Of a DNA stretch of 64,000 bases, positions 1 through 64,000 are shown one piece after another. The stretch spans positions 5,828,001-5,892,000 of the forward strand of contig CM034546.1 of NCBI GenBank assembly GCA_020055645.1, given 5' to 3'. Positions within the stretch are counted from its first letter, which is position 1, and each line of letters begins with the position of its first letter. A program made the translations under genes and the position numbers. The stretch comes from Tomocerus qinae (lineage: Eukaryota > Arthropoda > Collembola > Entomobryomorpha > Tomoceridae). The notes under the pieces were generated by a model. That model saw nothing but the letters and a program-made list of their open reading frames with translations, searched no databases and was not told the DNA's origin.

Positions 1-540
1 TGTTTGGTGACGGAAAAAGCCTGTATCCATACGCTTGTTAGTGGAGTTAGACTATTTCCTGCACCAAACGAAAAATTGATATTGGCTTTTTCCTACACCA
101 AACAAAAAATGGATATAGGCTTTTTCGTTCCTTTAAGAACGATATAGTGCAATAATTTTTTGATATTGGCGATGCAAAAGCTTTTCTTCCAGAAAGAATA
201 AATCGTCAATTATTACGTAATACTAATAATATATTATGAGATCTGAATCCCCATCGTTCTGCACTTTGCACATCTGCATCCATTACTTATAAATCAAATA
301 AGCAATAAAATGCACAGTATAATATTACCCCCGGTCACTATCACGGTACGAAAGCCCGTGAAAATGCATATTGCGCTTTTGATGCCTTAAGTCTTAAGTT
401 AAGGTGTGATATTGTGATAAACATATCCTTGCAAACCAACAAACATATTTGTCAGCATATCAAATGGACAATAAATAAACCATGTACAAGTGGGTGTAAC
501 AAAGTGGTGTGTTATGACATTAACGACATGTCTTTGTGAC
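1..540. other. AT-rich intergenic sequence, no gene seen
   Basis: No supported gene. Positions 55-130 hold two near copies of a 45-bp unit containing ACCAAAC. A short stretch near 361-395 resembles the sequence at about 2008-2045, which suggests that old segmental duplication reaches this edge. Confidence 0.4.
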
Positions 541-1345
541 CTTTCGAACGAGTTGTATTATAACACGACTTTATGCGATAAGTCGAACCGAAGTTACATG
601 AATATTTAGTCAGTTGTAGTTTTCACCCACCTCCCCAATCAGGTTACTGGGATTTACTTTTTAATGTCGCTGAACATTTTTACTGTCAATCGAGACATTA
701 TACGACTTCGTAGGACAAATAACACGGAAGTTACATCGATTTTCAGTTATTTTTATGTATTTCACCCACTTCCCCTATCAGGGGATGATTATAACCTACT
801 TTAGAGTGTCTACTGACTTTAATCGAGTCATTACACGACTTTGTAGGACGAATAGAACTGAAGTTATGTCGACTTTCAGTTATTTTTGTTTTTCACCCAC
901 TTCCCCTATCAGGGGATGATTATAATCTACTTTATAGTGTCTATTGACATGTCAGCTTTCAATCGAGTCATTACACGACTTTATAGGACGAATAGAACTG
1001 AAGTTACGTCGATTTTCAGTTATTTTTATGTATTTCACCCACTTCCCCTATCGGGGGATGACTATAACCTACTTTATAGTGTCTATTGACATGCCAGCTT
1101 TCAATCGAGTCATTAAACGACTTTGTAGGACAAATAACACGGAAGTTACATCGATTTTCAGTTATTTTTATGTATTTCACCCACTTCCCCCGTCAGGGGA
1201 TGACTATAGCCTATTTAGTAATGTATATAGACCTGTATCCTTTCAATCGAGCTATTTCACGACTTTTGCACGGTGAAAATAGCCGAAATTACAACGATTT
1301 TTAGTTATTTTTAAGTTTCAAACCCCTCCCCCGGACAGGGGGTGT
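541..1345. repeat. tandem repeat, unit about 131-143 bp, roughly five to six copies
   Basis: The landmark CACCCAC followed by a C-rich/GGGG stretch recurs at about 626, 763, 894, 1037 and 1179, with a diverged copy near 1322. Each unit also carries an AACGGAAGTTACATCGA-like segment. The array ends in a GACAGACAGACA run near 1456-1478. The short overlapping reading frames here are repeat artefacts. A diverged relative of the same unit occurs near 34,390-34,520 inside the large mobile element. Confidence 0.8.
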
Positions 1346-1534
1346 GACCGAGTTTGCCCATTTACGAACTCGATGTTACTTTTGACCTCTAGTTAACGTA
1401 CAAAAAATTTGAACTGAATATCTCATTTCGTTCGAAAGTTATCGTGCTTACGGACGGACAGACAGACAGACAGACAGATCGGTCATTCCTATAAAGTGGT
1501 GTACACACCACTTAATAACTATGCAAATGCTGAG

Positions 1535-1915
1535 TATATGCCCCAAAAACAAACAAAATGATACTGCTGGAAATTACACCAAAGCATTCCACTCATCCTA
1601 CAAACATAATTTATCATTACATAATCTTTTAATCTTTTCGCATTTTATTATCTTTGACGTATATTATTTATTTTGTTGCCCATTTTTAATTTATTTTTAA
1701 GTAATGACTAATTTCGTATTTAACATAACAAGGAAAAACTAAATCCATAAGTAGAGCCTTTAAGAGCCCTATATATTTAAGCGGAAAGTGATTTTATAGT
1801 TTATTGACTTGTTAGAAATCATAGTAAAGGTTGTAGTTTTATGCCTATAGTGTCATATGTCCTATAGTGTCGATTGTCCTATGTAAAACCCAAATAAAAC
1901 CAAAATGAATTTTAC
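1535..1915 (+). pseudogene. promoter-only duplicate of the small secreted protein family
   Basis: This segment matches the region upstream of the two intact genes at 2589 and 14106. It includes the shared ATATATTTAAGCGG promoter block (1771-1784), the TTATTG..CTTGTTAGAAATCAT leader and the start MNFT at 1905. After four to five codons similarity is lost and no signal peptide or body follows, so it is a truncated duplicate. A 35-residue reading frame continuing from its start is unrelated to the family. Confidence 0.7.
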
Positions 1916-2048
1916 ACTTTCTCATTTTATCACAAAACCTCAATTCGCCCCTTATTTGCATCATTTTCCCTATACCAACCTGAAAATGTTTATTGCGCAT
2001 TTTCCTTACCAACCTGAAAATACATATTGCGCTTTTGATACCTTATGG

Positions 2049-2172
2049 CAGGGCCAAAGCGAGGGCCCCCCCCCCGAAATCGAAGAAAAGAATGAAATTT
2101 TTGCTTTAAAACCCAAAAATTTTTCGTTATTTGTCGGGCCCCTCCCGAAATTTTTTTCTGGCTGCGGCCCTG
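2049..2172. mobile_element. 124-bp hAT-type MITE
   Basis: It is bounded by CAGGGCC and GGCCCTG inverted ends and flanked on both sides by the perfect 8-bp direct repeat CCTTATGG (2041-2048 and 2173-2180). An 8-bp duplication and CAG ends are typical of hAT transposons. There is no coding capacity, so it is non-autonomous. Confidence 0.85.
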
Positions 2173-2471
2173 CCTTATGGGGCGATATAACAAGCAAAAA
2201 AAACAGCTCAGTATATCAAATTGACAAAAAAATATATACAAATGGTTAGTATGTCACAAACACAAACAAAATGATACAACTGGAAATTACACGAAAGCAT
2301 TCCGCTGATCCTATAAACCTAACCCAATTTATCATTGCCTAATCTTTTAATCTTTTCGCATTATATTATGTTTGACGCATGTTATTTATTTTGTTGCTCA
2401 TTTTTATGTATTATTAAATAATGACTAATTTCGTAATATAACAAGGAAAACTAAATCCATAAGTAGAGTCC

Positions 2472-2487
2472 TATATATTTAAGCGGA
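2472..2487 (+). promoter_or_regulatory. conserved promoter block of secreted gene copy 1
   Basis: TATATATTTAAGCGG lies about 100 bp upstream of the ATG at 2589. The block and the 100-bp leader behind it are kept in all three family copies (1771, 2473, 13991) while flanking sequence diverges, so it is the best core promoter candidate. The transcription start was not determined. Confidence 0.55.
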
Positions 2488-2588
2488 AAGTGATTTTATA
2501 GTTTATTGCCTTGTTAGAAATCATCAGTAAATGTTGTATGCCTAAAGTTTGAATTGATTGTCCTAAGTAAAACCCAAATAAAATCACC

Positions 2589-3232
2589 ATGAATTTTACA
2601 TTTCTCGCGGTTTTAGCGTTTTATGCTGTTCTCTGCTCAAGCCAGTCTACTGCTAAACATGGTATGTCTAACTACAATACATTTTAAACTATTAAAATAC
2701 AAGCATAATTTCTGTTTAACACAATTTATATGTATTTACTCCAGATCTGTCGGATTATTTCCGTTCTAAGCATGTAATCAACCATGGCCATGTCCAAAGA
2801 CAGTTGCTGAGCAAACAAATCCCAGATTCCCGAAAGCTACAGATTCTGCAGGATTATGTCGGGCTACCTTTTTTGGCCAAACCAAATCCTGATAAGCCAG
2901 CGGAAACGAAACCTTGGAGAGCTGTCTTAGGAGCACAATCGGGAACCACATTTATACTTGCAAGTCCGCAGGAAATTAGTTCAGCAGTAAAAGGTGGAGT
3001 TCTTGACGGAAAAGACTCTAATGGACTTGATGTCTTTAAAACAAAGATCACATTTTCGATGATCAAAGCCAAGATTAAGTTCGGCAAGACAGGCACTGGC
3101 TCCGGACCCAATAAGAACATTATCGTCTCATTCGTCAAAGATGGGCCTTCCGTAATAAGGAAAGAACTATTAAGGGTCAGTTATTATAAGGGAAAAATCA
3201 ACCATTTCGAAAGCTCTAACAAAATGGGTTAA
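2589..3232 (+). CDS. small secreted protein, family not recognised (copy 1)
   Basis: Two exons, 2589-2661 and 2745-3232, join in phase 1 across an 83-bp GT-AG intron and give 186 aa. The first 18-20 residues (MNFTF.., hydrophobic, ending CSSQS) form a clear signal peptide, and the intron falls just after it. The mature part of about 165 aa is basic, has no cysteine, and includes a QRQLLSKQIPDS helix-like start, an SGTTFILASPQEISSAV segment and a Gly-rich lysine stretch before NIIVSFVKDG. I recognise no domain. It is about 55-60% identical by eye to the protein at 14106-14769, with the same intron position, so both are real genes from one duplication. Secretion is inferred from the signal peptide; the function is unknown. 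Confidence 0.88.
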
Positions 3233-4190
3233 AATTAAATGTTTATGCTTTGAAGATCCATGACGTGTCGAATAACGGTTAAACAATCATTATGCATGTT
3301 TATTTAAGCTATATAATATGTTATGTGAGATAAGCTATTACAATATACAAATTTTACTATTAATTTTGAATCAGAGATAAAATAATTAACTTGAAACACT
3401 AAACACAAACATTATTAATTTTTGTAAAGCATACATAAATGTTCTCCATTTTATATAATCAATTATTTCAATTTAATTTCAATATTAGATAATTTTTAGT
3501 GGACTTACATGGTTTTGGATGGGGAATGACTAAAGTGGAAAATTTCCAAGTGGTAAACAAAATATCCAAGTAGGGAAACCTAGTAGGCAAGTAAAGCCCA
3601 GGCTCATACTGAATTAGGAAATTGGAAAATAATACTTGATTGTGTTTAGGAAGACTAAACACTATCAAACCACTTGCGATTTGCAATTCCATATAGATGA
3701 TATATTACCCTTACCTATATAGTACGTAAAGTGTGCTAGAAAAATGTTGAAATATTTCATTCGCCTACCCACTAATACTCGTCCGGAATTTCAAATAGGG
3801 TTTTAGCGAATGGCTATAAGCGTGTTGAATTATACAGCAATCAGTATTAGTATTGGTAGTCAAGCCATTACAAAACGATACGGAAGTACATACAAACATT
3901 TGTACAAGAATACCGACAGAATTTCATGCGCATGTCACACGTTTATGTAGAGTAAAGATAAAGATGGATTGATGATAGGATTTCGTTAGATACATATTCA
4001 AATGTTCCATCGCGTCTCCCCTCAAACCGTCTCACGGCAAACGATTTGCCAACACAATCAGTTTCCAAACCAAAACCATTCAAACTCAAACCATTTCCCA
4101 AACCCAATGCTGAAACCATTTAATCCGTCTTAGTCCCAAACCGTTTCTTCCGTACTCGACTATTCTTAAAAATTTAGAAGAGGAAACTGG
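3233..4190. other. intergenic, no gene seen
   Basis: AT-rich DNA downstream of the secreted gene. Short frames here lack splice or codon support. Confidence 0.5.
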
Positions 4191-4193
4191 GGA

Positions 4194-4965
4194 TAGTGTA
4201 CGAATGGGTATAGTGTACGGGACGTATACGGGACCCGATATCCGACTATACGCGACCCGACAATCCGACGATACGCGACCCGACAATCCGACAATACGGG
4301 ACCCTACAATCCGAATATACGCGACCCGACAATCCGACAATACAGGTCCCGAAAATCCCAATTTATCCAAAAAAACTCAAAAATGTCAACAATTGTCAAA
4401 AATCATCAAAAATGTCAACAATTGTTTAACATTGTCATAAATGTCAAAAATGACAAAAAATGTCAAAAATTATCAAAAATGTCAACAATTGTCAAAAATC
4501 ATCAAAACTGTCAACAATTGTTTAACATTGTCAAAAATGTCAAAAAATGTCAACAAGTGTTTAACATTGTTGACGATGTCATACAATTGTTGACAATTGT
4601 TGACATTTTTGATAATTTTTGACAATGCCAAACAATTTTGGCATTTTTGACAATTTTTGACATTTGTGACAATGTTAAACAATTGTTGACATTTTTGATG
4701 ATTTTTGACAATTGTTGACATTTTTGAGTTTTCTTGAATAAATTGGGATTTATGGGACCCGTATTGTCGGTTCGCGTATATTCGGATTGTCGGGTCCCGT
4801 AATGTCGGATTGTCGGGTCCCGTATTGTCGGATTGTCGGGTCCCGTATTTTTGGATTGTCGGGTCGCGTACATTCGGATGGTCGGGTCCCGTATTGTCGC
4901 ATTGTCGGGTCACGTATAGTCGGATATCGGGCCCCGTATACGTCCCTATAGTGTACGAAGTTAAA
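4194..4965. mobile_element. foldback element made of nested minisatellites
   Basis: The whole block is an imperfect palindrome centred near 4590. The outer arms contain a GACCCGACAATCCGACAATA-type 23-bp repeat on the left and its reverse complement on the right. The inner arms contain repeats of AATGTCAACAATTGTCAAA and its complement. Both ends carry the motif TATAGTGTACG. All open frames inside read through the repeats and are not genes. Further copies of GGGTATAGTGTACGA lie at about 5517-5555 and 5875-5935. Confidence 0.8.
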
Positions 4966-5235
4966 AATTTTCATAGAATCCTTGACTTTTTACGGCCGAC
5001 AAAATTTTCATAGAATCCTTGACTTTTTACGGCCGACAAAATTTTCATAGAATCCTTGACTTTTTACGGCCGACAAAATTTTCATAGAATCCTTGACTTT
5101 TTACGGCCGACAAAATTTTCATAGAATCCTTGACTTTTTACGGCCGACAAAATTTTCATAGAATCCTTGACTTTTTACGGCCGACAAAATTTTCATAGAA
5201 TCCTTGACTTTTTACGGCCGACAAAATTTTCAAAA
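4965..5235. repeat. 37-bp tandem array, seven nearly identical copies
   Basis: The unit contains TAGAATCCTTGACTTTTTAC and GGCCGACAA. It directly abuts the foldback element. The near identity of the copies points to recent expansion. Confidence 0.92.
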
Positions 5236-8200
5236 TTTGAAGTATGTTTTTGAGGACTTGTTAACAAAAAATTGTTAATTTCTGGTTCATAATGCGTTTT
5301 CTGAAAATAAAACTAACTTCCATGATGCCAAAAATACCCAAAAGTAAACTTTCGCCGCTTTACAAAATTTTGCACCGAAACCTTTTAAAACATAATTAAG
5401 CAGTACGAATTATTTGAACCAAAGAATAAGCTGTCATAAATGATACCCGATGCTATTGGGACTATCCTTTTGGAAGTTTTTTGAAGAAAAATATTTAGAA
5501 CGAAAAAGTCATGATGGGGATAGTGTACGAGAAATCAAATGGGTATAGTGTACGAACATTTGGATGACCACTTTTTGCCAATACCATTTATTTTCCAACT
5601 ATAGGTAATGTGGTAAGCATCATTGAATACTCTCCATTAATTACATAGGTTACATCAGTAAATATTTCTCCAATTACTCGGTTGTTGTTCATGGATCATA
5701 GAAAATGCCTATTAAAATCCCTCATTTGATGCGCAACTGAGAAAAATAATTTTAGAAAAATAACGAACATTACAATGATCATGAAATATTAAAGATTTCA
5801 CCATCAACATCTGTGACAGCATCCTAAGAAATGGAACCGCTAGATTTGGGAAGAGGACATGGAATATTTAACATTCGTACACTATCCCCAAGGTATTCGT
5901 ACGCTATACCCAGTACTGGGTATAGTGTACGAAAAGAGTGAAATCCACAAAATATATTTTGGTAGTTTTGATAATGATTCAAATTATATATAAAAATAGG
6001 GTAACTGTGCCTAGGTATGTAGACATTACATTCAAATAATGAATTCGTCACTAAAATACTGCACAGGTGTCCTACTTGGATTTAAACTGCAGAAATAACT
6101 GTTTCTGAGGACAACGTTCGGTTGATACATTTTTCAACTGGATCCTGTTCATCTTTTCTGTCAGGGAATATTCACACAACATTTTCCAGCTCAATGATAA
6201 AATAACTGATTAAGTAGGTTAATTAGTACATTTTTATCATGTCCACCTGCTAACCAAAACTGATTAAAATCTCCAACTAGTTGTCAAACCTTAATGTTTT
6301 TGACAAATTTTTATTCTCGTGCAAGATATAAAAGTAGTATGAAATATAAAATTAACTTAATTAATTCATATCGAATTGGAATTAATGTTGCCATGATAAT
6401 CGTTGATATGATATGCCATGATAATGTTGCCATGTGTAAAAAATAATCGAAGTGTGGTGGAAATCTCCTCATTTTCGAGTAAGTGTTCTTAGGTTGCCTA
6501 CTTACAGTTGCCAAACAAATTTACCATCTAACATTTCACTCATATTCATACGTCGGAATTTTATTTATTTAAAATCGCAAAAAATTTACACGAAAATTTG
6601 CCAAAAAATGGTAAAAATTTTTCATAAAATTTTACCAAAAAATGGTAAAAATTTTTCATAAAATTTTACCAAAAATGGCAAAAAATTTTTATAAAAATTT
6701 GCCATGGCAAGAATTTTCTCTGAACATGTTTTTTTTGATTTCGGCAAAAATATTATCTATAATATAACATCAAAAGCCAGAAACTCTACCTAAATAATCA
6801 GGTGATAAATATAGAACTGCATGTATTATACCATTTCATTATTGTACATTTAATCTTCAATTTTAAAATCCAAACTTACCATCTTAAAATCATACACATT
6901 TCAATAATATAAAAACTTAATACAAACTTAACATCTTAAAACATATATATTGCAATATTAAAATGTAGTCCAGCTTGCCATCTTAAAATCATATAAATTT
7001 TAATATTAAAATTTAATCTAAACTTAATATCGAATCTTAACTTCTAAAATTCTAGACTAATTTAAAATCGGATATTATATAATACGCTAAAATTCAATCC
7101 AAACGTAATATCGTCCTTATTATCTTCAATCTTAAATTAAATTTTTAAAGTTGAAATTAAATAAAGTCAACAAAACGGGCAAAATTACACTAATGGCAAA
7201 ATCATAATATGGTTAAATAATAAGGTGAAATCATTGAGATTTCAACATTTTCCATACTCATGTTTTGTCGCCGTGGACTCAAAAATGCCTTGTGCATACT
7301 AAAACACAATAACAATAGTTGGTATAATAGAATAAATTCAATCGACAAGAAATAAAGACGAAAATTGTCAGTTTTACTTTCTGCATATTGCAATTTTTCT
7401 TGTAATTCAACTCTAACTACAACGACACTAAAATGTAATGTTTGAAAGCCCCGCTTAACCTTGGATAATCTTGTCACTGTAGGCTTATTCAAAAGATAAT
7501 TTATGCAAATGCATTTATTTTATTGTAACAGTTTCATTTTGAGAATTTTGAAAAAAATTTTGAACATACAATATTCTGGAAATTGCCAAAATATTTTCTT
7601 AAGATTTTTTTATGTCGAAAATTTTATGTAAACTTTTTTTATATAAAAAAATTTTACTAAAACTTTAAATTTTTTAATAACTCAAAAGTGTAAAAAAGTT
7701 TACTAACACTTTTATATTTTTGAAATCCTCAGTGCATGATTCGTGTAGATACGAAGTCTCAGGACTCTATGAGAAGGCTGTAAAAATTTTACTTAAATAA
7801 AATTCCGACGTCTGCTCATATTGACCAGTTAGCCACTAATTGAAACAAATTAGCTATGTACAAATATCTATACTGAATTTTGTAGTGGTCAAATCGGTAT
7901 TTTGTCACAGAGTAAATGATGTAAATCGCAATCTAGGTTACTAAAAATACATCACATACAGATTATAAAAATAAGAATGCATGACATAACTGAAGTGGTT
8001 GTCATGAAATTAAGGGTTGAAAAAGAAAAGGTCAGCACTTTATAAATAGTACAGCTCTTCATATGATAATAACAGATTAAATAACACGGCATATAAGATA
8101 ATAAGAGAAAGGACATATTATATAAGTATATATAGCGGGTACCTATTGAAAGGAAATAATGTTTAGGTATGGCACATTCATCCACTACATACTTGTTTTA

Positions 8201-8649
8201 AATTACAGCAAAACTAAATATCGATGCCTAAACTAATTTTTAAAATTCTTAAATTTGTACTATTAAACTATTACAAATTGTAATATGCGTTTATGGTTTG
8301 CTCCGCAATGCAAAGGTTTTTAATAATATTTATTATTACCAATTCTGCCAAAGTTTAATGCCTACGTTTCAAAATTTAGTACATGGTGCTGGCGGCCTAG
8401 TTTTAAATAGAATTCCAAATTGCGGCAATTATTGCAAGCAGTGTCGTAAATTAAATTCGTTCATTCGACTTTGATACCTTGGTTTATACATATTAAAACA
8501 ATTCTTGTTGCTTCCGAACTCTGAATCATTAAAAATTAATTACCACTGACAAGATAAATAATTCTTAAAGTTTATTGCCTTACAACGACTGCCAGCAGTC
8601 GTTCAGTATTGAATTTGTGTTTTTAAATTTTCGTTACTGAAGTGAAGAA
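5236..8649. other. long AT-rich intergenic stretch
   Basis: No supported gene. Positions 6585-6715 form a small palindromic cluster of AAAAATTT..CCAAAAATGG repeats. Positions 6830-7140 hold degenerate repeats of ATCTTAAAAT. Frames such as those at 6452 and 7202 have no homology or splice support. Confidence 0.45.
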
Positions 8650-9794
8650 ATGGTCCTTACTAACAAGAACTTATTTGGGAAAATTACTGGGCTGGGGAAG
8701 ATAACTGCTCTTTTGGTAATAAAATTAAAAACAAAAATACTATTAGTTTTGAAAGAAAAAGACATGCCGCAGCCAAGAGAAGCCGGGAGTGGGGCTGGGG
8801 TTCGTAAAATCTAAAAAAAACCAAGTGAAATCAAAAAACTCGACAAAATCGGTCATAAATCTAATTTTTTCATTATAAATCCAAATCAATTATCTTAATT
8901 TTTTTTTGTTTTGCCCTTACAGATTGTAATATTTATAATGATAAAATGGAATGAAGTCAGCAATGGAAACATAAATGGTATATTCAACGAGCAATTTTAT
9001 TTTTAGATATGAATAAATGCAAATTGACTGAAAGTATAAAAATTACATATTATTTTTGAAGTACTAATTTCTCTGATTATTTTCTAGGTGAGCTGTTGAA
9101 AATTCTAAAAACAAAAGCAGATTTTACCGTAAGGACAATTGAAAATAATTCACAGGGGATAAGCGGTAACAACGACATTGGTAATACTGCTACTACAACA
9201 GTCCCCATTGCGGACAAGTCTATTGATTCTCATGGATTTTGGTCTGACGAAACTGCAAAATATCATCACGTATTTGATGAAAAATTATCAAAAGCTCTAA
9301 TGGAGTTTTTTAGAAATGAACGTGTATCCACATTAATTGATTTGGGGGCGGGTATGGGAAATTACTCGAAACAAGCAATGCTCTTAAAAATATTTACATC
9401 CTGTTATGATGGAAATCCTAAAACGATAGAATTAAGTGACGGGAGATGTGCAACTGTGGATTTAACCAAACCAATACACTTTTCCCAGTATGATTGGGTT
9501 CTTTCTTTGGAAGTTGGTGAACACATTCCAGCTGAATATGAAGACACGTTTATACGGAACTTGGACAGAGTAAACAAGAAAGGAGCCGTCGTTAGTTGGG
9601 CCAAACCCAACCAAGGTGGTCGTAATCATGTAAATGAAAGAAATAATTCGTACATTATTAGTAAATTTAAAAAGCTGGGTTACGTAAGAGATGCAAAGGC
9701 CCAGAAAACTCTCCGAGATGCAGCTAAATGGTATTGGTTTAAAAATGGGTTAATGGTGTTTAGGAAATATAAGAAGAGCCTTTTAATTGCATAA
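8650..9794 (+). CDS. membrane-anchored class I SAM-dependent methyltransferase-like protein
   Basis: Three exons, 8650-8715, 8923-8977 and 9088-9794, join in phases 0 and 1 with consensus splice sites and give 275 aa. Exons 1-2 encode a short N-terminus and a hydrophobic segment (ITALLIVIFIMI) that looks like a signal anchor. The body starts around GFWSDETAKYHH and contains the SAM-binding motif LIDLGAGMGNY, an acidic YDGNP that fits the ribose-binding position, and DWVLSLEVGEHIP, followed by a WAKPNQGG..HVNE loop and an aromatic C-terminus. This layout matches a family of uncharacterised methyltransferase-like proteins common in invertebrates. The substrate is unknown. Because of the anchor, action in the secretory pathway is inferred. 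The start was chosen because the ATG at 8650 opens the only exon that joins in frame to exon 2. The large exon alone, from a TTG at 9096, would lack the anchor. Confidence 0.87.
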
Positions 9795-10004
9795 TCTCTT
9801 CAATATTATATGTAAACTGCAATGGAGAGGTAATTTATAAAGGGATATGTTGTACGGAATAATTCTTCCATGTATAAAATTACAATTTTGTAGAATTTGC
9901 CCTGAAGCTGTTGTTAAGTTATTATTTCACAAAACTTGCTTAACTCTTTCAACACCAATTAAAATATTGGTTCAAATCAAAAGTTTGGAAAAGTTTACTC
10001 CATA

Positions 10005-10965
10005 AAAATATAGCACGCAAATAAAAAATTGTCCTGTATTGTACATTCTTTGACTGACTATACTATACTTTGGCCTGCTATGCTTATGATGAGATATTTG
10101 ACGATGGAAATAAATGTTTTTTCTTAATGCACATGACATTTCATGGGCTCCTTTTAAATTGTAATCGTTTGCTATCCAACCAAATATGAAATCACATTAA
10201 AATTGCTGTTCATGAAAAAGCATGGACTCGTGTAGTCGGAATCGCATCAAAAATGTGAAAAGATTTCTGGCCCCAGCGGAGTGAGCGGAGGCTGAAAGTT
10301 TCACTCCCATGTATTATAAAGCTTCCTCAATTTATACCGTAAATTTAGTAAACTGTAAGCAGTTGTTTTTTCAAATTGCCCTATTGAATGTTTAAACTAC
10401 CTACTCTCTCCTGCAAACTCGATGAGTAGGTTAAAAAATCAGAAATTATTATTTTATTTATGTAAATTTATGGTAATAGTTATGTTTCGTTTTAGTATGA
10501 CCATGACACTAAATAATAAGTAAATGTTAAGCATAATTATAGCGATAGTCCTTAGTATGGTTGTTATGCTTAGTTGTAATAGTAATAACAGTTGTACCTT
10601 AGTTGTAATAGTATGTATGTATAACTGTCATACCAAGTAGGTACACGCATGTATGGTTATAATACGTAGTACATTATATTATGTATTTGTATATTGAACA
10701 TAATGGTAATAATGATGTACATGCAATGCATTGTATTTACTAAAATACAGCACGCAAATACAAAATGTCCTATATCGATTTTAGACAAAAAGTTCTTTAT
10801 TTTTCTCGATCTCGCTGCGGCCTTGCTGACTATATACTATACTTTGGCCTGCTGCAAAGTAGTTCGTTGGGTCCCATAATTGTTGAGATATTTGACGGTG
10901 GAAATAAATGTTTTTTGTTAATGTACATAACTTTTCATGGGCTTTTAAATTGTAATCGTACATAC
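10005..10965. repeat. direct repeat pair, about 170-230 bp each
   Basis: Positions 10010-10180 and 10740-10965 share AGCACGCAAATA, ACTATACTTTGGCCTGCT, GGAAATAAATGTTTTTT and TTTCATGGGCT in the same order. Short frames over the copies are artefacts. The region between them has no gene. Confidence 0.75.
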
Positions 10966-11281
10966 ACAACTTTTGGAAATAAAAACGGTAAGCGATAAGC
11001 GCCCGAAATTATTTGATATAGGAACATGAAAAAAAGTAGATTATCGGTGAACATTTTTACTTACATTTATCTGTGCACTTTAATATCATAAACTAACTAT
11101 CTTTGGTCAAAATATTCATTTTTCAGCATTCCAGTAGCTGTGAAATGGCAACAAAAATACGGAACATGAAATACTCCGAAACTACCGGACCAATTTGGAT
11201 GAAACTTGGAACAGAATTGTTTCATGAAAATTCTGCCCGATTAAAATAGAGTACTTATAAAGTTGTGGTTAATAGGGTAAA

Positions 11282-11402
11282 AATATATTTCAAAATTGCT
11301 GACCAGTACGATATGTCAGAGGTCAAATTTAAACAAATTTCGACGAAAAACAAAATTTGACCTCTTACATATCGTACACAGGTCAACAATTTTGAAATAT
11401 AT
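11282..11402. repeat. inverted repeat, arms about 50 bp
   Basis: The left arm (ATATATTTCAAAATTG..GTACGATATGT..AGAGGTCAAATTT, broken into blocks) is mirrored on the right with one or two mismatches around a 20-bp loop. It is probably a small foldback MITE. Confidence 0.75.
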
Positions 11403-11639
11403 TTGAAATATATCTTACTTCATATTTTAACGTGTTTTCAAAATTTTTGAAATCGGCTACAGTTTTGTAACCTTGTAGGAACCGACCCAATGTTCTTTGA
11501 TGACTCAGTGTCAGCCTCCCTAGTCCCTAACCACTACACAATTGGTGCTGTATGAGGCTCTATTATCTCTATATAATAAACACAGAAGGCAAAAAATTTA
11601 CCAACCTATCTATCTATCTATGTTTGGTAGGAGAACCTA

Positions 11640-12215
11640 GGGAACCTGCATATATTGCGTAGCGCAAAACCCACTCCCCCATGTGAAACGCAAAGGCTGA
11701 CTCCAACACTTTTGAGTACCTCCTCCTCCCATCAACTGCACACGTAATATATGCATGTACCTTAGCAGCAAAATGCGCAAACCCAATTCCTCTAAACAAC
11801 CGAAATGAGTCGTTTCATATTATTATGACATTAAAACAATAATAGAAATTAAAATAAGAAGGTTGAATGGTGGTGAGTCGTGATTGAATGGAAATGATTA
11901 ACGACATTTCGTAATGATCGTAATGTGGCTTATTAAATAGCATTTCAAAACTTCTAATACAAATTGGTTATTATGCTATATCGACAAACTTAACATCTTT
12001 TAGTAGAGCTTGGTTTATATTTTTACTACCCCTCTTGATTCTTTTGGCAGTTGTCACCTTTGTAGAATTAAATAACAGTGCTGGGTAACTAACTTTTCTT
12101 ATTTATTCGTAAGTTGTACTCATAGAATTTGTACGTTTTTCCAATATCCCAGGGGGAATCTTATTTTTCTGATTTGGAAGGGAGCTTTTTGGTGACTTTG
12201 TGGGGTTGTTTACAA
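11640..12215 (+). repeat. dispersed repeat, copy 1
   Basis: About 570 bp, from the CTCCTCCCATCAACTGCA region through GAAATGAGTCGTTTCATATT to the TTTGTACGTTTTTCC and CCCAGGGGGAAT blocks. It recurs in opposite orientation at about 34,895-35,460 inside the large mobile element. The frame at 11614-11799 (minus) and its counterpart at 35337 share VHAYxxx.AVDGRR, but are shadows of the repeat or a very decayed gene. Confidence 0.8.
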
Positions 12216-12733
12216 ATCCTTGATATACTTACTAAAAATCGGAGTTATTAATGTGTACACTGTCTTACTTAATGAATTTAAATATGCTCTAAGATCGATT
12301 TTCTAGTGAATGATGTAACATACCTAAATATTATAAATTATGTATAATGATAATATTTATTATTTTATACCAACCTGGGTACCTCTTTTTACCTTATATG
12401 GTGCAAATACAGACAAGGGCAGCATAATAGTATGTAATTCCCCTAACTTATATCTTTAAATCCTTTTAAAATTGTGCAAACAATAAACTCAGAGGCAGCA
12501 AATCCTGTGTGATTCGTCGCTTACTGCACAAGGCCTTCCGTTTGTTTGGAATTTCAAATTTTTCATTCATTTTGGAATTGTTGTAATCCAATCCAAAGAC
12601 TTATTGATACAGAGTTTGCTGCGGTGAAGAGATACAAGCAGCCTACATTTCAGCAGAAATTTAAATGGAAGATGCAATAGAAAACTGAAGTCTTTATTTT
12701 ATTTTTATGAAAACGTTTTCTATTCTGCATGTA

Positions 12734-13321
12734 CAGTGTACAAAATACCATTTACTACTTACCAGTGGTAAGTGGTTTTTAATGGTATTTAACGTTAAAT
12801 ACCACTACGTAAAAAGTGGTATAAATGGTAAAAATGGTAAAAAATAGTTTCTTTTAAATTTCGTGTTTGAATTTTGAATAAAATTCGGTGCCAAAGTATA
12901 AAATAGCTTAGCAGATGATCATTGTTGTCACAAATTGATAAGTGTTCATCAATTAGAGTAGGATTCAACCAATGGGGGCGCTAACAACTCTTGCCGATTG
13001 AGAAACTAATTGCAATTAAATTAGCATCAATTTTAAATGGGCGATACCTAATACAATCGTTTTTCTTCATTTTTTTATAATTTTTGGTGTACAATCAAAT
13101 AAATATGATTGATTTAATTGCTTAAGGGGCTAATTGGAAATATTTCATAGAAAATAAAGTTTTAAAACTTATATTTTAGGAAGTCTAGTGTATCTGTCCT
13201 CAGCTGTCTAATCAATCGCTAAAATTTACCATTTTTACCATTAAATGCATTTTTACCATTAAGTGCATTTTTACCACTGTGATGGTAAAAAAGGCTAAAA
13301 AGTGGTAAATTTTGTACACTG
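12734..13321. mobile_element. 588-bp non-autonomous hAT transposon
   Basis: The ends are CAGTGTACAAAAT and its complement ATTTTGTACACTG, flanked by the perfect 8-bp duplication TGCATGTA (12726-12733 and 13322-13329). The subterminal parts are dense in ACCATTT/GGTAAAA repeats, typical of transposase-binding sites. No transposase reading frame is present. Confidence 0.92.
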
Positions 13322-13779
13322 TGCATGTAACATTAGACAATTGACTAGTTACAGCATATAGGTGCTAAACAATAATTTGGGTAAATTTTTAATAATTTTT
13401 ATTTTTATTTGTGTAACTTGATTAAGGAAAAAGTAATATTCAGTTGTGGAAATAATTCCAAGTCTTAGTTAAATTGATTTTCCTCAAGTGGTGGTGACCA
13501 ACATTTTTTTTGTATTTGGGGCGAATGTAACCTTTCAGTCTGACCAAATTATAATGCTTTGAAGTGTTTTCCTGTTTTATCATTTTGTGAATAAATATGT
13601 ACATCTCAGCATATCAAATTAACAAACAATTATGTAAATGCTTAGTATGTCACAAACTAAATGATACAAACCTAACCAAATTTGTCATACGTAACCGAAT
13701 ATTGTAGGCTTTCCGCATTAAATTATTGTAACTTGTAACACATACTATTTATTTTTGTTCTTCATATAATCGTATTATA

Positions 13780-13915
13780 GGTTGAAGTAAGACAGTGGTT
13801 GCAAATCGCTCAATGAAGTACACAGGGCATAACTATGACCCGGTTTCGAGGGACCTAACCTAACTAAAGCAACAAAATTGATAGGTATTTGTCCAACTAC
13901 TGCCTTACTTCAACC
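13780..13915. mobile_element. 136-bp MITE, GGTTGAAGTAAG ends
   Basis: Inverted ends GGTTGAAGTAAGACAGT and its near complement bound the segment. It is related to the element at 17036-17421. No clean target duplication could be assigned. Confidence 0.65.
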
Positions 13916-13989
13916 GATTTATAAGGAATGACTACTTTCTTAATATTACAAGGAAAAATTACACAGGAAAAAATTCATAAGAAGAGTCT

Positions 13990-14005
13990 TATATATTTAA
14001 GCGGT
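13990..14005 (+). promoter_or_regulatory. conserved promoter block of secreted gene copy 2
   Basis: TATATATTTAAGCGG is again placed about 100 bp upstream of the ATG (14106), with the same TTATTGCCTTGTTAGAAAT leader as copy 1. Homologous sequence extends upstream to about 13,590, interrupted by a MITE. Confidence 0.55.
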
Positions 14006-14105
14006 AAGTAACCTTACATTTTATTGCCTTGTTAGAAATTATCAGGAAAGATTTGTATACCTAAAGTGTGATTTGACTTTACTAAGTTAATATCCAAATA
14101 AAACA

Positions 14106-14769
14106 ATGAATTTTACATTTTTCGCGATTTTAGCATTTTATATTGTTCTCTGCTCCAGCCAGCCTGCTGCAAATAATGGTGTGTCTAATTACCAAACATT
14201 TTAAACCGTATTAAAATACAAGCATAATTTCTCTTTAAATTTTAAAACAATTTATATTATACCTATTTACTTCAGGTGTTTCGGATTATTTCTATGCAAA
14301 ACATGTCATCGACGATGTCAGTGTCCAACGACAGTTACTGAGCAATATACCTGATTCACAAAAGAAGCAGATTCTCACAGACTATCTGCTGAAACCTTTC
14401 AGAGCCAGACCAGATCGTAGCAAGGCAGAGAAAGAAGAGCGTTGGAAAATTCTCTTAGGAAGTCAATCGGGAACAACATATATTATCCTTGCAAATCGGC
14501 AAGAAATCAGTTCAGCAGTAAGACTAGAAAATGGTGCGGTTCTTGAAAGAAAGGACTCCAATGGAAGAGATGTCTTTAAAACGAAGAGAACTTTTCCGAT
14601 GATCAAAGCCAAAATCAATTTCGTCAAAGATGGTAGTGGCTCTGGACCCAAGAAAAACGTTATCGTCTCATTTGTCAAGGATGATCTCCCTACAATAAGA
14701 TATGAACAGTTAATGGTCAGTCATCTCAACGGAGAAATTAATCATTTTGAAAGTGCTAATAAGGGGTAA
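14106..14769 (+). CDS. small secreted protein, family not recognised (copy 2)
   Basis: Two exons, 14106-14178 and 14276-14769, join in phase 1 and give 188 aa. Exon 1 is the same length (73 bp) as in copy 1. It starts with a signal peptide (MNFTFFAILAFYIVLCSS) followed by VSDYFYAKHVI, QRQLLSNIPDS, LLGSQSGTTYIILANRQEIS and NVIVSFVKDD, all aligned with copy 1. The 3' end (HFESANKG) also matches. AATAAA at 14882-14887 is a likely polyadenylation signal. The reading frame is intact and conserved mostly at protein level, so the family is under some constraint. Its role is unknown. A secreted cysteine-free effector or hemolymph protein is possible but is a guess. Confidence 0.88.
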
Positions 14770-15180
14770 AATGAGAAATTTATGTTTTGAAGATCCATGG
14801 CGTGTCGAATAATCGTATAATAGTACATGTTATGTTAAATAAGCCATATTGCACAGTTTTTACTATTAATTTTGAATAGGAAATAAATGAATTAACTTGA
14901 AAGAACCAATTAAGATTTATATCACCATAAACACACGCGTTAATATGGGATGGTCAATGATCATTTACACATGCTAAATAAAATCTTTCAGTATACCTAA
15001 AATTGAGGTTCTTTTAATACAACTTATTGTTAACACGTGGAATGAAAATAAATACACAATATAATACTGGTAAAGCAAAAAATGCGTATGCCTTTTATTT
15101 AACGGTGGTAATGTGTTTTGGTCAACTTGAATATAAGTTATAAGTTAGAGACATTCATACATAGTTTAGTATTTCAGAAC

Positions 15181-18100
15181 TTAAGGCGCAGCACGGGTAT
15201 TTAAAGCCAAGATGGCAAAATGTCCTCCAACAACTGGACGGGCTCTGAATCCAGAGGCTTGATTGGATGTAGCGGTAACATACCAGTCAGAGAATGGAAC
15301 TCTGGATGGTGTGTATCTAAGATATCTGGAAAGTGCTCCAATCAGATTAGTTCTTAAAGTAGGGTTGGCGTGACCAAAAGCTGCAGCAGTCCACACTTCC
15401 CAATCTATTTAGAACAAAAAGTTAATTATAAATTCAGTAACATTTTAGATTTCAAAATCATTTAAAAAATATTAAATTGTACTAAACGAATTAATTTCAG
15501 AAGTTTTTGTTTAATCTTACCAGACTTTGTGTAATCGTGAGTAGACACAAAAGGAATGCCATAAGGTTCTTCCTTGGTCAAATAATAAGCAGCTTCGAGT
15601 TCGTAAATGCTTTCAGGTACAACATTCAAGCTCAAAAGTTTGTCTTGGAAGGCATTGTACTTGAATTGATAGCCGTTGGTAACATTGTACTCCATTTTCA
15701 AATGATCTCCATCGTTATGCATCGACTCAATCTGCCAGGTGGCAATGTACTCATAAGCGGTCTGGTTGTAATAATCTGCGGCCATGCCGTATCCAAGGAA
15801 ATCTGAAAGACGGGCAAATGCTTTCAAAGCGAGAATACCCTTAAGGGCCAATCCGGAATTCAACTCAGTGTGTCCAATGAAATCATCTGTAGTCAATTGG
15901 TTGACTGGGTACAGACAGTTCTGGAGCAAATAGTCAGCCCACAGAGACAAAAGAGTGTAATGTTGCAATAAGTACTCTCGGGCTTCAGTAGCTGGTGTTG
16001 AAGGGTTGAACACGTACATGGCAACCATCAAGATCATGTTGGCAGATTCTTCAACAGGCTAATTGACAACATTTAAAAAATGACAATTAAAATTTGGATG
16101 ATAATTATTTAATGATTAAAATGGCTTCAGTACCTGTATAATTATAATAATAATTACGTCAGTTATAATTATCATTACCTATAACAACTTATGTTAATAT
16201 AATTTACATAGTACTATATAATTATAGTTTATAAATTGTAACGTACCATATCTTCTTGTTCTCCATCGGGATGGCCAGTAGCATTGGGAGTATGGAATCC
16301 AATATCGTGCATTGAGTATGGCTTAGGCCAAAATCCATTTTCCATTTGGTAGAAAAGTGGTTCAAGTAGGTTCTTCATCCAGTTGATATTGAGATAATAC
16401 AAAACTGGAGTGAATGGGTAGATAACATCAACAGTCTGCATGTTACCGTTGCTGGAAATCTCCTTCAAGTAGAGCAGAGGGTGTGTGATGTTTCCTGACC
16501 ATTCGAGAGCGCCATAAGCTTGGCGGAGGGACAGGGCGACGATGTTGGCGTATTCTTGGCCTTCAGCTTCATAAGCATCGTTGAGAACCTTGACGTCAAG
16601 CTCTTCGGAGCGGACTGCAGCGTTGCCGATGTCATTCCAGAAGAATTCGATCATGGTGGGAGTGTCGTTGAAGTAGTGGACCCACAAGGCTTTCTGGGCA
16701 ACGTCCATCAGGTTGATGTTTTCTTCACGGATGTGTCCCATCGTGTATTGGACTATGCGGGATTCACTAGCAGCTACATTTCCGAGGTCGTGGGCGAATC
16801 CAAAAGTGGGCCAGTCACAACTGACACAACGGAAGTTTTCATCGTTAGAGTTGTCTAATTCTCCATTGGCAACGAAAGCAGCACGGACATCTAGATTAAA
16901 AATATTAAAACATTTAATATTTGTAACTGGTGTTATAATTCTTAATTATTTGACATAGTTCTCTGATTAATCTTGCTAATAGCAAATTATAGGAAAAATT
17001 GGTACATTTTCATAACGCACATTACCTAAATAATGGGTTGACGTAAGGCAATGGTTGCGCAAATGCCTATAAATATTGTTTTAATTAGTTAGGTTAGGTT
17101 AAGTCCCTTAAAAGCGGGTCCTGGTATGCCAGACAACAAAAAAGGTAACTTTTACCTTTTTTGTCTTTTTTATAAAAAAGGTAGGGGTAAGTTTTTAAAA
17201 CAGCAGCCTTTTTTGCCTTTTTACCTTTTTTGAGATATCAGCGTGCCCCATTTACTTCCACTTTACATGTAAATAAGATAAAAATGTAAAAAGGACTACT
17301 TTAAAAAAAGGTCGCAATTTTTAACTTTTTTATAAAAAAAGGAGCGCCTTTTTCCCTGTGGTATGCCCTGTGTATTTCATGGCGCGATTTTTTAAATGTG
17401 CAACGACTGTCTTACTTCCGCTAAATAATGTTTATAATTAAAATTCAGATAATTCAGCCCAGAAAAATTGTATAATCTGGTTTAAAAATTAACTCTATGA
17501 TATTTAAAACGATGACAAAATTAGTGCCTACCTTTATCACTGCCAGAGGCGTGAGTAGCATCAGCGGTAGTTGAGATGACAGCATATCCCCATTGTGGGA
17601 AGTCGTCATATTCAGCAAACTTGTATTGGATTTGTTGTTGAGTACGCCAGGTCTTCAAACCGCCATGTTCGCTGATATCCCAGGTGACAACGTGACTTTC
17701 GTCACTTGAAGCCCATTCACCAGTAATGTCGGTGTAGAGTTGTACAGCATGAGAGCTGCCGTCGTTGGAGGAGACTGTCACAAGCATGTAGGACAGAGGA
17801 ATGGATTGTCTTCGGATATCGTCGTATTCAACTGGCGACAAGAATGTGATATTCATGTCAACTGGACCAGCCGTCAACATAAACATGGTTCTGGTTGGGG
17901 TGACAATGGTAGATTCTTGGCGGGCGACATTTCGAATTGGGGAATCAGCTTGGACGTGAGCAGCTCCCATCCACTCGTATTCGACACCATCAACTCGGAT
18001 AAGACCCAACCATCCCTTCGTTCTTCCAGCCCTACAATATCCAATGTCAAAAATCTTTCAATAAATCTTTTCAAACTAAAACTACTTAAAAGCCTATTAA

Positions 18101-18783
18101 CCTTTCCTTAGAAGATGAAAATAATTTTTACAGATAATATTTTTTCATTCCAGTCATCCTTAGTATATTTTTAAGAAAATGTTTAAGAATAATAGGAAAT
18201 AAGGACAGATGTATATATTTATAATCAAGCACGTATCCAGGAATTTGACCTAGGGGGGGGACACGATAATATATTAGTAAAATTATGGTATTTTTGCGCG
18301 AAGCGCGAAAAATTTTTGGATTTTCAACCTTTATTGACAAAAAAATCGTCTTTTTTTGGTAGCTTAGGGGGGGCCCGGACCCCCCCGGCTCCCCCTTTGG
18401 ATACGTGCTTGTTTATAATTACGTGTTAACAAATATTAATATTATTTAAATAAACGTACAATTATATTGCTGTTAAGTTCAAGCGATTAAAATTAGAAGT
18501 ATGGATACTCACCAAAATGCGGGCCAGTGTCCTGGTAATTCGTTATGAGGTAACCAAATGGAAGAATAAGGTGTACGCACAGCTAGAGGGAAAGATGGAG
18601 CACGTTGTGTGCTTGCATATTGAGGTACGGCTGCTAAGCAGCATACTATAAAATTCACAAAATGTTTAAATGAATTGCCAAAGTACGAAAGAATATAAGA
18701 ATTAAAACTTATTTTAATTGTCTTTGAGGGAGAAACTTACCTGCTGCGGAAATAATGACTAGTACAAACACAAACGCCTTCAT
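15181..18783 (-). CDS. secreted GtaA-type glutaminase-like protein
   Basis: Six exons on the minus strand (18783-18741, 18645-18513, 18031-17532, 16890-16247, 16058-15521, 15404-15181) join in frame to 693 aa, a full length for the family. The signal peptide (MKAFVFVLVIISAA..) is split by intron 1. Then come a DUF4964-like start (RTPYSSIWLP, GHWP), a DUF5127 region with GLIRVDGVEYEWMG and LYTDITGEW, a DUF4965 region (DWPTFGFAHDLG near residue 251, LRQAYGAL), and the C-terminal six-hairpin DUF1793 region with HDIGFHTPNATGHPDG, EDMPVEESANM, SDWEVWTAA and FRARPVVGG. These signatures match fungal glutaminase A and related bacterial proteins, which release ammonia from L-glutamine outside the cell. 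Activity on glutamine in this animal is inferred. No lesions are seen. The introns contain two MITEs. A family better known from microbes, in an animal with a spliced gene, suggests an old transfer. Confidence 0.93.
17036..17421. mobile_element. 386-bp MITE inside glutaminase intron 3
   Basis: The ends are GGTTGACGTAAGGCA and, inverted, GCGGAAGTAAGACA, flanked by a perfect 9-bp repeat TAAATAATG (17027-17035 and 17422-17430). A 9-bp duplication suits a Mutator-like element. The interior is rich in AAAAAAGGT/ACCTTTTTT. It is related to the element at 13780. Confidence 0.78.
18226..18411. mobile_element. 186-bp hAT-type MITE inside glutaminase intron 2
   Basis: CAAGCACGTATCC and its complement form the ends, with a perfect 8-bp duplication TTTATAAT (18218-18225 and 18412-18419). 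The interior has G7/C7 runs. A diverged right-end relative (CTGGATACGTGCCTG) is visible near 47,712. Confidence 0.88.
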
Positions 18784-18825
18784 TGTAAACTATTTACCGG
18801 TTAACAAGGACGATATTTGTTGGCT

Positions 18826-18837
18826 CTCTTTTATATA
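18826..18837 (-). promoter_or_regulatory. TATA box of the glutaminase-like gene
   Basis: On the minus strand TATATAAAAGAG lies about 45 bp before the ATG at 18783, giving a predicted start about 20 bp upstream of translation. Confidence 0.6.
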
Positions 18838-19629
18838 TACCTGATTGATTCCTGCATTTTGAGATCTAAATCAGGTCGAGAAGCTTATCATTAACTGTGG
18901 ATTACATAATACAGGTAATTAACATACTTCAACAGCCAACAGCAAGTATGGTGTGTGGTTCGTTTGGTGGTCAGTGCATTCTAATCACATGATATCTCTT
19001 AATTTTCATGGCCAGGGTATTCATCCGTCATTAAATTAATAATAATGTGTAATATAGTAGTTATATTTACCCAATGTGTTCAATAGTGATACAATGAAAT
19101 AAATATCCATCAGTTTATTTACTGAATGAAATTAAAGTTAAATAATTTAAATTGAAAATAGTTTTATTGCTAAATTTAAATAATTATTTCGTGAAATATG
19201 CAAAAATATATAAACTAATTAATCTCCATGAATTTGCATGTATACCGGGAAATGGGGAATATGATAACCTGTTATTTATATGTTATAAGCATAGATAATT
19301 CAACATAATTTATTCAATCAATCAATCAGTTGTCTGTCAAAATGTTTTTAAACTCTCTAAGCACTATTGCAAAATATGTTGACTTCCATGAGTGCATGCT
19401 GAGTGGATTTAATAGCATTCAGGTTATCAATGATAATTTTTATACCTGGTTAAGGAGAATTAATTATGCATGCCATCATACTCACATGTATTTTTATTGA
19501 GCAATTGAGTGGTAATCCATAGTTAGTATTTAAAACTGTTGTTTTTTAAAATGATGAATTACATTATGTTGTGCAAATCTTACAAACCAAAATCTTCGAG
19601 TCTTATCACGAGTTGTCTGCAAAACCATT
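18838..19629. other. intergenic spacer between glutaminase and the Polinton-like element
   Basis: AT-rich DNA with no gene seen. Its last six bases (ACCATT, 19624-19629) are the left copy of the target duplication. Confidence 0.5.
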
Positions 19630-20865
19630 AGTAGAAGTGTAAGAAGGGGTTCTCAACAATGAGTGTACCGATAGATTCAGTTCCAGCCATCTTTATTTAG
19701 GGGGAGTGGGCTGGGCTAGCCAACCCACCCACCCCCAGCCAGTCCCTACCAAAATTGGCGCCAAGTCAAGCTCGGCGCCAATTCCTAAGAGCGCTAAAGC
19801 CATAAAAGCAAGCAAGCAAAGGAGAGAGAGAGAGAGAGGCATGTTTCCAGCTCGGCGCATCGCACACGACTGAGCTCCTGCTCCCCGAGTGCCGCTATTT
19901 ATACCTCCCGTCCCCCTACCCAGGCTGTTGCTCCGCCCTAGTCACCGCTGATTGGCTGCTGCCAATCGCCCCTCTCCTTGGTTTCTCTCATATCCCTATA
20001 AGGGCCTACTATACTCTACTATAAACCCTTCATGCTGCCGCAGTAGAGCACGTGATTCCCATGCTTCCCATGTGCTTCCCATGCCGCTCCACGTTGCTCT
20101 GTTAGCACCCTCTGCTCCACCTATCGCAATTATTTTGAACTATCACTATAACTATACACTATGTGTATACTAACTATTCACTATAACTATACACTATGTG
20201 TATACTAACTATTCACTATAACTATACACTATGTGTATACTAGTTATATAAATGAGCTAAACGTTGATGCTTTGTTTCGAGAACGAGAGGCAAGCAAAGT
20301 AAGCCGGTAGTTCTCGACAACACAATGAGTTAATTAGCTTGACGATAGACTGAATAGTCAATGGTCAAGCGGTCAACAGTAAACTTCCTAAAGTAGACAG
20401 TCTGCGTATATTGATACAATAGAATAAATCCATTTCTCATATCGCATGGTCTTATTTCCAATATCTATGCAATAAAATTAAGCTAAACGTTGATGCTTTG
20501 TTTCGGGAACGAGAGGCAAGCAGAGTGTAAGCCGGTAGTTCTCGATAACACAATGAGTTAATTAGCTTGAGCATAGACTGAATAGTCAATGGTCAAGCGC
20601 TCAATAGTGAATAAATGAAGAGAGAATAATATTTGTTGCGTTGTGAGTAGAGGTTGAGAAGAGACTGAGTGAAGATGAGGGTAGCTATTTTTAGATTTCT
20701 CCCCCCTCATTCGTTCACAGAACGTTCTCGATGCCAGATGTGTCAGTATAACTATGGATATTATATACTCATGCTTTTAAGTAAAAGATATAACTATAGC
20801 TGTAGATGTTATATACTCATGCTTTTAGGTACTAGATATACTTATAGCTGTAGATATTATATATT
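19630..20865. repeat. left terminal inverted repeat
   Basis: It matches the right end in inverted orientation with few substitutions. Compared with the right copy, it carries an extra block of about 228 bp (roughly 20,252-20,480), produced by duplication of the GCTAAACGTTGATGCTTTG..GTCAATGGTCAAGCG segment, plus one extra 60-bp unit near its inner edge. It includes a GAGAGAGA run and three copies of a 35-bp unit (CTATAACTATACACTATGTG..). Confidence 0.9.
19692..19903 (-). promoter_or_regulatory. outward-facing promoter unit in the left inverted repeat
   Basis: On the minus strand a TATAAATA box (19903-19896) is followed 32 bp later by the arthropod initiator TCAGT (around 19871). An AATAAA polyadenylation signal is reached at 19697-19692. 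Transcription would leave the element toward the glutaminase gene, whose ATG is 850 bp away on the same strand. Confidence 0.6.
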
Positions 20866-21208
20866 CAAGCTTTTAGATACTAGATATACTTATAACTATG
20901 GATAGTAGATATATTTATAACAACTGTACATAATATATTTACATCAATAAATGACATAGCAAAAAATATTTTATATAAAAATTAATTACATATTATTTAT
21001 TTACATTCGCATACTATCATATATTAATTAATTACATTATACAATTATTTATTACACTTGCATGGTATCGTATAATAATTAATTACACCACGCGTATTAT
21101 TAATTGCATTTGGCATAATATTACATATTATATAAACTAGTTTCATACGACCTCCCATCAATCATTCTCAAAACATATTCAAGTAAATATATGTTCAAGT
21201 AGAAACTA

Positions 21209-21406
21209 TTGATGGAGATGTCTTTGATAATCTCAAAAAATTGCCGCTCATATTTGGGAGCATTGACATTAATTCAATTACCCCTAGAGGAACTCCTGGA
21301 AATAAATCAACGCCATGACAACTATAACTTGGTTGAAGAATATAGAAAAATGAATCCGGGAGAGGACGAAGTAGGATCTATATTAAAGTGGAAAATATAT
21401 CCCTGA
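21209..21406 (+). pseudogene. fragment related to exon 2 of the element zinc-finger gene
   Basis: A 65-codon frame contains LIQLPLEELLEINQ, matching IELSLEELLQINE in exon 2 of the intact minus-strand gene (26700-26960), and a following Met/Glu-rich stretch. The zinc-binding part is missing, and no flanking exon could be joined. Confidence 0.5.
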
Positions 21407-21981
21407 AAGTGATGACACTTAATAAAAATTTACCGATTTTCGTTAAGAAATCAAGATTTGGTCGTTCAAAATGATTGAAATTAGGACATTTTTAGAAAAA
21501 TTACGCAATTTTCTTTAAAAAAATCCTAGAATTGATAGAAAAAGTAATGCAATAGGAAGAATTTTATTTCAAGTAGAAAATATTTCCCTGAAAGTGATGA
21601 CGTTGAATGAAAATTTACCAATTTTCATTACGAAATATAGATTTTGTTGTTGAAAGTGTAAGCATTTAGGCTCGATAATTGAAAAAAGTGAAGAAAAAAC
21701 GCCGTGAAACATGCTAAAATCGATGAAAAACACCGTAAAACACGATGATCACGATGAACACCGCTGTGAATTTCTTTTTCCTCCTATAACCCAACTCGTG
21801 TTGGGGGATTCATTCCCACAGCAAAGGAATTAGAGGGAAAAGGTTTAATAAACATAGAAAATAAAGACAACTATTGTTTTCTTTATTGCGTCTATGCGCT
21901 TCCCTATCCTGTAAAAGCTTTTAAAAGACTTAGGGTTAGGCCCTATTTTGTAAAGATGCAAGATCCTAGCTGCAAACTAGC

Positions 21982-22242
21982 ATGTTTATGAGCTGTCTCA
22001 TAGCATTACAGGACTTTACTAGATTTGAAAAAGCTAGCAACTTATCTTATGATGTTTATTTTTATAAGAGGCATGTGGAAAAACTCTATCTCTATGACGA
22101 AGAAAATCCTGTCTTGGATTTAATAGAGAAGCTGCTTTTAGAAGCAGACGAATATTTAAAAAGAATCAATGAGTTTGAACCAATTCATGTGACACCAGAA
22201 AATATTGCAGTTCATTGTGTTAAATCACTTCTCCCGAATTAA
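21982..22242 (+). CDS. hypothetical helical protein, 86 aa
   Basis: An open frame from ATG 21982 with coding-like composition: charged, predicted helical (KRHVEKLYLYDEENP, DLIEKLLLEADEYLKRI). A stop lies five codons upstream, so it is either a complete small gene or an exon fragment. The next frame begins 4 bp after its stop. I recognise no family. Confidence 0.4.
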   Translation: MFMSCLIALQDFTRFEKASNLSYDVYFYKRHVEKLYLYDEENPVLDLIEKLLLEADEYLKRINEFEPIHVTPENIAVHCVKSLLPN

Positions 22243-22246
22243 AAAA

Positions 22247-22399
22247 ATGAAAAAACGTTTAACCTGTTCTGAGTGTTCAGAAAAATTTGGTAAAGCATGG
22301 AAAGTTCACTCCAAATCCAAACATCCCTCGGTGAAGTATATTTTTGAAAAAATGGGAATAAAGAAAAAATTTGGAATCTCTATCCGTGGATTTTACTAG
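22247..22399 (+). pseudogene. zinc-finger fragment related to exon 1 of the element zinc-finger gene
   Basis: The 50-residue frame starts MKKRLTCSECSEKFGKAW and continues KSKHPSVKYIFEK, aligned with KRLQCSVCSRQFTQ..LAKHPECKYIFKN of the intact gene. The Cys pair is kept. The first His position is present, but the finger spacing is altered. It ends early at TAG. Confidence 0.55.
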
Positions 22400-22637
22400 A
22401 ACGCCGGTAACAGATCTAGCTGCCTTAGATGACCTCTCTCGAAAATGGCAAAAAATTTGAGAAATAGAATTGGAAAGTCACAACAAGTGAAGAAGGGAAA
22501 CGATTTATATTTCCAAAAATATTCGTAAAATAGGAGCTTATTGTATACCACTATAATAAGTTCACATAGGCAAAAAGCCATTTAAATTTGAGATGCATAG
22601 AACATATCTCAAAATAGAAGGTTGAAGATTTTCGAGA

Positions 22638-22832
22638 GTGAACGCTCTCAAAGTGGAGAGCGCAATCTGTGGAAAGTCGTTTGAGAGTAAATATAATCTT
22701 AAGAGACACATAGAAAAAGTTCATCTCACTCCAAATCCAAAAAAACTATATTACATCACCAAAACGGCTACGAGAAGAATCTTCGGTAGCATTTTATTTC
22801 GGCTAATCCTGTCTTATTTTTTTTTCGTGTAA
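22638..22832 (+). pseudogene. second C2H2 finger fragment
   Basis: It contains ICGKSFESKYNLKRHIEKVH, a near-complete C2H2 finger in which the first Cys position reads Ser-Ala. There is no usable ATG and no joined neighbour. Confidence 0.45.
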
Positions 22833-22851
22833 ATATAATATGTACTATCAG

Positions 22852-22956
22852 TCTATATTTATGCCTATACTGCGAGTATGATGGCATTGGAATGGATACT
22901 TTAAGAACTCATCTAAGGGTTAAGCATAAAAATCTTCTAGAGGGCAGTTGGGAAAA
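22852..22956 (+). pseudogene. zinc-finger exon related to exon 5 of the intact gene
   Basis: It is bounded by an AG acceptor (22850-22851) and a GTAAGT donor (22957). It reads LYLCLYCEYDGIGMDTLRTH followed by LRVKHKNLLEG, nearly the same as LYLCPHCDHAG..TLRTHLKLKHKSILQG in the minus-strand gene, with matching exon edges. This exon looks intact, so part of a spliced plus-strand gene may survive. Confidence 0.55.
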
Positions 22957-23032
22957 GTAAGTACAGTAGTTAGAATTTGGTTTTGTAAAATTGACAAAAA
23001 ACCTTCAACGACAACTTCTTAATAATAAAATT

Positions 23033-23185
23033 ATGGAGGCTGATGTCTACCCTTCGGAGGAAGATGAAAGTTCTTCCTCGGAAAATGAATCTGGAACGTC
23101 CTCGGGCTCTGATGCTGATGATGAACAAGAATCTTCGACAGACGAATATGAAAGCACTTTTGTAGATTCTGTGAATTTCCACTAG
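23033..23185 (+). CDS. acidic Ser/Glu-rich open frame, 50 aa
   Basis: ATG 23033 opens a frame of almost only Ser, Glu, Asp and Gly (EEDESSSSENESGTSSGSD). Such acidic stretches link zinc-finger and nuclear domains in many proteins, so it may be an exon of the damaged plus-strand gene. No domain is recognised. Confidence 0.35.
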   Translation: MEADVYPSEEDESSSSENESGTSSGSDADDEQESSTDEYESTFVDSVNFH

Positions 23186-23548
23186 TAATGATGAGCAAAA
23201 TTTTCCTCGTAACTAATTAACTTCTCTGGAATCTAAGATCTTATCCTAAGGTGGATGAAAAAGAAGGGTCCCGTACACATAAGTGAAGACAGGGAGAAAA
23301 AACTACATATGCGCTGTTTGTGTGGTATATCCTTAAACACATTTATAAACTTGCTAAAGGTATTTAATTTCCAGTATATTATATACCCCTATAATATACA
23401 ATCCTTTCATCAGGGCTTTAGTTTGACTGCAGACTTTGAAGAGTAAACATGATCCCCACAAAGGCTCTCACCGAAGGCGTACTCAAGGTACTAATTTTGT
23501 ACGCTGCTATGTAAGATAAATTTCTAATTCCTCTTTTTTTAATTTTAG

Positions 23549-24484
23549 TACAAATGCTACGTGCAAGGATGCTACTATCGCTCGCGATATTCTGAGCAGC
23601 TAAAGCTGCACAATCGTAGTACTCACGCTTGCAATCTTTCAGATTCGTGGATGGTAAGCGATTATACCTGCACGCTTGGAAAAATCTTTGAAAAAGTATC
23701 TTTCGGTGACACTTCAATGGTGTTTCGAGCAAAGAACTTGTCCGTGTTTGGAAATCTAAAAGAAGATCAAGACAATTTACAAGCTCACGCTGTGGCTGTT
23801 TTGACAGATGTTATTCTCACTGGTGTAGATATAATGTTTACGATTACAGACAGTGAACTGAGGCAAGTTAGAACTCCTACATTTACTCTCATCAATATCA
23901 ACCTCTTCCCAGTTTTACTAAGTGCTGCCTTCAACTATGAGCAGGCCGAAGCAATCTTGCCATCTTGCTTCGACATCTACGTAAAGCATCATACGCCGCC
24001 ATTCTACTATGGATTTCTTGCAAAGCCTACTGAATTGGGAATAAGAAGAGGATTTTTGAATATAAGAACTAAATACTCTTGTTCCCTTCTACACTGTATA
24101 ACAGCTGCGTTAAACCCTGTAGAATGTGGCCTAGGGCGGAATAATCCGAAAAGCTACTCCACTTCATCTTTGTCCTATAAAAACATAAATAATTTCGATT
24201 TCTCAAAATTTGAAATAGAAAATAATATCACTATCAATATTTATACATCAGTGAAAAACTATGTCTACCCGCTAGTAGTAACCAATCAGAGAGGAGTAGC
24301 TAGAGAACGCCATATTAATTTGTTTCTGGTTAGAAGTGGGAAAAAGGCGCACTACATTCTAATTACTAACATCTCTGCCTTTTTCGGGAATTCCAAAAAT
24401 AAGTACGACGTCTGTAGATATTGTCTACAGCGTAGTTACAAGGCAATTGAGGAACATGAGGAAAAATGTAATTTTTATAGATAA
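23549..24484 (+). CDS. C2H2 finger fused to a PolB-N-terminal-like module (partial)
   Basis: The exon begins in phase 0 after a TTTTAG acceptor (23547-23548). It first encodes a finger of C-x4-C-x12-H-x4-H type (YKCYVQGCYYRS..LKLHNRSTH), then about 270 aa ending ..CRYCLQRSY..EEHEEKC and a stop. The string FDFSKFEIENNITINIY, then a PLVV..ERHINLFLV block, HYILITNISAFF and the closing C-x2-C..H-x4-C knuckle match the region found just ahead of the exonuclease domain in PolB proteins of Polinton-like elements of invertebrates. The exonuclease and polymerase domains are absent, and no continuation is seen in the next 670 bp, which is minisatellite. It is either a truncated PolB relic or a captured stand-alone module. 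The upstream exon(s) are uncertain. Confidence 0.65.
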   Translation, partial: YKCYVQGCYYRSRYSEQLKLHNRSTHACNLSDSWMVSDYTCTLGKIFEKVSFGDTSMVFRAKNLSVFGNLKEDQDNLQAHAVAVLTDVILTGVDIMFTITDSELRQVRTPTFTLININLFPVLLSAAFNYEQAEAILPSCFDIYVKHHTPPFYYGFLAKPTELGIRRGFLNIRTKYSCSLLHCITAALNPVECGLGRNNPKSYSTSSLSYKNINNFDFSKFEIENNITINIYTSVKNYVYPLVVTNQRGVARERHINLFLVRSGKKAHYILITNISAFFGNSKNKYDVCRYCLQRSYKAIEEHEEKCNFYR

Positions 24485-24639
24485 ATTATTTCTAAACTAA
24501 TGTTATTATGAACTAAATATAATTATTATTATTTGAAAATTAAAAAAACTAAAATTACTTGTAATGAAAACTAAATTATGAATGAAATGAAATTCTAAAT
24601 GAAATTCTAAACTTATAAAATATTTGTAATATAAACTAA

Positions 24640-25130
24640 GATGTTTTCTAAATTCTCTTTCTCAAACTTTTCAATTTCTACATTCATTTTCTAAATTCTC
24701 TTTCTCAAACTTTTCAATTTCTACATTCATTTTCTAAATTCTCTTTCTCAAACTTTTCAATTTCTACATTCATTTTCTAAATTCTCTTTCTCAAACTTTT
24801 CAATTTCTACATTAATTTTCTAAATTCTCTTTCTCAAACTTTTCAATTTCTACATTCATTTTCTAAATTCTCTTTCTCAAACTTTTCAATTTCTACATTC
24901 ATTTTCTAAATTCTCTAAGTATTTATAACGAAAACTAAAATTATTGCTAAAATTAAACTATTTGTAAAATTATTTCTAAAATTAAAGTATTTGTAACGAA
25001 AACTAAAATTATTGCTAAAATTAAACTATTTGTAAAATTAAAACTAAAAATAAAGTATTTGTAACGAAAACTAAAATTATTGCTAAAATTATTTCTAAAA
25101 TTGTTTGTAATAAAAAAAAACTAAAATTAT
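24640..25130. repeat. 43-bp minisatellite and a following AAAATTATT-rich array
   Basis: About six copies of a unit with TTTTCTAAATTC, TCTTTCTCAAACTTTTCAA and TTTCTACATTCA occupy 24,640-24,915. They are followed to 25,130 by degenerate CTAAAATTATTGCTAAAATT repeats. The TTTTCTAAATTC core returns in the other arrays of this element. Confidence 0.85.
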
Positions 25131-25153
25131 TTGTAATGACAATTATTGAATGA

Positions 25154-27414
25154 TTATAAACATCTCTCATTCTCTTTATGTGCTTCCATCAAATCGCAGA
25201 CAGTTGTGCGGAAGGTGCATGTGGAACACTCGGAGAGTTGTTGTCCATGTTGAAAAATGCTGTGTATTTCGTACGCTGGTCTCGCGTCGAAACTCTTCTC
25301 GCAAAATTGGCAGTTGTACGGCGCTGGTACAAAAGGATTCTCACTAAAAGAAAAGAATAGAATTAGAAATAGTTGAATTGAAATATTTAGAAAAATAGCT
25401 TTAATGAAACTTACTGAAAAACTGCACAATGTCGTTGAAGTTTTTCTTCGTCGTCTTCTATTTTAAGGCATTTACTGCAGATCATCTTTTCGTGAACAGA
25501 AGAGACATGCACTTGTAGTCTCCCCTTTCGGTCATACTTTGACGGGCAGATAGAACACTCATAGGCCATTATGTGCGAGTGCATATGACGCTCTTTTTCT
25601 TTTATTCCACTCCATGTGCAATACAGGCACTTGTAGATTATTTTGTCTGTAAATGTACATAACAACTCATAACACACAAGCATAATAAACTTTTAAATGA
25701 GCCCATACCTTTTTTTATTATATCTTTTTTTCCTTTCGGGACTTCAATAGGCGCTAAGCTGCCGACTTGCATAATTTTCTCATGATATAGAATATTATGG
25801 ACTGCAAGGGAAAGCTCTCCTTTGCATTCTCTACTGCAGTGAGTACAGGGAATGATTCCTCTAAGATTAAATATTTAACAAAAACATATTAGATATATTT
25901 ACAGCTACTTATTAGCTAGTAGGTATTAAATTATTCAGATAAGTCTAGTGTAAAAAATAGTTAAGATATGAGTGATATAATGATGTATATTATAGTACTT
26001 ACTCCCCTCCAGCTCCTTGTAGTATACTCTTATGTTTCAATTTCAAATGTGTCCGTAGGGTTTTTATTTCAGCTCCAGCGTGATCACAATGAGGGCATAA
26101 ATATAGAGTTTGACCTACAGGAATATAATTATTGTACATAGTGTTTAAAATTAGATAAAAACGAGAAATTAAAAATTCTACCTTCAATTTTTGGCCTCTG
26201 TGTAAATTGTATCAATTCTTCAGCGTTAGGGAGAAGAAGTATTTTGCTATGGTATATGATTTCATGGATTGATTTATCCCACTCCACGAGGAATTTCTTA
26301 TTACAGAATTGGCAAGGGATGTCATTCGCGGGAACACTATAATTTAAATAATTTATTTACAGTTCCTCAATATTATCAGCGTTTAAACAAAATTAAACTT
26401 ACTGTTTAGTACGACGATGTTGTATGATACTTTCAATCGTTTCTTCCACATGTGAACATATAAAGCATACAAAATTTCTATGCATAACATTGCAATGCTT
26501 CTCATATATTTTTTTATCCTCGTTAGCGAATGAACATAATTTACATTGAAAAGGTATAAAATGCTCCATCAAATGTTTCTTCATTCTGTGCGGTGTAGGT
26601 ACGTTTAGTTTACAGTAGGGACATATAAGTGCTCCATTCTCTGCGCAAAAAAAGGGAAAAAATTATACTCCACTTAAATAATATACTGCAACTGCTTACC
26701 TTTAATGTGGCTACGTTTCCATCTTCTCGTGTACTCCTTCTCCTTGGATAGATTTTCCATTTCTTTCCAATCCATATTTTTTTGAAAGTTTTCCAGCCAT
26801 TCGTTAATTTGTAGGAGTTCTTCTAGCGATAGCTCGATTGATGAGAATTGAAGAATACTCATCAATCGAGAATGCTCTCCTTTCACATGAGTCGCAATTT
26901 TCGCTAGGCAATCAAACACATCTCCGCAGCCGCGGCATAAGTAATGTTGATTAGGTAAGTCTAAAAAAAGACATTGATTGCAATCTACAGTTGTATAACC
27001 TAACTTTGATTAGATATAATTGAAAACAAGATTACCTTCAATTAAAGATTGATTCACTGTTACAGTTCCAAATCCTTGTGCTTTTGCCTTATCCCAGGTA
27101 ACTGTATTCTTCTCCTTAAAAGTACCTGTGTCCTGCTCTTTATTTTCCGGTTCCTCCGTTTCTTGTACGACACCTTCGTCACTAATATGTCTTGCCACTT
27201 CACACTCTAAATTTATTTTACTGTCAGCGGAATCGCTGCTGACGAAAAACTTTTTACACAGAGGAGCTGAAACTCCATGCTTCCTCTTAATTATATTATT
27301 TTTAAAAATATATTTGCACTCAGGATGCTTCGCCAAAAAATGGCGTTTTAGATTACACGCTTGAGTGAATTGTCTGGAACATACACTACACTGAAGACGT
27401 TTAGAGTTTTCCAT
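25154..27414 (-). CDS. multi-C2H2 zinc-finger protein, element cargo, intact
   Basis: Eight exons on the minus strand (27414-27036, 26960-26700, 26640-26403, 26336-26182, 26114-26003, 25860-25709, 25646-25415, 25343-25154) join with correct phases and GT-AG sites into 572 aa. About a dozen Cys/His fingers can be seen, for example CSVCSRQFTQACNLKRH, CRGCGDVFDCLAKIATH, CPYCKLNV, CKLCSFANEDK, CQFCNKKF, CPHCDHAG, CTHCSRECKG, CSICPSKYDRKGRL and CQFCEKSFDARPAY. Exon 1 ends in an acidic linker. Finger linkers are not the TGEKP type, so this is not a standard arrayed zinc-finger gene. DNA or RNA binding in the nucleus is inferred. It could bind the element's own terminal or minisatellite repeats, which is speculation. 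All splice sites are intact, so the gene is probably expressed. Confidence 0.88.
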
Positions 27415-27734
27415 TTTAGTAAACCACAGTAACTCTTTCAACAAAACACAATGAACACTAATCAACAGGGCAGAGAGTAGAGCAGAAATAAAACTACTTG
27501 ATGGAAAGAGAGAGAAGAGCGGAGAGAGGAATGCAGCTTCCTTTTTGAGATACGCCCTCACTTCTCTTTAATTGGTTAGGGTACTTAACAGACAAAAATA
27601 GAAAGAATAAGAAGGGAGCATTTTCTTTGTTTGAATAAGACCCTTCAAAGACAGCATGCGATGGTACGCATGATAACATCTGCATTTTCAACTAATTCAA
27701 TACCAACCATTTCTTCTCATATGCATTTGATATT

Positions 27735-28150
27735 TTCTAAATTCTCTTTCTCAAACTTTTCAATTTCTATATTCATTTTCTAAATTGCTTTTCTCATTTT
27801 CATCTCACTAGTTTCATTTTCTAAATTCCTTTTCTCATTTTCATCTCACTAGTTTCGTTTTCTAAATTCCTTTTCTCATTTTCATCTCACTAGTTTCATT
27901 TTCTAAATTCCTTTTCTCATTTTCATCTCACTAGTTTCGTTTTCTAAATTCCTTTTCTCATTTTCATCTCACTAGTTTCATTTTCTAAATTCCTTTTCTC
28001 ATTTTCATCTCACTAGTTTCGTTTTCTAAATTCCTTTTCTCATTTTCATCTCACTAGTTTCATTTTCTAACTTCATTTTCTCATTATTTATCACAATTTC
28101 ATTTTCTAACTACATTTTCTCATTTTCATTCCATCGTTTCATTTTAGTAA
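27735..28150. repeat. 41-bp minisatellite, seven to eight copies
   Basis: Units contain TTTTCTAAATTCCTTTTCTC, ATTTTCATCTCACTAGTTTC and end alternately in A or G. One copy of the 43-bp unit from 24,640 sits at its left edge, showing that the two arrays have a common origin. Confidence 0.88.
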
Positions 28151-29035
28151 TTGTTTTCTAAATAAATTTTCTAAATACTACTATTTTCTAGATTCATTCT
28201 CCATTTCTTACCAATTAATAGTATGTAGGGCTATTATTTTATTGTATGTAGAAATATTATAAGAGAAAAATGTTAAACATGTGCTGTAAATGAATGTGGT
28301 TGGTAAATAATATATATATGCAGTGAATTACTCTGCATATAGTACTAAAGTTTCATATAGTGAGTAAAAGGGTCTTGGTGAGTATGCAGTACTTCAACTC
28401 TTTAAGCTATAGATATTAGTGTGAATATGCTGAATATGCATTACTTATTATTTTAGATACCTAGCAAAGAGGGGTGAAGAAAAGGGTCTGAGCATGTACG
28501 CTATAAAGAAGTTGGAGTAAACTACTTGGTGCACTAAATGGAAGTTGCAGTAGATTATTTTGTGTGTATGCGCCTATGCTTGCTAAAGGGTATGTGAGTG
28601 AATATTAGATATGAAATGAAAATATGGAAATTAGGTAGGAATGTAATTTATTTAAACAAAAAAGCATTTCATTATTACAATATATATTCATGTGGTCATA
28701 GTAACAATTCATTAGTAGAGAATATGTAAATGTATAATATATATAAGTAGTTACAGTATAGAGGATATAAAACAATAGAGAGCATCAAATATGTAAATTA
28801 AACAATAGAAAACATTAAATATGTAAATGAGTATGTAAATTAGCTAGGTAGTACATTAATAAAGACAATATTTAAATTAAACATTAGAGAATATTAAATA
28901 TGTAAATTAAATTACTAAAGACAATATGTAAATTCATTAAGCAATAGAGAACATGAAATAGAACAATAACTATCATTAATTAGGTATATAAACTATTAAC
29001 TAAACACAATTCATCAGTCGAAATATATACACGGC
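28151..29035. other. AT-rich spacer within the element
   Basis: No gene seen. AGAGAACAT/TATGTAAATTA motifs repeat loosely at 28,700-28,990. Confidence 0.4.
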
Positions 29036-30273
29036 CTAGTATTCCTTGCCGCAACGCATCTTCCTTAAAGCAAAAGTGGTCCCTGGTGCAGCATTCCTTA
29101 GAGACTGTATAGCAGAGCCAATTCGAGATGTCCCTTGAACAGAAGTGTTAGACTCAAATGACTCGTCTTCGGTTAACTGCATGCTGTAATCCGAGTCATC
29201 ATGCCGCTGCTGCTGAGGAGTGGAAGTGGCGGACGGAGAGAAAGAGGTTTCCTGTTGAAGGGGACGCAGTGGCTGCAGGCGAGAAGTTGATGGGGGAGAA
29301 AAGAGACGGCTACGACGAAGACCAGATGAGAGCACGTCCATTTCCAATCTTTCCTGTTGCTGCTGATGCTCAACCGCCTGCAATGAGAACAATAAATTAT
29401 ATAGCAATCATCTACAATATCATTTTTACTATCTACATTTACTATAAAAACGTATAATACTTACATCGAGAAAAGCCAAGTCTTCTTCTGAAATTCCAGA
29501 AACTCGACTTCGGAGATTGGTTGTAGTTGGTGCAGAGGTGAACTTTGATCGCAGCCAACCCCAGGCCGAAGCTGGAAGAGAAGAGAGCCAAGACCAGGTC
29601 GATGCAGGAAGAGAGGAGAGCCAACGCACGAATCGCCTACTCCAATTGTCTGCAGGGTCGAACAGGTTCACAACGAAAACAATGGAAACGACCACTAAGG
29701 TAGCGAGGAGAAGAAAGGAAGTCCAAAATCCAATACCTAAAACAAATATTCAAATTAGCATAATACAAAGACAAAGGAAATGAATATATATAAGTAATAA
29801 AGACAAAGGAAAGTTGATTGTATATACGTTTACAAAGACAAAGGAAAGTTAAATGTTAAATAGTTAGTACCATATGTAAAGCCAGAGTTAAAGCCGTCGT
29901 GTTCCAATGTTTGAGGAGTAGAATTTCCAGGAGGAGGAGCTGTAGTACCTGCTGTGGTGGGATCGGTAGTAGTAGTGGCTTCGGTAGTAGTAGTAGTAGT
30001 TGTTGTTGTTGTTGTAGCCAAGCCCGAGGACGGCAAAAACTGGCAGAGCAGAGAGTCCCCACTGTCAATCGCGCTGAAGGGTCCATATATCCCCGTGAGG
30101 GTCGGTGTCCAGCAGAATTGTCCTTCCTCTTGAAGTATCCATGCACAGGACGCCTTCAAACAAGTCTCACAGAACTTGTGAATCCCGCAAGAAGCTGAAA
30201 TAAAGAGACAAATTAGCATTTTTCCTAAAATGCAGTAGTGTATGTATGTTGAATTGTAGTAATAGTTACCCAT
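29036..30273 (-). CDS. single-pass membrane protein with Cys-rich head and Thr-rich stalk (element cargo)
   Basis: Exons 30273-29871, 29736-29465 and 29377-29036 (minus strand) join in frame to 338 aa. The N-terminus (residues about 1-27, YCILGKMLICLFISA) works as a signal peptide. It is followed by a small Cys cluster (CGIHKFCETCLKASCAW), a run of Thr with Ala, Pro and Glu that looks like an O-glycosylated stalk, a transmembrane helix (FLLLATLVVVSIVFVVNLF), three WLSSLPAS-like Trp repeats, and a 150-residue cytoplasmic tail rich in Gln, Ser and Pro. A TATA box is at 30443-30437. The head is similar to that of the divergent gene at 31183 (CGQYSNSCTHCLRSGC), so the two are paralogues. The Cys pattern is PSI-like but too short to assign. 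The function is unknown; cell-surface display is inferred. Confidence 0.78.
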
Positions 30274-30436
30274 TGCAGAAAGAAGCGGCAGAGTTTCTTC
30301 CGAGCAGAGTTTGGGCAGAGCAGAGTTGATCCGAGAAGAGGTTTTCCAGGCAAGTAGAGTAGACTTCTGGGGAAGAGAGTTGTTTTTTCCAAGAGAGCAG
30401 GAGAGTTTATGAGAAATTACTTGTTTCGAATTCTCC

Positions 30437-30443
30437 TTTTATA
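30437..30443 (-). promoter_or_regulatory. TATA box of the membrane-protein gene
   Basis: TATAAAA on the minus strand lies 164 bp ahead of the ATG at 30273. The leader between contains repeated CTCTGCTC/AACTCT motifs and no other ATG in the last 100 bp. Confidence 0.5.
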
Positions 30444-30639
30444 GTCCTCCCCAGAACGTGGTGGAAGGCACGGACACGCAGTATGCAAATTAATTCACTA
30501 CTAAAGTGTGCAGGGGGGCAAAGGATAATATTCAAAATCTTGAATTTGAATAATAATAGATGGAGAAGTGAAAATGCATTGAGAGGGATTTCGAGGGGGG
30601 GCTAGTATTCAAATTTTCTGATTTAAATATGAAGCACCA

Positions 30640-30960
30640 GGGTAGAATATTCAAATGAGATGAATAATGTTAAACGGAGAGTTTATGCTGAGAATGGCGG
30701 GGGCCAAAGTACAATATTCAAATGAGATGAATATTGTTAAACGGAGAGTTTATGCTGAGAATAGCGGGGGCCAAAGTACAATATTCAAATGAGATGAATA
30801 TTGTTAAACGGAGAGTTTATGCTGAGAATGGCGGGGGCCAAAGTCCAATATTCAAATGAGATGAATATTATTAGACGGAGAGTTTATGCTGAGGACGGCG
30901 GGGGCCAAAGTACAATATTCAAATATGCTGAATTTGAATATTAATATTAGACTGCTAGGC
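30640..30960. repeat. 66-bp tandem repeat between the divergent surface-protein genes
   Basis: About four and a half copies of a unit with CAATATTCAAATGAGATGAA, GTTAAACGGAGAGTTTATGC and GGCGGGGGCCAAAG. It fills the shared intergenic promoter region of the two divergent paralogues, so it may hold regulatory sites. Confidence 0.85.
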
Positions 30961-31182
30961 GGGCGCCGAGGAATGGAAATGCAAATTATGTGCTAGAGAG
31001 AAATGCAAATGGATGTTTCGTATATATGACAATAAGAGATGAATCATAAGTTTGTTTACATTTCGTGCCGTTTCTTGTATTTTAAGCTATGATAAGAAAT
31101 AGTGAGAATTGGTAGAGATTTTTCTTTAGTCTGAGTTTATTTCTTTTACTCTCATCTCAACTTTTACTTTATAGCTAGTACA

Positions 31183-32320
31183 ATGGCAAATTTTTTTAAA
31201 ATCGTCGGAATTTTGGCTTTTTTAACTTCGGTTTTAGGGTGCGGGCAGTACTCAAATTCTTGCACTCATTGTTTGAGGTCAGGGTGCGTTTACGTAACAT
31301 ATAAAGTAGGTTCGCGATGTCAGAGTCAGGCTGATTACAAGATGAAGATCCGAGTGATTTATTTCGAAGCTTCTCAGTGCCCTGTTGTATTCCCTACCAC
31401 GCCCAAAGTTTCCTCTACAACTGAGTATTCGCAATTAATTACCACTTCTTCAATATTCGATTTCACTCAAAGTTCACTTGAAACAACCATTAGATCTGCT
31501 GAAACTACTCATAGTGAAACTACAAGCCAAACTACAAAAATTCTACCTACAGACATTTTACCTACTGAGACTGTTGTGATAATTTCCAGTACAAGCAGTG
31601 TTATTGAATCTAGTGTGACTGAATACACGCCTACAGAAAGAGGAGAACATGTAATTACTAGTGAAGATGTACCTACAAATGGGACTTTAATAACTGACAC
31701 TTTAACAACTGAGACGGCAACTTCATCAACTGAGACTTTAACAACTGAGACGGCAACTACTGAGACTACAATTCCCCAGACTCCGTCAACTGAGAGTTAC
31801 GTTCCTGAGACTACTACAGCCACGTCACCGACTATTGAAACTACACAATCATCGGGAGTATCGGAAAAGGGTCGAGGTAAAGTATTCAAAAATATTTATT
31901 CTTGAGAAAGAATAATTATTAAATTTTAACAATATCTTATCCACAGAGAGGAGGTTTTTGAAAAAGCGGATATTTTTTGCCAGGCTTAATGATGCTCTCT
32001 GCGACCTTCATGAGACTACTTCTCAACTATTAGGATTGCAGGATATACCTAAACAAACCGAGAGAAAAAAGTGGCTACTCCAGTCTCCGCTCAACTTTAC
32101 TCATCTCAAATGCAATCCATTCCCAGCTAAAAGTCGTGGACTGTTTAGAAGATCTTTACGTAGCTTTTGTAATATCTATCGAGGAGTTGAATGTTATTTG
32201 AAAACTGAATATTTGCAAAAGGAGACAAGAAAGTATTTATCAAAATGGAACTCTCAAAATATTATGTATCATAATGTAATCTGTTTAAATTTCAAAAATC
32301 CATTCCAAAAATGTTTTTAA
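31183..32320 (+). CDS. secreted Cys-head, Thr/Ser-rich mucin-like protein (element cargo)
   Basis: Exons 31183-31876 and 31947-32320 join in phase 1 to 355 aa. It has a signal peptide (MANFFKIVGILAFLTSVLG), a Cys cluster CGQYSNSCTHCLRSGCVYV with further Cys to residue 66, then about 160 residues of Thr, Ser, Glu and Pro with TLTTETAT-type repeats typical of O-glycosylated mucin domains. Exon 2 encodes a basic, helical C-terminus (RRFLKKR, LLGLQDIPKQ, several Cys) without a transmembrane helix. It is divergently arranged with, and paralogous in the head to, the gene at 29036-30273. The partner is membrane-bound while this one seems soluble. The spliced exon 2 is supported by a CCACAG acceptor and phase only. 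Confidence 0.72.
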
Positions 32321-32339
32321 TCGTCTGTGTACTTTAAAA

Positions 32340-33755
32340 TTAACTTTTCTAACTTCGTCTTCTCATTATTGCTCTTTATTTCATTTTCTAACTTCGTCTT
32401 CTCATTATTACTCTTTATTTAATTTTCTAACTTCGTCTTCTCATTATTACTCTTTATTTAATTTTCTAACTTCGTCTTCTCATTATTGCTCTTTATTTAA
32501 TTTTCTAACTTCGTTTTCTCATTATTGCTCTTTATTTCATTTTCTAACTTCGTCTTCTCATTATTACTCTTTATTTAATTTTCTAACTTCGTCTTCTCAT
32601 TATTACTCTTTATTTAATTTTCTAACTTCGTCTTCTCATTATTGCTCTTTATTTCATTTTCTAACTTCGTCTTCTCATTATTACTCTTTATTTAATTTTC
32701 TAACTTCGTCTTCTCATTATTACTCTTTATTTCATTTTCTAACTTCGTCTTCTCATTATTACTCTTTATTTCATTTTCTAACTTCGTCTTCTCATTATTA
32801 CTCTTTATTTAATTTTCTAACTTCGTCTTCTCATTATTGCTCTTTATTTCATTTTCTAACTTCGTCTTCTCATTATTACTCTTTATTTAATTTTCTAACT
32901 TCGTATTCTCATTATTGCTCTTTATTTCATTTTCTAACTTCGTCTTCTCATTATTACTCTTTATTTAATTTTCTAACTTCGTCTTCTCATTATTGCTCTT
33001 TATTTCATTTTCTAACTTCGTCTTCTCACTATTACTCTTTATTTAATTTTCTAACTTCGTCTTCTCATTATTGCTCTTTATTTAATTTTCTAACTTCGTA
33101 TTCTCATTATTGCTCTTTATTTCATTTTCTAACTTCGTCTTCTCATTATTACTCTTTATTTAATTTTCTAACTTCGTCTTCTCTCTTTATTTAATTTTCT
33201 AACTTCGTCTTCTCATTATTGCTCTTTATTTAATTTTCTAACTTCGTCTTCTCATTATTACTCTTTATTTAATTTTCTAACTTCGTCTTCTCATTATTGC
33301 TCTTTATTTCATTTTCTAACTTCGTCTTCTCATTATTACTCTTTATTTCATTTTCTAACTTCGTCTTCTCATTATTACTCTTTATTTAATTTTCTAACTT
33401 CGTCTTCTCATTATTACTCTTTATTTAATTTTCTAACTCCGTCTTCTCATTATTGCTCTTTATTTAATTTTCTAACTTCGTATTCTCATTATTGCTCTTT
33501 ATTTCATTTTCTAACTTCGTCTTCTCATTATTACTCTTTATTTAATTTTCTAACTTCGTCTTCTCATTATTGCTCTTTATTTCATTTTCTAACTTCGTCT
33601 TCTCATTATTACTCTTTATTTAATTTTCTAACTTCTTCTTCTCATTATTGCTCTTTATTTCATTTTCTAACTTCGTCTTCTCATTATTGCTCTTTATTTC
33701 ATTTTCTAACTTCGTCTTCTCATTATTACTCTTTATTTAATTTTCTAACTTCCTT
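32340..33755. repeat. 40-bp minisatellite, about 35 copies
   Basis: The unit is TTTTCTAACTTCGTCTTCTC plus ATTATTGCTCTTTATTTCA, in two main forms: G/C (ATTGCTC..TTTCAT) and A/A (ATTACTC..TTTAAT), which alternate irregularly. A short deletion unit lies near 33,180. It shares the TTTTCTAA-TTC..TTCTCA core with the arrays at 24,640 and 27,735 and with the introns of the gene at 37638. There is no coding potential. Confidence 0.95.
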
Positions 33756-34077
33756 TGATCACTAATTTTAATTACTGAATATAATTTTTAAATTTACATA
33801 TAGCTACTTTATCTGCTAATATTTCTAATCAATTGGTATATATTATTATTATTTTGAAATTGTCTCTAGTTATGTTATTAATATTTTAATTTGTCTGTAC
33901 TTATGTTATTATTATTTTTAAATTGTCTGTAGTTGTACTATTTTATTATTTACTATGAATATAATTATTTAATGAACAGGTGTGGGAGGGTGAAAATCAT
34001 TTAAAATAGTGTTTACATGACATATTGATAAGTTAGAATAGAAAGAACTAGGCTAGTGTGTAGGTAGATGGCCTTTT
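33756..34077. other. AT-rich spacer
   Basis: No gene seen. TTGTCTGTAGTTATGTTATTA-like repeats occur at 33,850-33,930. Confidence 0.4.
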
Positions 34078-34165
<88 letters not shown>

Positions 34166-34181
34166 ACTGTCCCTATCTACT
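34078..34181 (+). rRNA. 28S rDNA fragment (pseudogene), R1/R2 target region
   Basis: About 104 bp match the highly conserved large-subunit rRNA core: CGGCGGGAGTAACTATGACT, CTTAAGGTAGCCAAATGCCT, GTGACGCGCATGAATGG, CGAGATTCCCACTGTCCC and TATCTACT, in order and without visible change. Similarity stops abruptly on both sides. It spans the insertion sites used by R2 and R1 retrotransposons. It cannot work as rRNA. Confidence 0.92.
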
Positions 34182-34894
34182 TTCTAACATAAACACTTTT
34201 CAGAAAAGGGTTTTTTGCCTACAGTCACCTAGGATAGGTTAAGATAGGTCTCCCTTGCCCCTTAAATATGAAAAAACATGGTAGGTGCGGCATTAGTGGG
34301 AGACTTTGCGTCAGTTTTGAAAAACTGCTACAGTTTTTTCAAAATTATAGCAAACTGAAAAGTTTAAGCGAATCAAATCTATTTGATTCGACATACTGAG
34401 GCTATTAGCTTTCGAATGAGCTATGACACGACCCAATTCTGACGAATGGAACGGAAGTTACGTCTACAGGTGTCCATTTTTATTACTCCCCTCTGGGTGG
34501 GACGATTTTGTTCATTTTCAAACTTGACCTCACCATTCATCCCTAGACTGCGCACAGAAAGTTTGAAGCGCCTATCTAAAGCCAATCTTAAGTTACGGAA
34601 TAATATTTACTACTAGTAAAGTCAGGTAGGGGCAAATCTAGCGCTCGAGGGAAATTCAGCAGTCCACACTTCAAAGTAGTAAAAACAATTTTGAAAACAT
34701 TCCTAACGTTATTATTATGTCAACTTTGTAAATACAAAGTATATTTAAATTAAAAACTTTAACGTTTATAGTGGTGGATAAATTAGCTGCAGCCCAAACT
34801 TCCTGATAAAAAGGAATTTCCTAAACCAAAATATTAACTGTAGATCGTAGCTTCAAATGCAGGGAAAAATGAAAGACTCCATTTTTGAAACAAA

Positions 34895-35460
34895 ATCCCA
34901 CAAAGTCGCCAAAAAAAGTTCCCTTTTAAATCGGAAAAATAATATTCCCCCTGGGATTTTGGAAAAACGTACAAATTCTATGAGTAGAGGAATAAATATT
35001 TTTTGAGAAAAGTTAGTTACCCAGCACTGTTATTTAATTCTACAAAAAGGTGTGCCAACTGCCAAAATAATCAAGACGGTAGTAAATGTAATCTCAGGTC
35101 TTCTAAAAAATGTTGAATAAGTTTGTCGATATAGCAGAATCAATTCGGATTAGAAGTTTTGTAACGCTATATATTTAATACGCACATTAAGATCATTACA
35201 AAATATGTCCTCCAATCATTTCCATTCAATCACTACTCACCATTCAACTTTCTGATTTCTATTTTTTATTTTGATGTTATATATACAGTAATAATAATAA
35301 TAATATGAAACGACTCATTTCGATGCTTTAGAGGAAGTGGACATGCGAATTTTGCTGGTACATGCATATTATATTACATATGCAGTTGATGGGAGGAGGT
35401 GGTACTTAAAGTGTTACAGTCAGCACTTGCGTTACACACGGAGAAAGGGTTTTGCATTGC
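34895..35460 (-). repeat. dispersed repeat, copy 2 (inverted relative to copy at 11,640)
   Basis: It shares CCCCCTGGGATTTT, CAAATTCTATGAGTA, AGTTAGTTACCCAGCACTG, GAAACGACTCATTTCG and TGCAGTTGATGGGAGGAGGT with copy 1 in reverse order and orientation. The two differ by scattered substitutions and small indels, so they are not recent. Confidence 0.8.
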
Positions 35461-36340
35461 GCAATATAAATCTGAAAAATGCCATTATTCACTTCAATAA
35501 TAAACCGACCACTTCCACTGCTCACTCTCCTAATTCACGGTTTTCGTACATTTATGCTTAAAGGGTTCATCAAATTAATCGCCATTACATAAAGTATATC
35601 TCCAAGATTATTATGATATGTACGTAAATAGTTAAATATGAAGCTTATATATCCAATTTTAAATGTCAAAATGACCGTGCCTAGTAATGATTGTCTTCGT
35701 GATTCGAAATGAAAATCGAACGCTAAAATGTCAATATGTTGATTAATTCATGCTAATACTAATTGAGATCTCGAGATATTTCATGCATTTATTATTTATC
35801 TTGACTGATCCGTCAATACGCAAGGTACCAGCTTTGCCATCTGTGAGATTCCGGGAGCATAAATATGCGCGCGATAGAGTCAAACAGAAGCCGCTATTTT
35901 GCTTTCTTCGCCTAAGATTCCCGTCACATTAAGTTGCTCTTGTTTCTTTCTTACCCAACAGTTACATTTTTACGTACAGTGCAGTGTAGTTAAAGTGGCA
36001 ATACAAAAATTAAGCACGTTGCAGTTGGACAGTGCCGCTCGTTTGCTTTTTTCGCAGAATTTTTGAGGGAAATGTTTGGCAGAACCTAAAGTCTAAAGGG
36101 AGATTCAAATGAAAATAAACCGGGCGATTCTAGTCACTTAAGGAGTTTTGGATCTCATCTTTTATTCACTGTTGCTACAATTTTTGTAAACAGGGAGTTC
36201 GGTAAGCTAACAAATTAAATTGGAATTATTTATACAAAAAATACAATTTAGTGAAATGCGGATGAGGGAACTGTAGAGTGGCATAAAATAATACATTTTG
36301 AATATCAGCGGAGGCCCCAAGCTGCACATGCATCATCAAC
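35461..36340. other. spacer within the element, no gene seen
   Basis: No supported frame. The frame at 35750-35932 has no homology or splice evidence. Confidence 0.4.
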
Positions 36341-36420
36341 CGTGCACCTGACAGATATATTATTATCAGTGTACAAAATTTACTACTTTTTTAGCCTTAA
36401 AGTTATACCATTTTTTCAGA

Positions 36421-36605
36421 GTGAAGGTGTCTTCGACATGTCCGTATTAGACGATTCAACATCGAGATTCATTGAAGGATTTCCTACTGGCTTGTCAAGC
36501 ATAATGAATTTAAGTTTGGGATCTGCTTCTACCGAGGATGATAAGTGCAAGTGTACTACAAAATGTGTTAATACGTCTTCTAAGAAAACTGTCCCTTATC
36601 CCTAA
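36421..36605 (+). CDS. candidate terminal exon of an unknown protein
   Basis: A strong acceptor (CATTTTTTCAG) opens a 61-residue frame with coding-like composition (FDMSVLDDSTSRFIEGFPTG, then DDKCKCTTKCVN) ending at TAA 36605. No first exon could be identified. The CKCTTKC motif is not assigned to a family. It is weakly supported. Confidence 0.3.
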
Positions 36606-36653
36606 TCAAGACTTCCTGTATTCTATTCTTATTATTTCATAATAAGAGAATCG

Positions 36654-36870
36654 AGAGTCGGAGTCAAATTTTCGAAAATTAGCTTAGCTAGTAGCTTATT
36701 TAAATTTAAAATCCCTCTCCTTCCCCCTTAGCATAAAATTGTACACTGTATAGGTACCAAAGGTATCAATTCGGTGTATTATCATACTTTGGTGTGCCAA
36801 TTTATGCTAAGAATTTGTTGAGGGGAAAATGGAGTGAGGTGCTAAATTCCAACTCCGACCCCAGACTACC
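36654..36870. repeat. long imperfect inverted repeat
   Basis: GTCGGAGT..AAATTTT at the left pairs with AAATTCCAACTCCGAC at the right. The inner arms CTTAGCATAAAATTG and CCAATTTATGCTAAG, and ACCAAAGGTAT with ATACTTTGGTGT, also pair, so the RNA would fold into one hairpin of about 200 nt. It immediately precedes the hairpin cluster at 37,115. Confidence 0.65.
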
Positions 36871-36923
36871 TCATTCCTACTTTTGGAAAAAGATAATAGG
36901 AAATCCAATTCAAAAGGCCAAAC

Positions 36924-37403
36924 ATGACTCCTACAAACGAAAAGGAAACTTTGCAACCTTCTAGATTGAAATTCATAACCTTACCAACAAACAATTCCAA
37001 TGATGCCATAGGAGTGGATGGATCTACTACGCATTCTACCCCATCTTCGAGGTTTAAAGGTAAGAATATGTGAAAATGTTCGTAACAATTTAGAATTTTC
37101 AAAAAAAACTTATAGGCATTTGCCTAGCATGTTTACATAATATGTAGACTTGCTAGGCAAATGCCCAGCATGTTTAAATATTATGTAGACTTGCTAGGCA
37201 AATGCCCAGCATAGATATACAAGCAATCTCATTTGCCTTTGAGTAGTTCACATGCAATGAACTACTCAAAAGCAAATGAGCTGCTCTATTGATATAATAT
37301 GTTTAATCCCTATTTTTCCATTCTCTTAAGTATATAATAAGAATGGAAAGATAGGGATTTAATTAAATTTGATTTTTTTGCAGGAAAAGAACATTCACCT
37401 TAG
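36924..37403 (+). CDS. candidate 51-aa protein, two exons
   Basis: ATG 36924 opens an exon ending with TTTAAAG and a GTAAGA donor (exon to 37059). The acceptor TTTTTTGCAG at 37383 adds seven codons in correct phase to a stop at 37403. The product is polar, Ser/Thr-rich (LPTNNSNDAIG, STTHSTPSS) and has no signal peptide. The intron contains three of the hairpins described below, so this could be a host transcript for small RNAs rather than a protein gene. Confidence 0.35.
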
Positions 37404-37565
37404 ATAAGTAACAAAGAATCTAGTCATCAACATTTATTAAAAATGTTGATGACTAGATTCTTTGTTTCTTCTTCTTATTTTAGGAAAGTGAATTGTTGGG
37501 CGATGTCCAGTCTTCTCCACAACTCCTCGTCGCACAGGTCTAGCCACAGGACATCGCCCAATAAT
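37115..37565 (+). ncRNA. cluster of five strong hairpins, possible small-RNA precursors
   Basis: Seen directly: hairpin A 37115-37165 (25-bp stem, 1-2 mismatches), with its 3' arm tandemly duplicated to 37212. Hairpin B 37222-37285 (28-bp arms, 7-nt loop, one mismatch and one bulge). Hairpin C 37304-37358 (about 22 bp). Hairpin D 37410-37466 (perfect 26-bp arms, 5-nt loop). Hairpin E 37492-37565 (17 bp, 40-nt loop). The stem sequences are unrelated to each other. Assignment as microRNA-like or siRNA precursors is inference; most loops are shorter than usual for animal microRNAs. The strand is unknown and is set here to match the neighbouring gene. Confidence 0.4.
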
Positions 37566-37637
37566 CTTTTCGTCGTCGTCTTCCTTCGCCCCTCTTCTTC
37601 GTACTCTCCTTTCTCGTCTCCTCTGCAGATCTTCGCC

Positions 37638-38557
37638 ATGGCTCCAACATCCGAGCAGCTCCGAAGCAGCCTTCTGGAACTATTCAGAAAAAAAATTATT
37701 AACGCCGCGGAGAGGAAAGAAGTGGTAAGTTTTTTTTCTACAATTATAAAATATTTAGGAATTATTTATTTTAATTTTAAAAATATTTAGTAATTATTTA
37801 TTTTAATTTTAGAAATATTTAGGAAATAATTATTTAGACTTACCATTTTTTATTTTTATTTCACAGCTGCTGTCGAAAGATAAGAAACGAGCCATCGAGG
37901 CTTTGGTCTCTTTCAGTGTTGAGGGAAGAAAAATCGTCCAGCAACACTGGAAGTTGACCAAACCTCTGAAGAGACTGCAGGCCCATGGCGAGGTGAAGTT
38001 GGGGAGAAGAATTAAATACGACCAGGTTATCTACATCCCCCTGGAGTCTGGCAGCGCCCGCAAGGTAATTAAATAATTTTTCTAAATTCCCTTTCTCAGG
38101 TTTTTCACGTTCTAAATAATTTTTCTAAATTCAATTTCTCAAGTTTTTCACTTTCTAAATAATTTTTCTAAATTCCCTTTCTCAAGTTTTATTTACTAAT
38201 TTTATTTTTCTGATTTTATTACAGGAAGCCTACCGGTGCCAACGATGTGGTAAGGAATTTAAGACCAGAAGCGGCGCTGTCCAGCACTTCAAGGGGGTGC
38301 ACATAGGAAGAGCGAGGAAGATGTGCGACAATTGTGGCAAGACCTCGACATTTAATAATATCATGCGTCATATTAGAAGTTGTGGAGTAAGTGCCTTTCC
38401 AATTATATTTTTATTCTAGTTTGACATGAAGGAATGATACTAATATTTTATTATTTATTTGCAGGGAGACCGGGAATATGCAGCACCAATTTTGACAGGA
38501 ACTGAGAGGGACGAGTGCACTGCAGCAGCCGCCCTTATTAACCTTGCCTCTCATTAA
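37638..38557 (+). CDS. two-finger C2H2 protein, compact element cargo gene
   Basis: Four exons, 37638-37724, 37867-38064, 38225-38386 and 38465-38557, all joined in phase 0, give 179 aa. The N-terminal 95 residues are basic and helical (SSLLELFRKKIINAAERKEV, LLSKDKKRAIEALVSF). Exon 3 carries YRCQRCGKEFKTRSGAVQHF with KGVH, and CDNCGKTSTFNNIMRH with IRSCG. The C-terminus is short and Ala-rich. The consistent phase-0 introns, perfect splice sites and higher GC in exons than introns mark an active gene. Introns contain TTTTCTAAATTC repeats like the element's minisatellites. A role as DNA-binding regulator is inferred only from the fingers. Confidence 0.85.
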
Positions 38558-38789
38558 AATATGATTAAACTTTTATTCATTGTGCTTTCGTGCCTAAGGG
38601 CCTTAATTTATGACTTTGTATGACAATGATTATGCTAAGAATTTTAAATATTATAAAAATGCTTAATTTGACTTAAATTAAAAATCACTGCAACTAATTA
38701 ATATCAAGCTTTGCTTTTATTACTAGCTTACGCATATTAGTTCTAGCTTACGCATAATTGTTTAGCTTTTATTGGCTTTCATTAGTTAT

Positions 38790-39360
38790 ATACATACATA
38801 CATCTACATATACATTATAATATTACAATACATTACACTACATACACACACATAACATACTTACATATCTACATGTACACAGCATAGGTAGACAATTACA
38901 CACACACACTCACTACATATCTACATGTACATAGCATAGGTAGACAAGTACACACATACAGTCACTACATATCTACATGTACATAGCATAGGTAGACAAG
39001 TACACACACACACTCACTACATATCTACATCACAGTTATACTTACATACAACATAAGTCAGCATAGCTATACATATACATAACTACACAGTCCTTACATA
39101 GCTACATACACATAACTACACAATCCTTACATAGCTACACACACACACACACATTACATGTCTACATCACAGTTATACTTACAACATAACACAGCATTGC
39201 TATACATACACACACCTACTTACCCCATGCATACATTTACATACAGCATTACTACATACATTATAACATAGCATAGCTATACATAGACATAACTACACAG
39301 TCCTTACATAGCTACATACACATAACACAGTTACACACACAAAAGTACACATTCACTCAT
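38790..39360. repeat. ACATACACAC-type low-complexity region
   Basis: Interspersed copies of CTACATATCTACATGTACA, CATAGGTAGACAA and CACACACAC runs. It lies just inside the right inverted repeat. No gene. Confidence 0.85.
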
Positions 39361-39404
39361 CATAAGTACAGATAAATACAGATGCTTTGCCATAGAAGCT
39401 TTTA

Positions 39405-40369
39405 GTGAATATATAATATCTACAGCTATAAGTATATCTATTACCTAAAACATGAGTATATAATATCCATAGTTATACTGACACATCTGGCATGGAGAAC
39501 GTTCTGTGAACGAATGAGGGGGGAGAAATCTAAAAATAGCTACCCTCATCTTCACTCAGTCTCTTCTCAACCTCTACTCACAACGCAAGCAAATATTATT
39601 CTCTCTTCATTTATTCACTATTGAGCGCTTGACCATTGACTATTCAGTCTATGCTCAAGCTAATTAACTCATTGTGTTATCGAGAACTACCGGCTTACAC
39701 TCTGCTTGCCTCTCGTTCCCGAAACAAAGCATCAACGTTTAGCTCATTTATATAACTAGTATACACATAGTGTATAGTTATAGTGAATAGTTAGTATACA
39801 CATAGTGTATAGTTATAGTGAATAGTTAGTATACACATAGTGTATAGTTATAGTGATAGTTCAAAATAATTGCGATAGATGGAGCAGAGGGTGCTAACAG
39901 AGCATCATGGAACGGCATGGTAAGCACATGGGAAGCATGGGAATCAAGTGCTTTACTGCAGCAGCATGGAGGGTTTATAGTAGAGTATAGTAGGCCCTTA
40001 TAGGGATATGAGAGAAACCAAGGAGAGGGGCGATTGGCAGCAGCCAATCAGCGGTGACTAGGGCGGAGCAACAGCCTGGGTAGGGGGACGGGAGGTATAA
40101 ATAGCGGCACTCGGGGAGCAGGAGCTCAGTCGTGTGCGATGCGCCGAGCTGGAAACATGCCTCTCTCTCTCTCTCTCCTTTGCTTGCTTGCTTTTATGGC
40201 TTTAGCGCTCTTAGGAATTGGCGCCGAGCTTGACTTGGCGCCAATTTTGGTAGGGACTGGCTGGGGGTGGGTGGGTTGGCTAGCCCAGCCCACTCCCCCT
40301 AAATAAAGATGGCTGGAACTGAATCTATCGGTACACTCATTGTTGAGAACCCCTTCTTACACTTCTACT
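39405..40369. repeat. right terminal inverted repeat
   Basis: About 965 bp. Its inner edge is the TATAATATCTACAGCTATAAG stretch. It lacks the internal duplication present in the left copy. A 73-residue frame in each repeat (from 19952 and 40047, both pointing inward) is open only because the two repeats are copies of each other. Confidence 0.9.
40096..40307 (+). promoter_or_regulatory. outward-facing promoter unit in the right inverted repeat
   Basis: TATAAATA at 40096-40103, TCAGT at 40126-40130 and AATAAA at 40302-40307 define a compact unit of about 180 bp. Its first ATG opens a 22-codon frame starting MRRAGN and then hydrophobic. A 10-bp perfect palindrome AATTGGCGCC..GGCGCCAATT lies downstream. 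It may make a short polyadenylated RNA. Confidence 0.6.
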
Positions 40370-40375
40370 ACCATT

Positions 40376-41172
40376 TATAAACTCAGTGATTGTTGTAAAT
40401 AACGAATTATTAACTGAAAACCATAGTTGCGGTATAACAAAAATGGTATTCTCAATGTAACATTTCAGATATATGTTAATAACCTATATCTAATCTAATA
40501 TGATAAAAAGTTCATATTTTTACGCTATAGGTAATAAACACTTAGCATGTATGTATAACCTACTATTAATTAATATCACATCGTTCATATCAAAAGCGAG
40601 CATTAAAAGAAGATATTATTAGTTGAAATAATACATCAAGTACTTCACTCAATTAAAAGCTTGTTAAGCCACGTGCAATTTTATACTGTCGATGATTATG
40701 TTGCAAAAATGATAGGTATACATTATGATATGTGCCTCTTTATTTTGTTCATGCATGGAGCTATGTTTATAAACGAAAAATAAATCCGTACTGAGGTACT
40801 TACCTATAGTACATCGTAGAAAATAACGAAATTTTTGGAAATAAATAAATCAAGTGAGAAATTGGAAAATTAATACGAGATGAGAAGAGTGGGAAGACAA
40901 ATTGCGAAGGCTTTGTAGTAATAATAAAAACTTCTCAACTCATCAACTTTCCTAGTGTGGCAGTGAAATATGGTCTTATTCCATTTTAAAAAGCAATTAA
41001 CCATTTTATTTATATTTGCAAAAATGCTATTTCAATATGACAGGTTGATTATGCTAATTTGTAGATACCATGTAATAACATTTCTACTGAGTTGTTCAAA
41101 ATGCAGAAGGTACTATTGTTATTTAAAAGTAGACAGTGTTCATGTAATAAATATATCAAATAGTGGGATTAA
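40376..41172. other. intergenic, right of the element
   Basis: AT-rich DNA with no supported gene. The frame at 40970-41236 overlaps the last CUB exon antisense and lacks support. Confidence 0.4.
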
Positions 41173-42455
41173 TTATTCTGGATTCAATTTCCAATGGACT
41201 GAAAATCCTTCCCCTGTAGTAGACCAGTCACTATAGAGCACCAGGATGTAGTTATCCTCCGATTGAAGAGCGATGGGCCAATTGTTATTGCCGCAGTACC
41301 TTTAAAGTTAAACAGGAAATTATTTTTGACTGAAAAAAATAAATTCTGAAAATGTCGAAACATTCTTTCCAGTTTATAGTCAGTTTTTTATAATTTTGTG
41401 TAAGATGTTATAGTTCGGTTTTCCAGATTATTCATAATGGTGAAATAGCAAATTTAATCAACACTTACCTAGCCATTTGTCGTAGCATTCCTCTCTCTTC
41501 TCTGAAAACCAGGAGTCCATCGAGACTACATCCAGTAGAATTCTCAATGTAGTGGTAATCAACAGAAAGGGTAAGTTTTGGTCCATTATTCCACGAATAA
41601 TTTTTAGAAATGACAAAGGTAGAAAATTCATAATTGTGGTAGTAGGCACCATCGGAAGGATAAGTAAGAGTACCCTCAACTTCACTATTATGAATATCAA
41701 CCCATTGTCTCATTGATGTATCTGGTGCTCCAATTGCTCTGAAATGCAATTGAAATCCTCTGTGGTTATTCTGCTCGGTCGAAGAGAAAACGACAATAAA
41801 AACCTGTCCCTCCAGTACGGCTTCTTCTGGTTGGTTAGTATTTATTCCACTTTAAATTAAACAAAATATGAAATTGAAGCAATGCAAAAAGTAAGAATAC
41901 ATTACTTAAAGAAGTATTGAAGCACATTGACAGCGTTTTGTGATATGCAAAGTAACTTACAAACTCGTAGAATGCTGTTCCACTGATCCCCGGTTAGTAA
42001 ATCCAGTGACAGTGACAAAATCGAAATGTGTGCGAAGATAACTTTGAGGTTTAATAAGTTCTACATGCGTTTTGGCGGGATCCATTCGGATTGTCCAAAT
42101 ACAAGCACTATTAACTGGATAAGTCTCTCCTTCGGGGAATAAATAGTCAATTGTTCCGGAATTGGCATTAATTACTCCACCACATGACGTCACTGCAATA
42201 AAATATATAAAAATTTCAATACTTTACATAAATGTATGAGTATGCGTATTGTTTGGCAATTGAGAATTAAACTGTTCAAAATTAAGGAGGTCGCCTATTA
42301 TTACAATTTATTATAGTGATAGAATAAAATTTATAGAGTTTATCTGCCTTACAATTAGATTCCTTTACAGATTTTTTGTCTAGTGTTCCTGGATGACATT
42401 GAGAAATCGTTGCTAATAAAAGCAATCCAAAAGTGTAAACAAAATATTTGGACAT
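41173..42455 (-). CDS. secreted CUB-domain protein
   Basis: Four exons on the minus strand (42455-42353, 42192-41961, 41849-41469, 41299-41173) join in frame to 280 aa. It has a signal peptide (MSKYFVYTFGLLLLATISQC), then CGGVINANSGTIDYLFP with CIWTIRM, a classic start of a CUB fold, and VFIVVFSSTEQNNHRGFQLH ending that domain. A second CUB-like part follows without its first Cys (YPSDGAYYHNYEFSTFVI), with CSLDGLLVF, YCGNNNWP and NYILVLYSDWSTTGEGF. CUB domains mediate extracellular protein or sugar binding. With no protease domain, a secreted recognition or adhesion role is inferred. The ATG at 42455 was preferred over upstream in-frame codons because it begins the signal peptide. Confidence 0.86.
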
Positions 42456-43515
42456 TATTGAAATGAGATTTAGGTACAAAGAGAACGAGAATGTGTGTTC
42501 GTGAATGCAGCGTTTGAACTACAATTACATACGAGTTCTTTTGCTTTTTATCATTACATGCAGCAATGCTTAAGTGTTTTGCTGGTTCAGTTATACAATA
42601 GGTTGTCATCAAAGAATATCTGAAGCGCACTTATCATAAAGGTTGTATTGATATTCTCATTTTTTGCCATTCACTGCCTGCCTCGCGTACGCGTAGTTGT
42701 AATGCAATGCATTAAATGCATACATATACACATGCATGCTTGCATACACTTACAATGTGTTAGTAATTAAATTATATAAACTGAGATAAACGATAATTTA
42801 TCACCATTTCTAATTAAAGTTTAATTTCTACCGAACTCTACAGTTCTTTAAGTACAGGTATTAGTAAATTTCAAGGAAACTGACCCCCATTTAGTCAGAA
42901 TTAGGAAAACGATAGGTTAAGAATGTCTTTTTCGTATATGACTCTTTTCAAATTTTCATACTAAATAATTATAACACTCTTTCTGTTAAAAAAATACGGA
43001 GTTTGTACCAGGGACTTGCAAATTTGTACTTTGGGACTATGAACTAAGAATTACGATGAATAATGCTTAGTAATAATAAATATTTGGTGTATATTAGATT
43101 ATTATTAGGTATAGTCTATTATTATTTTACCCTGAAAAAAAATTTATAGAAATATCGTTTTTAATGGGAATTGGTCTAAACAATTCCAATTTATATGAAA
43201 TCGGGTAGCAAGGTGTGACAAAAGAGGACAAAACTAGTTTTAGCTCGAAGCTAGTTCAGTCCTAGAAGAAATTTTGTAGAAAAGCAAAACAGTACTACTG
43301 AAAAAATCAGTCCTTTTTTGCTTTTTTTACATATATATTAAAGTAAATGGAGTAAATAGCTGCATCAAACTAAAAGAACAGGCTACAAATGACTGCCTTT
43401 TAAAAACATTACTCCTTCCTTTTTTTTAAATGCGGAAAATGTCCTTTTATTAGTTCCATGATATGCCCTATATCTCTTTCACATCTATTTTTGCACATGC
43501 ACAATTTTAACTTAC
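42456..43515. other. intergenic, no gene seen
   Basis: AT-rich DNA. The frame at 42355-42630 overlaps the CUB gene start in another frame. Confidence 0.4.
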
Positions 43516-43842
43516 ACTTTGCATGGTCTCGGTCTCAAATTTCTTATCCAGGACGTCCGTCAGGACGGTAAAAGTATTTGCATACAGAGAAGATAAACTT
43601 CTGTGGATAATATCTTTATGAGTGGCTATATTCTGCACAAAGTGAACCCATGAATCCACGCACGCACTTATACATTTAAAAAAGGTGGGTCGATTAGGTC
43701 GATATAACTTGTAGATTTTGTGCGTTAGCGTGACGTTAAGTTTTTTTTGTCTTGGGTTGCGTTCGTTGCATTGTACTTGGGGCTGCTGTGGTGCTTGCTT
43801 GTGAATCGACAGTCGACTGACTGAGTCGCCTACTATTAACAT
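43516..43842 (-). CDS. candidate 5' exon of an unknown gene
   Basis: The minus-strand ATG at 43842 opens 109 codons ending exactly at a GTAAGT donor in phase 0. Composition is coding-like: a polar N-terminus with HKQAPQQPQVQC, a basic middle, then a helical stretch (SWVHFVQNIATHK, SSLYANTFTVLTDVLDKK). No domain is recognised, and no following exon was found to the left, where the CUB gene begins about 1 kb away. Confidence 0.35.
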
Positions 43843-44510
43843 CAACTATCGTACTGCTGCAGCCTGGACCTTCTTGGACTCCGAAATTCAACAATTCAGT
43901 GACAATTGACAAACATATTCGTCAAAGCCATAAAGTCGTTGATTTTATGACATCTGTATTTGCAGTTTCGCTATTATTTATTTACTCAACTGAAACAGGT
44001 AGAAGATACGAAAGGTATGAGTCTCATCAAATTATTATTTTAATCACATTTACAAGCAGGTAACAGGTCAAAATATTTCCCCATCATTCCTAAACAAACT
44101 TAAAGGCGCAAATCTGATACTAAGCAATCCAATAATATTATATTTTCTACCTAGACATTAAATGTATATGGTGGATTTAGACTACTTCTTTCGCGCCAAA
44201 ATTCCTTTCTTTTCTTCGATATGGGAGGTGGTCTGGGCCCCCTGGCTGCGGCTATGTGGGTTACTTAACCTATTACCTTAAATTATGTTTCCTCAGTTTT
44301 CCAAAGTGCTTCTAATGTGCCTTGCCTGTCTAATCTATTGAATTCGTTGCCCCAATTGCATTTCGAGCCATTTCGAGGTGAAAGTAATACATCAGATGTC
44401 AGAGGAGGGTGAGGAGGAGAGTAAGAGTGAGAAGATGGTAATTTAAAAATAGCTATTTAACGGTTTTAAAGGTGTATATGTAACATGAAATATGTACAAA
44501 CAAGATATTG

Positions 44511-45629
44511 GTGTATGAATTTAAGAGATGTGTAAGCAAAATTATTTGAAATTGCAAATCGGATTGCAACAAGTGTTAACCTAATGAGAAAGAGGATTGT
44601 AAAAAACAACTTCTTTCCGATTTTCGATATACCGCCCCCTTTACTCAGGACACACCCTCCGAAGGTCGAAACGCTACTGGGAAATTACTCCGAAACTACT
44701 CGACCGATTTGAATGAAATTTTTTTAAAATTGAAGGAGACAATATTTTGGAGGGTGGGCTTTCAGCGTTTTTCAAAATTCGAACTCCTTCATGAAAAACG
44801 AATTTCGAAATTTCCAAAAACACGGTTTTTTTCAAGTTTATCGTTTTTAGGGCCAATCTTACTCTAATAGCTATACAAATCGCATATTTTCATATTTTAT
44901 CAATTTGACTTCCAAAAATGTCAAAGGTCAACTTACTGAAAATGCTCCAATACACCTTGTGTGACATATCAATCAGCATCTACACACTTAAAGGATAACG
45001 ATTATGATGTAATATGTTCAAAAATTTGAAGTGGTACAATGTCAAAGGTGAAGCCAAGTGAAAGGCATATTAACAACTTTTTAAAAAATTACCTTTGAGC
45101 TTGTACCACTTCAAATTTTTGAACATATTACATCATAATCGTTTTCCTTTAAGTGTGTAGATGCTGATTGATATGTCACACAAGGTGTATTGGAGCATTT
45201 TCAGTAAGTTGACCTTTGACATTTTTGGAAGTCAAATTGATAAAATATGAAAATATGCGATTTGTATAGCTATTAGAGTAAGATTGGCCCTAAAAACGAT
45301 AAACTTGAAAAAAACCGTGTTTTTGGAAATTTTGAAATTCGTTTTTCATGAAGGAGTTCGAATTTTGAAAAACGCTGAAAGCCCACCCTCCAAAATATTG
45401 TCTCCTTCAATTTAAAAAAAATTTCATTCAAATCGGTCGAGTAGTTTCGGAGTAATTTCCCAGTAGCGTTTCGACCTTCGGAGGGTGTGTCCTGAGTAAA
45501 GGGGGCGGTATATCGAAAATCGGAAAGAAGTTGTTTTTTACAATCCTCTTTCTCATTAGGTTAACACTTGTTGCAATCCGATTTGCAATTTCAAATTATT
45601 TTGCTTACACATCTCTTAAATTCATACAC
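44511..45629. mobile_element. 1.1-kb foldback element with near-perfect 535-bp arms
   Basis: From GTGTATGAATTTAAGAG to its complement, the two halves are almost identical inverted copies around a spacer of roughly 35 bp near 45,055-45,090. A 4-bp ATTG repeat (or ATTGGT, depending on the end chosen) flanks it. The near identity implies recent origin or gene conversion. There is no coding capacity. Confidence 0.9.
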
Positions 45630-45663
45630 ATTGGTATTATACGTGAAACACCTACTAGAATAT

Positions 45664-45800
45664 ACTATGAATTTGCAAAGACCTAATCTTAATATGAATT
45701 TGCAAAGACCTAATCTTAATATGAATTTGCAAAGACCTAATCTTAATATGAATTTGCAAAAACCTAATCTTAATATAAATTTGCAAATTTTGATTTATGA
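45664..45800. repeat. 27-bp tandem repeat, four to five copies
   Basis: Units ATGAATTTGCAAAGACCTAA plus TCTTAAT. The frames on both strands here (MNLQRPNLN repeats) are translations of the array, not genes. Confidence 0.9.
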
Positions 45801-46206
45801 CAAACCTAATCTTAATATAAATCAAAATTTTGGTATTTGCAAATTCATAATAATATATCCTAGGCATTTTATATATATCCGGTCTGTACAAATTTCTTGT
45901 TACATAAACATCTTTAAAACCTTTAAAATCGCTGTTTTTAAATAACCACCTCCTCACCGTCCTCTGCAACCTCTGTCAATCTTACTTCAACCGCATTCGT
46001 TGCCCCCTTTCCTCCAAGCGTAATTAAAAGCAGTGCACGTGCACTATATTGGGGCAACGGTGGCAACAAAATCAATAGATTATGTATAGGTACAATAGAA
46101 ACACATGGGGCAAAGGGGAAATAACAGGTTAAGTGGCCAAACTTGGGGCAACGGGAGAGGTGGTAACGAGATCCCAAACTCCAACCAATTTAATAACCGA
46201 CACTTG

Positions 46207-46904
46207 CAGGGTTACCAGGTATACTTAAATGGCAAGTATTATACTTAAATTGGGCCCTATACTTAAAATACTTGCAAGTATTTTAAAATGCTTAAAATAT
46301 ACTTAAATATACTTAAATCAGCTAAAATCGAAAACTGTGAAATAACTTAATGTCCTTTAATATTAGAACACACTTTGTTATCGTTCAGATACGTTTAGTA
46401 ATTGAAATTTTCTCGCGCTTCGCGCGAATTTAAGTATTTTTGTCTTTAAATCCAGTTCAATAGTCTAAATTGTGTTCCAATTTCGAAGGAAATTTATTAA
46501 TAACTTACCAATGGGGTATAAGTAACAATCTCTCTTCCTCAACTATATGTCACTAATCCGTTAAAGATAAATTACTCAAAATTCGTTAAGTCTTTATTGA
46601 TCAGTTTTGAAGTTGAATTTCAAAAATTTCGCGCTTGGCGCGAATTGGTATTGTCTCTTGATTACCTCCTTTATTTATGAAGCAATATGCAAGATTATTT
46701 ATTCCAAGATACGTAATTTACTTATTTTTGCTTCTTTTTCAACAAAAAACTGTAAATTTGTTAGCTGCGGTCATATGATTGAGCAAAATATGGCTGTATG
46801 ACATTTGTAAGCATTAACCAAGACGCGCCCGAAGGGCGCGGGTTGGTAAATGGCTATTGTTAGCCAGGATACTTAAACTCGTTGAAGAAAATCTGGTAAC
46901 CCTG
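46207..46904. mobile_element. 698-bp non-autonomous hAT-type element
   Basis: The ends are CAGGGTTACCAG and CTGGTAACCCTG, with a perfect 8-bp duplication GACACTTG (46199-46206 and 46905-46912). Subterminal ATACTTAAA repeats occur near both ends. The interior includes short GC palindromes (CGCGCTTCGCGCG, CGCCCGAAGGGCG). No transposase. Confidence 0.92.
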
Positions 46905-46912
46905 GACACTTG

Positions 46913-48023
46913 ACACTTAACATCCCAAACATCAATTTTTTTGATAGTCGATGATTTTATTCTCTATTTGTATCGCTACTTGACTTTGCTTGTTGGCCCT
47001 TTCTCTATGCATGATTTATTTACCCACAATAGACCAGTTGGCTATTCACCTAGAGAGCGTCCATTCAATATGACAACGGAACTAAAGTAATAGACCCACA
47101 GCCGAATATTGTTCGACCGCCTAGTGGTCGTAGTGGTTTATCCACAGAGTGGCTGACCCAAATCCGGCTGTTGGGTCTATATTCAAGTTTAAATGTGCCA
47201 TGTAACGTTGAATGGACGCGGGGTGAATTAATGTTTTCGATAATGTACCCCAACGCATACCTCTATGTACTAAATTTAGCACATGAAGGTATGCGTTGGG
47301 GTACATTATCGAAAACATTAATAAATGCGTCAATAATATTATTAGTGATTACAAAATTTTCCCGATCTGAAAATAGATTGATGTCCAGATATAACCCACT
47401 GTCATCTTACTTTACTACTCAGACATTGGACTACATCGAAATAGTTAGAATTTTAATGATGCCATGCATGATGCCATTTAGCGTTCAATTTTTGATTCAA
47501 TGGGAATATTGAATATTACGAGACATTCAAAGTAAGTAAACATTTCTGACCTCTGTAGGATATTTAGGATGAGTAATAATTAATAAGAAAGCCGAGGGGC
47601 AGGGCACAACACAGTAGTTATGACAAAAACAATTTTCAATTATTGACAATTTTTGAAAAAAATGCCATTTTTTAGATTTGGAAAGATCACAGCGCCACGC
47701 CCCTCTACCCACCTCTGGATACGTGCCTGCAAGTCAGCAGGTATCTATATTTCTATTCATAAATTACGCTATACGTTCATATGTCAATATTAAATTATTT
47801 AGTCGATAAATGAAAAACTAAATAATTGAACTATACTTGCGACAAATATGTTGAAATGTTAGTGGTTAAACTGAAATGTAAAAATTCTTTCAATTTTTTA
47901 TTTTTCAAGTATAAATAAACAGGTTACACGTTAGTTAAAGAGTTTCAATGGTCGTTGTCTTTTTGGTTTTAGATTTTGAACAACTGTCAATTGTAATCAT
48001 AATTGGTAAATGTAAACCACAAA
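46913..48023. other. intergenic, containing a hairpin and a MITE remnant
   Basis: No supported gene. A hAT-end remnant (CTGGATACGTGCCTG) lies at about 47,715. An acceptor-like TTTTAG near 47,972 may mark a 5' UTR exon of the next gene. Confidence 0.4.
47227..47322. repeat. 96-bp hairpin, arms about 40 bp
   Basis: ATTAATGTTTTCGATAATG and TACCCCAACGCATACC on the left are repeated inverted on the right with at most one or two mismatches. The loop is about 16 nt. Confidence 0.85.
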
Positions 48024-51000
48024 ATGGTGGAAAATTCTCATTCTCAACCTGGGTGCCATTTTAATTTTAGTGAAGCAAAATTCTATTCAATAATCAATCA
48101 TTTCTTCTTTCCAAGAAAACTTCCATTTGCTCAAGAAAATGATATTGATCTTATTGAAATGGATTTATTGGCTTCAACAATGGACGTCATTGAGGAATTC
48201 AAACAAAATTTGCCAGGCTTTTCCTATACACTTTTTAAAAATTGGATTAATTCGGAAAATTCTAAGCTAAATTCAGTTAAATTTATTTCGGATTCCATAC
48301 AATGTATGGAGAGAGGAGAAATGTTGGCATTTTACCTGAAAGCTCAGAATTGTGGAGTGATGCTATACAGACCATTGGATGAAGATCATATTGTGGTATT
48401 TTCCACTTTTAAAGCGTCGATGGCAAATGAGCTAGTCGTCTCATCTCCAAGCGATATTATTGCTTCGTTTCCACAACAGTCTATCAAAATCCCTTTCAGC
48501 AAATTGCTAAAATCAAAAACATTTGCCCAGAAGCTTTTGGATTTGAATTGGAATAAACTAGAAATGGATTTGGCAATGCCATCATCACTGTCAAGGAATG
48601 GGAATCATCCCTTCACAAAAAATCAAGATGTGTCAGAAACATTTTATGTGTCTGAATGGTTAGTAGCGTCTCTATCTGATAAAAACTCTTTGCCATGCAC
48701 TGAATTCCCAACAATCGTCAAGAAAATTAGAGACGATGTTATATGGGAAAATGCAGAAATTCCTTTTCGTAGATCAGGACTTTGGATGACTATAAAAGTT
48801 GTTCTCCAACTTCATCTGGTAATGAAAATGGGAGCTGTGAACGGAAAATTAATGTACAAATTATTAATGGTCAGTATGATGACCCGAATGTGTAGTTATT
48901 GGCGGCGATTATCGTCGATAAATATTGACCTTGCTTTACAAATGCTAGCAAAATTGGGAAGGCGACTAGAAAAGCTAAAACATTTAGAAAAAGGAGATGA
49001 AAATAATTATTTGCTTCCTATATATGAAAATATTAGTGGACGAGCATCTAAGACGATTCTAGACGTTCGTAAATTAATGGACATTAAATTCCAAAGAATT
49101 TATGACAACGAAGAAAGGAAATTCGCACCTCTTCAGCGCTTACGTTTCGATAAAGATATTGAACTAGAAGTGGAAACGCTACAAAAGTATTTGTCGAAAA
49201 GACAGGAAAAAGAAGATAAGAAAGAAAAAGAAGATAAAGACGAAACAGGAAATACACGTTCAAAGCCGATTCACTTACGACTACGTCAATCGACTTTCCC
49301 TTTCGTCGATTTATTAAATCAATTAAAAGTAAGAGACGAAATCGAAACAGGATTTGTTTTAGCTGATGTTGAAAATTGGATCTACGCTGAGCTGGAGAAC
49401 CCAAACGTGAGTGCTTCTGCCGATGATATCCGTCAGCTTGCAATTGAGTATTCAACCACAGCAAAATCTTACTACAAAAACGACCCCCTTGGTTCAAGTC
49501 GGATGCTGTTAGCTCTTTTAAAGATAATTTATGTGGTCGATAAAATGGCAGTAGAAAAGTATCCCATGCTAAAGGAACACAAATGTGGACTAAGTCCAAA
49601 TATATTTCATGAGTTGCTGCTTCGTGAACGAGTGGAATTAACGAGTTTTTCAGAAATAGAATCTTACTTTTGTGAACGAGACAAAAATGCACGCTTCCCG
49701 TCTTTGATAGAAGAAGATGAAGTCACAATAAACTCATTTGGAGCACGGTATGCCTTTCAAAATCCTGAGATGATTGAATTAACGACGAAAATTCTGGAAA
49801 ATACCGAGAAGGCTATAAACAGTAAATATGAAGAATTGAAAACTGCCAGAAAAAAATTGGCCGAACGGAGAAGAAGTGAATGCCACCAGATCCCACATTC
49901 ACATAACACAACAAGCAGCAGATACATAAATAAAACTAAGCGCTACCAACACTGTAAAAGGTGCGAAAAAGAATCGGAGATCGACGATGATGTTAGAGTA
50001 GAGGTCTATGAACGACCATTAAGAGACGAGCCCCACTGCCAAAATGCAGTCGTATTTGAGTTGATGATTCCGGTTGAAATTGCTTGTCTCCGAGACTTAC
50101 TTCATCTGTTTGTGTTCGATTTCTGCATAAAATGGTGCAAAAGAATTAAAATTAAGAAAACATGGACCGATATTCAGGAAGTAAATTTAAAAAGCAAATG
50201 GCAAAAGCGAGTTCATCTGGGTAGCACTACATACTATGGTGTTAATAAATTTCATCCAGATGAACCAGATGATAAATTTATTGTCAACTGTGGATATAAT
50301 TGTACTTTCTATGGACCAGGTAAGCTAACCATTTTTTCATTTCATTATAAGCTTATTTACAAAAACCCTATTAAATTCCAAATTGTTTGAAGAAAATAAA
50401 TTATAAAGGTGAGGATTTACCAATACCCAAACGTTGGCACAATAGCCAGAAACTAGCATCCTTTTTGCCACACAATTATATGATTTAGACAGTAGAAGGA
50501 TTCCCAAATCCAGACTATTTATAAGATAACTTTCAATTACTTAAAATGTACTTTCTTCCAGGTAACACATCAGTAACCAGAAATATGAATAATGACAGCA
50601 TCAAACGTTTGTGCACTTTTAAAGTTCAACCTGGATCACTTTACAGAAAGATGAATTGGGCCTTGAAACAGACTAAACAATTTTCCAACGACAGCTTGGC
50701 AAAACAATCAGCATGTCACAAAGATTTGACCTTGTCTGAGTATGTTGAATTTGGTTCCCTGAGATCGGGACATCGACTTCAGATCAGAAATATTTACAGA
50801 GCATTGGTTACAGAAAGTCTTTCTTTTAAAAATCCTTCTGTCGTTTCTCTGATTCTCCAAAGTTTATGGGAAGCTGGTCCCAATGCAGATAACACAAAAT
50901 GGTACAGAGAATCACATGAAGATTTGACCGAGCCAATTTTTACTGCCAAGATGGTCGAAGAGATGAAATGCTTCGTCAGGTCACAACAGAAAAACTGGAA

Positions 51001-54000
51001 AGAACCCCAAAACTTGTTAATCGTCATTCTGATCACTGTGAGAATTCTTGAACTAAATTCTACATCCAAAGTGATTGACGACGCTCTTGGATTACTTGCT
51101 GAATGCCGGAATATCACACAAGAATGGATTTCAAAAATCGAAGAAGTCATTTCGAAATGCAACTTGGGTAAAGATAAAAGCATATCTAACAACGTTAATA
51201 TCATTATTAAAGATATTAACGAATTGAGATCCACCTTGATAGATGTTGCTATTTGTTGTGCATTGACATTTTCTTTGAATTCAAAATCTGATTCCTTCTC
51301 TAAAGTTTTAAATGCTTCTACAATGAGCGCCTGGATGACTTCGGTAGTGAAAATTGATAATAATAGGAATATATCTGCAGAGCATTTTAACTCAAATATT
51401 AGGCAGCGTAATTTCCTCAGATTAGTCCGCTATGTTGGGATCAGTATTGAAAATTCGTTGACCACATTAATCAAAGAGAATTGTTGTGAATTAAATAATT
51501 TTGTCAAACTCCAATGGACTGGTGCAGATAACGGAAATTTTGATCCTTGGAAATTCGAAGATAGTCCAGCTGAACAAGTTTGCTTCACTCAGTTGCTAGA
51601 TAGCAGCCAAAACTCTTATTGGATTCAAGTGGATCTAATTCTTGGAAAATTTCTAGTTGATGGAAAGCCAGTCTCGAGACTACCAGATGATATTCTTCAC
51701 CATCATCAATACACCAGAATATTCGGTAGTTCACTTTTTGAAGTTCAACCGGCTGAAGACAAATTTTGCTCTACTTCAAAGTACAATGATTGCAGTTATT
51801 TCTTTTCTATCTATGAAGAAAATCTTATTGTCGAAGAACAAAGTAACCTTGCAGAAACATATGAATTAATTCCCCACGATAAACTTGCCAATGAATTCCC
51901 ATTTCTTTTAGTCGAAAATTTTAGCCATTGGTGGCAAGAGGAAAAAAATATTATCAACTTTAGACCTAGAAGTTTCCACGACGACCTCTTTTCGTCCCCC
52001 AAGGGAATAGAATACATTTTCGACATAAAATCTAAACGTCTTACAGAATGCAAATCTTCACGCTACGTGGTTGATATTACTAAAGATAGCTTCAAAAAAA
52101 TGTCATTATTTCTATCAAGGATCGAATTATCGGAATATATTCTGACGTTGGTGACAAAATCCGAAAATGGATCAGTATCTAAAACTGAGGTGGAGCTTCC
52201 AAGATTGGCTATGCAATTTCAATTGAACGAATCGGGTGAATTAGTGTCACGGGAATTTAAGGATATGAAAATAAGTTTGACTCAGAATTTGGAAGTATTT
52301 CTGGGCTTGAACAGTGGACTGATTCTTGAGGACTGTTTTGATTCTGCAGCAAATAACAAAATATTTGTAATACCACATGGCAACCTTAAATGTTCAGTTA
52401 ATAATGAACATCAAAATGTTAAAGTAAATCTACACTTGTTAAGGGATCCTCCATTTTTTGTATACGAAGTTGATACAAGCTTTCGTTATTTAAAAGCGGG
52501 GCAAAATTATTCAGCGTGGTTTTATTTAGCGCATCTGCATGCAGTTACGTCTTGTCCATTGCCAGATCCGTTCACTGGTATGACTGGAACGGAAAGGGCC
52601 ATACAAATACTCCAGTCGGGATATTGTTGGTCTTCAGAACCATTTGATCAAGAGACAATAAAAACCATGGAAGCAATATATAAACTATCACCAGCTCGTA
52701 CGTTTTATCCTTCGTATTTACGGAAGATGCAAATGATTAATTGGCCAGCTTCGGTATCCTCATCTGCTGCACATGAAGCATACTCACTAATTATAAATAG
52801 GCTAATGGAAGACAGTAAACGACTGAAATTTCTGCACTCCAATGACCAAAATGACGAAGACAAAAATAACGAAAAGGATAAAACTACTAAAAATGACACA
52901 CTGCATCTTTCTGAAAAGGCCTATTTGAGACATCTTCCTTACAGTCCTAATGCAGCTCTTACAGAAAACTTTCAATCAATTTTGAGACTAAAAAGTGAAA
53001 AATGCAGTCAATTTATAAACTCCAAATATGATGAAAAATCTATGAAAAATGCTAGAACTCTAGCTTGCTTAGGAAACAGTTGGAAATATATTGTCCCTGA
53101 AAACAGTTACGACATATTAGTGCAACGATTAATAAGTGAGGAATCACTCAAAGGAGTATCATCAAGAGGATTCCAAGAAAACGACCTTGATTCATGGATA
53201 AATCTTGATTTTCGCAATAAATGGCTAGATTTGTACAACTTTGCTCGAAATGTCAGTTCACTTCATAAAGAGCCAAAATGGACATTTCTGTTATCTATGC
53301 TTGCCTATCGGAAAATTCCTGTTGATGAACTACAAATACTTCATGCAATCGCCGTCAATCCAAATTCATTTGCTGATAAGAATCCTCCCTCCGAGAAGTC
53401 TTACAATTATCCCAATCAACAAACTTTTGATTTTTCAAGAATTAAATCCCGTTTCCGTCGTGATTCTATGTCTGAAAAAGATTTTTTATTAAAAACATTT
53501 AACAATGATCAGCAGGCATACCAAAATTGCATCGAAGACGACCCAGAAAGGATAAAAGACCTGAAGATTGAGTACAGGAATAAATTATTTTCTGAATCGA
53601 CCGCGTTTGCTACCGAAGTGCAAAACATGTGGCCCTGTAACAGCTGCAATTCGAGCAACTTTCGAACAAAGGTACATCTTATCAACTGGGATGCTGCCAT
53701 TAAGAAAGTAAATCAATTGCTCAAAAGGTGGTATGCAAATAGAGAATTGGGAAAATTCTTGCAAGATATATGCAGTAAACTAAATGAGTTACGTTTGACC
53801 CAAAGTGGTCGTAACAGATTGCCACTACATGATTGGGATAGTCCTATTTCTGAATTAGCTATCCATGACAAATATGAAATAAACTACATGGAAAAGTTGT
53901 CTCATCAGTTCGAAGAAGGACAGCAACTTCAACTTGCTAAAGAAATATTTGAATCCAAAAAACCCAATGTTTATCATAATTCCCATACTAGTGAAGAATT

Positions 54001-57000
54001 TTGGGCAACTTTGGAAAATGGAATTGTAGAAAAAGATGAAAATTACTTAGTACAAGCAGGACTTTATCCTAGGACAGTTCCCTGTAGAATACTTCCATTG
54101 ATTCTTCAAAAATCGACAATGGGCGGCAATATGGACAGGCTGATCAATCTCGTTGGATGCTTCGGGACATTATTGAGTCTTGAAAAGCAATCTACTCGAA
54201 TTGAGAAATTCAAGAAAGGAGGGCGAAGATTCGAAGTAGCTTTACAAAATGAAATGCAAGCTTTGTCGAATGTCGAATGGAGTCGAGCTGTTTATCCGAG
54301 TTGGCTTCTGATTGAACTGGAAATGGATATAACCATAAGAATGATCCAGATCAAAGTTGCCAATCAAATGATCACAAGTGAGAACCATAGTGTATTGCAA
54401 TTAAATATGGGAGAAGGAAAAACAGCCGTAATTGTTCCACTTTTGGCATCTCTATTGGCTAATGGGCAGCAACTCTGTCGCATTACAGTTTTGAAATCTT
54501 TATATCGTACCAATTTAAGTGCTTTGAGGCAATGTCTCGGAGGAATGCTCAATCGAAGAATTTATACAGTGCCTTGTCGCCGAGACAGGAAAATAAATGT
54601 TGTCGAAGCAAATAGGATTCTTGAATCTTATAAAGAGTGTTTTAAGAATAAAGGAATAGTGATGACTCTGCCCGAATATCGTCTGTCTTTTCAACTGAAA
54701 ATGTATGAAACCGCAAGGCAAGGAAAATTTGAAACGTCGCGTATTTTAATGGAAGCACACAATTGGTTAAATTTAAATACAAGAGATATTTTAGACGAAA
54801 GCGACGAAATTTTGCACGCAAAATATCAATTGATCTATACAGTTGGAGAACAACTATCACCAGGGGGAGGAACCTTAAGATGGACGATTATTCAAGATCT
54901 GCTTAAACTTGTTCCATTTGAAATGGAGAAACTCTGGGCAAAACACGGAGATCAAAATGTTCAATTTGATGAAAAATTTTCAAGCAAAAATGGCCCTCAA
55001 ATATTTTGGCCTTGCCGACTTCTTTCCGAGGAAGTGTATCTGGAATTGATAGAAATACTTGCAGAGAAGTTTCTGGCAGGAGATACCAATATACAACTTC
55101 ATCAGTTAGTAGGCGAAAAAAGAGAGATCATTAAACGATTCCTGATCAGAACGGACATCACAAGAGATGAACATGCAGAAGCCACTAAGATGCTTGAAGA
55201 AAACATAATCTTGAGAGATACGGTGTTAATATTAGCTGGTTATCTCAAATTTGAGGTACTTTACTTGGTGTTAAAAAAACGATGGCGAGTAAATTATGGC
55301 GTCAATTCAAAATGTCACAGACAAATGGCAGTTCCATTCAAAGCTAAAGACGTTGCGAATGAAATGACAGAATTTGGTCATCCGGATGTTGCTATTTGTC
55401 TCACCCATTTGAGTTACTACTATTCTGGATTAAGTGACGATCAGTTACTTCAAACATTTGAGTTGCTTGAAAAGCTTCCTAATGCTGACACGGAATATGA
55501 AAATTGGATTAACAAAGTTCCTTCCAACGATGTACACATTTCCATCTCGACATACAGTGGAATAAATTTAAAAGACTCGAGCCAAAGAGAACTGTATTTA
55601 TTCCCCATATTGAAGAAGAATATGTACGTGATTGACTTTTGGTTGAACCATGTAGTTTTTCCAAGGGAAGCGAAACAATTTGCTGGTAAAATGATGTGTA
55701 CGGCATGGGATCTCGTGTCTGAAGATCAGCAAAAAACAGTTACTGGATTCAGTGGGACGAACGATTCAAAATTATTGCTTCCCTTACCAATTCAGCAAAG
55801 GGATCTACCAGAATTGGAAAAAACAAATGAAGAAGTTAGGGATATTATTTTAAGAGCAGAAAATAATAATTATTTAGCTCTGGAACCAAATGTTAAAAGC
55901 ATTTCAATTTTGAAAAAGTTGTCTCGAAGGAATATTCAAGTATTACTGGATCCAGGGGCTTTAATGTTAGAATTGAATAATTATCAAGTTGCTTTGGAAT
56001 GGCTTAAGATTGTCCAGAAAAAACATCCACATGGAGATATAAAAGCGGCTGTTTACTTTGACTCCAGAAATGTGTTAATGGTGACTGATGGGTTAAACTC
56101 GCCGAGGGAATTGGAATTATCTCCATTTAAAGAAAGCCTGGACAAATGTGTGACTTACTTGGATGATGTCCATACTCGGGGAACTGATCTGAAATTTCCT
56201 CCAGGAATTAAAGCTTGTGTTACTCTAGCAGGAGACATTACCCGTGACAAAACAGTGCAGGCGTGTATGAGGATGAGAATGTTGGGAAAAGGACATTCAA
56301 TTCGTTTCTGGGCGTCACAGGAAGCGGATAATAAAATTCGAAAATTTAGTGGAAAAAGTGATTCACAACGGATAACAAATAAAAATGTTGTCAATTGGAT
56401 ATGCAAAAATAGCAGAGATTTTGAGGAAGAAGGATTGGCCCATTGGTCAGTTGCTGGATACAATTACACACAAAAACGGGCAGCCCATAAACAACTTCTT
56501 GGCAATTGTTCAGACAAAGGAATGGCAAAACTGTCTGAAAGATGCAGCAATAAAGAAATATTTGATCTCGTGGACATTTATGGGGCATTCAAAAATGAAG
56601 AAAAACTTACCACAATCATTAAAACGCGATTTGGCGATATTTCTGCTGAAACGTTCGATGCCACGGAAAGGGAAATGATTGATTCCACATTGGAAAGTAT
56701 TGTCGCTCGGGTTGAAGAATACATTCCCGATAAAAAACGATTTATTCAGTTAATGGACGAAGAACAAGAGAAAGAATTGGAAAATGAAACGGAAGAAGAA
56801 AGACAAGTCTGCCGACCTGGAAATGCTACTCCAAATTTTCCAAAAATTGATCCCCGTGTAATGAATATGATTGAAAGCGGATATTCAATAATAAATCCTT
56901 TGATTTTAAACAAATCTTGTGTTAAACTTCCGTTTGTACTGCAAAACACGAGTATGTGGAATATAGCCCAGAGTGACGGCTGGGGAAATCACATATTTGC

Positions 57001-57640
57001 AACTCACGATTTCATGTCAGTGATAAAGCCTGAAGCCAAACATGACAAAGTGGATGAATTTTTGAGACCCGTTTCTTGGATTGCAAATGTTCGCAGTTCA
57101 TCAGGCGATTCGTCTAAACAAAACATTTTAATTATGCTCAGCCCCTTTGAAGCGAATGAATTCATTCCCATTTTTCAGGCATCTAAGTTTTCTACCTTGC
57201 ACATGTTTGCACCAAGATTGCATCCAAAGCACGACAACCTGTTAAATACTCACCAACTTCAAATCCCAGTTGGAGAAGGAACAAACCGAAATTTCGTCGA
57301 TGGATATCAAGAATCACAATTATCCGTATTTTCTGGCACGCTTTATTTCCACAATAAGCGAGAACAAGATGATTATTGCAATTTTGCTGGACTCGTTCCC
57401 CGGCCTAGATCGGCCATCCACCATCAAGCGTATGAAAATGGCCAAATATCAAGCATTGGATTTTTATACCCGGAATTTCGCAGCAATGTTTCACAGGAAA
57501 TAAACCAATTTTGTGGGTTTCGTAAATGCCCAGACGAACTTATCCGACGTCTGGCTGAACAACGCCATAACCTTTTCCCGAAAACGTGTCATGTAGCTTC
57601 CGTTGTGGTCGAGTCGAAGAAACCGTTTCGAGAAAATTGA
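48024..57640 (+). CDS. giant DUF6606/DUF3638/DUF3645 SecA-like ATPase protein
   Basis: Exon 1 (48024-50319) and exon 2 (50562-57640) join in phase 1 (..YGPG|NTSV..) to 3124 aa. The ATG at 48024 was chosen (context CAAAATGG); upstream codons in frame are non-ATG. The N-terminus (INHFFFPRKLP) matches DUF6606. DUF3638 covers roughly residues 2010-2230, with WLLIELEMDITIR, a P-loop NMGEGKTAVIVPLL (about 2047) and a Walker-B-like DESDEIL (about 2177), recalling SecA's GEGKT and DEVDSIL. DUF3645 follows (RWRVNYG about 2339, FGHPDVAICLTHLSYYYSGL). The C-terminal helicase half has HTRGTDL (about 2637) and QACMRMRMLGKG (about 2665), fitting motifs V and VI. Exon 1 also has a Lys/Glu coiled segment near residue 400. 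The family is frequent in fungi and patchy in animals; databases sometimes label it ubiquitin hydrolase, but no proven role is known to me. It is intron-poor. The in-frame TGA and downstream exon are discussed in the findings. Confidence 0.93.
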
Positions 57641-57887
57641 TCTGCAGGTGTAAGGGTTAGTTTATTGGACTTTATTATTTATTTATTGAATTACTATCTT
57701 CTTAGCAAACTAAAACAACCAGAATTCTCAAAATGTAATAAGCGACATTTCGTTAATTAATATTTTTAAATTTTCAGGTTACAACTTTGTTACGGATATG
57801 AAAAACAATGAATTAATTTTCCGCAATATGGATCTAAAAACTCAAATATTTGCACCTTAATAGTTGGGCACCGAAAAAACATTTTGA

Positions 57888-57893
57888 ATAAAA
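57888..57893 (+). terminator. polyadenylation signal AATAAA
   Basis: It lies 28 bp past the TAA of the extra 3' exon (57858-57860) and 250 bp past the TGA of the main frame, so the transcript probably includes that exon. Confidence 0.5.
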
Positions 57894-57899
57894 TTAAAG

Positions 57900-58480
57900 G
57901 TACTACTAGACAAATATAAATATGCGAATTGTAGAACTAATTATGCTTTGACTTGATTATTGTAATTAGAAAAGGTTGCCCAATAGTTCTAAAATTATAT
58001 TGTAATTTTGCTTTGTTTCACAGGTAAATGTGTAACAACAATATACAGAGCAAGGCTGTATATTAATATCATTTAGGGGTTTTGGGCTATCTTTTTGGTT
58101 TTGTTATTTAGTACTTAACTATTGTTATAAAACTACCATGATTCTAATGTAATGGTTACATAATTTATTTCTGAAAAATATATTATTGTAACTTGGGTTT
58201 GTTTACACGGTTGATGTGTAAAAACTATAAAGGAAGACTTCAAATTAATATCATTTAGGGTTATTGGTCTATTTTGGGCTATTTTTTGTTTTTATTATTT
58301 AGTACACAACTATATAATGGGTATTATAAAACTACCGGAATTCTAATTTAATGGTTACATAATTTATTTCTGAAAACTATGTTTTGCCTTGGCTTTGTTT
58401 CATTTAACGTGTGTAATACTACAAATGAAGGCTTCAAATTAATATTATTATTTAGGGTTATTGGTTTTTCAATTATAACT
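57900..58480. repeat. about 185-bp tandem triplicate
   Basis: TTAATATCATTTAGGG, TTATTTAGTAC..AACTAT and ACTACC..ATTCTAATGTAATGG with ACATAATTTATTTCTGAAAA recur near 58,060, 58,240 and partly 58,435. No gene; the minus frame at 58348-58695 is unsupported. Confidence 0.7.
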
Positions 58481-59949
58481 AAAGGATAGTTGTTATCATA
58501 GCGCAATAAATTTATGATACCAATGAATACAACGTTTAAGTCTCGTTTATTCCTACTAACCGCTAATACTGCATGCGTAACAGTCAACACAATCTCACAA
58601 ATCATCTCAACTTTGAATATCCTTAATATCCTAAGCGACAAAAATGTTCCAATCTGTTGAATAGCATTCATACCAATTCTGAGCTTTCTAGACATCTTGT
58701 TTGTACGTCTGTGGGATGCTCATCTGCTGACCTCGTAATTATCGCCAACTGATCTACCAACTGAATGATGGACGCATGTACTGTAAACTATGTACACATA
58801 AAAACTTATAATACATTTTCCATTAAGAAAATATCAAAGGCGATTTCCTCTAAGAAAAATAATTATCCAGTACGTTACTTAATTTTGTGCTTAAAGGAAA
58901 ATTAGATTTCTCACGACGTTTTTAGAATTCAGAGTTCAACTAGCCAGTACATATGGGTAGTGGTTAGAGGACAAAATTGGATGGAATAACCAGTGGCAGA
59001 GTAAAATCAAAGGTGGTTAGTTGGCAGAAGGGGCAAAAGTTGGCATTTGTCATTATGGTGCCAAAAGATACAGTAAATGATGTAAAAATTGGCAAAAGTT
59101 TTTGAATTTCAGGTGTAGTTATGCCCATTTTGGCGAAATAGCAACTTTGCACGACATGGATTTACAATCAGCAATAAACAATAACAAATTAGAAGTCGCT
59201 CAGAGTTATACAATAGAATTAAAAACTTATGGTGGATAACATGGTCGGACTTTTGCCACCAAATTTTCGTTTCTGCCAGCTAGCTGACAAAAACAGGTTC
59301 AAACCAGGTTATAACCAGGCAAAAAGTGACTAAGACTATAAAAAAATTCAATATGAAAAACTATACAGTTAAATTTCTCAAAACCTTTCATCTTGATCTT
59401 GACTGGTGCTTAGGTACACGACGTTGGACGCCGGTGGAAACAAAATCGGACGTCAGCTAGAAAGAAGTTAGAAGTCGGTAAGGTTATGACTCAGTTTTAC
59501 ATAGCTTTTAGGTAAAATTAACTTAACTTTTCCAAATAATGGGAAAATGTGTTTGGTCCTATTTGTGAGTTTCAGCCACTAAGATTTTACCAGCCGGTTA
59601 TAACCAGTGTGATTAAAACCAACCCTGTTGGATAACAAGCATTACCGCATACGAAATCTATATAATATGTTGTTTATTGTATGAAATACAGTATGAGAAC
59701 TTTTAGCCTAGCTATTTATCTTTGTGGGAATTAAAAAATCGACTAGAACCCAATTAATCATGCTATACAATGATCACTCTTGGGAAATTATCCTGATGCA
59801 ATTAACCTCATCCCTTGGAATTTTAAGCTAAGTAGGTTTGAATTATTATGGTCATAAGTAATCATAAGTTAATGCATATCTAGTACTGAGAGAGACACGA
59901 CAGACAGTTGCATACATTAAATAATATTATTTCCACCCATTTCTTGAAA
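58481..59949. other. intergenic, no gene seen
   Basis: Positions 59,230-59,610 have scattered GGTTATAACCAG and complementary motifs, suggesting a decayed foldback element. No supported frame. Confidence 0.4.
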
Positions 59950-62900
59950 ATGCACGCAAAATGTGCAGCCGTTTGGATTTTGGTTCCTCTTTTACTTCCT
60001 TTGTTTGTTTTTTTTATTTGCTATTGCATTTATTTGGCAAATGGTCTTGTGGGTTTACTGTAAGATATTTCATCCCAATTTGGCAACGTGTCATTCAGTA
60101 GATAAAATGATCTACTCCTGCTCCGAAAACAACGATCCTCCTCACGGTTTCAGTTTTCTTTTAGAAGGTCAAGTTAATGTGGCGGATTTCTGGACGACGT
60201 TTGTGGAAAAAGTAATTGACATAAAGGACGTTAAAAATGACACAGATCCGCATATTAGATTTTATCAAAGCGCGATGGATTTGGGAGGAGAACTATTTTT
60301 CCAGACACACGAAAACATTTTGTTTGAAAATCACGTCCATTCCTTAACGATACCAAATAACGAAACTCGGTTACAAAATATTACCAATTGGATTGTCAAA
60401 CCTTATAGATCAGATTGTCCTTCTTGGGGAATGTTATTTTTGACTGTAGAAGAATCTGATGAGGTGACTTTTGTTTTCAAATTGCATCACGTACTAGCAG
60501 ATGGCTATTCTCTTCTGCACATCATGGATCTATTGACTAATACAAAATATAAATATCAAGTAAAAGATTTTCAAGACACGGCAGCAGAAAAAGTAATTTT
60601 TACTTGCTATTACAATTATTTATTATAGTACGAGAAAGGTTAAGCCCCCAGCGGGGGCTAGAATCAGTGTTTTCAGGACAATTTTGAAGTCTTACTCTTC
60701 ACTCATAGGATGACTTTGACTGCGCAAATTATCAAGACCGCAGATTGAATACATTTGTGTGATAGAAAGGATTTAAAGACTTACCCTCCACTCACCCTAT
60801 CACTTTGACCACACCAATTCTTAAGAACGTAGATGAAATACATATATGTAATCGAAAACCTTTGAAGGATTACTCTCTACTTACTCGATCAATTTTACCA
60901 TACTAATTATTAAGAGAGTAGATTATTTTCATATTCATTCATCTGGTTCCTCAGCATCTAACAAAGCTATATCCAATGAATTTGAAAATATTGTTCAATT
61001 AATAAGTCCAGAAGGCTCAGAACTTCTTCAATATCCCAAGTTTCAGATGATTAGGCTTTTTCTCCCCTTTATGAGCCCGCGCCATAATGAGCCAAAGCCT
61101 CCCTATTTGCATTATTGTAATTTAATTTATTGAATACACATTGACAAAATAATAATTATTTCATTAATGTACAATTCAATCATTTACCCCGGGTTATACT
61201 ATATGCTATAACACACATAACATTTTATTTTATTATAATATACCCCAAACTTTTATTTAAGTGACTGAATGTTTTGAAACTCATCATTCAAATTTTTATA
61301 GTTTCGGCTTATTTTGTTTGTTGTTTTGATATTTGTCATGTACAATAAAAACAGTTCCACAGTAGCCTTTGAATCTTCCTTTGCACATCGAACGTTTTTT
61401 TGAATATCAACTCCAGTATAATGGAAATACACAGATCGCAGATTTATCGGCTGTAAAACCTTTTCACCTACTCTAGTATATTGGCTAAATTTTCTGAAAT
61501 GGTTGGATAAATAAAATACATCATAATCACCGATCATAATCAATCATAACCGATATTCATCCCCATCGATATGAAATCATTTATTCCACCGTAAACTACG
61601 ACTAATTTATCTCGAATTATTTTTTCGACGTTCGTGATTACGGCATTGAAATCTTTGCCATGCGTTAACGATCAACCGTTGAATCCGTTTGCCGCTTTTG
61701 TGTACTGATTGACGACAAAACTATCCTTTAGATGAAAAACCGTTGCCTAAAATGGAAAAAAACATTTGAAATTAGAACAGCAATGTAAATATCCTTTGCA
61801 TCAATTTAATAATATATATGATCAAACAGCAAAACTAACTTCATAAATTATGTCTTTGTGTACGTCTGAAATAGCAAAAGTAGCGAGTTTCATTTTTACC
61901 GTTATTGTTATGCGGTGTCACCATTTCACAGTCCAAGGAGATAATTTTTTCACTATTATATTCACTCCACCATTCTTCCCCAGTTTAAGTACCTGAGGGG
62001 TCCGGTTTCTCAGAGAACGCTGGCTCATCATGTGATGGCACGGGTTTCTCTGAAATTCCAGGCTACCTCAGGCACTATCAATTCTGCCTTCTGTTTCTTG
62101 GGAAAAAATGCTGCTGCCTTCTTTCTTTTTATGGCCAAATCCCATAAATTTTTAACTTTTTTCATTTCGCACAATGGAATGCAATGGAAAACTTTTCGAA
62201 GAAAATCCATTCGATCCCCGATTGATCATTCTTGCAACCATGAAAGTGATTGTTCCTAACATAGAAAATCTTATTTAGTAAACAAAAAAGAATTTTTTAA
62301 TTGAAAAAGGAAATAGTAATAATTACCGCGAAATCCATTATTAGAAATGGAGTCCTTGCACTCCTTGATTTTCTGAATAAATAATTTTGAATTAGATTAG
62401 CTGTTACTGATATATAAATTAGAACGCATATTTAATGACTATCTCCGAAGACTACCCACGCTATTATTGCACTCCTTGATTTTCTGAACAAATAATTTTG
62501 GATTTGATCATTTGGTACATATATTTTTATATGCATCTATTTAAAGATAATCTCTGAAACCTATTTACTCTTTTGATCACACTCTTTGATTTTCTGAATA
62601 AAAATCTTTTGAATTTGATCAGTAAGTTTATAGTCTTTATAGTTGATGTTATGTTGCTTTCTGAGTCAAAACGGAGAAACTTCAAATGTTATGCCAAGGA
62701 TGACTTTTGGAATGCGAGCGCAAAAATATCACATGATTTGGCGAACACTTCTTCCACCAACATCTATAGGCTATGGTAGTAAGTGGAGCCAAAGATGGGA
62801 AATTTTAGTGAAATGTGTGGTTTTGTTTACTACAGCTAAGCTTGCATGTATGGCGTAGAGCGAGGCCCATCTATAAATGCACACACATCATACATACATA

Positions 62901-64000
62901 CATCATCATAAGCTTTTTATAATAATTGAATGTGTATAATAATCTTCTTTATTTTAATGAGTTGATTGTGATTTAATTTTTGAAGGCCCAAATGTTGACT
63001 GAATTGCCATATCGATCTCTACAATTTTTAAAAGAATTTGTGGTAATCAGGAATGAACGAAGCTATTTTAGTAACCAATTATCAGGAGGCCATTTTATGG
63101 CAACGGTTTCCTTACCACTACCGCAGCTAAAGGAAATTCGACGGAAGGCTAATGTGCAATTTGCGTCGGTTATTATGTATCTACTTAAATCCGCCTTCAA
63201 TAGCCACATTCTGGCAACGAAAGAACCTGTCGAATCATTTTTCATCTCCTTCAGCATGCCTTGGCCAAATCACCCAAAAATAAAATTAGCCAACTATGCG
63301 TAAGATTCAAACAGTATATTAAATAAAATACACCCCTTTCCGGGAGAATGGTTCAAAAATCAAAAATGAATGTACAACTTTAGTTTTGTCTATTGTATTG
63401 ACCACCAGCCAATTTTAGTCGGATAAAATGGCCTACTGATTGGCTAAATTAAAAAAAAGCCGGCTAAAATAAAACACTGGGACACTAGAAATAGTAAAAG
63501 TTTGTATTACCATATTCAGCTATCTTTTCCAGTTCATTTTTAATCCTATTAATTGGTCTTTTGGTCGCTGCTGTCGAAGCAATGAGCTGTGAAGGAATCG
63601 TGACTGGAGAAGAATATAGGCCACCCAATTAGCTTTATGGGTGGTCTATTGATTTTCAATCACGATTTCTCCGCATCTCACTGCTTCATAGAAACCAACA
63701 AAAGGCCAATTAATAGGAATAAAAATGAACTGGAAAATATATGAATATGATAATACTTCATCTCTTATTCAGGTGTGGAGGATTTATCCGACCTTTCAAA
63801 ATCAATTCTAAAGAAGTCTGTTTGGAAGAGCTAATTAAAGTGGACAAAGAATACAAAGAAATCCATCGCAAATATTTCAACCGAATTATAAAATGGAGTA
63901 CCTATTGATATTTTACGCCATTTTCCTGTAATCGTAGTAAATGAAGTTATTGACAACTTAGCAATATTTCGAAATGCCACATTTCACTATTCCCACATGC
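59950..64000 (+). CDS. WS/DGAT-type O-acyltransferase, partial at window end, two frame breaks
   Basis: Recognised exons: 59950-60592 (or to 60559), 62986-63299 and 63773-64000 (open at the edge). Exon 1 encodes an N-terminal membrane helix and the catalytic HHVLADG (60485-60505), the HHxxxDG signature of wax ester synthase/acyl-CoA:diacylglycerol acyltransferases. The later exons (SGGHFMATVSLPLPQLKEI, ANVQFASVIMYLL, FFISFSMPWPNHP, NYACGGFIRPF) match the C-terminal half of the family. Exon 1 switches frame at an eight-T run (60008-60015). The last exon needs another one-base shift just before 63898. Both are single extra bases in or near homopolymers, so assembly error and early pseudogenisation are equally possible. 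A middle exon is probably missing; the frame at 62643-62853 (LPPTSIGYGSKWSQRWEILV) is a weak candidate, but its splice phase does not fit. Predicted role: ester or neutral lipid synthesis at the ER. Confidence 0.75.
60690..60930. repeat. tandem repeat, about 105 bp, two to three diverged copies
   Basis: ACTCACYYTATCACTTTGAC, AATTMTTAAGA and the GTAGATTRAATACAT block recur in the first part of the acyltransferase intron. No gene. Confidence 0.6.
61253..62210 (-). pseudogene. decayed DEDDh RNA exonuclease (REXO/ISG20 family)
   Basis: Read on the minus strand: a Lys-rich lead (IPLCEMKKVKNLWDLAIKR, from about 62,200), then LDCEMV near 61,933-61,920, the exonuclease I signature of REXO1/REXO4/ISG20-type enzymes. 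Next come KLATFAISDVHKDIIYE, an intron with a TTTTAG acceptor, LVVVYGGINDF (Exo II-like), and LRSVYFHYTGVDIQ with AKEDSKATVELFLLY (Exo III, where the usual His before the ED pair is replaced by Arg-Cys). Breaks: at least one stop before LDCEMV, a frame shift in an A5 run just after it, a TGA before SLTHGKDF near 61,675, and a small duplication with frame shift near 61,535-61,560. It lies antisense inside the big acyltransferase intron. It is very unlikely to be functional. Confidence 0.8.
62345..62625. repeat. about 110-bp tandem triplicate
   Basis: The segment TTGATTTTCTGAATAAATAA with the TTTTGAATTWGATCA tail recurs near 62,360, 62,475 and 62,580. It overlaps the candidate middle-exon frame, which weakens that exon. 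Confidence 0.75.
63501..63758. mobile_element. 258-bp foldback MITE in an acyltransferase intron
   Basis: TTTTCCAGTTCATTTTTA, CCTATTAATTGG and GGCCACCCA on the left pair with TGGGTGGTC, CCAATTAATAGG and TAAAAATGAACTGGAAAA on the right. The ends are GTATTACCATATTC and, inverted, GTATTATCATATTC. It lies fully within intron 63300-63772. Confidence 0.85.

Follow-up and report, generated by a model that had tools for sequence, protein, structure and literature searches.

At positions 19630-40369 of the window, the 64,000-nucleotide stretch of Tomocerus qinae DNA that was analysed, we identified a 20,740-bp element that is probably (roughly 0.74) a non-autonomous, satellite-like member of the Polinton/Maverick lineage, moved in trans by a helper. 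Mobilisation in trans was favored because PolB-bearing relatives with related ends share the genome. The original prediction of a non-autonomous carrier mobilised in trans was strengthened by these relatives, while the trans movement itself, together with the absence of an integrase and the source of the one used, is put forward here as probable.

Boundaries and gene content of the element

The element has AG..CT ends, is framed by a perfect 6-bp duplication, and opens with AGTAGAAGTGTAAGAAGGGG on both strands. Its inverted repeats of about 1 kb align with 737/756 and 337/349 identical positions, a match far above chance, and the left repeat contains three 35-bp units and an internal partial duplication.

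19624..19629, no strand: target-site duplication ACCATT, left copy (sequence read)
about 19630..20819, + strand: left terminal inverted repeat, starting AGTAGAAGTG (self-alignment; common to other loci)
about 39406..40369, - strand: right terminal inverted repeat, ending ..CACTTCTACT (self-alignment)
40370..40375, no strand: target-site duplication ACCATT, right copy (sequence read)

The AG..CT ends, ACCATT duplication, inverted repeats of about 1 kb and 20,740-bp unit had all been predicted and were confirmed to the base. An origin of the repeats from two independent insertions was rejected because copies of the outer repeats at other loci are flanked by different 6-bp duplications; the flanking duplication also matches on both sides, and siblings of the element show the same architecture.

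The original prediction had further described the element as free of Polinton hallmark genes and as carrying only cargo, and had proposed a six-frame search for the hallmarks. Of the 119 open frames with 48 or more codons in 20700-39400, 117 were scanned against Pfam (the other two being tandem-repeat frames), and C2H2-type zinc-finger families alone reached E <= 0.001. Integrase, FtsK/A32 ATPase, adenain and DNA_pol_B_2 were absent from the best 25 of 84 Pfam families for these 117 frames, with single-member entries ordered by E-value down to 0.02. No rve family for an RVE-type integrase was found among these best 25 of 84, in a scan known to miss true matches, and no jelly-roll capsid family was among them either, the capsid having been searched by Pfam alone, without a capsid profile or own-genome probe. 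The Pfam negative is weak in that the same scan gave no family for an intact 1267-aa PolB frame and recognised PolB only in a trimmed piece.

A better test was tblastn with probes taken from the Polintons of this genome. The one ATPase probe (129 aa) and the PolB aa 522-1267 probe found no counterpart in the element (best E 8.8 and 9.1, respectively), and the one protease probe (100 aa) gave no match there at E <= 10, the protease sought being the adenovirus-like cysteine type. The PolB N-terminal probes gave clear matches (E 2e-32 and 6e-25), and PolB is represented in the element by N-terminal pieces only. The absence of hallmarks was upheld for the ATPase, protease and polymerase domain by both Pfam and tblastn, and it failed for the PolB N-terminal region. 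The description as only cargo was partly contradicted by these decayed pieces, by a selected PolB-N-like frame, and by a zinc-finger gene that occurs beside PolB in another element.

21770..22215, + strand: decayed remnant of the Polinton PolB N-terminal region, matching the PolB frame in L053
23549..24484, + strand: 311-aa frame with a C2H2-like start, a PolB-N-terminus-like protein matching PolB aa 34-379 at 30% identity

The remnant is 65%, 46% and 77% identical to the L053 PolB over aa 212-283, 288-313 and 474-520, respectively, and siblings retain other pieces of the same N-terminal stretch. The 311-aa frame stops short of the exonuclease/polymerase part of PolB and is under purifying selection. 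Its dN/dS was 0.24 (dS 1.2) and 0.29 against the siblings L031 and L046, compared to 0.86-1.75 for the other forward frames, with controls in the reverse frames reaching down to 0.41 by codon overlap and one noncoding frame giving 0.43. None of 1224 candidates from a homologous-protein search with this frame was significant, PHROGs gave weak matches only, and a PDB sequence search returned no match. It was noted that both PolB-derived pieces had been overlooked in the first reading of the sequence.

The remaining frames were zinc-finger, membrane and mucin-like in character.

22193..22957, + strand: three C2H2-like zinc-finger frames, possible exons (22193-22396, 22626-22829 and 22790-22957; frame reading)
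25157..27567, - strand: multi-exon C2H2 zinc-finger gene, probable ATG near 27414 (collinear frames)
29039..29407, - strand: conserved 123-aa frame (dN/dS 0.06 against L031, its reverse frame also being low at 0.19)
29432..30438, - strand: putative spliced type I membrane protein (predicted exon join)
31183..31902, + strand: Cys-rich, Ser/Thr-rich (mucin-like) frame (composition)
31916..32317, + strand: 134-aa frame, found in three siblings
38159..38416, + strand: C2H2 zinc-finger frame (zf-C2H2, E 9e-6)

The frames of the multi-exon zinc-finger gene lie at 27013, 26677, 26402, 26132, 26002, 25641, 25414 and 25157, and five of them are collinear with exons in the PolB-bearing element C5:17453069-17472948 (TSD TGCACT). 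A host cargo origin for this gene was rejected given the collinear gene beside PolB. The zinc-finger frames and the 311-aa frame are uninterrupted, and at the greatest divergence compared (dS of about 1.2) their dN/dS is about 0.25. The putative membrane protein has a Cys-rich N-terminus, a Thr-rich stalk and one transmembrane stretch, and the 123-aa frame may be a further exon of its gene. The mucin-like frame appeared by eye to have a signal-like N-terminus, with no stretch above 1.8 in a hydropathy scan. For the 134-aa frame, dN/dS ranged from 0.19 to 0.87 (five computable pairs), and the frames at 35304 and 36255 showed no selection by dN/dS.

Related elements in the same genome

A search of the genome for other copies, as had been proposed, revealed a repeated family with related ends at many loci. 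Perfect 6-bp duplications were found at 11 of the 12 related end pairs tested in this 334-Mb genome, with 10 different duplication sequences; one of the 12, C1:68571132, yielded no left end. Whole units with common ends have inserted at several loci, a mark of non-autonomous derivatives, and the whole-unit movement that had been claimed was borne out. Only two siblings were seen to share the end type of the element itself (AGTAGAAGTGTAAGAA..). The sibling C1:33722887 and the element form an identity mosaic, with 68-99% in different blocks, a pattern consistent with template switching during copying. The genome also contains short relatives of about 5.1-5.3 kb with 1.7-1.9-kb repeats, and a palindromic member, C1:29364218-29382435, with 8.4-kb arms that are 99.5% identical and a TATGTA duplication at its bounds.

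As candidate helpers, we found 83 PF03175 matches across the genome, in frames of up to 1458 aa, and all three A32-type ATPase matches lay within 1-3 kb of a match to PolB or its N-terminal region. PolB matches also lie between paired ends spaced about 20 kb apart in five cases, four with PF03175 and one with a 517-aa PolB N-terminal frame, and 6-bp duplications were present in 3/3 of the pairs tested. The C1:117239120 end, the one PolB-element end compared, matched three short relatives at 24/24, 23/24 and 23/24 bases, and such near-identical 24-bp ends were seen only between a PolB element and short relatives. At C1:2815276, PolB and, beyond it, an adenain-type protease (PF00770, above cut-off) lie 5 to 11 kb from an end with a 235-bp stretch that is 76% like the element's repeat (E 3e-36). 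One end was seen at this locus, PolB and the protease are tied to it by nearness alone, the PolB is spread over two overlapping frames, and the similarity to the element's repeat covers the 235 bp only. The proposed comparison with the ends of autonomous Polintons was answered in part, in that related ends were found with PolB-bearing elements, but the element's own end agreed with that of C1:2815276 at 17/25 bases. Six more frames from the three pieces of the C5 PolB element were scanned, and none gave another hallmark. PHROGs placed its PolB in a DNA polymerase family, and in viral contigs searched with this PolB one stretch fitted a pattern, with no relative confirmed. An integrase was not found in any element examined.

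Alternative readings and a proposed mechanism

It is quite unlikely that the element is a dead Polinton, that is, an autonomous copy whose genes were deleted after insertion and whose frames are relics. The decay of the remnant at 21770-22215 and the different pieces kept by siblings are consistent with such a history. However, several loci with different duplications have the same gene-poor content, and therefore the gene loss preceded the spread; the open, selected 311-aa and zinc-finger frames likewise argue against relics. Autonomy could also be hidden, with the integrase and other hallmarks present but escaping recognition through splicing or strong divergence. Introns seem frequent in the element's genes, and the weak Pfam negatives, the sole search for capsid and integrase, leave room for this. 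Against it stand the own-genome ATPase, protease and polymerase-domain pieces, which found no counterpart in the element, and the many PolB frames of the genome that are single frames of 1000-1458 aa, compared to 311 aa for the longest non-repeat frame here; we regard this reading as rather unlikely.

A gene set divided over cooperating elements that move together (PolB with zinc-finger, other hallmark-bearing elements, and gene-poor carriers) would agree with the lack of a second hallmark among the six frames scanned in the C5 element, with ends common to different element classes, and with adenain matches, 0/10 of which were listed near a listed PolB or within sibling spans. Those listed adenain matches nevertheless omit the protease beside PolB at C1:2815276, PolB-type and ATPase matches occur together at three loci, and the gene-poor class may merely parasitise complete elements. 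Such a multipartite Polinton appears highly improbable.

Under the preferred reading of a satellite-like element moved in trans, the ancestor would have been a PolB-bearing Polinton that lost its polymerase domain and kept its ends. The protein-primed polymerase would most likely come from a helper Polinton present in the cell and would copy the linear element starting at the terminal repeats, and a helper integrase would insert the copy, producing the 6-bp duplication. The element's genes would be kept by selection on elements, host selection being less likely. The PolB-N-like and zinc-finger proteins would probably influence how element DNA is replicated or transcribed, and the surface of the cell or particle would be the probable site of action of the mucin-like and membrane proteins. 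A wider joint reading, which we hold only tentatively and with considerable doubt, is that these are true Polinton satellites that discarded the polymerase and kept its N-terminal domain, duplicated and selected as a stand-alone protein able to capture, or compete for, helper replication at shared ends, alongside their own zinc-finger regulator and surface glycoproteins. The palindromic members such as C1:29364218-29382435 would then have arisen when fold-back products, formed in replicating a linear genome primed at its ends, became integrated.

Comparison with known systems

Polinton/Maverick elements, reportedly the subject of work by Kapitonov and Jurka in 2006, lie at the border between transposons and viruses. 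Like MITE-like non-autonomous DNA transposons, the element shares terminal sequence with fuller elements and has no recognisable mobility enzymes; unlike such derivatives, it reaches 20 kb and contains frames that are under purifying selection. MITEs are not known to carry genes.

The Polinton/Maverick comparison draws on PMC6431247, PMC4028283 and PMC8097293; an (AGT)2 motif has been reported for vertebrate Mavericks. The element resembles these elements in its 6-bp target duplication on both sides, AG..CT ends, long terminal inverted repeats, PolB-derived sequence, length within 15-25 kb, and an AGTAG close to that motif. It differs in that no polymerase domain, ATPase or protease was found and no integrase recognised, and in keeping free-standing PolB-N-like, zinc-finger and mucin-like/membrane frames. 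The Tlr elements of Tetrahymena were earlier called non-autonomous Polinton derivatives, a view that PMC4028283 disputes; according to it, Tlr elements, unlike ours, share integrase and ATPase with Polintons and encode capsid proteins, with a helicase replacing PolB. PICI phage satellites (PMC6431247) and virophages (PMC4028283) need helper machinery and keep genes of their own, as the element probably does, and they differ from it in that neither a capsid gene, sought by Pfam, nor packaging evidence was found here.

A phrase search of open-access papers found none naming non-autonomous Polintons/Mavericks, and the titles listed by broader searches name no such class; within this scope an earlier description may well have been missed. 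If real, a gene-bearing passenger class with selected polymerase-N-terminus proteins would give animals an equivalent of phage and giant-virus satellites, and would offer a natural test of Polinton replication and supply in trans.

Repeats were also noted inside the element, together with one stretch that has no counterpart in the sibling C1:33722887.

24644..24916, no strand: 43-bp tandem repeat, 6.3 copies (repeat scan)
27772..28145, no strand: 41-bp tandem repeat, 9.2 copies (repeat scan)
32340..33752, no strand: 39-bp tandem repeat, 36 copies (repeat scan)
36591..37124, no strand: stretch without counterpart in C1:33722887, the sibling being 99% identical on both sides

The right edge of this last stretch is overlapped by a hairpin-rich repeat at 37113-37212.

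Whole-unit insertion of the element family

The ends, the 20,740-bp length and the duplication given for the element in the original prediction were found to be exact, as the unit spans window positions 19630-40369 with ACCATT on both sides. Its terminal inverted repeats share 97% identity across 756 + 349 alignment columns, and their outermost 400 bp are identical. A genome search with the terminal sequence had been proposed for finding further copies. With the outermost 501 bp of the repeat as query against the genome (334 Mb, 115 contigs, window included), 68 matches were obtained, and 12 of the loci behind them were fetched in larger pieces. Both ends and a duplication were readable at seven of these 12 loci; at each of the remaining five, one end was read while its partner was either beyond the fetched stretch or unrecognised.

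Sibling elements and their duplications
C1:33722887-33742277, GTTGCT
C1:40114860-40129742, TATGTA
C1:29364218-29382435, TATGTA
C1:79211603-79235280, two different end types, TATGTT
three short elements of ~5.1-5.3 kb, ATTGTG, CCTGTC and ATGGCG

In a recount over end loci L001-L030, 12 end pairs were tested, including the seven read earlier, and 11 possessed a perfect 6-bp duplication (beyond the first seven elements: ACTAAC, GAGAAC, CCTTAC and CACACT). At the remaining pair, C1:68571132, the left end was looked for and not found. The family thus moves as whole units and has inserted repeatedly, which bears out the whole-unit movement predicted for this copy.

The following were noted in the flanks of the insertion.
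4964-5232, tandem array of a 37-bp unit (7.3 copies, identity 100%)
2720-3232 and 14239-14769, + strand, two frames of ~170 aa that resemble each other, by eye paralogous copies of one domain
15462-18057, - strand, host gene immediately left of the insertion, which may resemble a GtaA-type glutaminase
48003-50390 (795 aa) and 50525-57640 (2371 aa), + strand, adjoining long open frames in the right flank

Polymerase remnants and hallmark genes

Sequence comparison establishes that the element is kin to PolB. The 311-aa frame (23549-24484) is 30% identical to PolB over aa 34-379 (E 9e-31). The decayed pieces at 21770-22215 correspond to portions of PolB aa 212-520, with 46-77% identity, and siblings have retained different portions of this decayed stretch, such as aa 418-521 at 78% in L046 (C1:40057521). 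Across the genome the 311-aa frame had 66 matches. Close copies (54-100% identity) were found at seven loci, window counted in. The other matches are far more distant; many of them fall inside PolB frames, and a minimum of three, those at C1:7682076, C1:21230286 and C1:24890389, lie apart from every listed PolB.

The proposed HMM searches were run with Pfam. Of the 119 open frames with 48 or more codons in 20700-39400, 117 were scanned (the remaining two, made of tandem repeats, were excluded), and C2H2-type zinc fingers alone were detected at E <= 0.001 among the families listed. This negative is a weak one, because an intact 1267-aa PolB frame also scored no family and gave DNA_pol_B_2 only after trimming. 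Better probes were pieces of this genome's own Polintons, namely one ATPase (129 aa), one protease (100 aa) and PolB aa 522-1267, none of which had a counterpart in the element. The element has therefore lost the polymerase domain but keeps N-terminal pieces of PolB, and the predicted lack of hallmarks held for ATPase and protease. Integrase and capsid, for which the weak Pfam scan was the sole test, were not seen among the families listed, and the element probably lacks an integrase.

Selection on the element's frames

We compared the element's frames with sibling copies by Nei-Gojobori dN/dS. The 311-aa frame gave 0.29 against L046 and 0.24 against L031 (C1:33722887; dS 1.24), while the two other forward frames gave 0.86 to 1.75 in these comparisons; one near-identical sibling pair gave 0.85 on four changes. 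Reverse-frame controls ranged over 0.41-1.96 in the 311-aa comparisons, and for 29039 one reverse frame gave 0.19. Noncoding controls, six frames in all, gave 0.43-1.26. The low control values (0.41, 0.19, 0.43) indicate that low off-frame values arise through codon overlap. The evidence for selection on the 311-aa frame is that the lowest dN/dS falls in the sole stop-free frame.

dN/dS of further frames
29039, 0.06
29432, 0.42
mucin-like frames, 0.24-0.48 (four pairs)
31916, 0.19-0.87 (5 of 6 pairs computable)
38159, 0.22
37404, 0.55
decayed PolB piece, 0.50

No selection was seen in frames 35304 and 36255 (0.83 and 0.96, few changes). Four zinc-finger exons yielded 29 pairs, of which 27 gave 0.16-0.42 and the other two, both short, 0.93 and 1.84. 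Genes of the element thus bear the mark of selection.

The zinc-finger gene (25157-27567, minus strand) had been predicted to be mere cargo. Five of its frames are collinear with exons at L054:739-2629, which adjoin the intact PolB frame of C5:17453069-17472948 (19.9 kb, TSD TGCACT), so that it is more likely a gene of the PolB-bearing lineage than host cargo.

Patchwork copies, palindromes and candidate helpers

The element's left part (19630 to ~27500) is common to C1:29364218 and C1:79211603. Compared with C1:33722887 in 500-bp bins, identity was 68-90% in 19630-27629 and 83-99% in 29130-39129, except that 36591-37124, within this high-identity right part, is without a counterpart there. 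Such patchwork fits template switching or recombination between copies. The sibling at C1:79211603-79235280 (L035-L037), with two end types yet matching TATGTT, is perhaps a recombinant between subfamilies. Inside it, a 341-aa frame (L036:8952-9974) is Arg/Asn/Gly-rich and gag-like by eye, possibly a nested retroelement.

The complete element at C1:29364218-29382435 (L033, L034) is almost one palindrome, TATGTA-bounded, with inverted arms of ~8.4 kb that are 99.5% identical. Six inverted pairs of PolB matches, ~4-6 kb apart and recognised by coordinates alone, suggest that this genome has many palindromic Polintons.

Inverted PolB pairs
C1:67603872/67608717
C1:48020953/48027309
C1:39712303/39718272
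C1:45429495/45434461
C10:81348/85535
C7:278391/283085

This is the appearance expected if a linear, end-primed genome had been copied by fold-back; conversion after insertion could also have produced the palindromes.

We favour a mechanism in which hallmark-bearing Polintons would replicate and integrate the element in trans, a helper presumably supplying the integrase, and in which the element's own selected genes may modulate these steps; the functions of its proteins are likewise putative. The genome holds 83 PF03175 matches and three A32-type ATPase matches, the latter each 1-3 kb from a PolB or PolB-N-terminal match. Adenain-type protease gave at least ten matches, those listed lying at other places than PolB, and the protease by C1:2815276 is absent from that list. 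The end at C1:2815276 includes a 235-bp stretch 76% like the element's repeat; inward of it lie PolB at ~5 kb (two overlapping frames) and then a protease above Pfam's cut-off, and a frame adjoining the protease may resemble the terminal part of a major capsid protein from Polintons. Reading these as one element rests on nearness, with one end seen. An end-motif search returned 50 matches, and its reversed control returned 10. PolB matches are enclosed by five end pairs ~20 kb apart, as PF03175 in four of them and as an N-terminal PolB frame in the other, with perfect duplications in all three pairs tested (ATCATT, GACTAC, AGTAGG). The end at C1:117239120 shares 24, 23 and 23 of its first 24 bases with three short non-autonomous elements, and the element's own end agrees with that of C1:2815276 at 17 of 25 bases.
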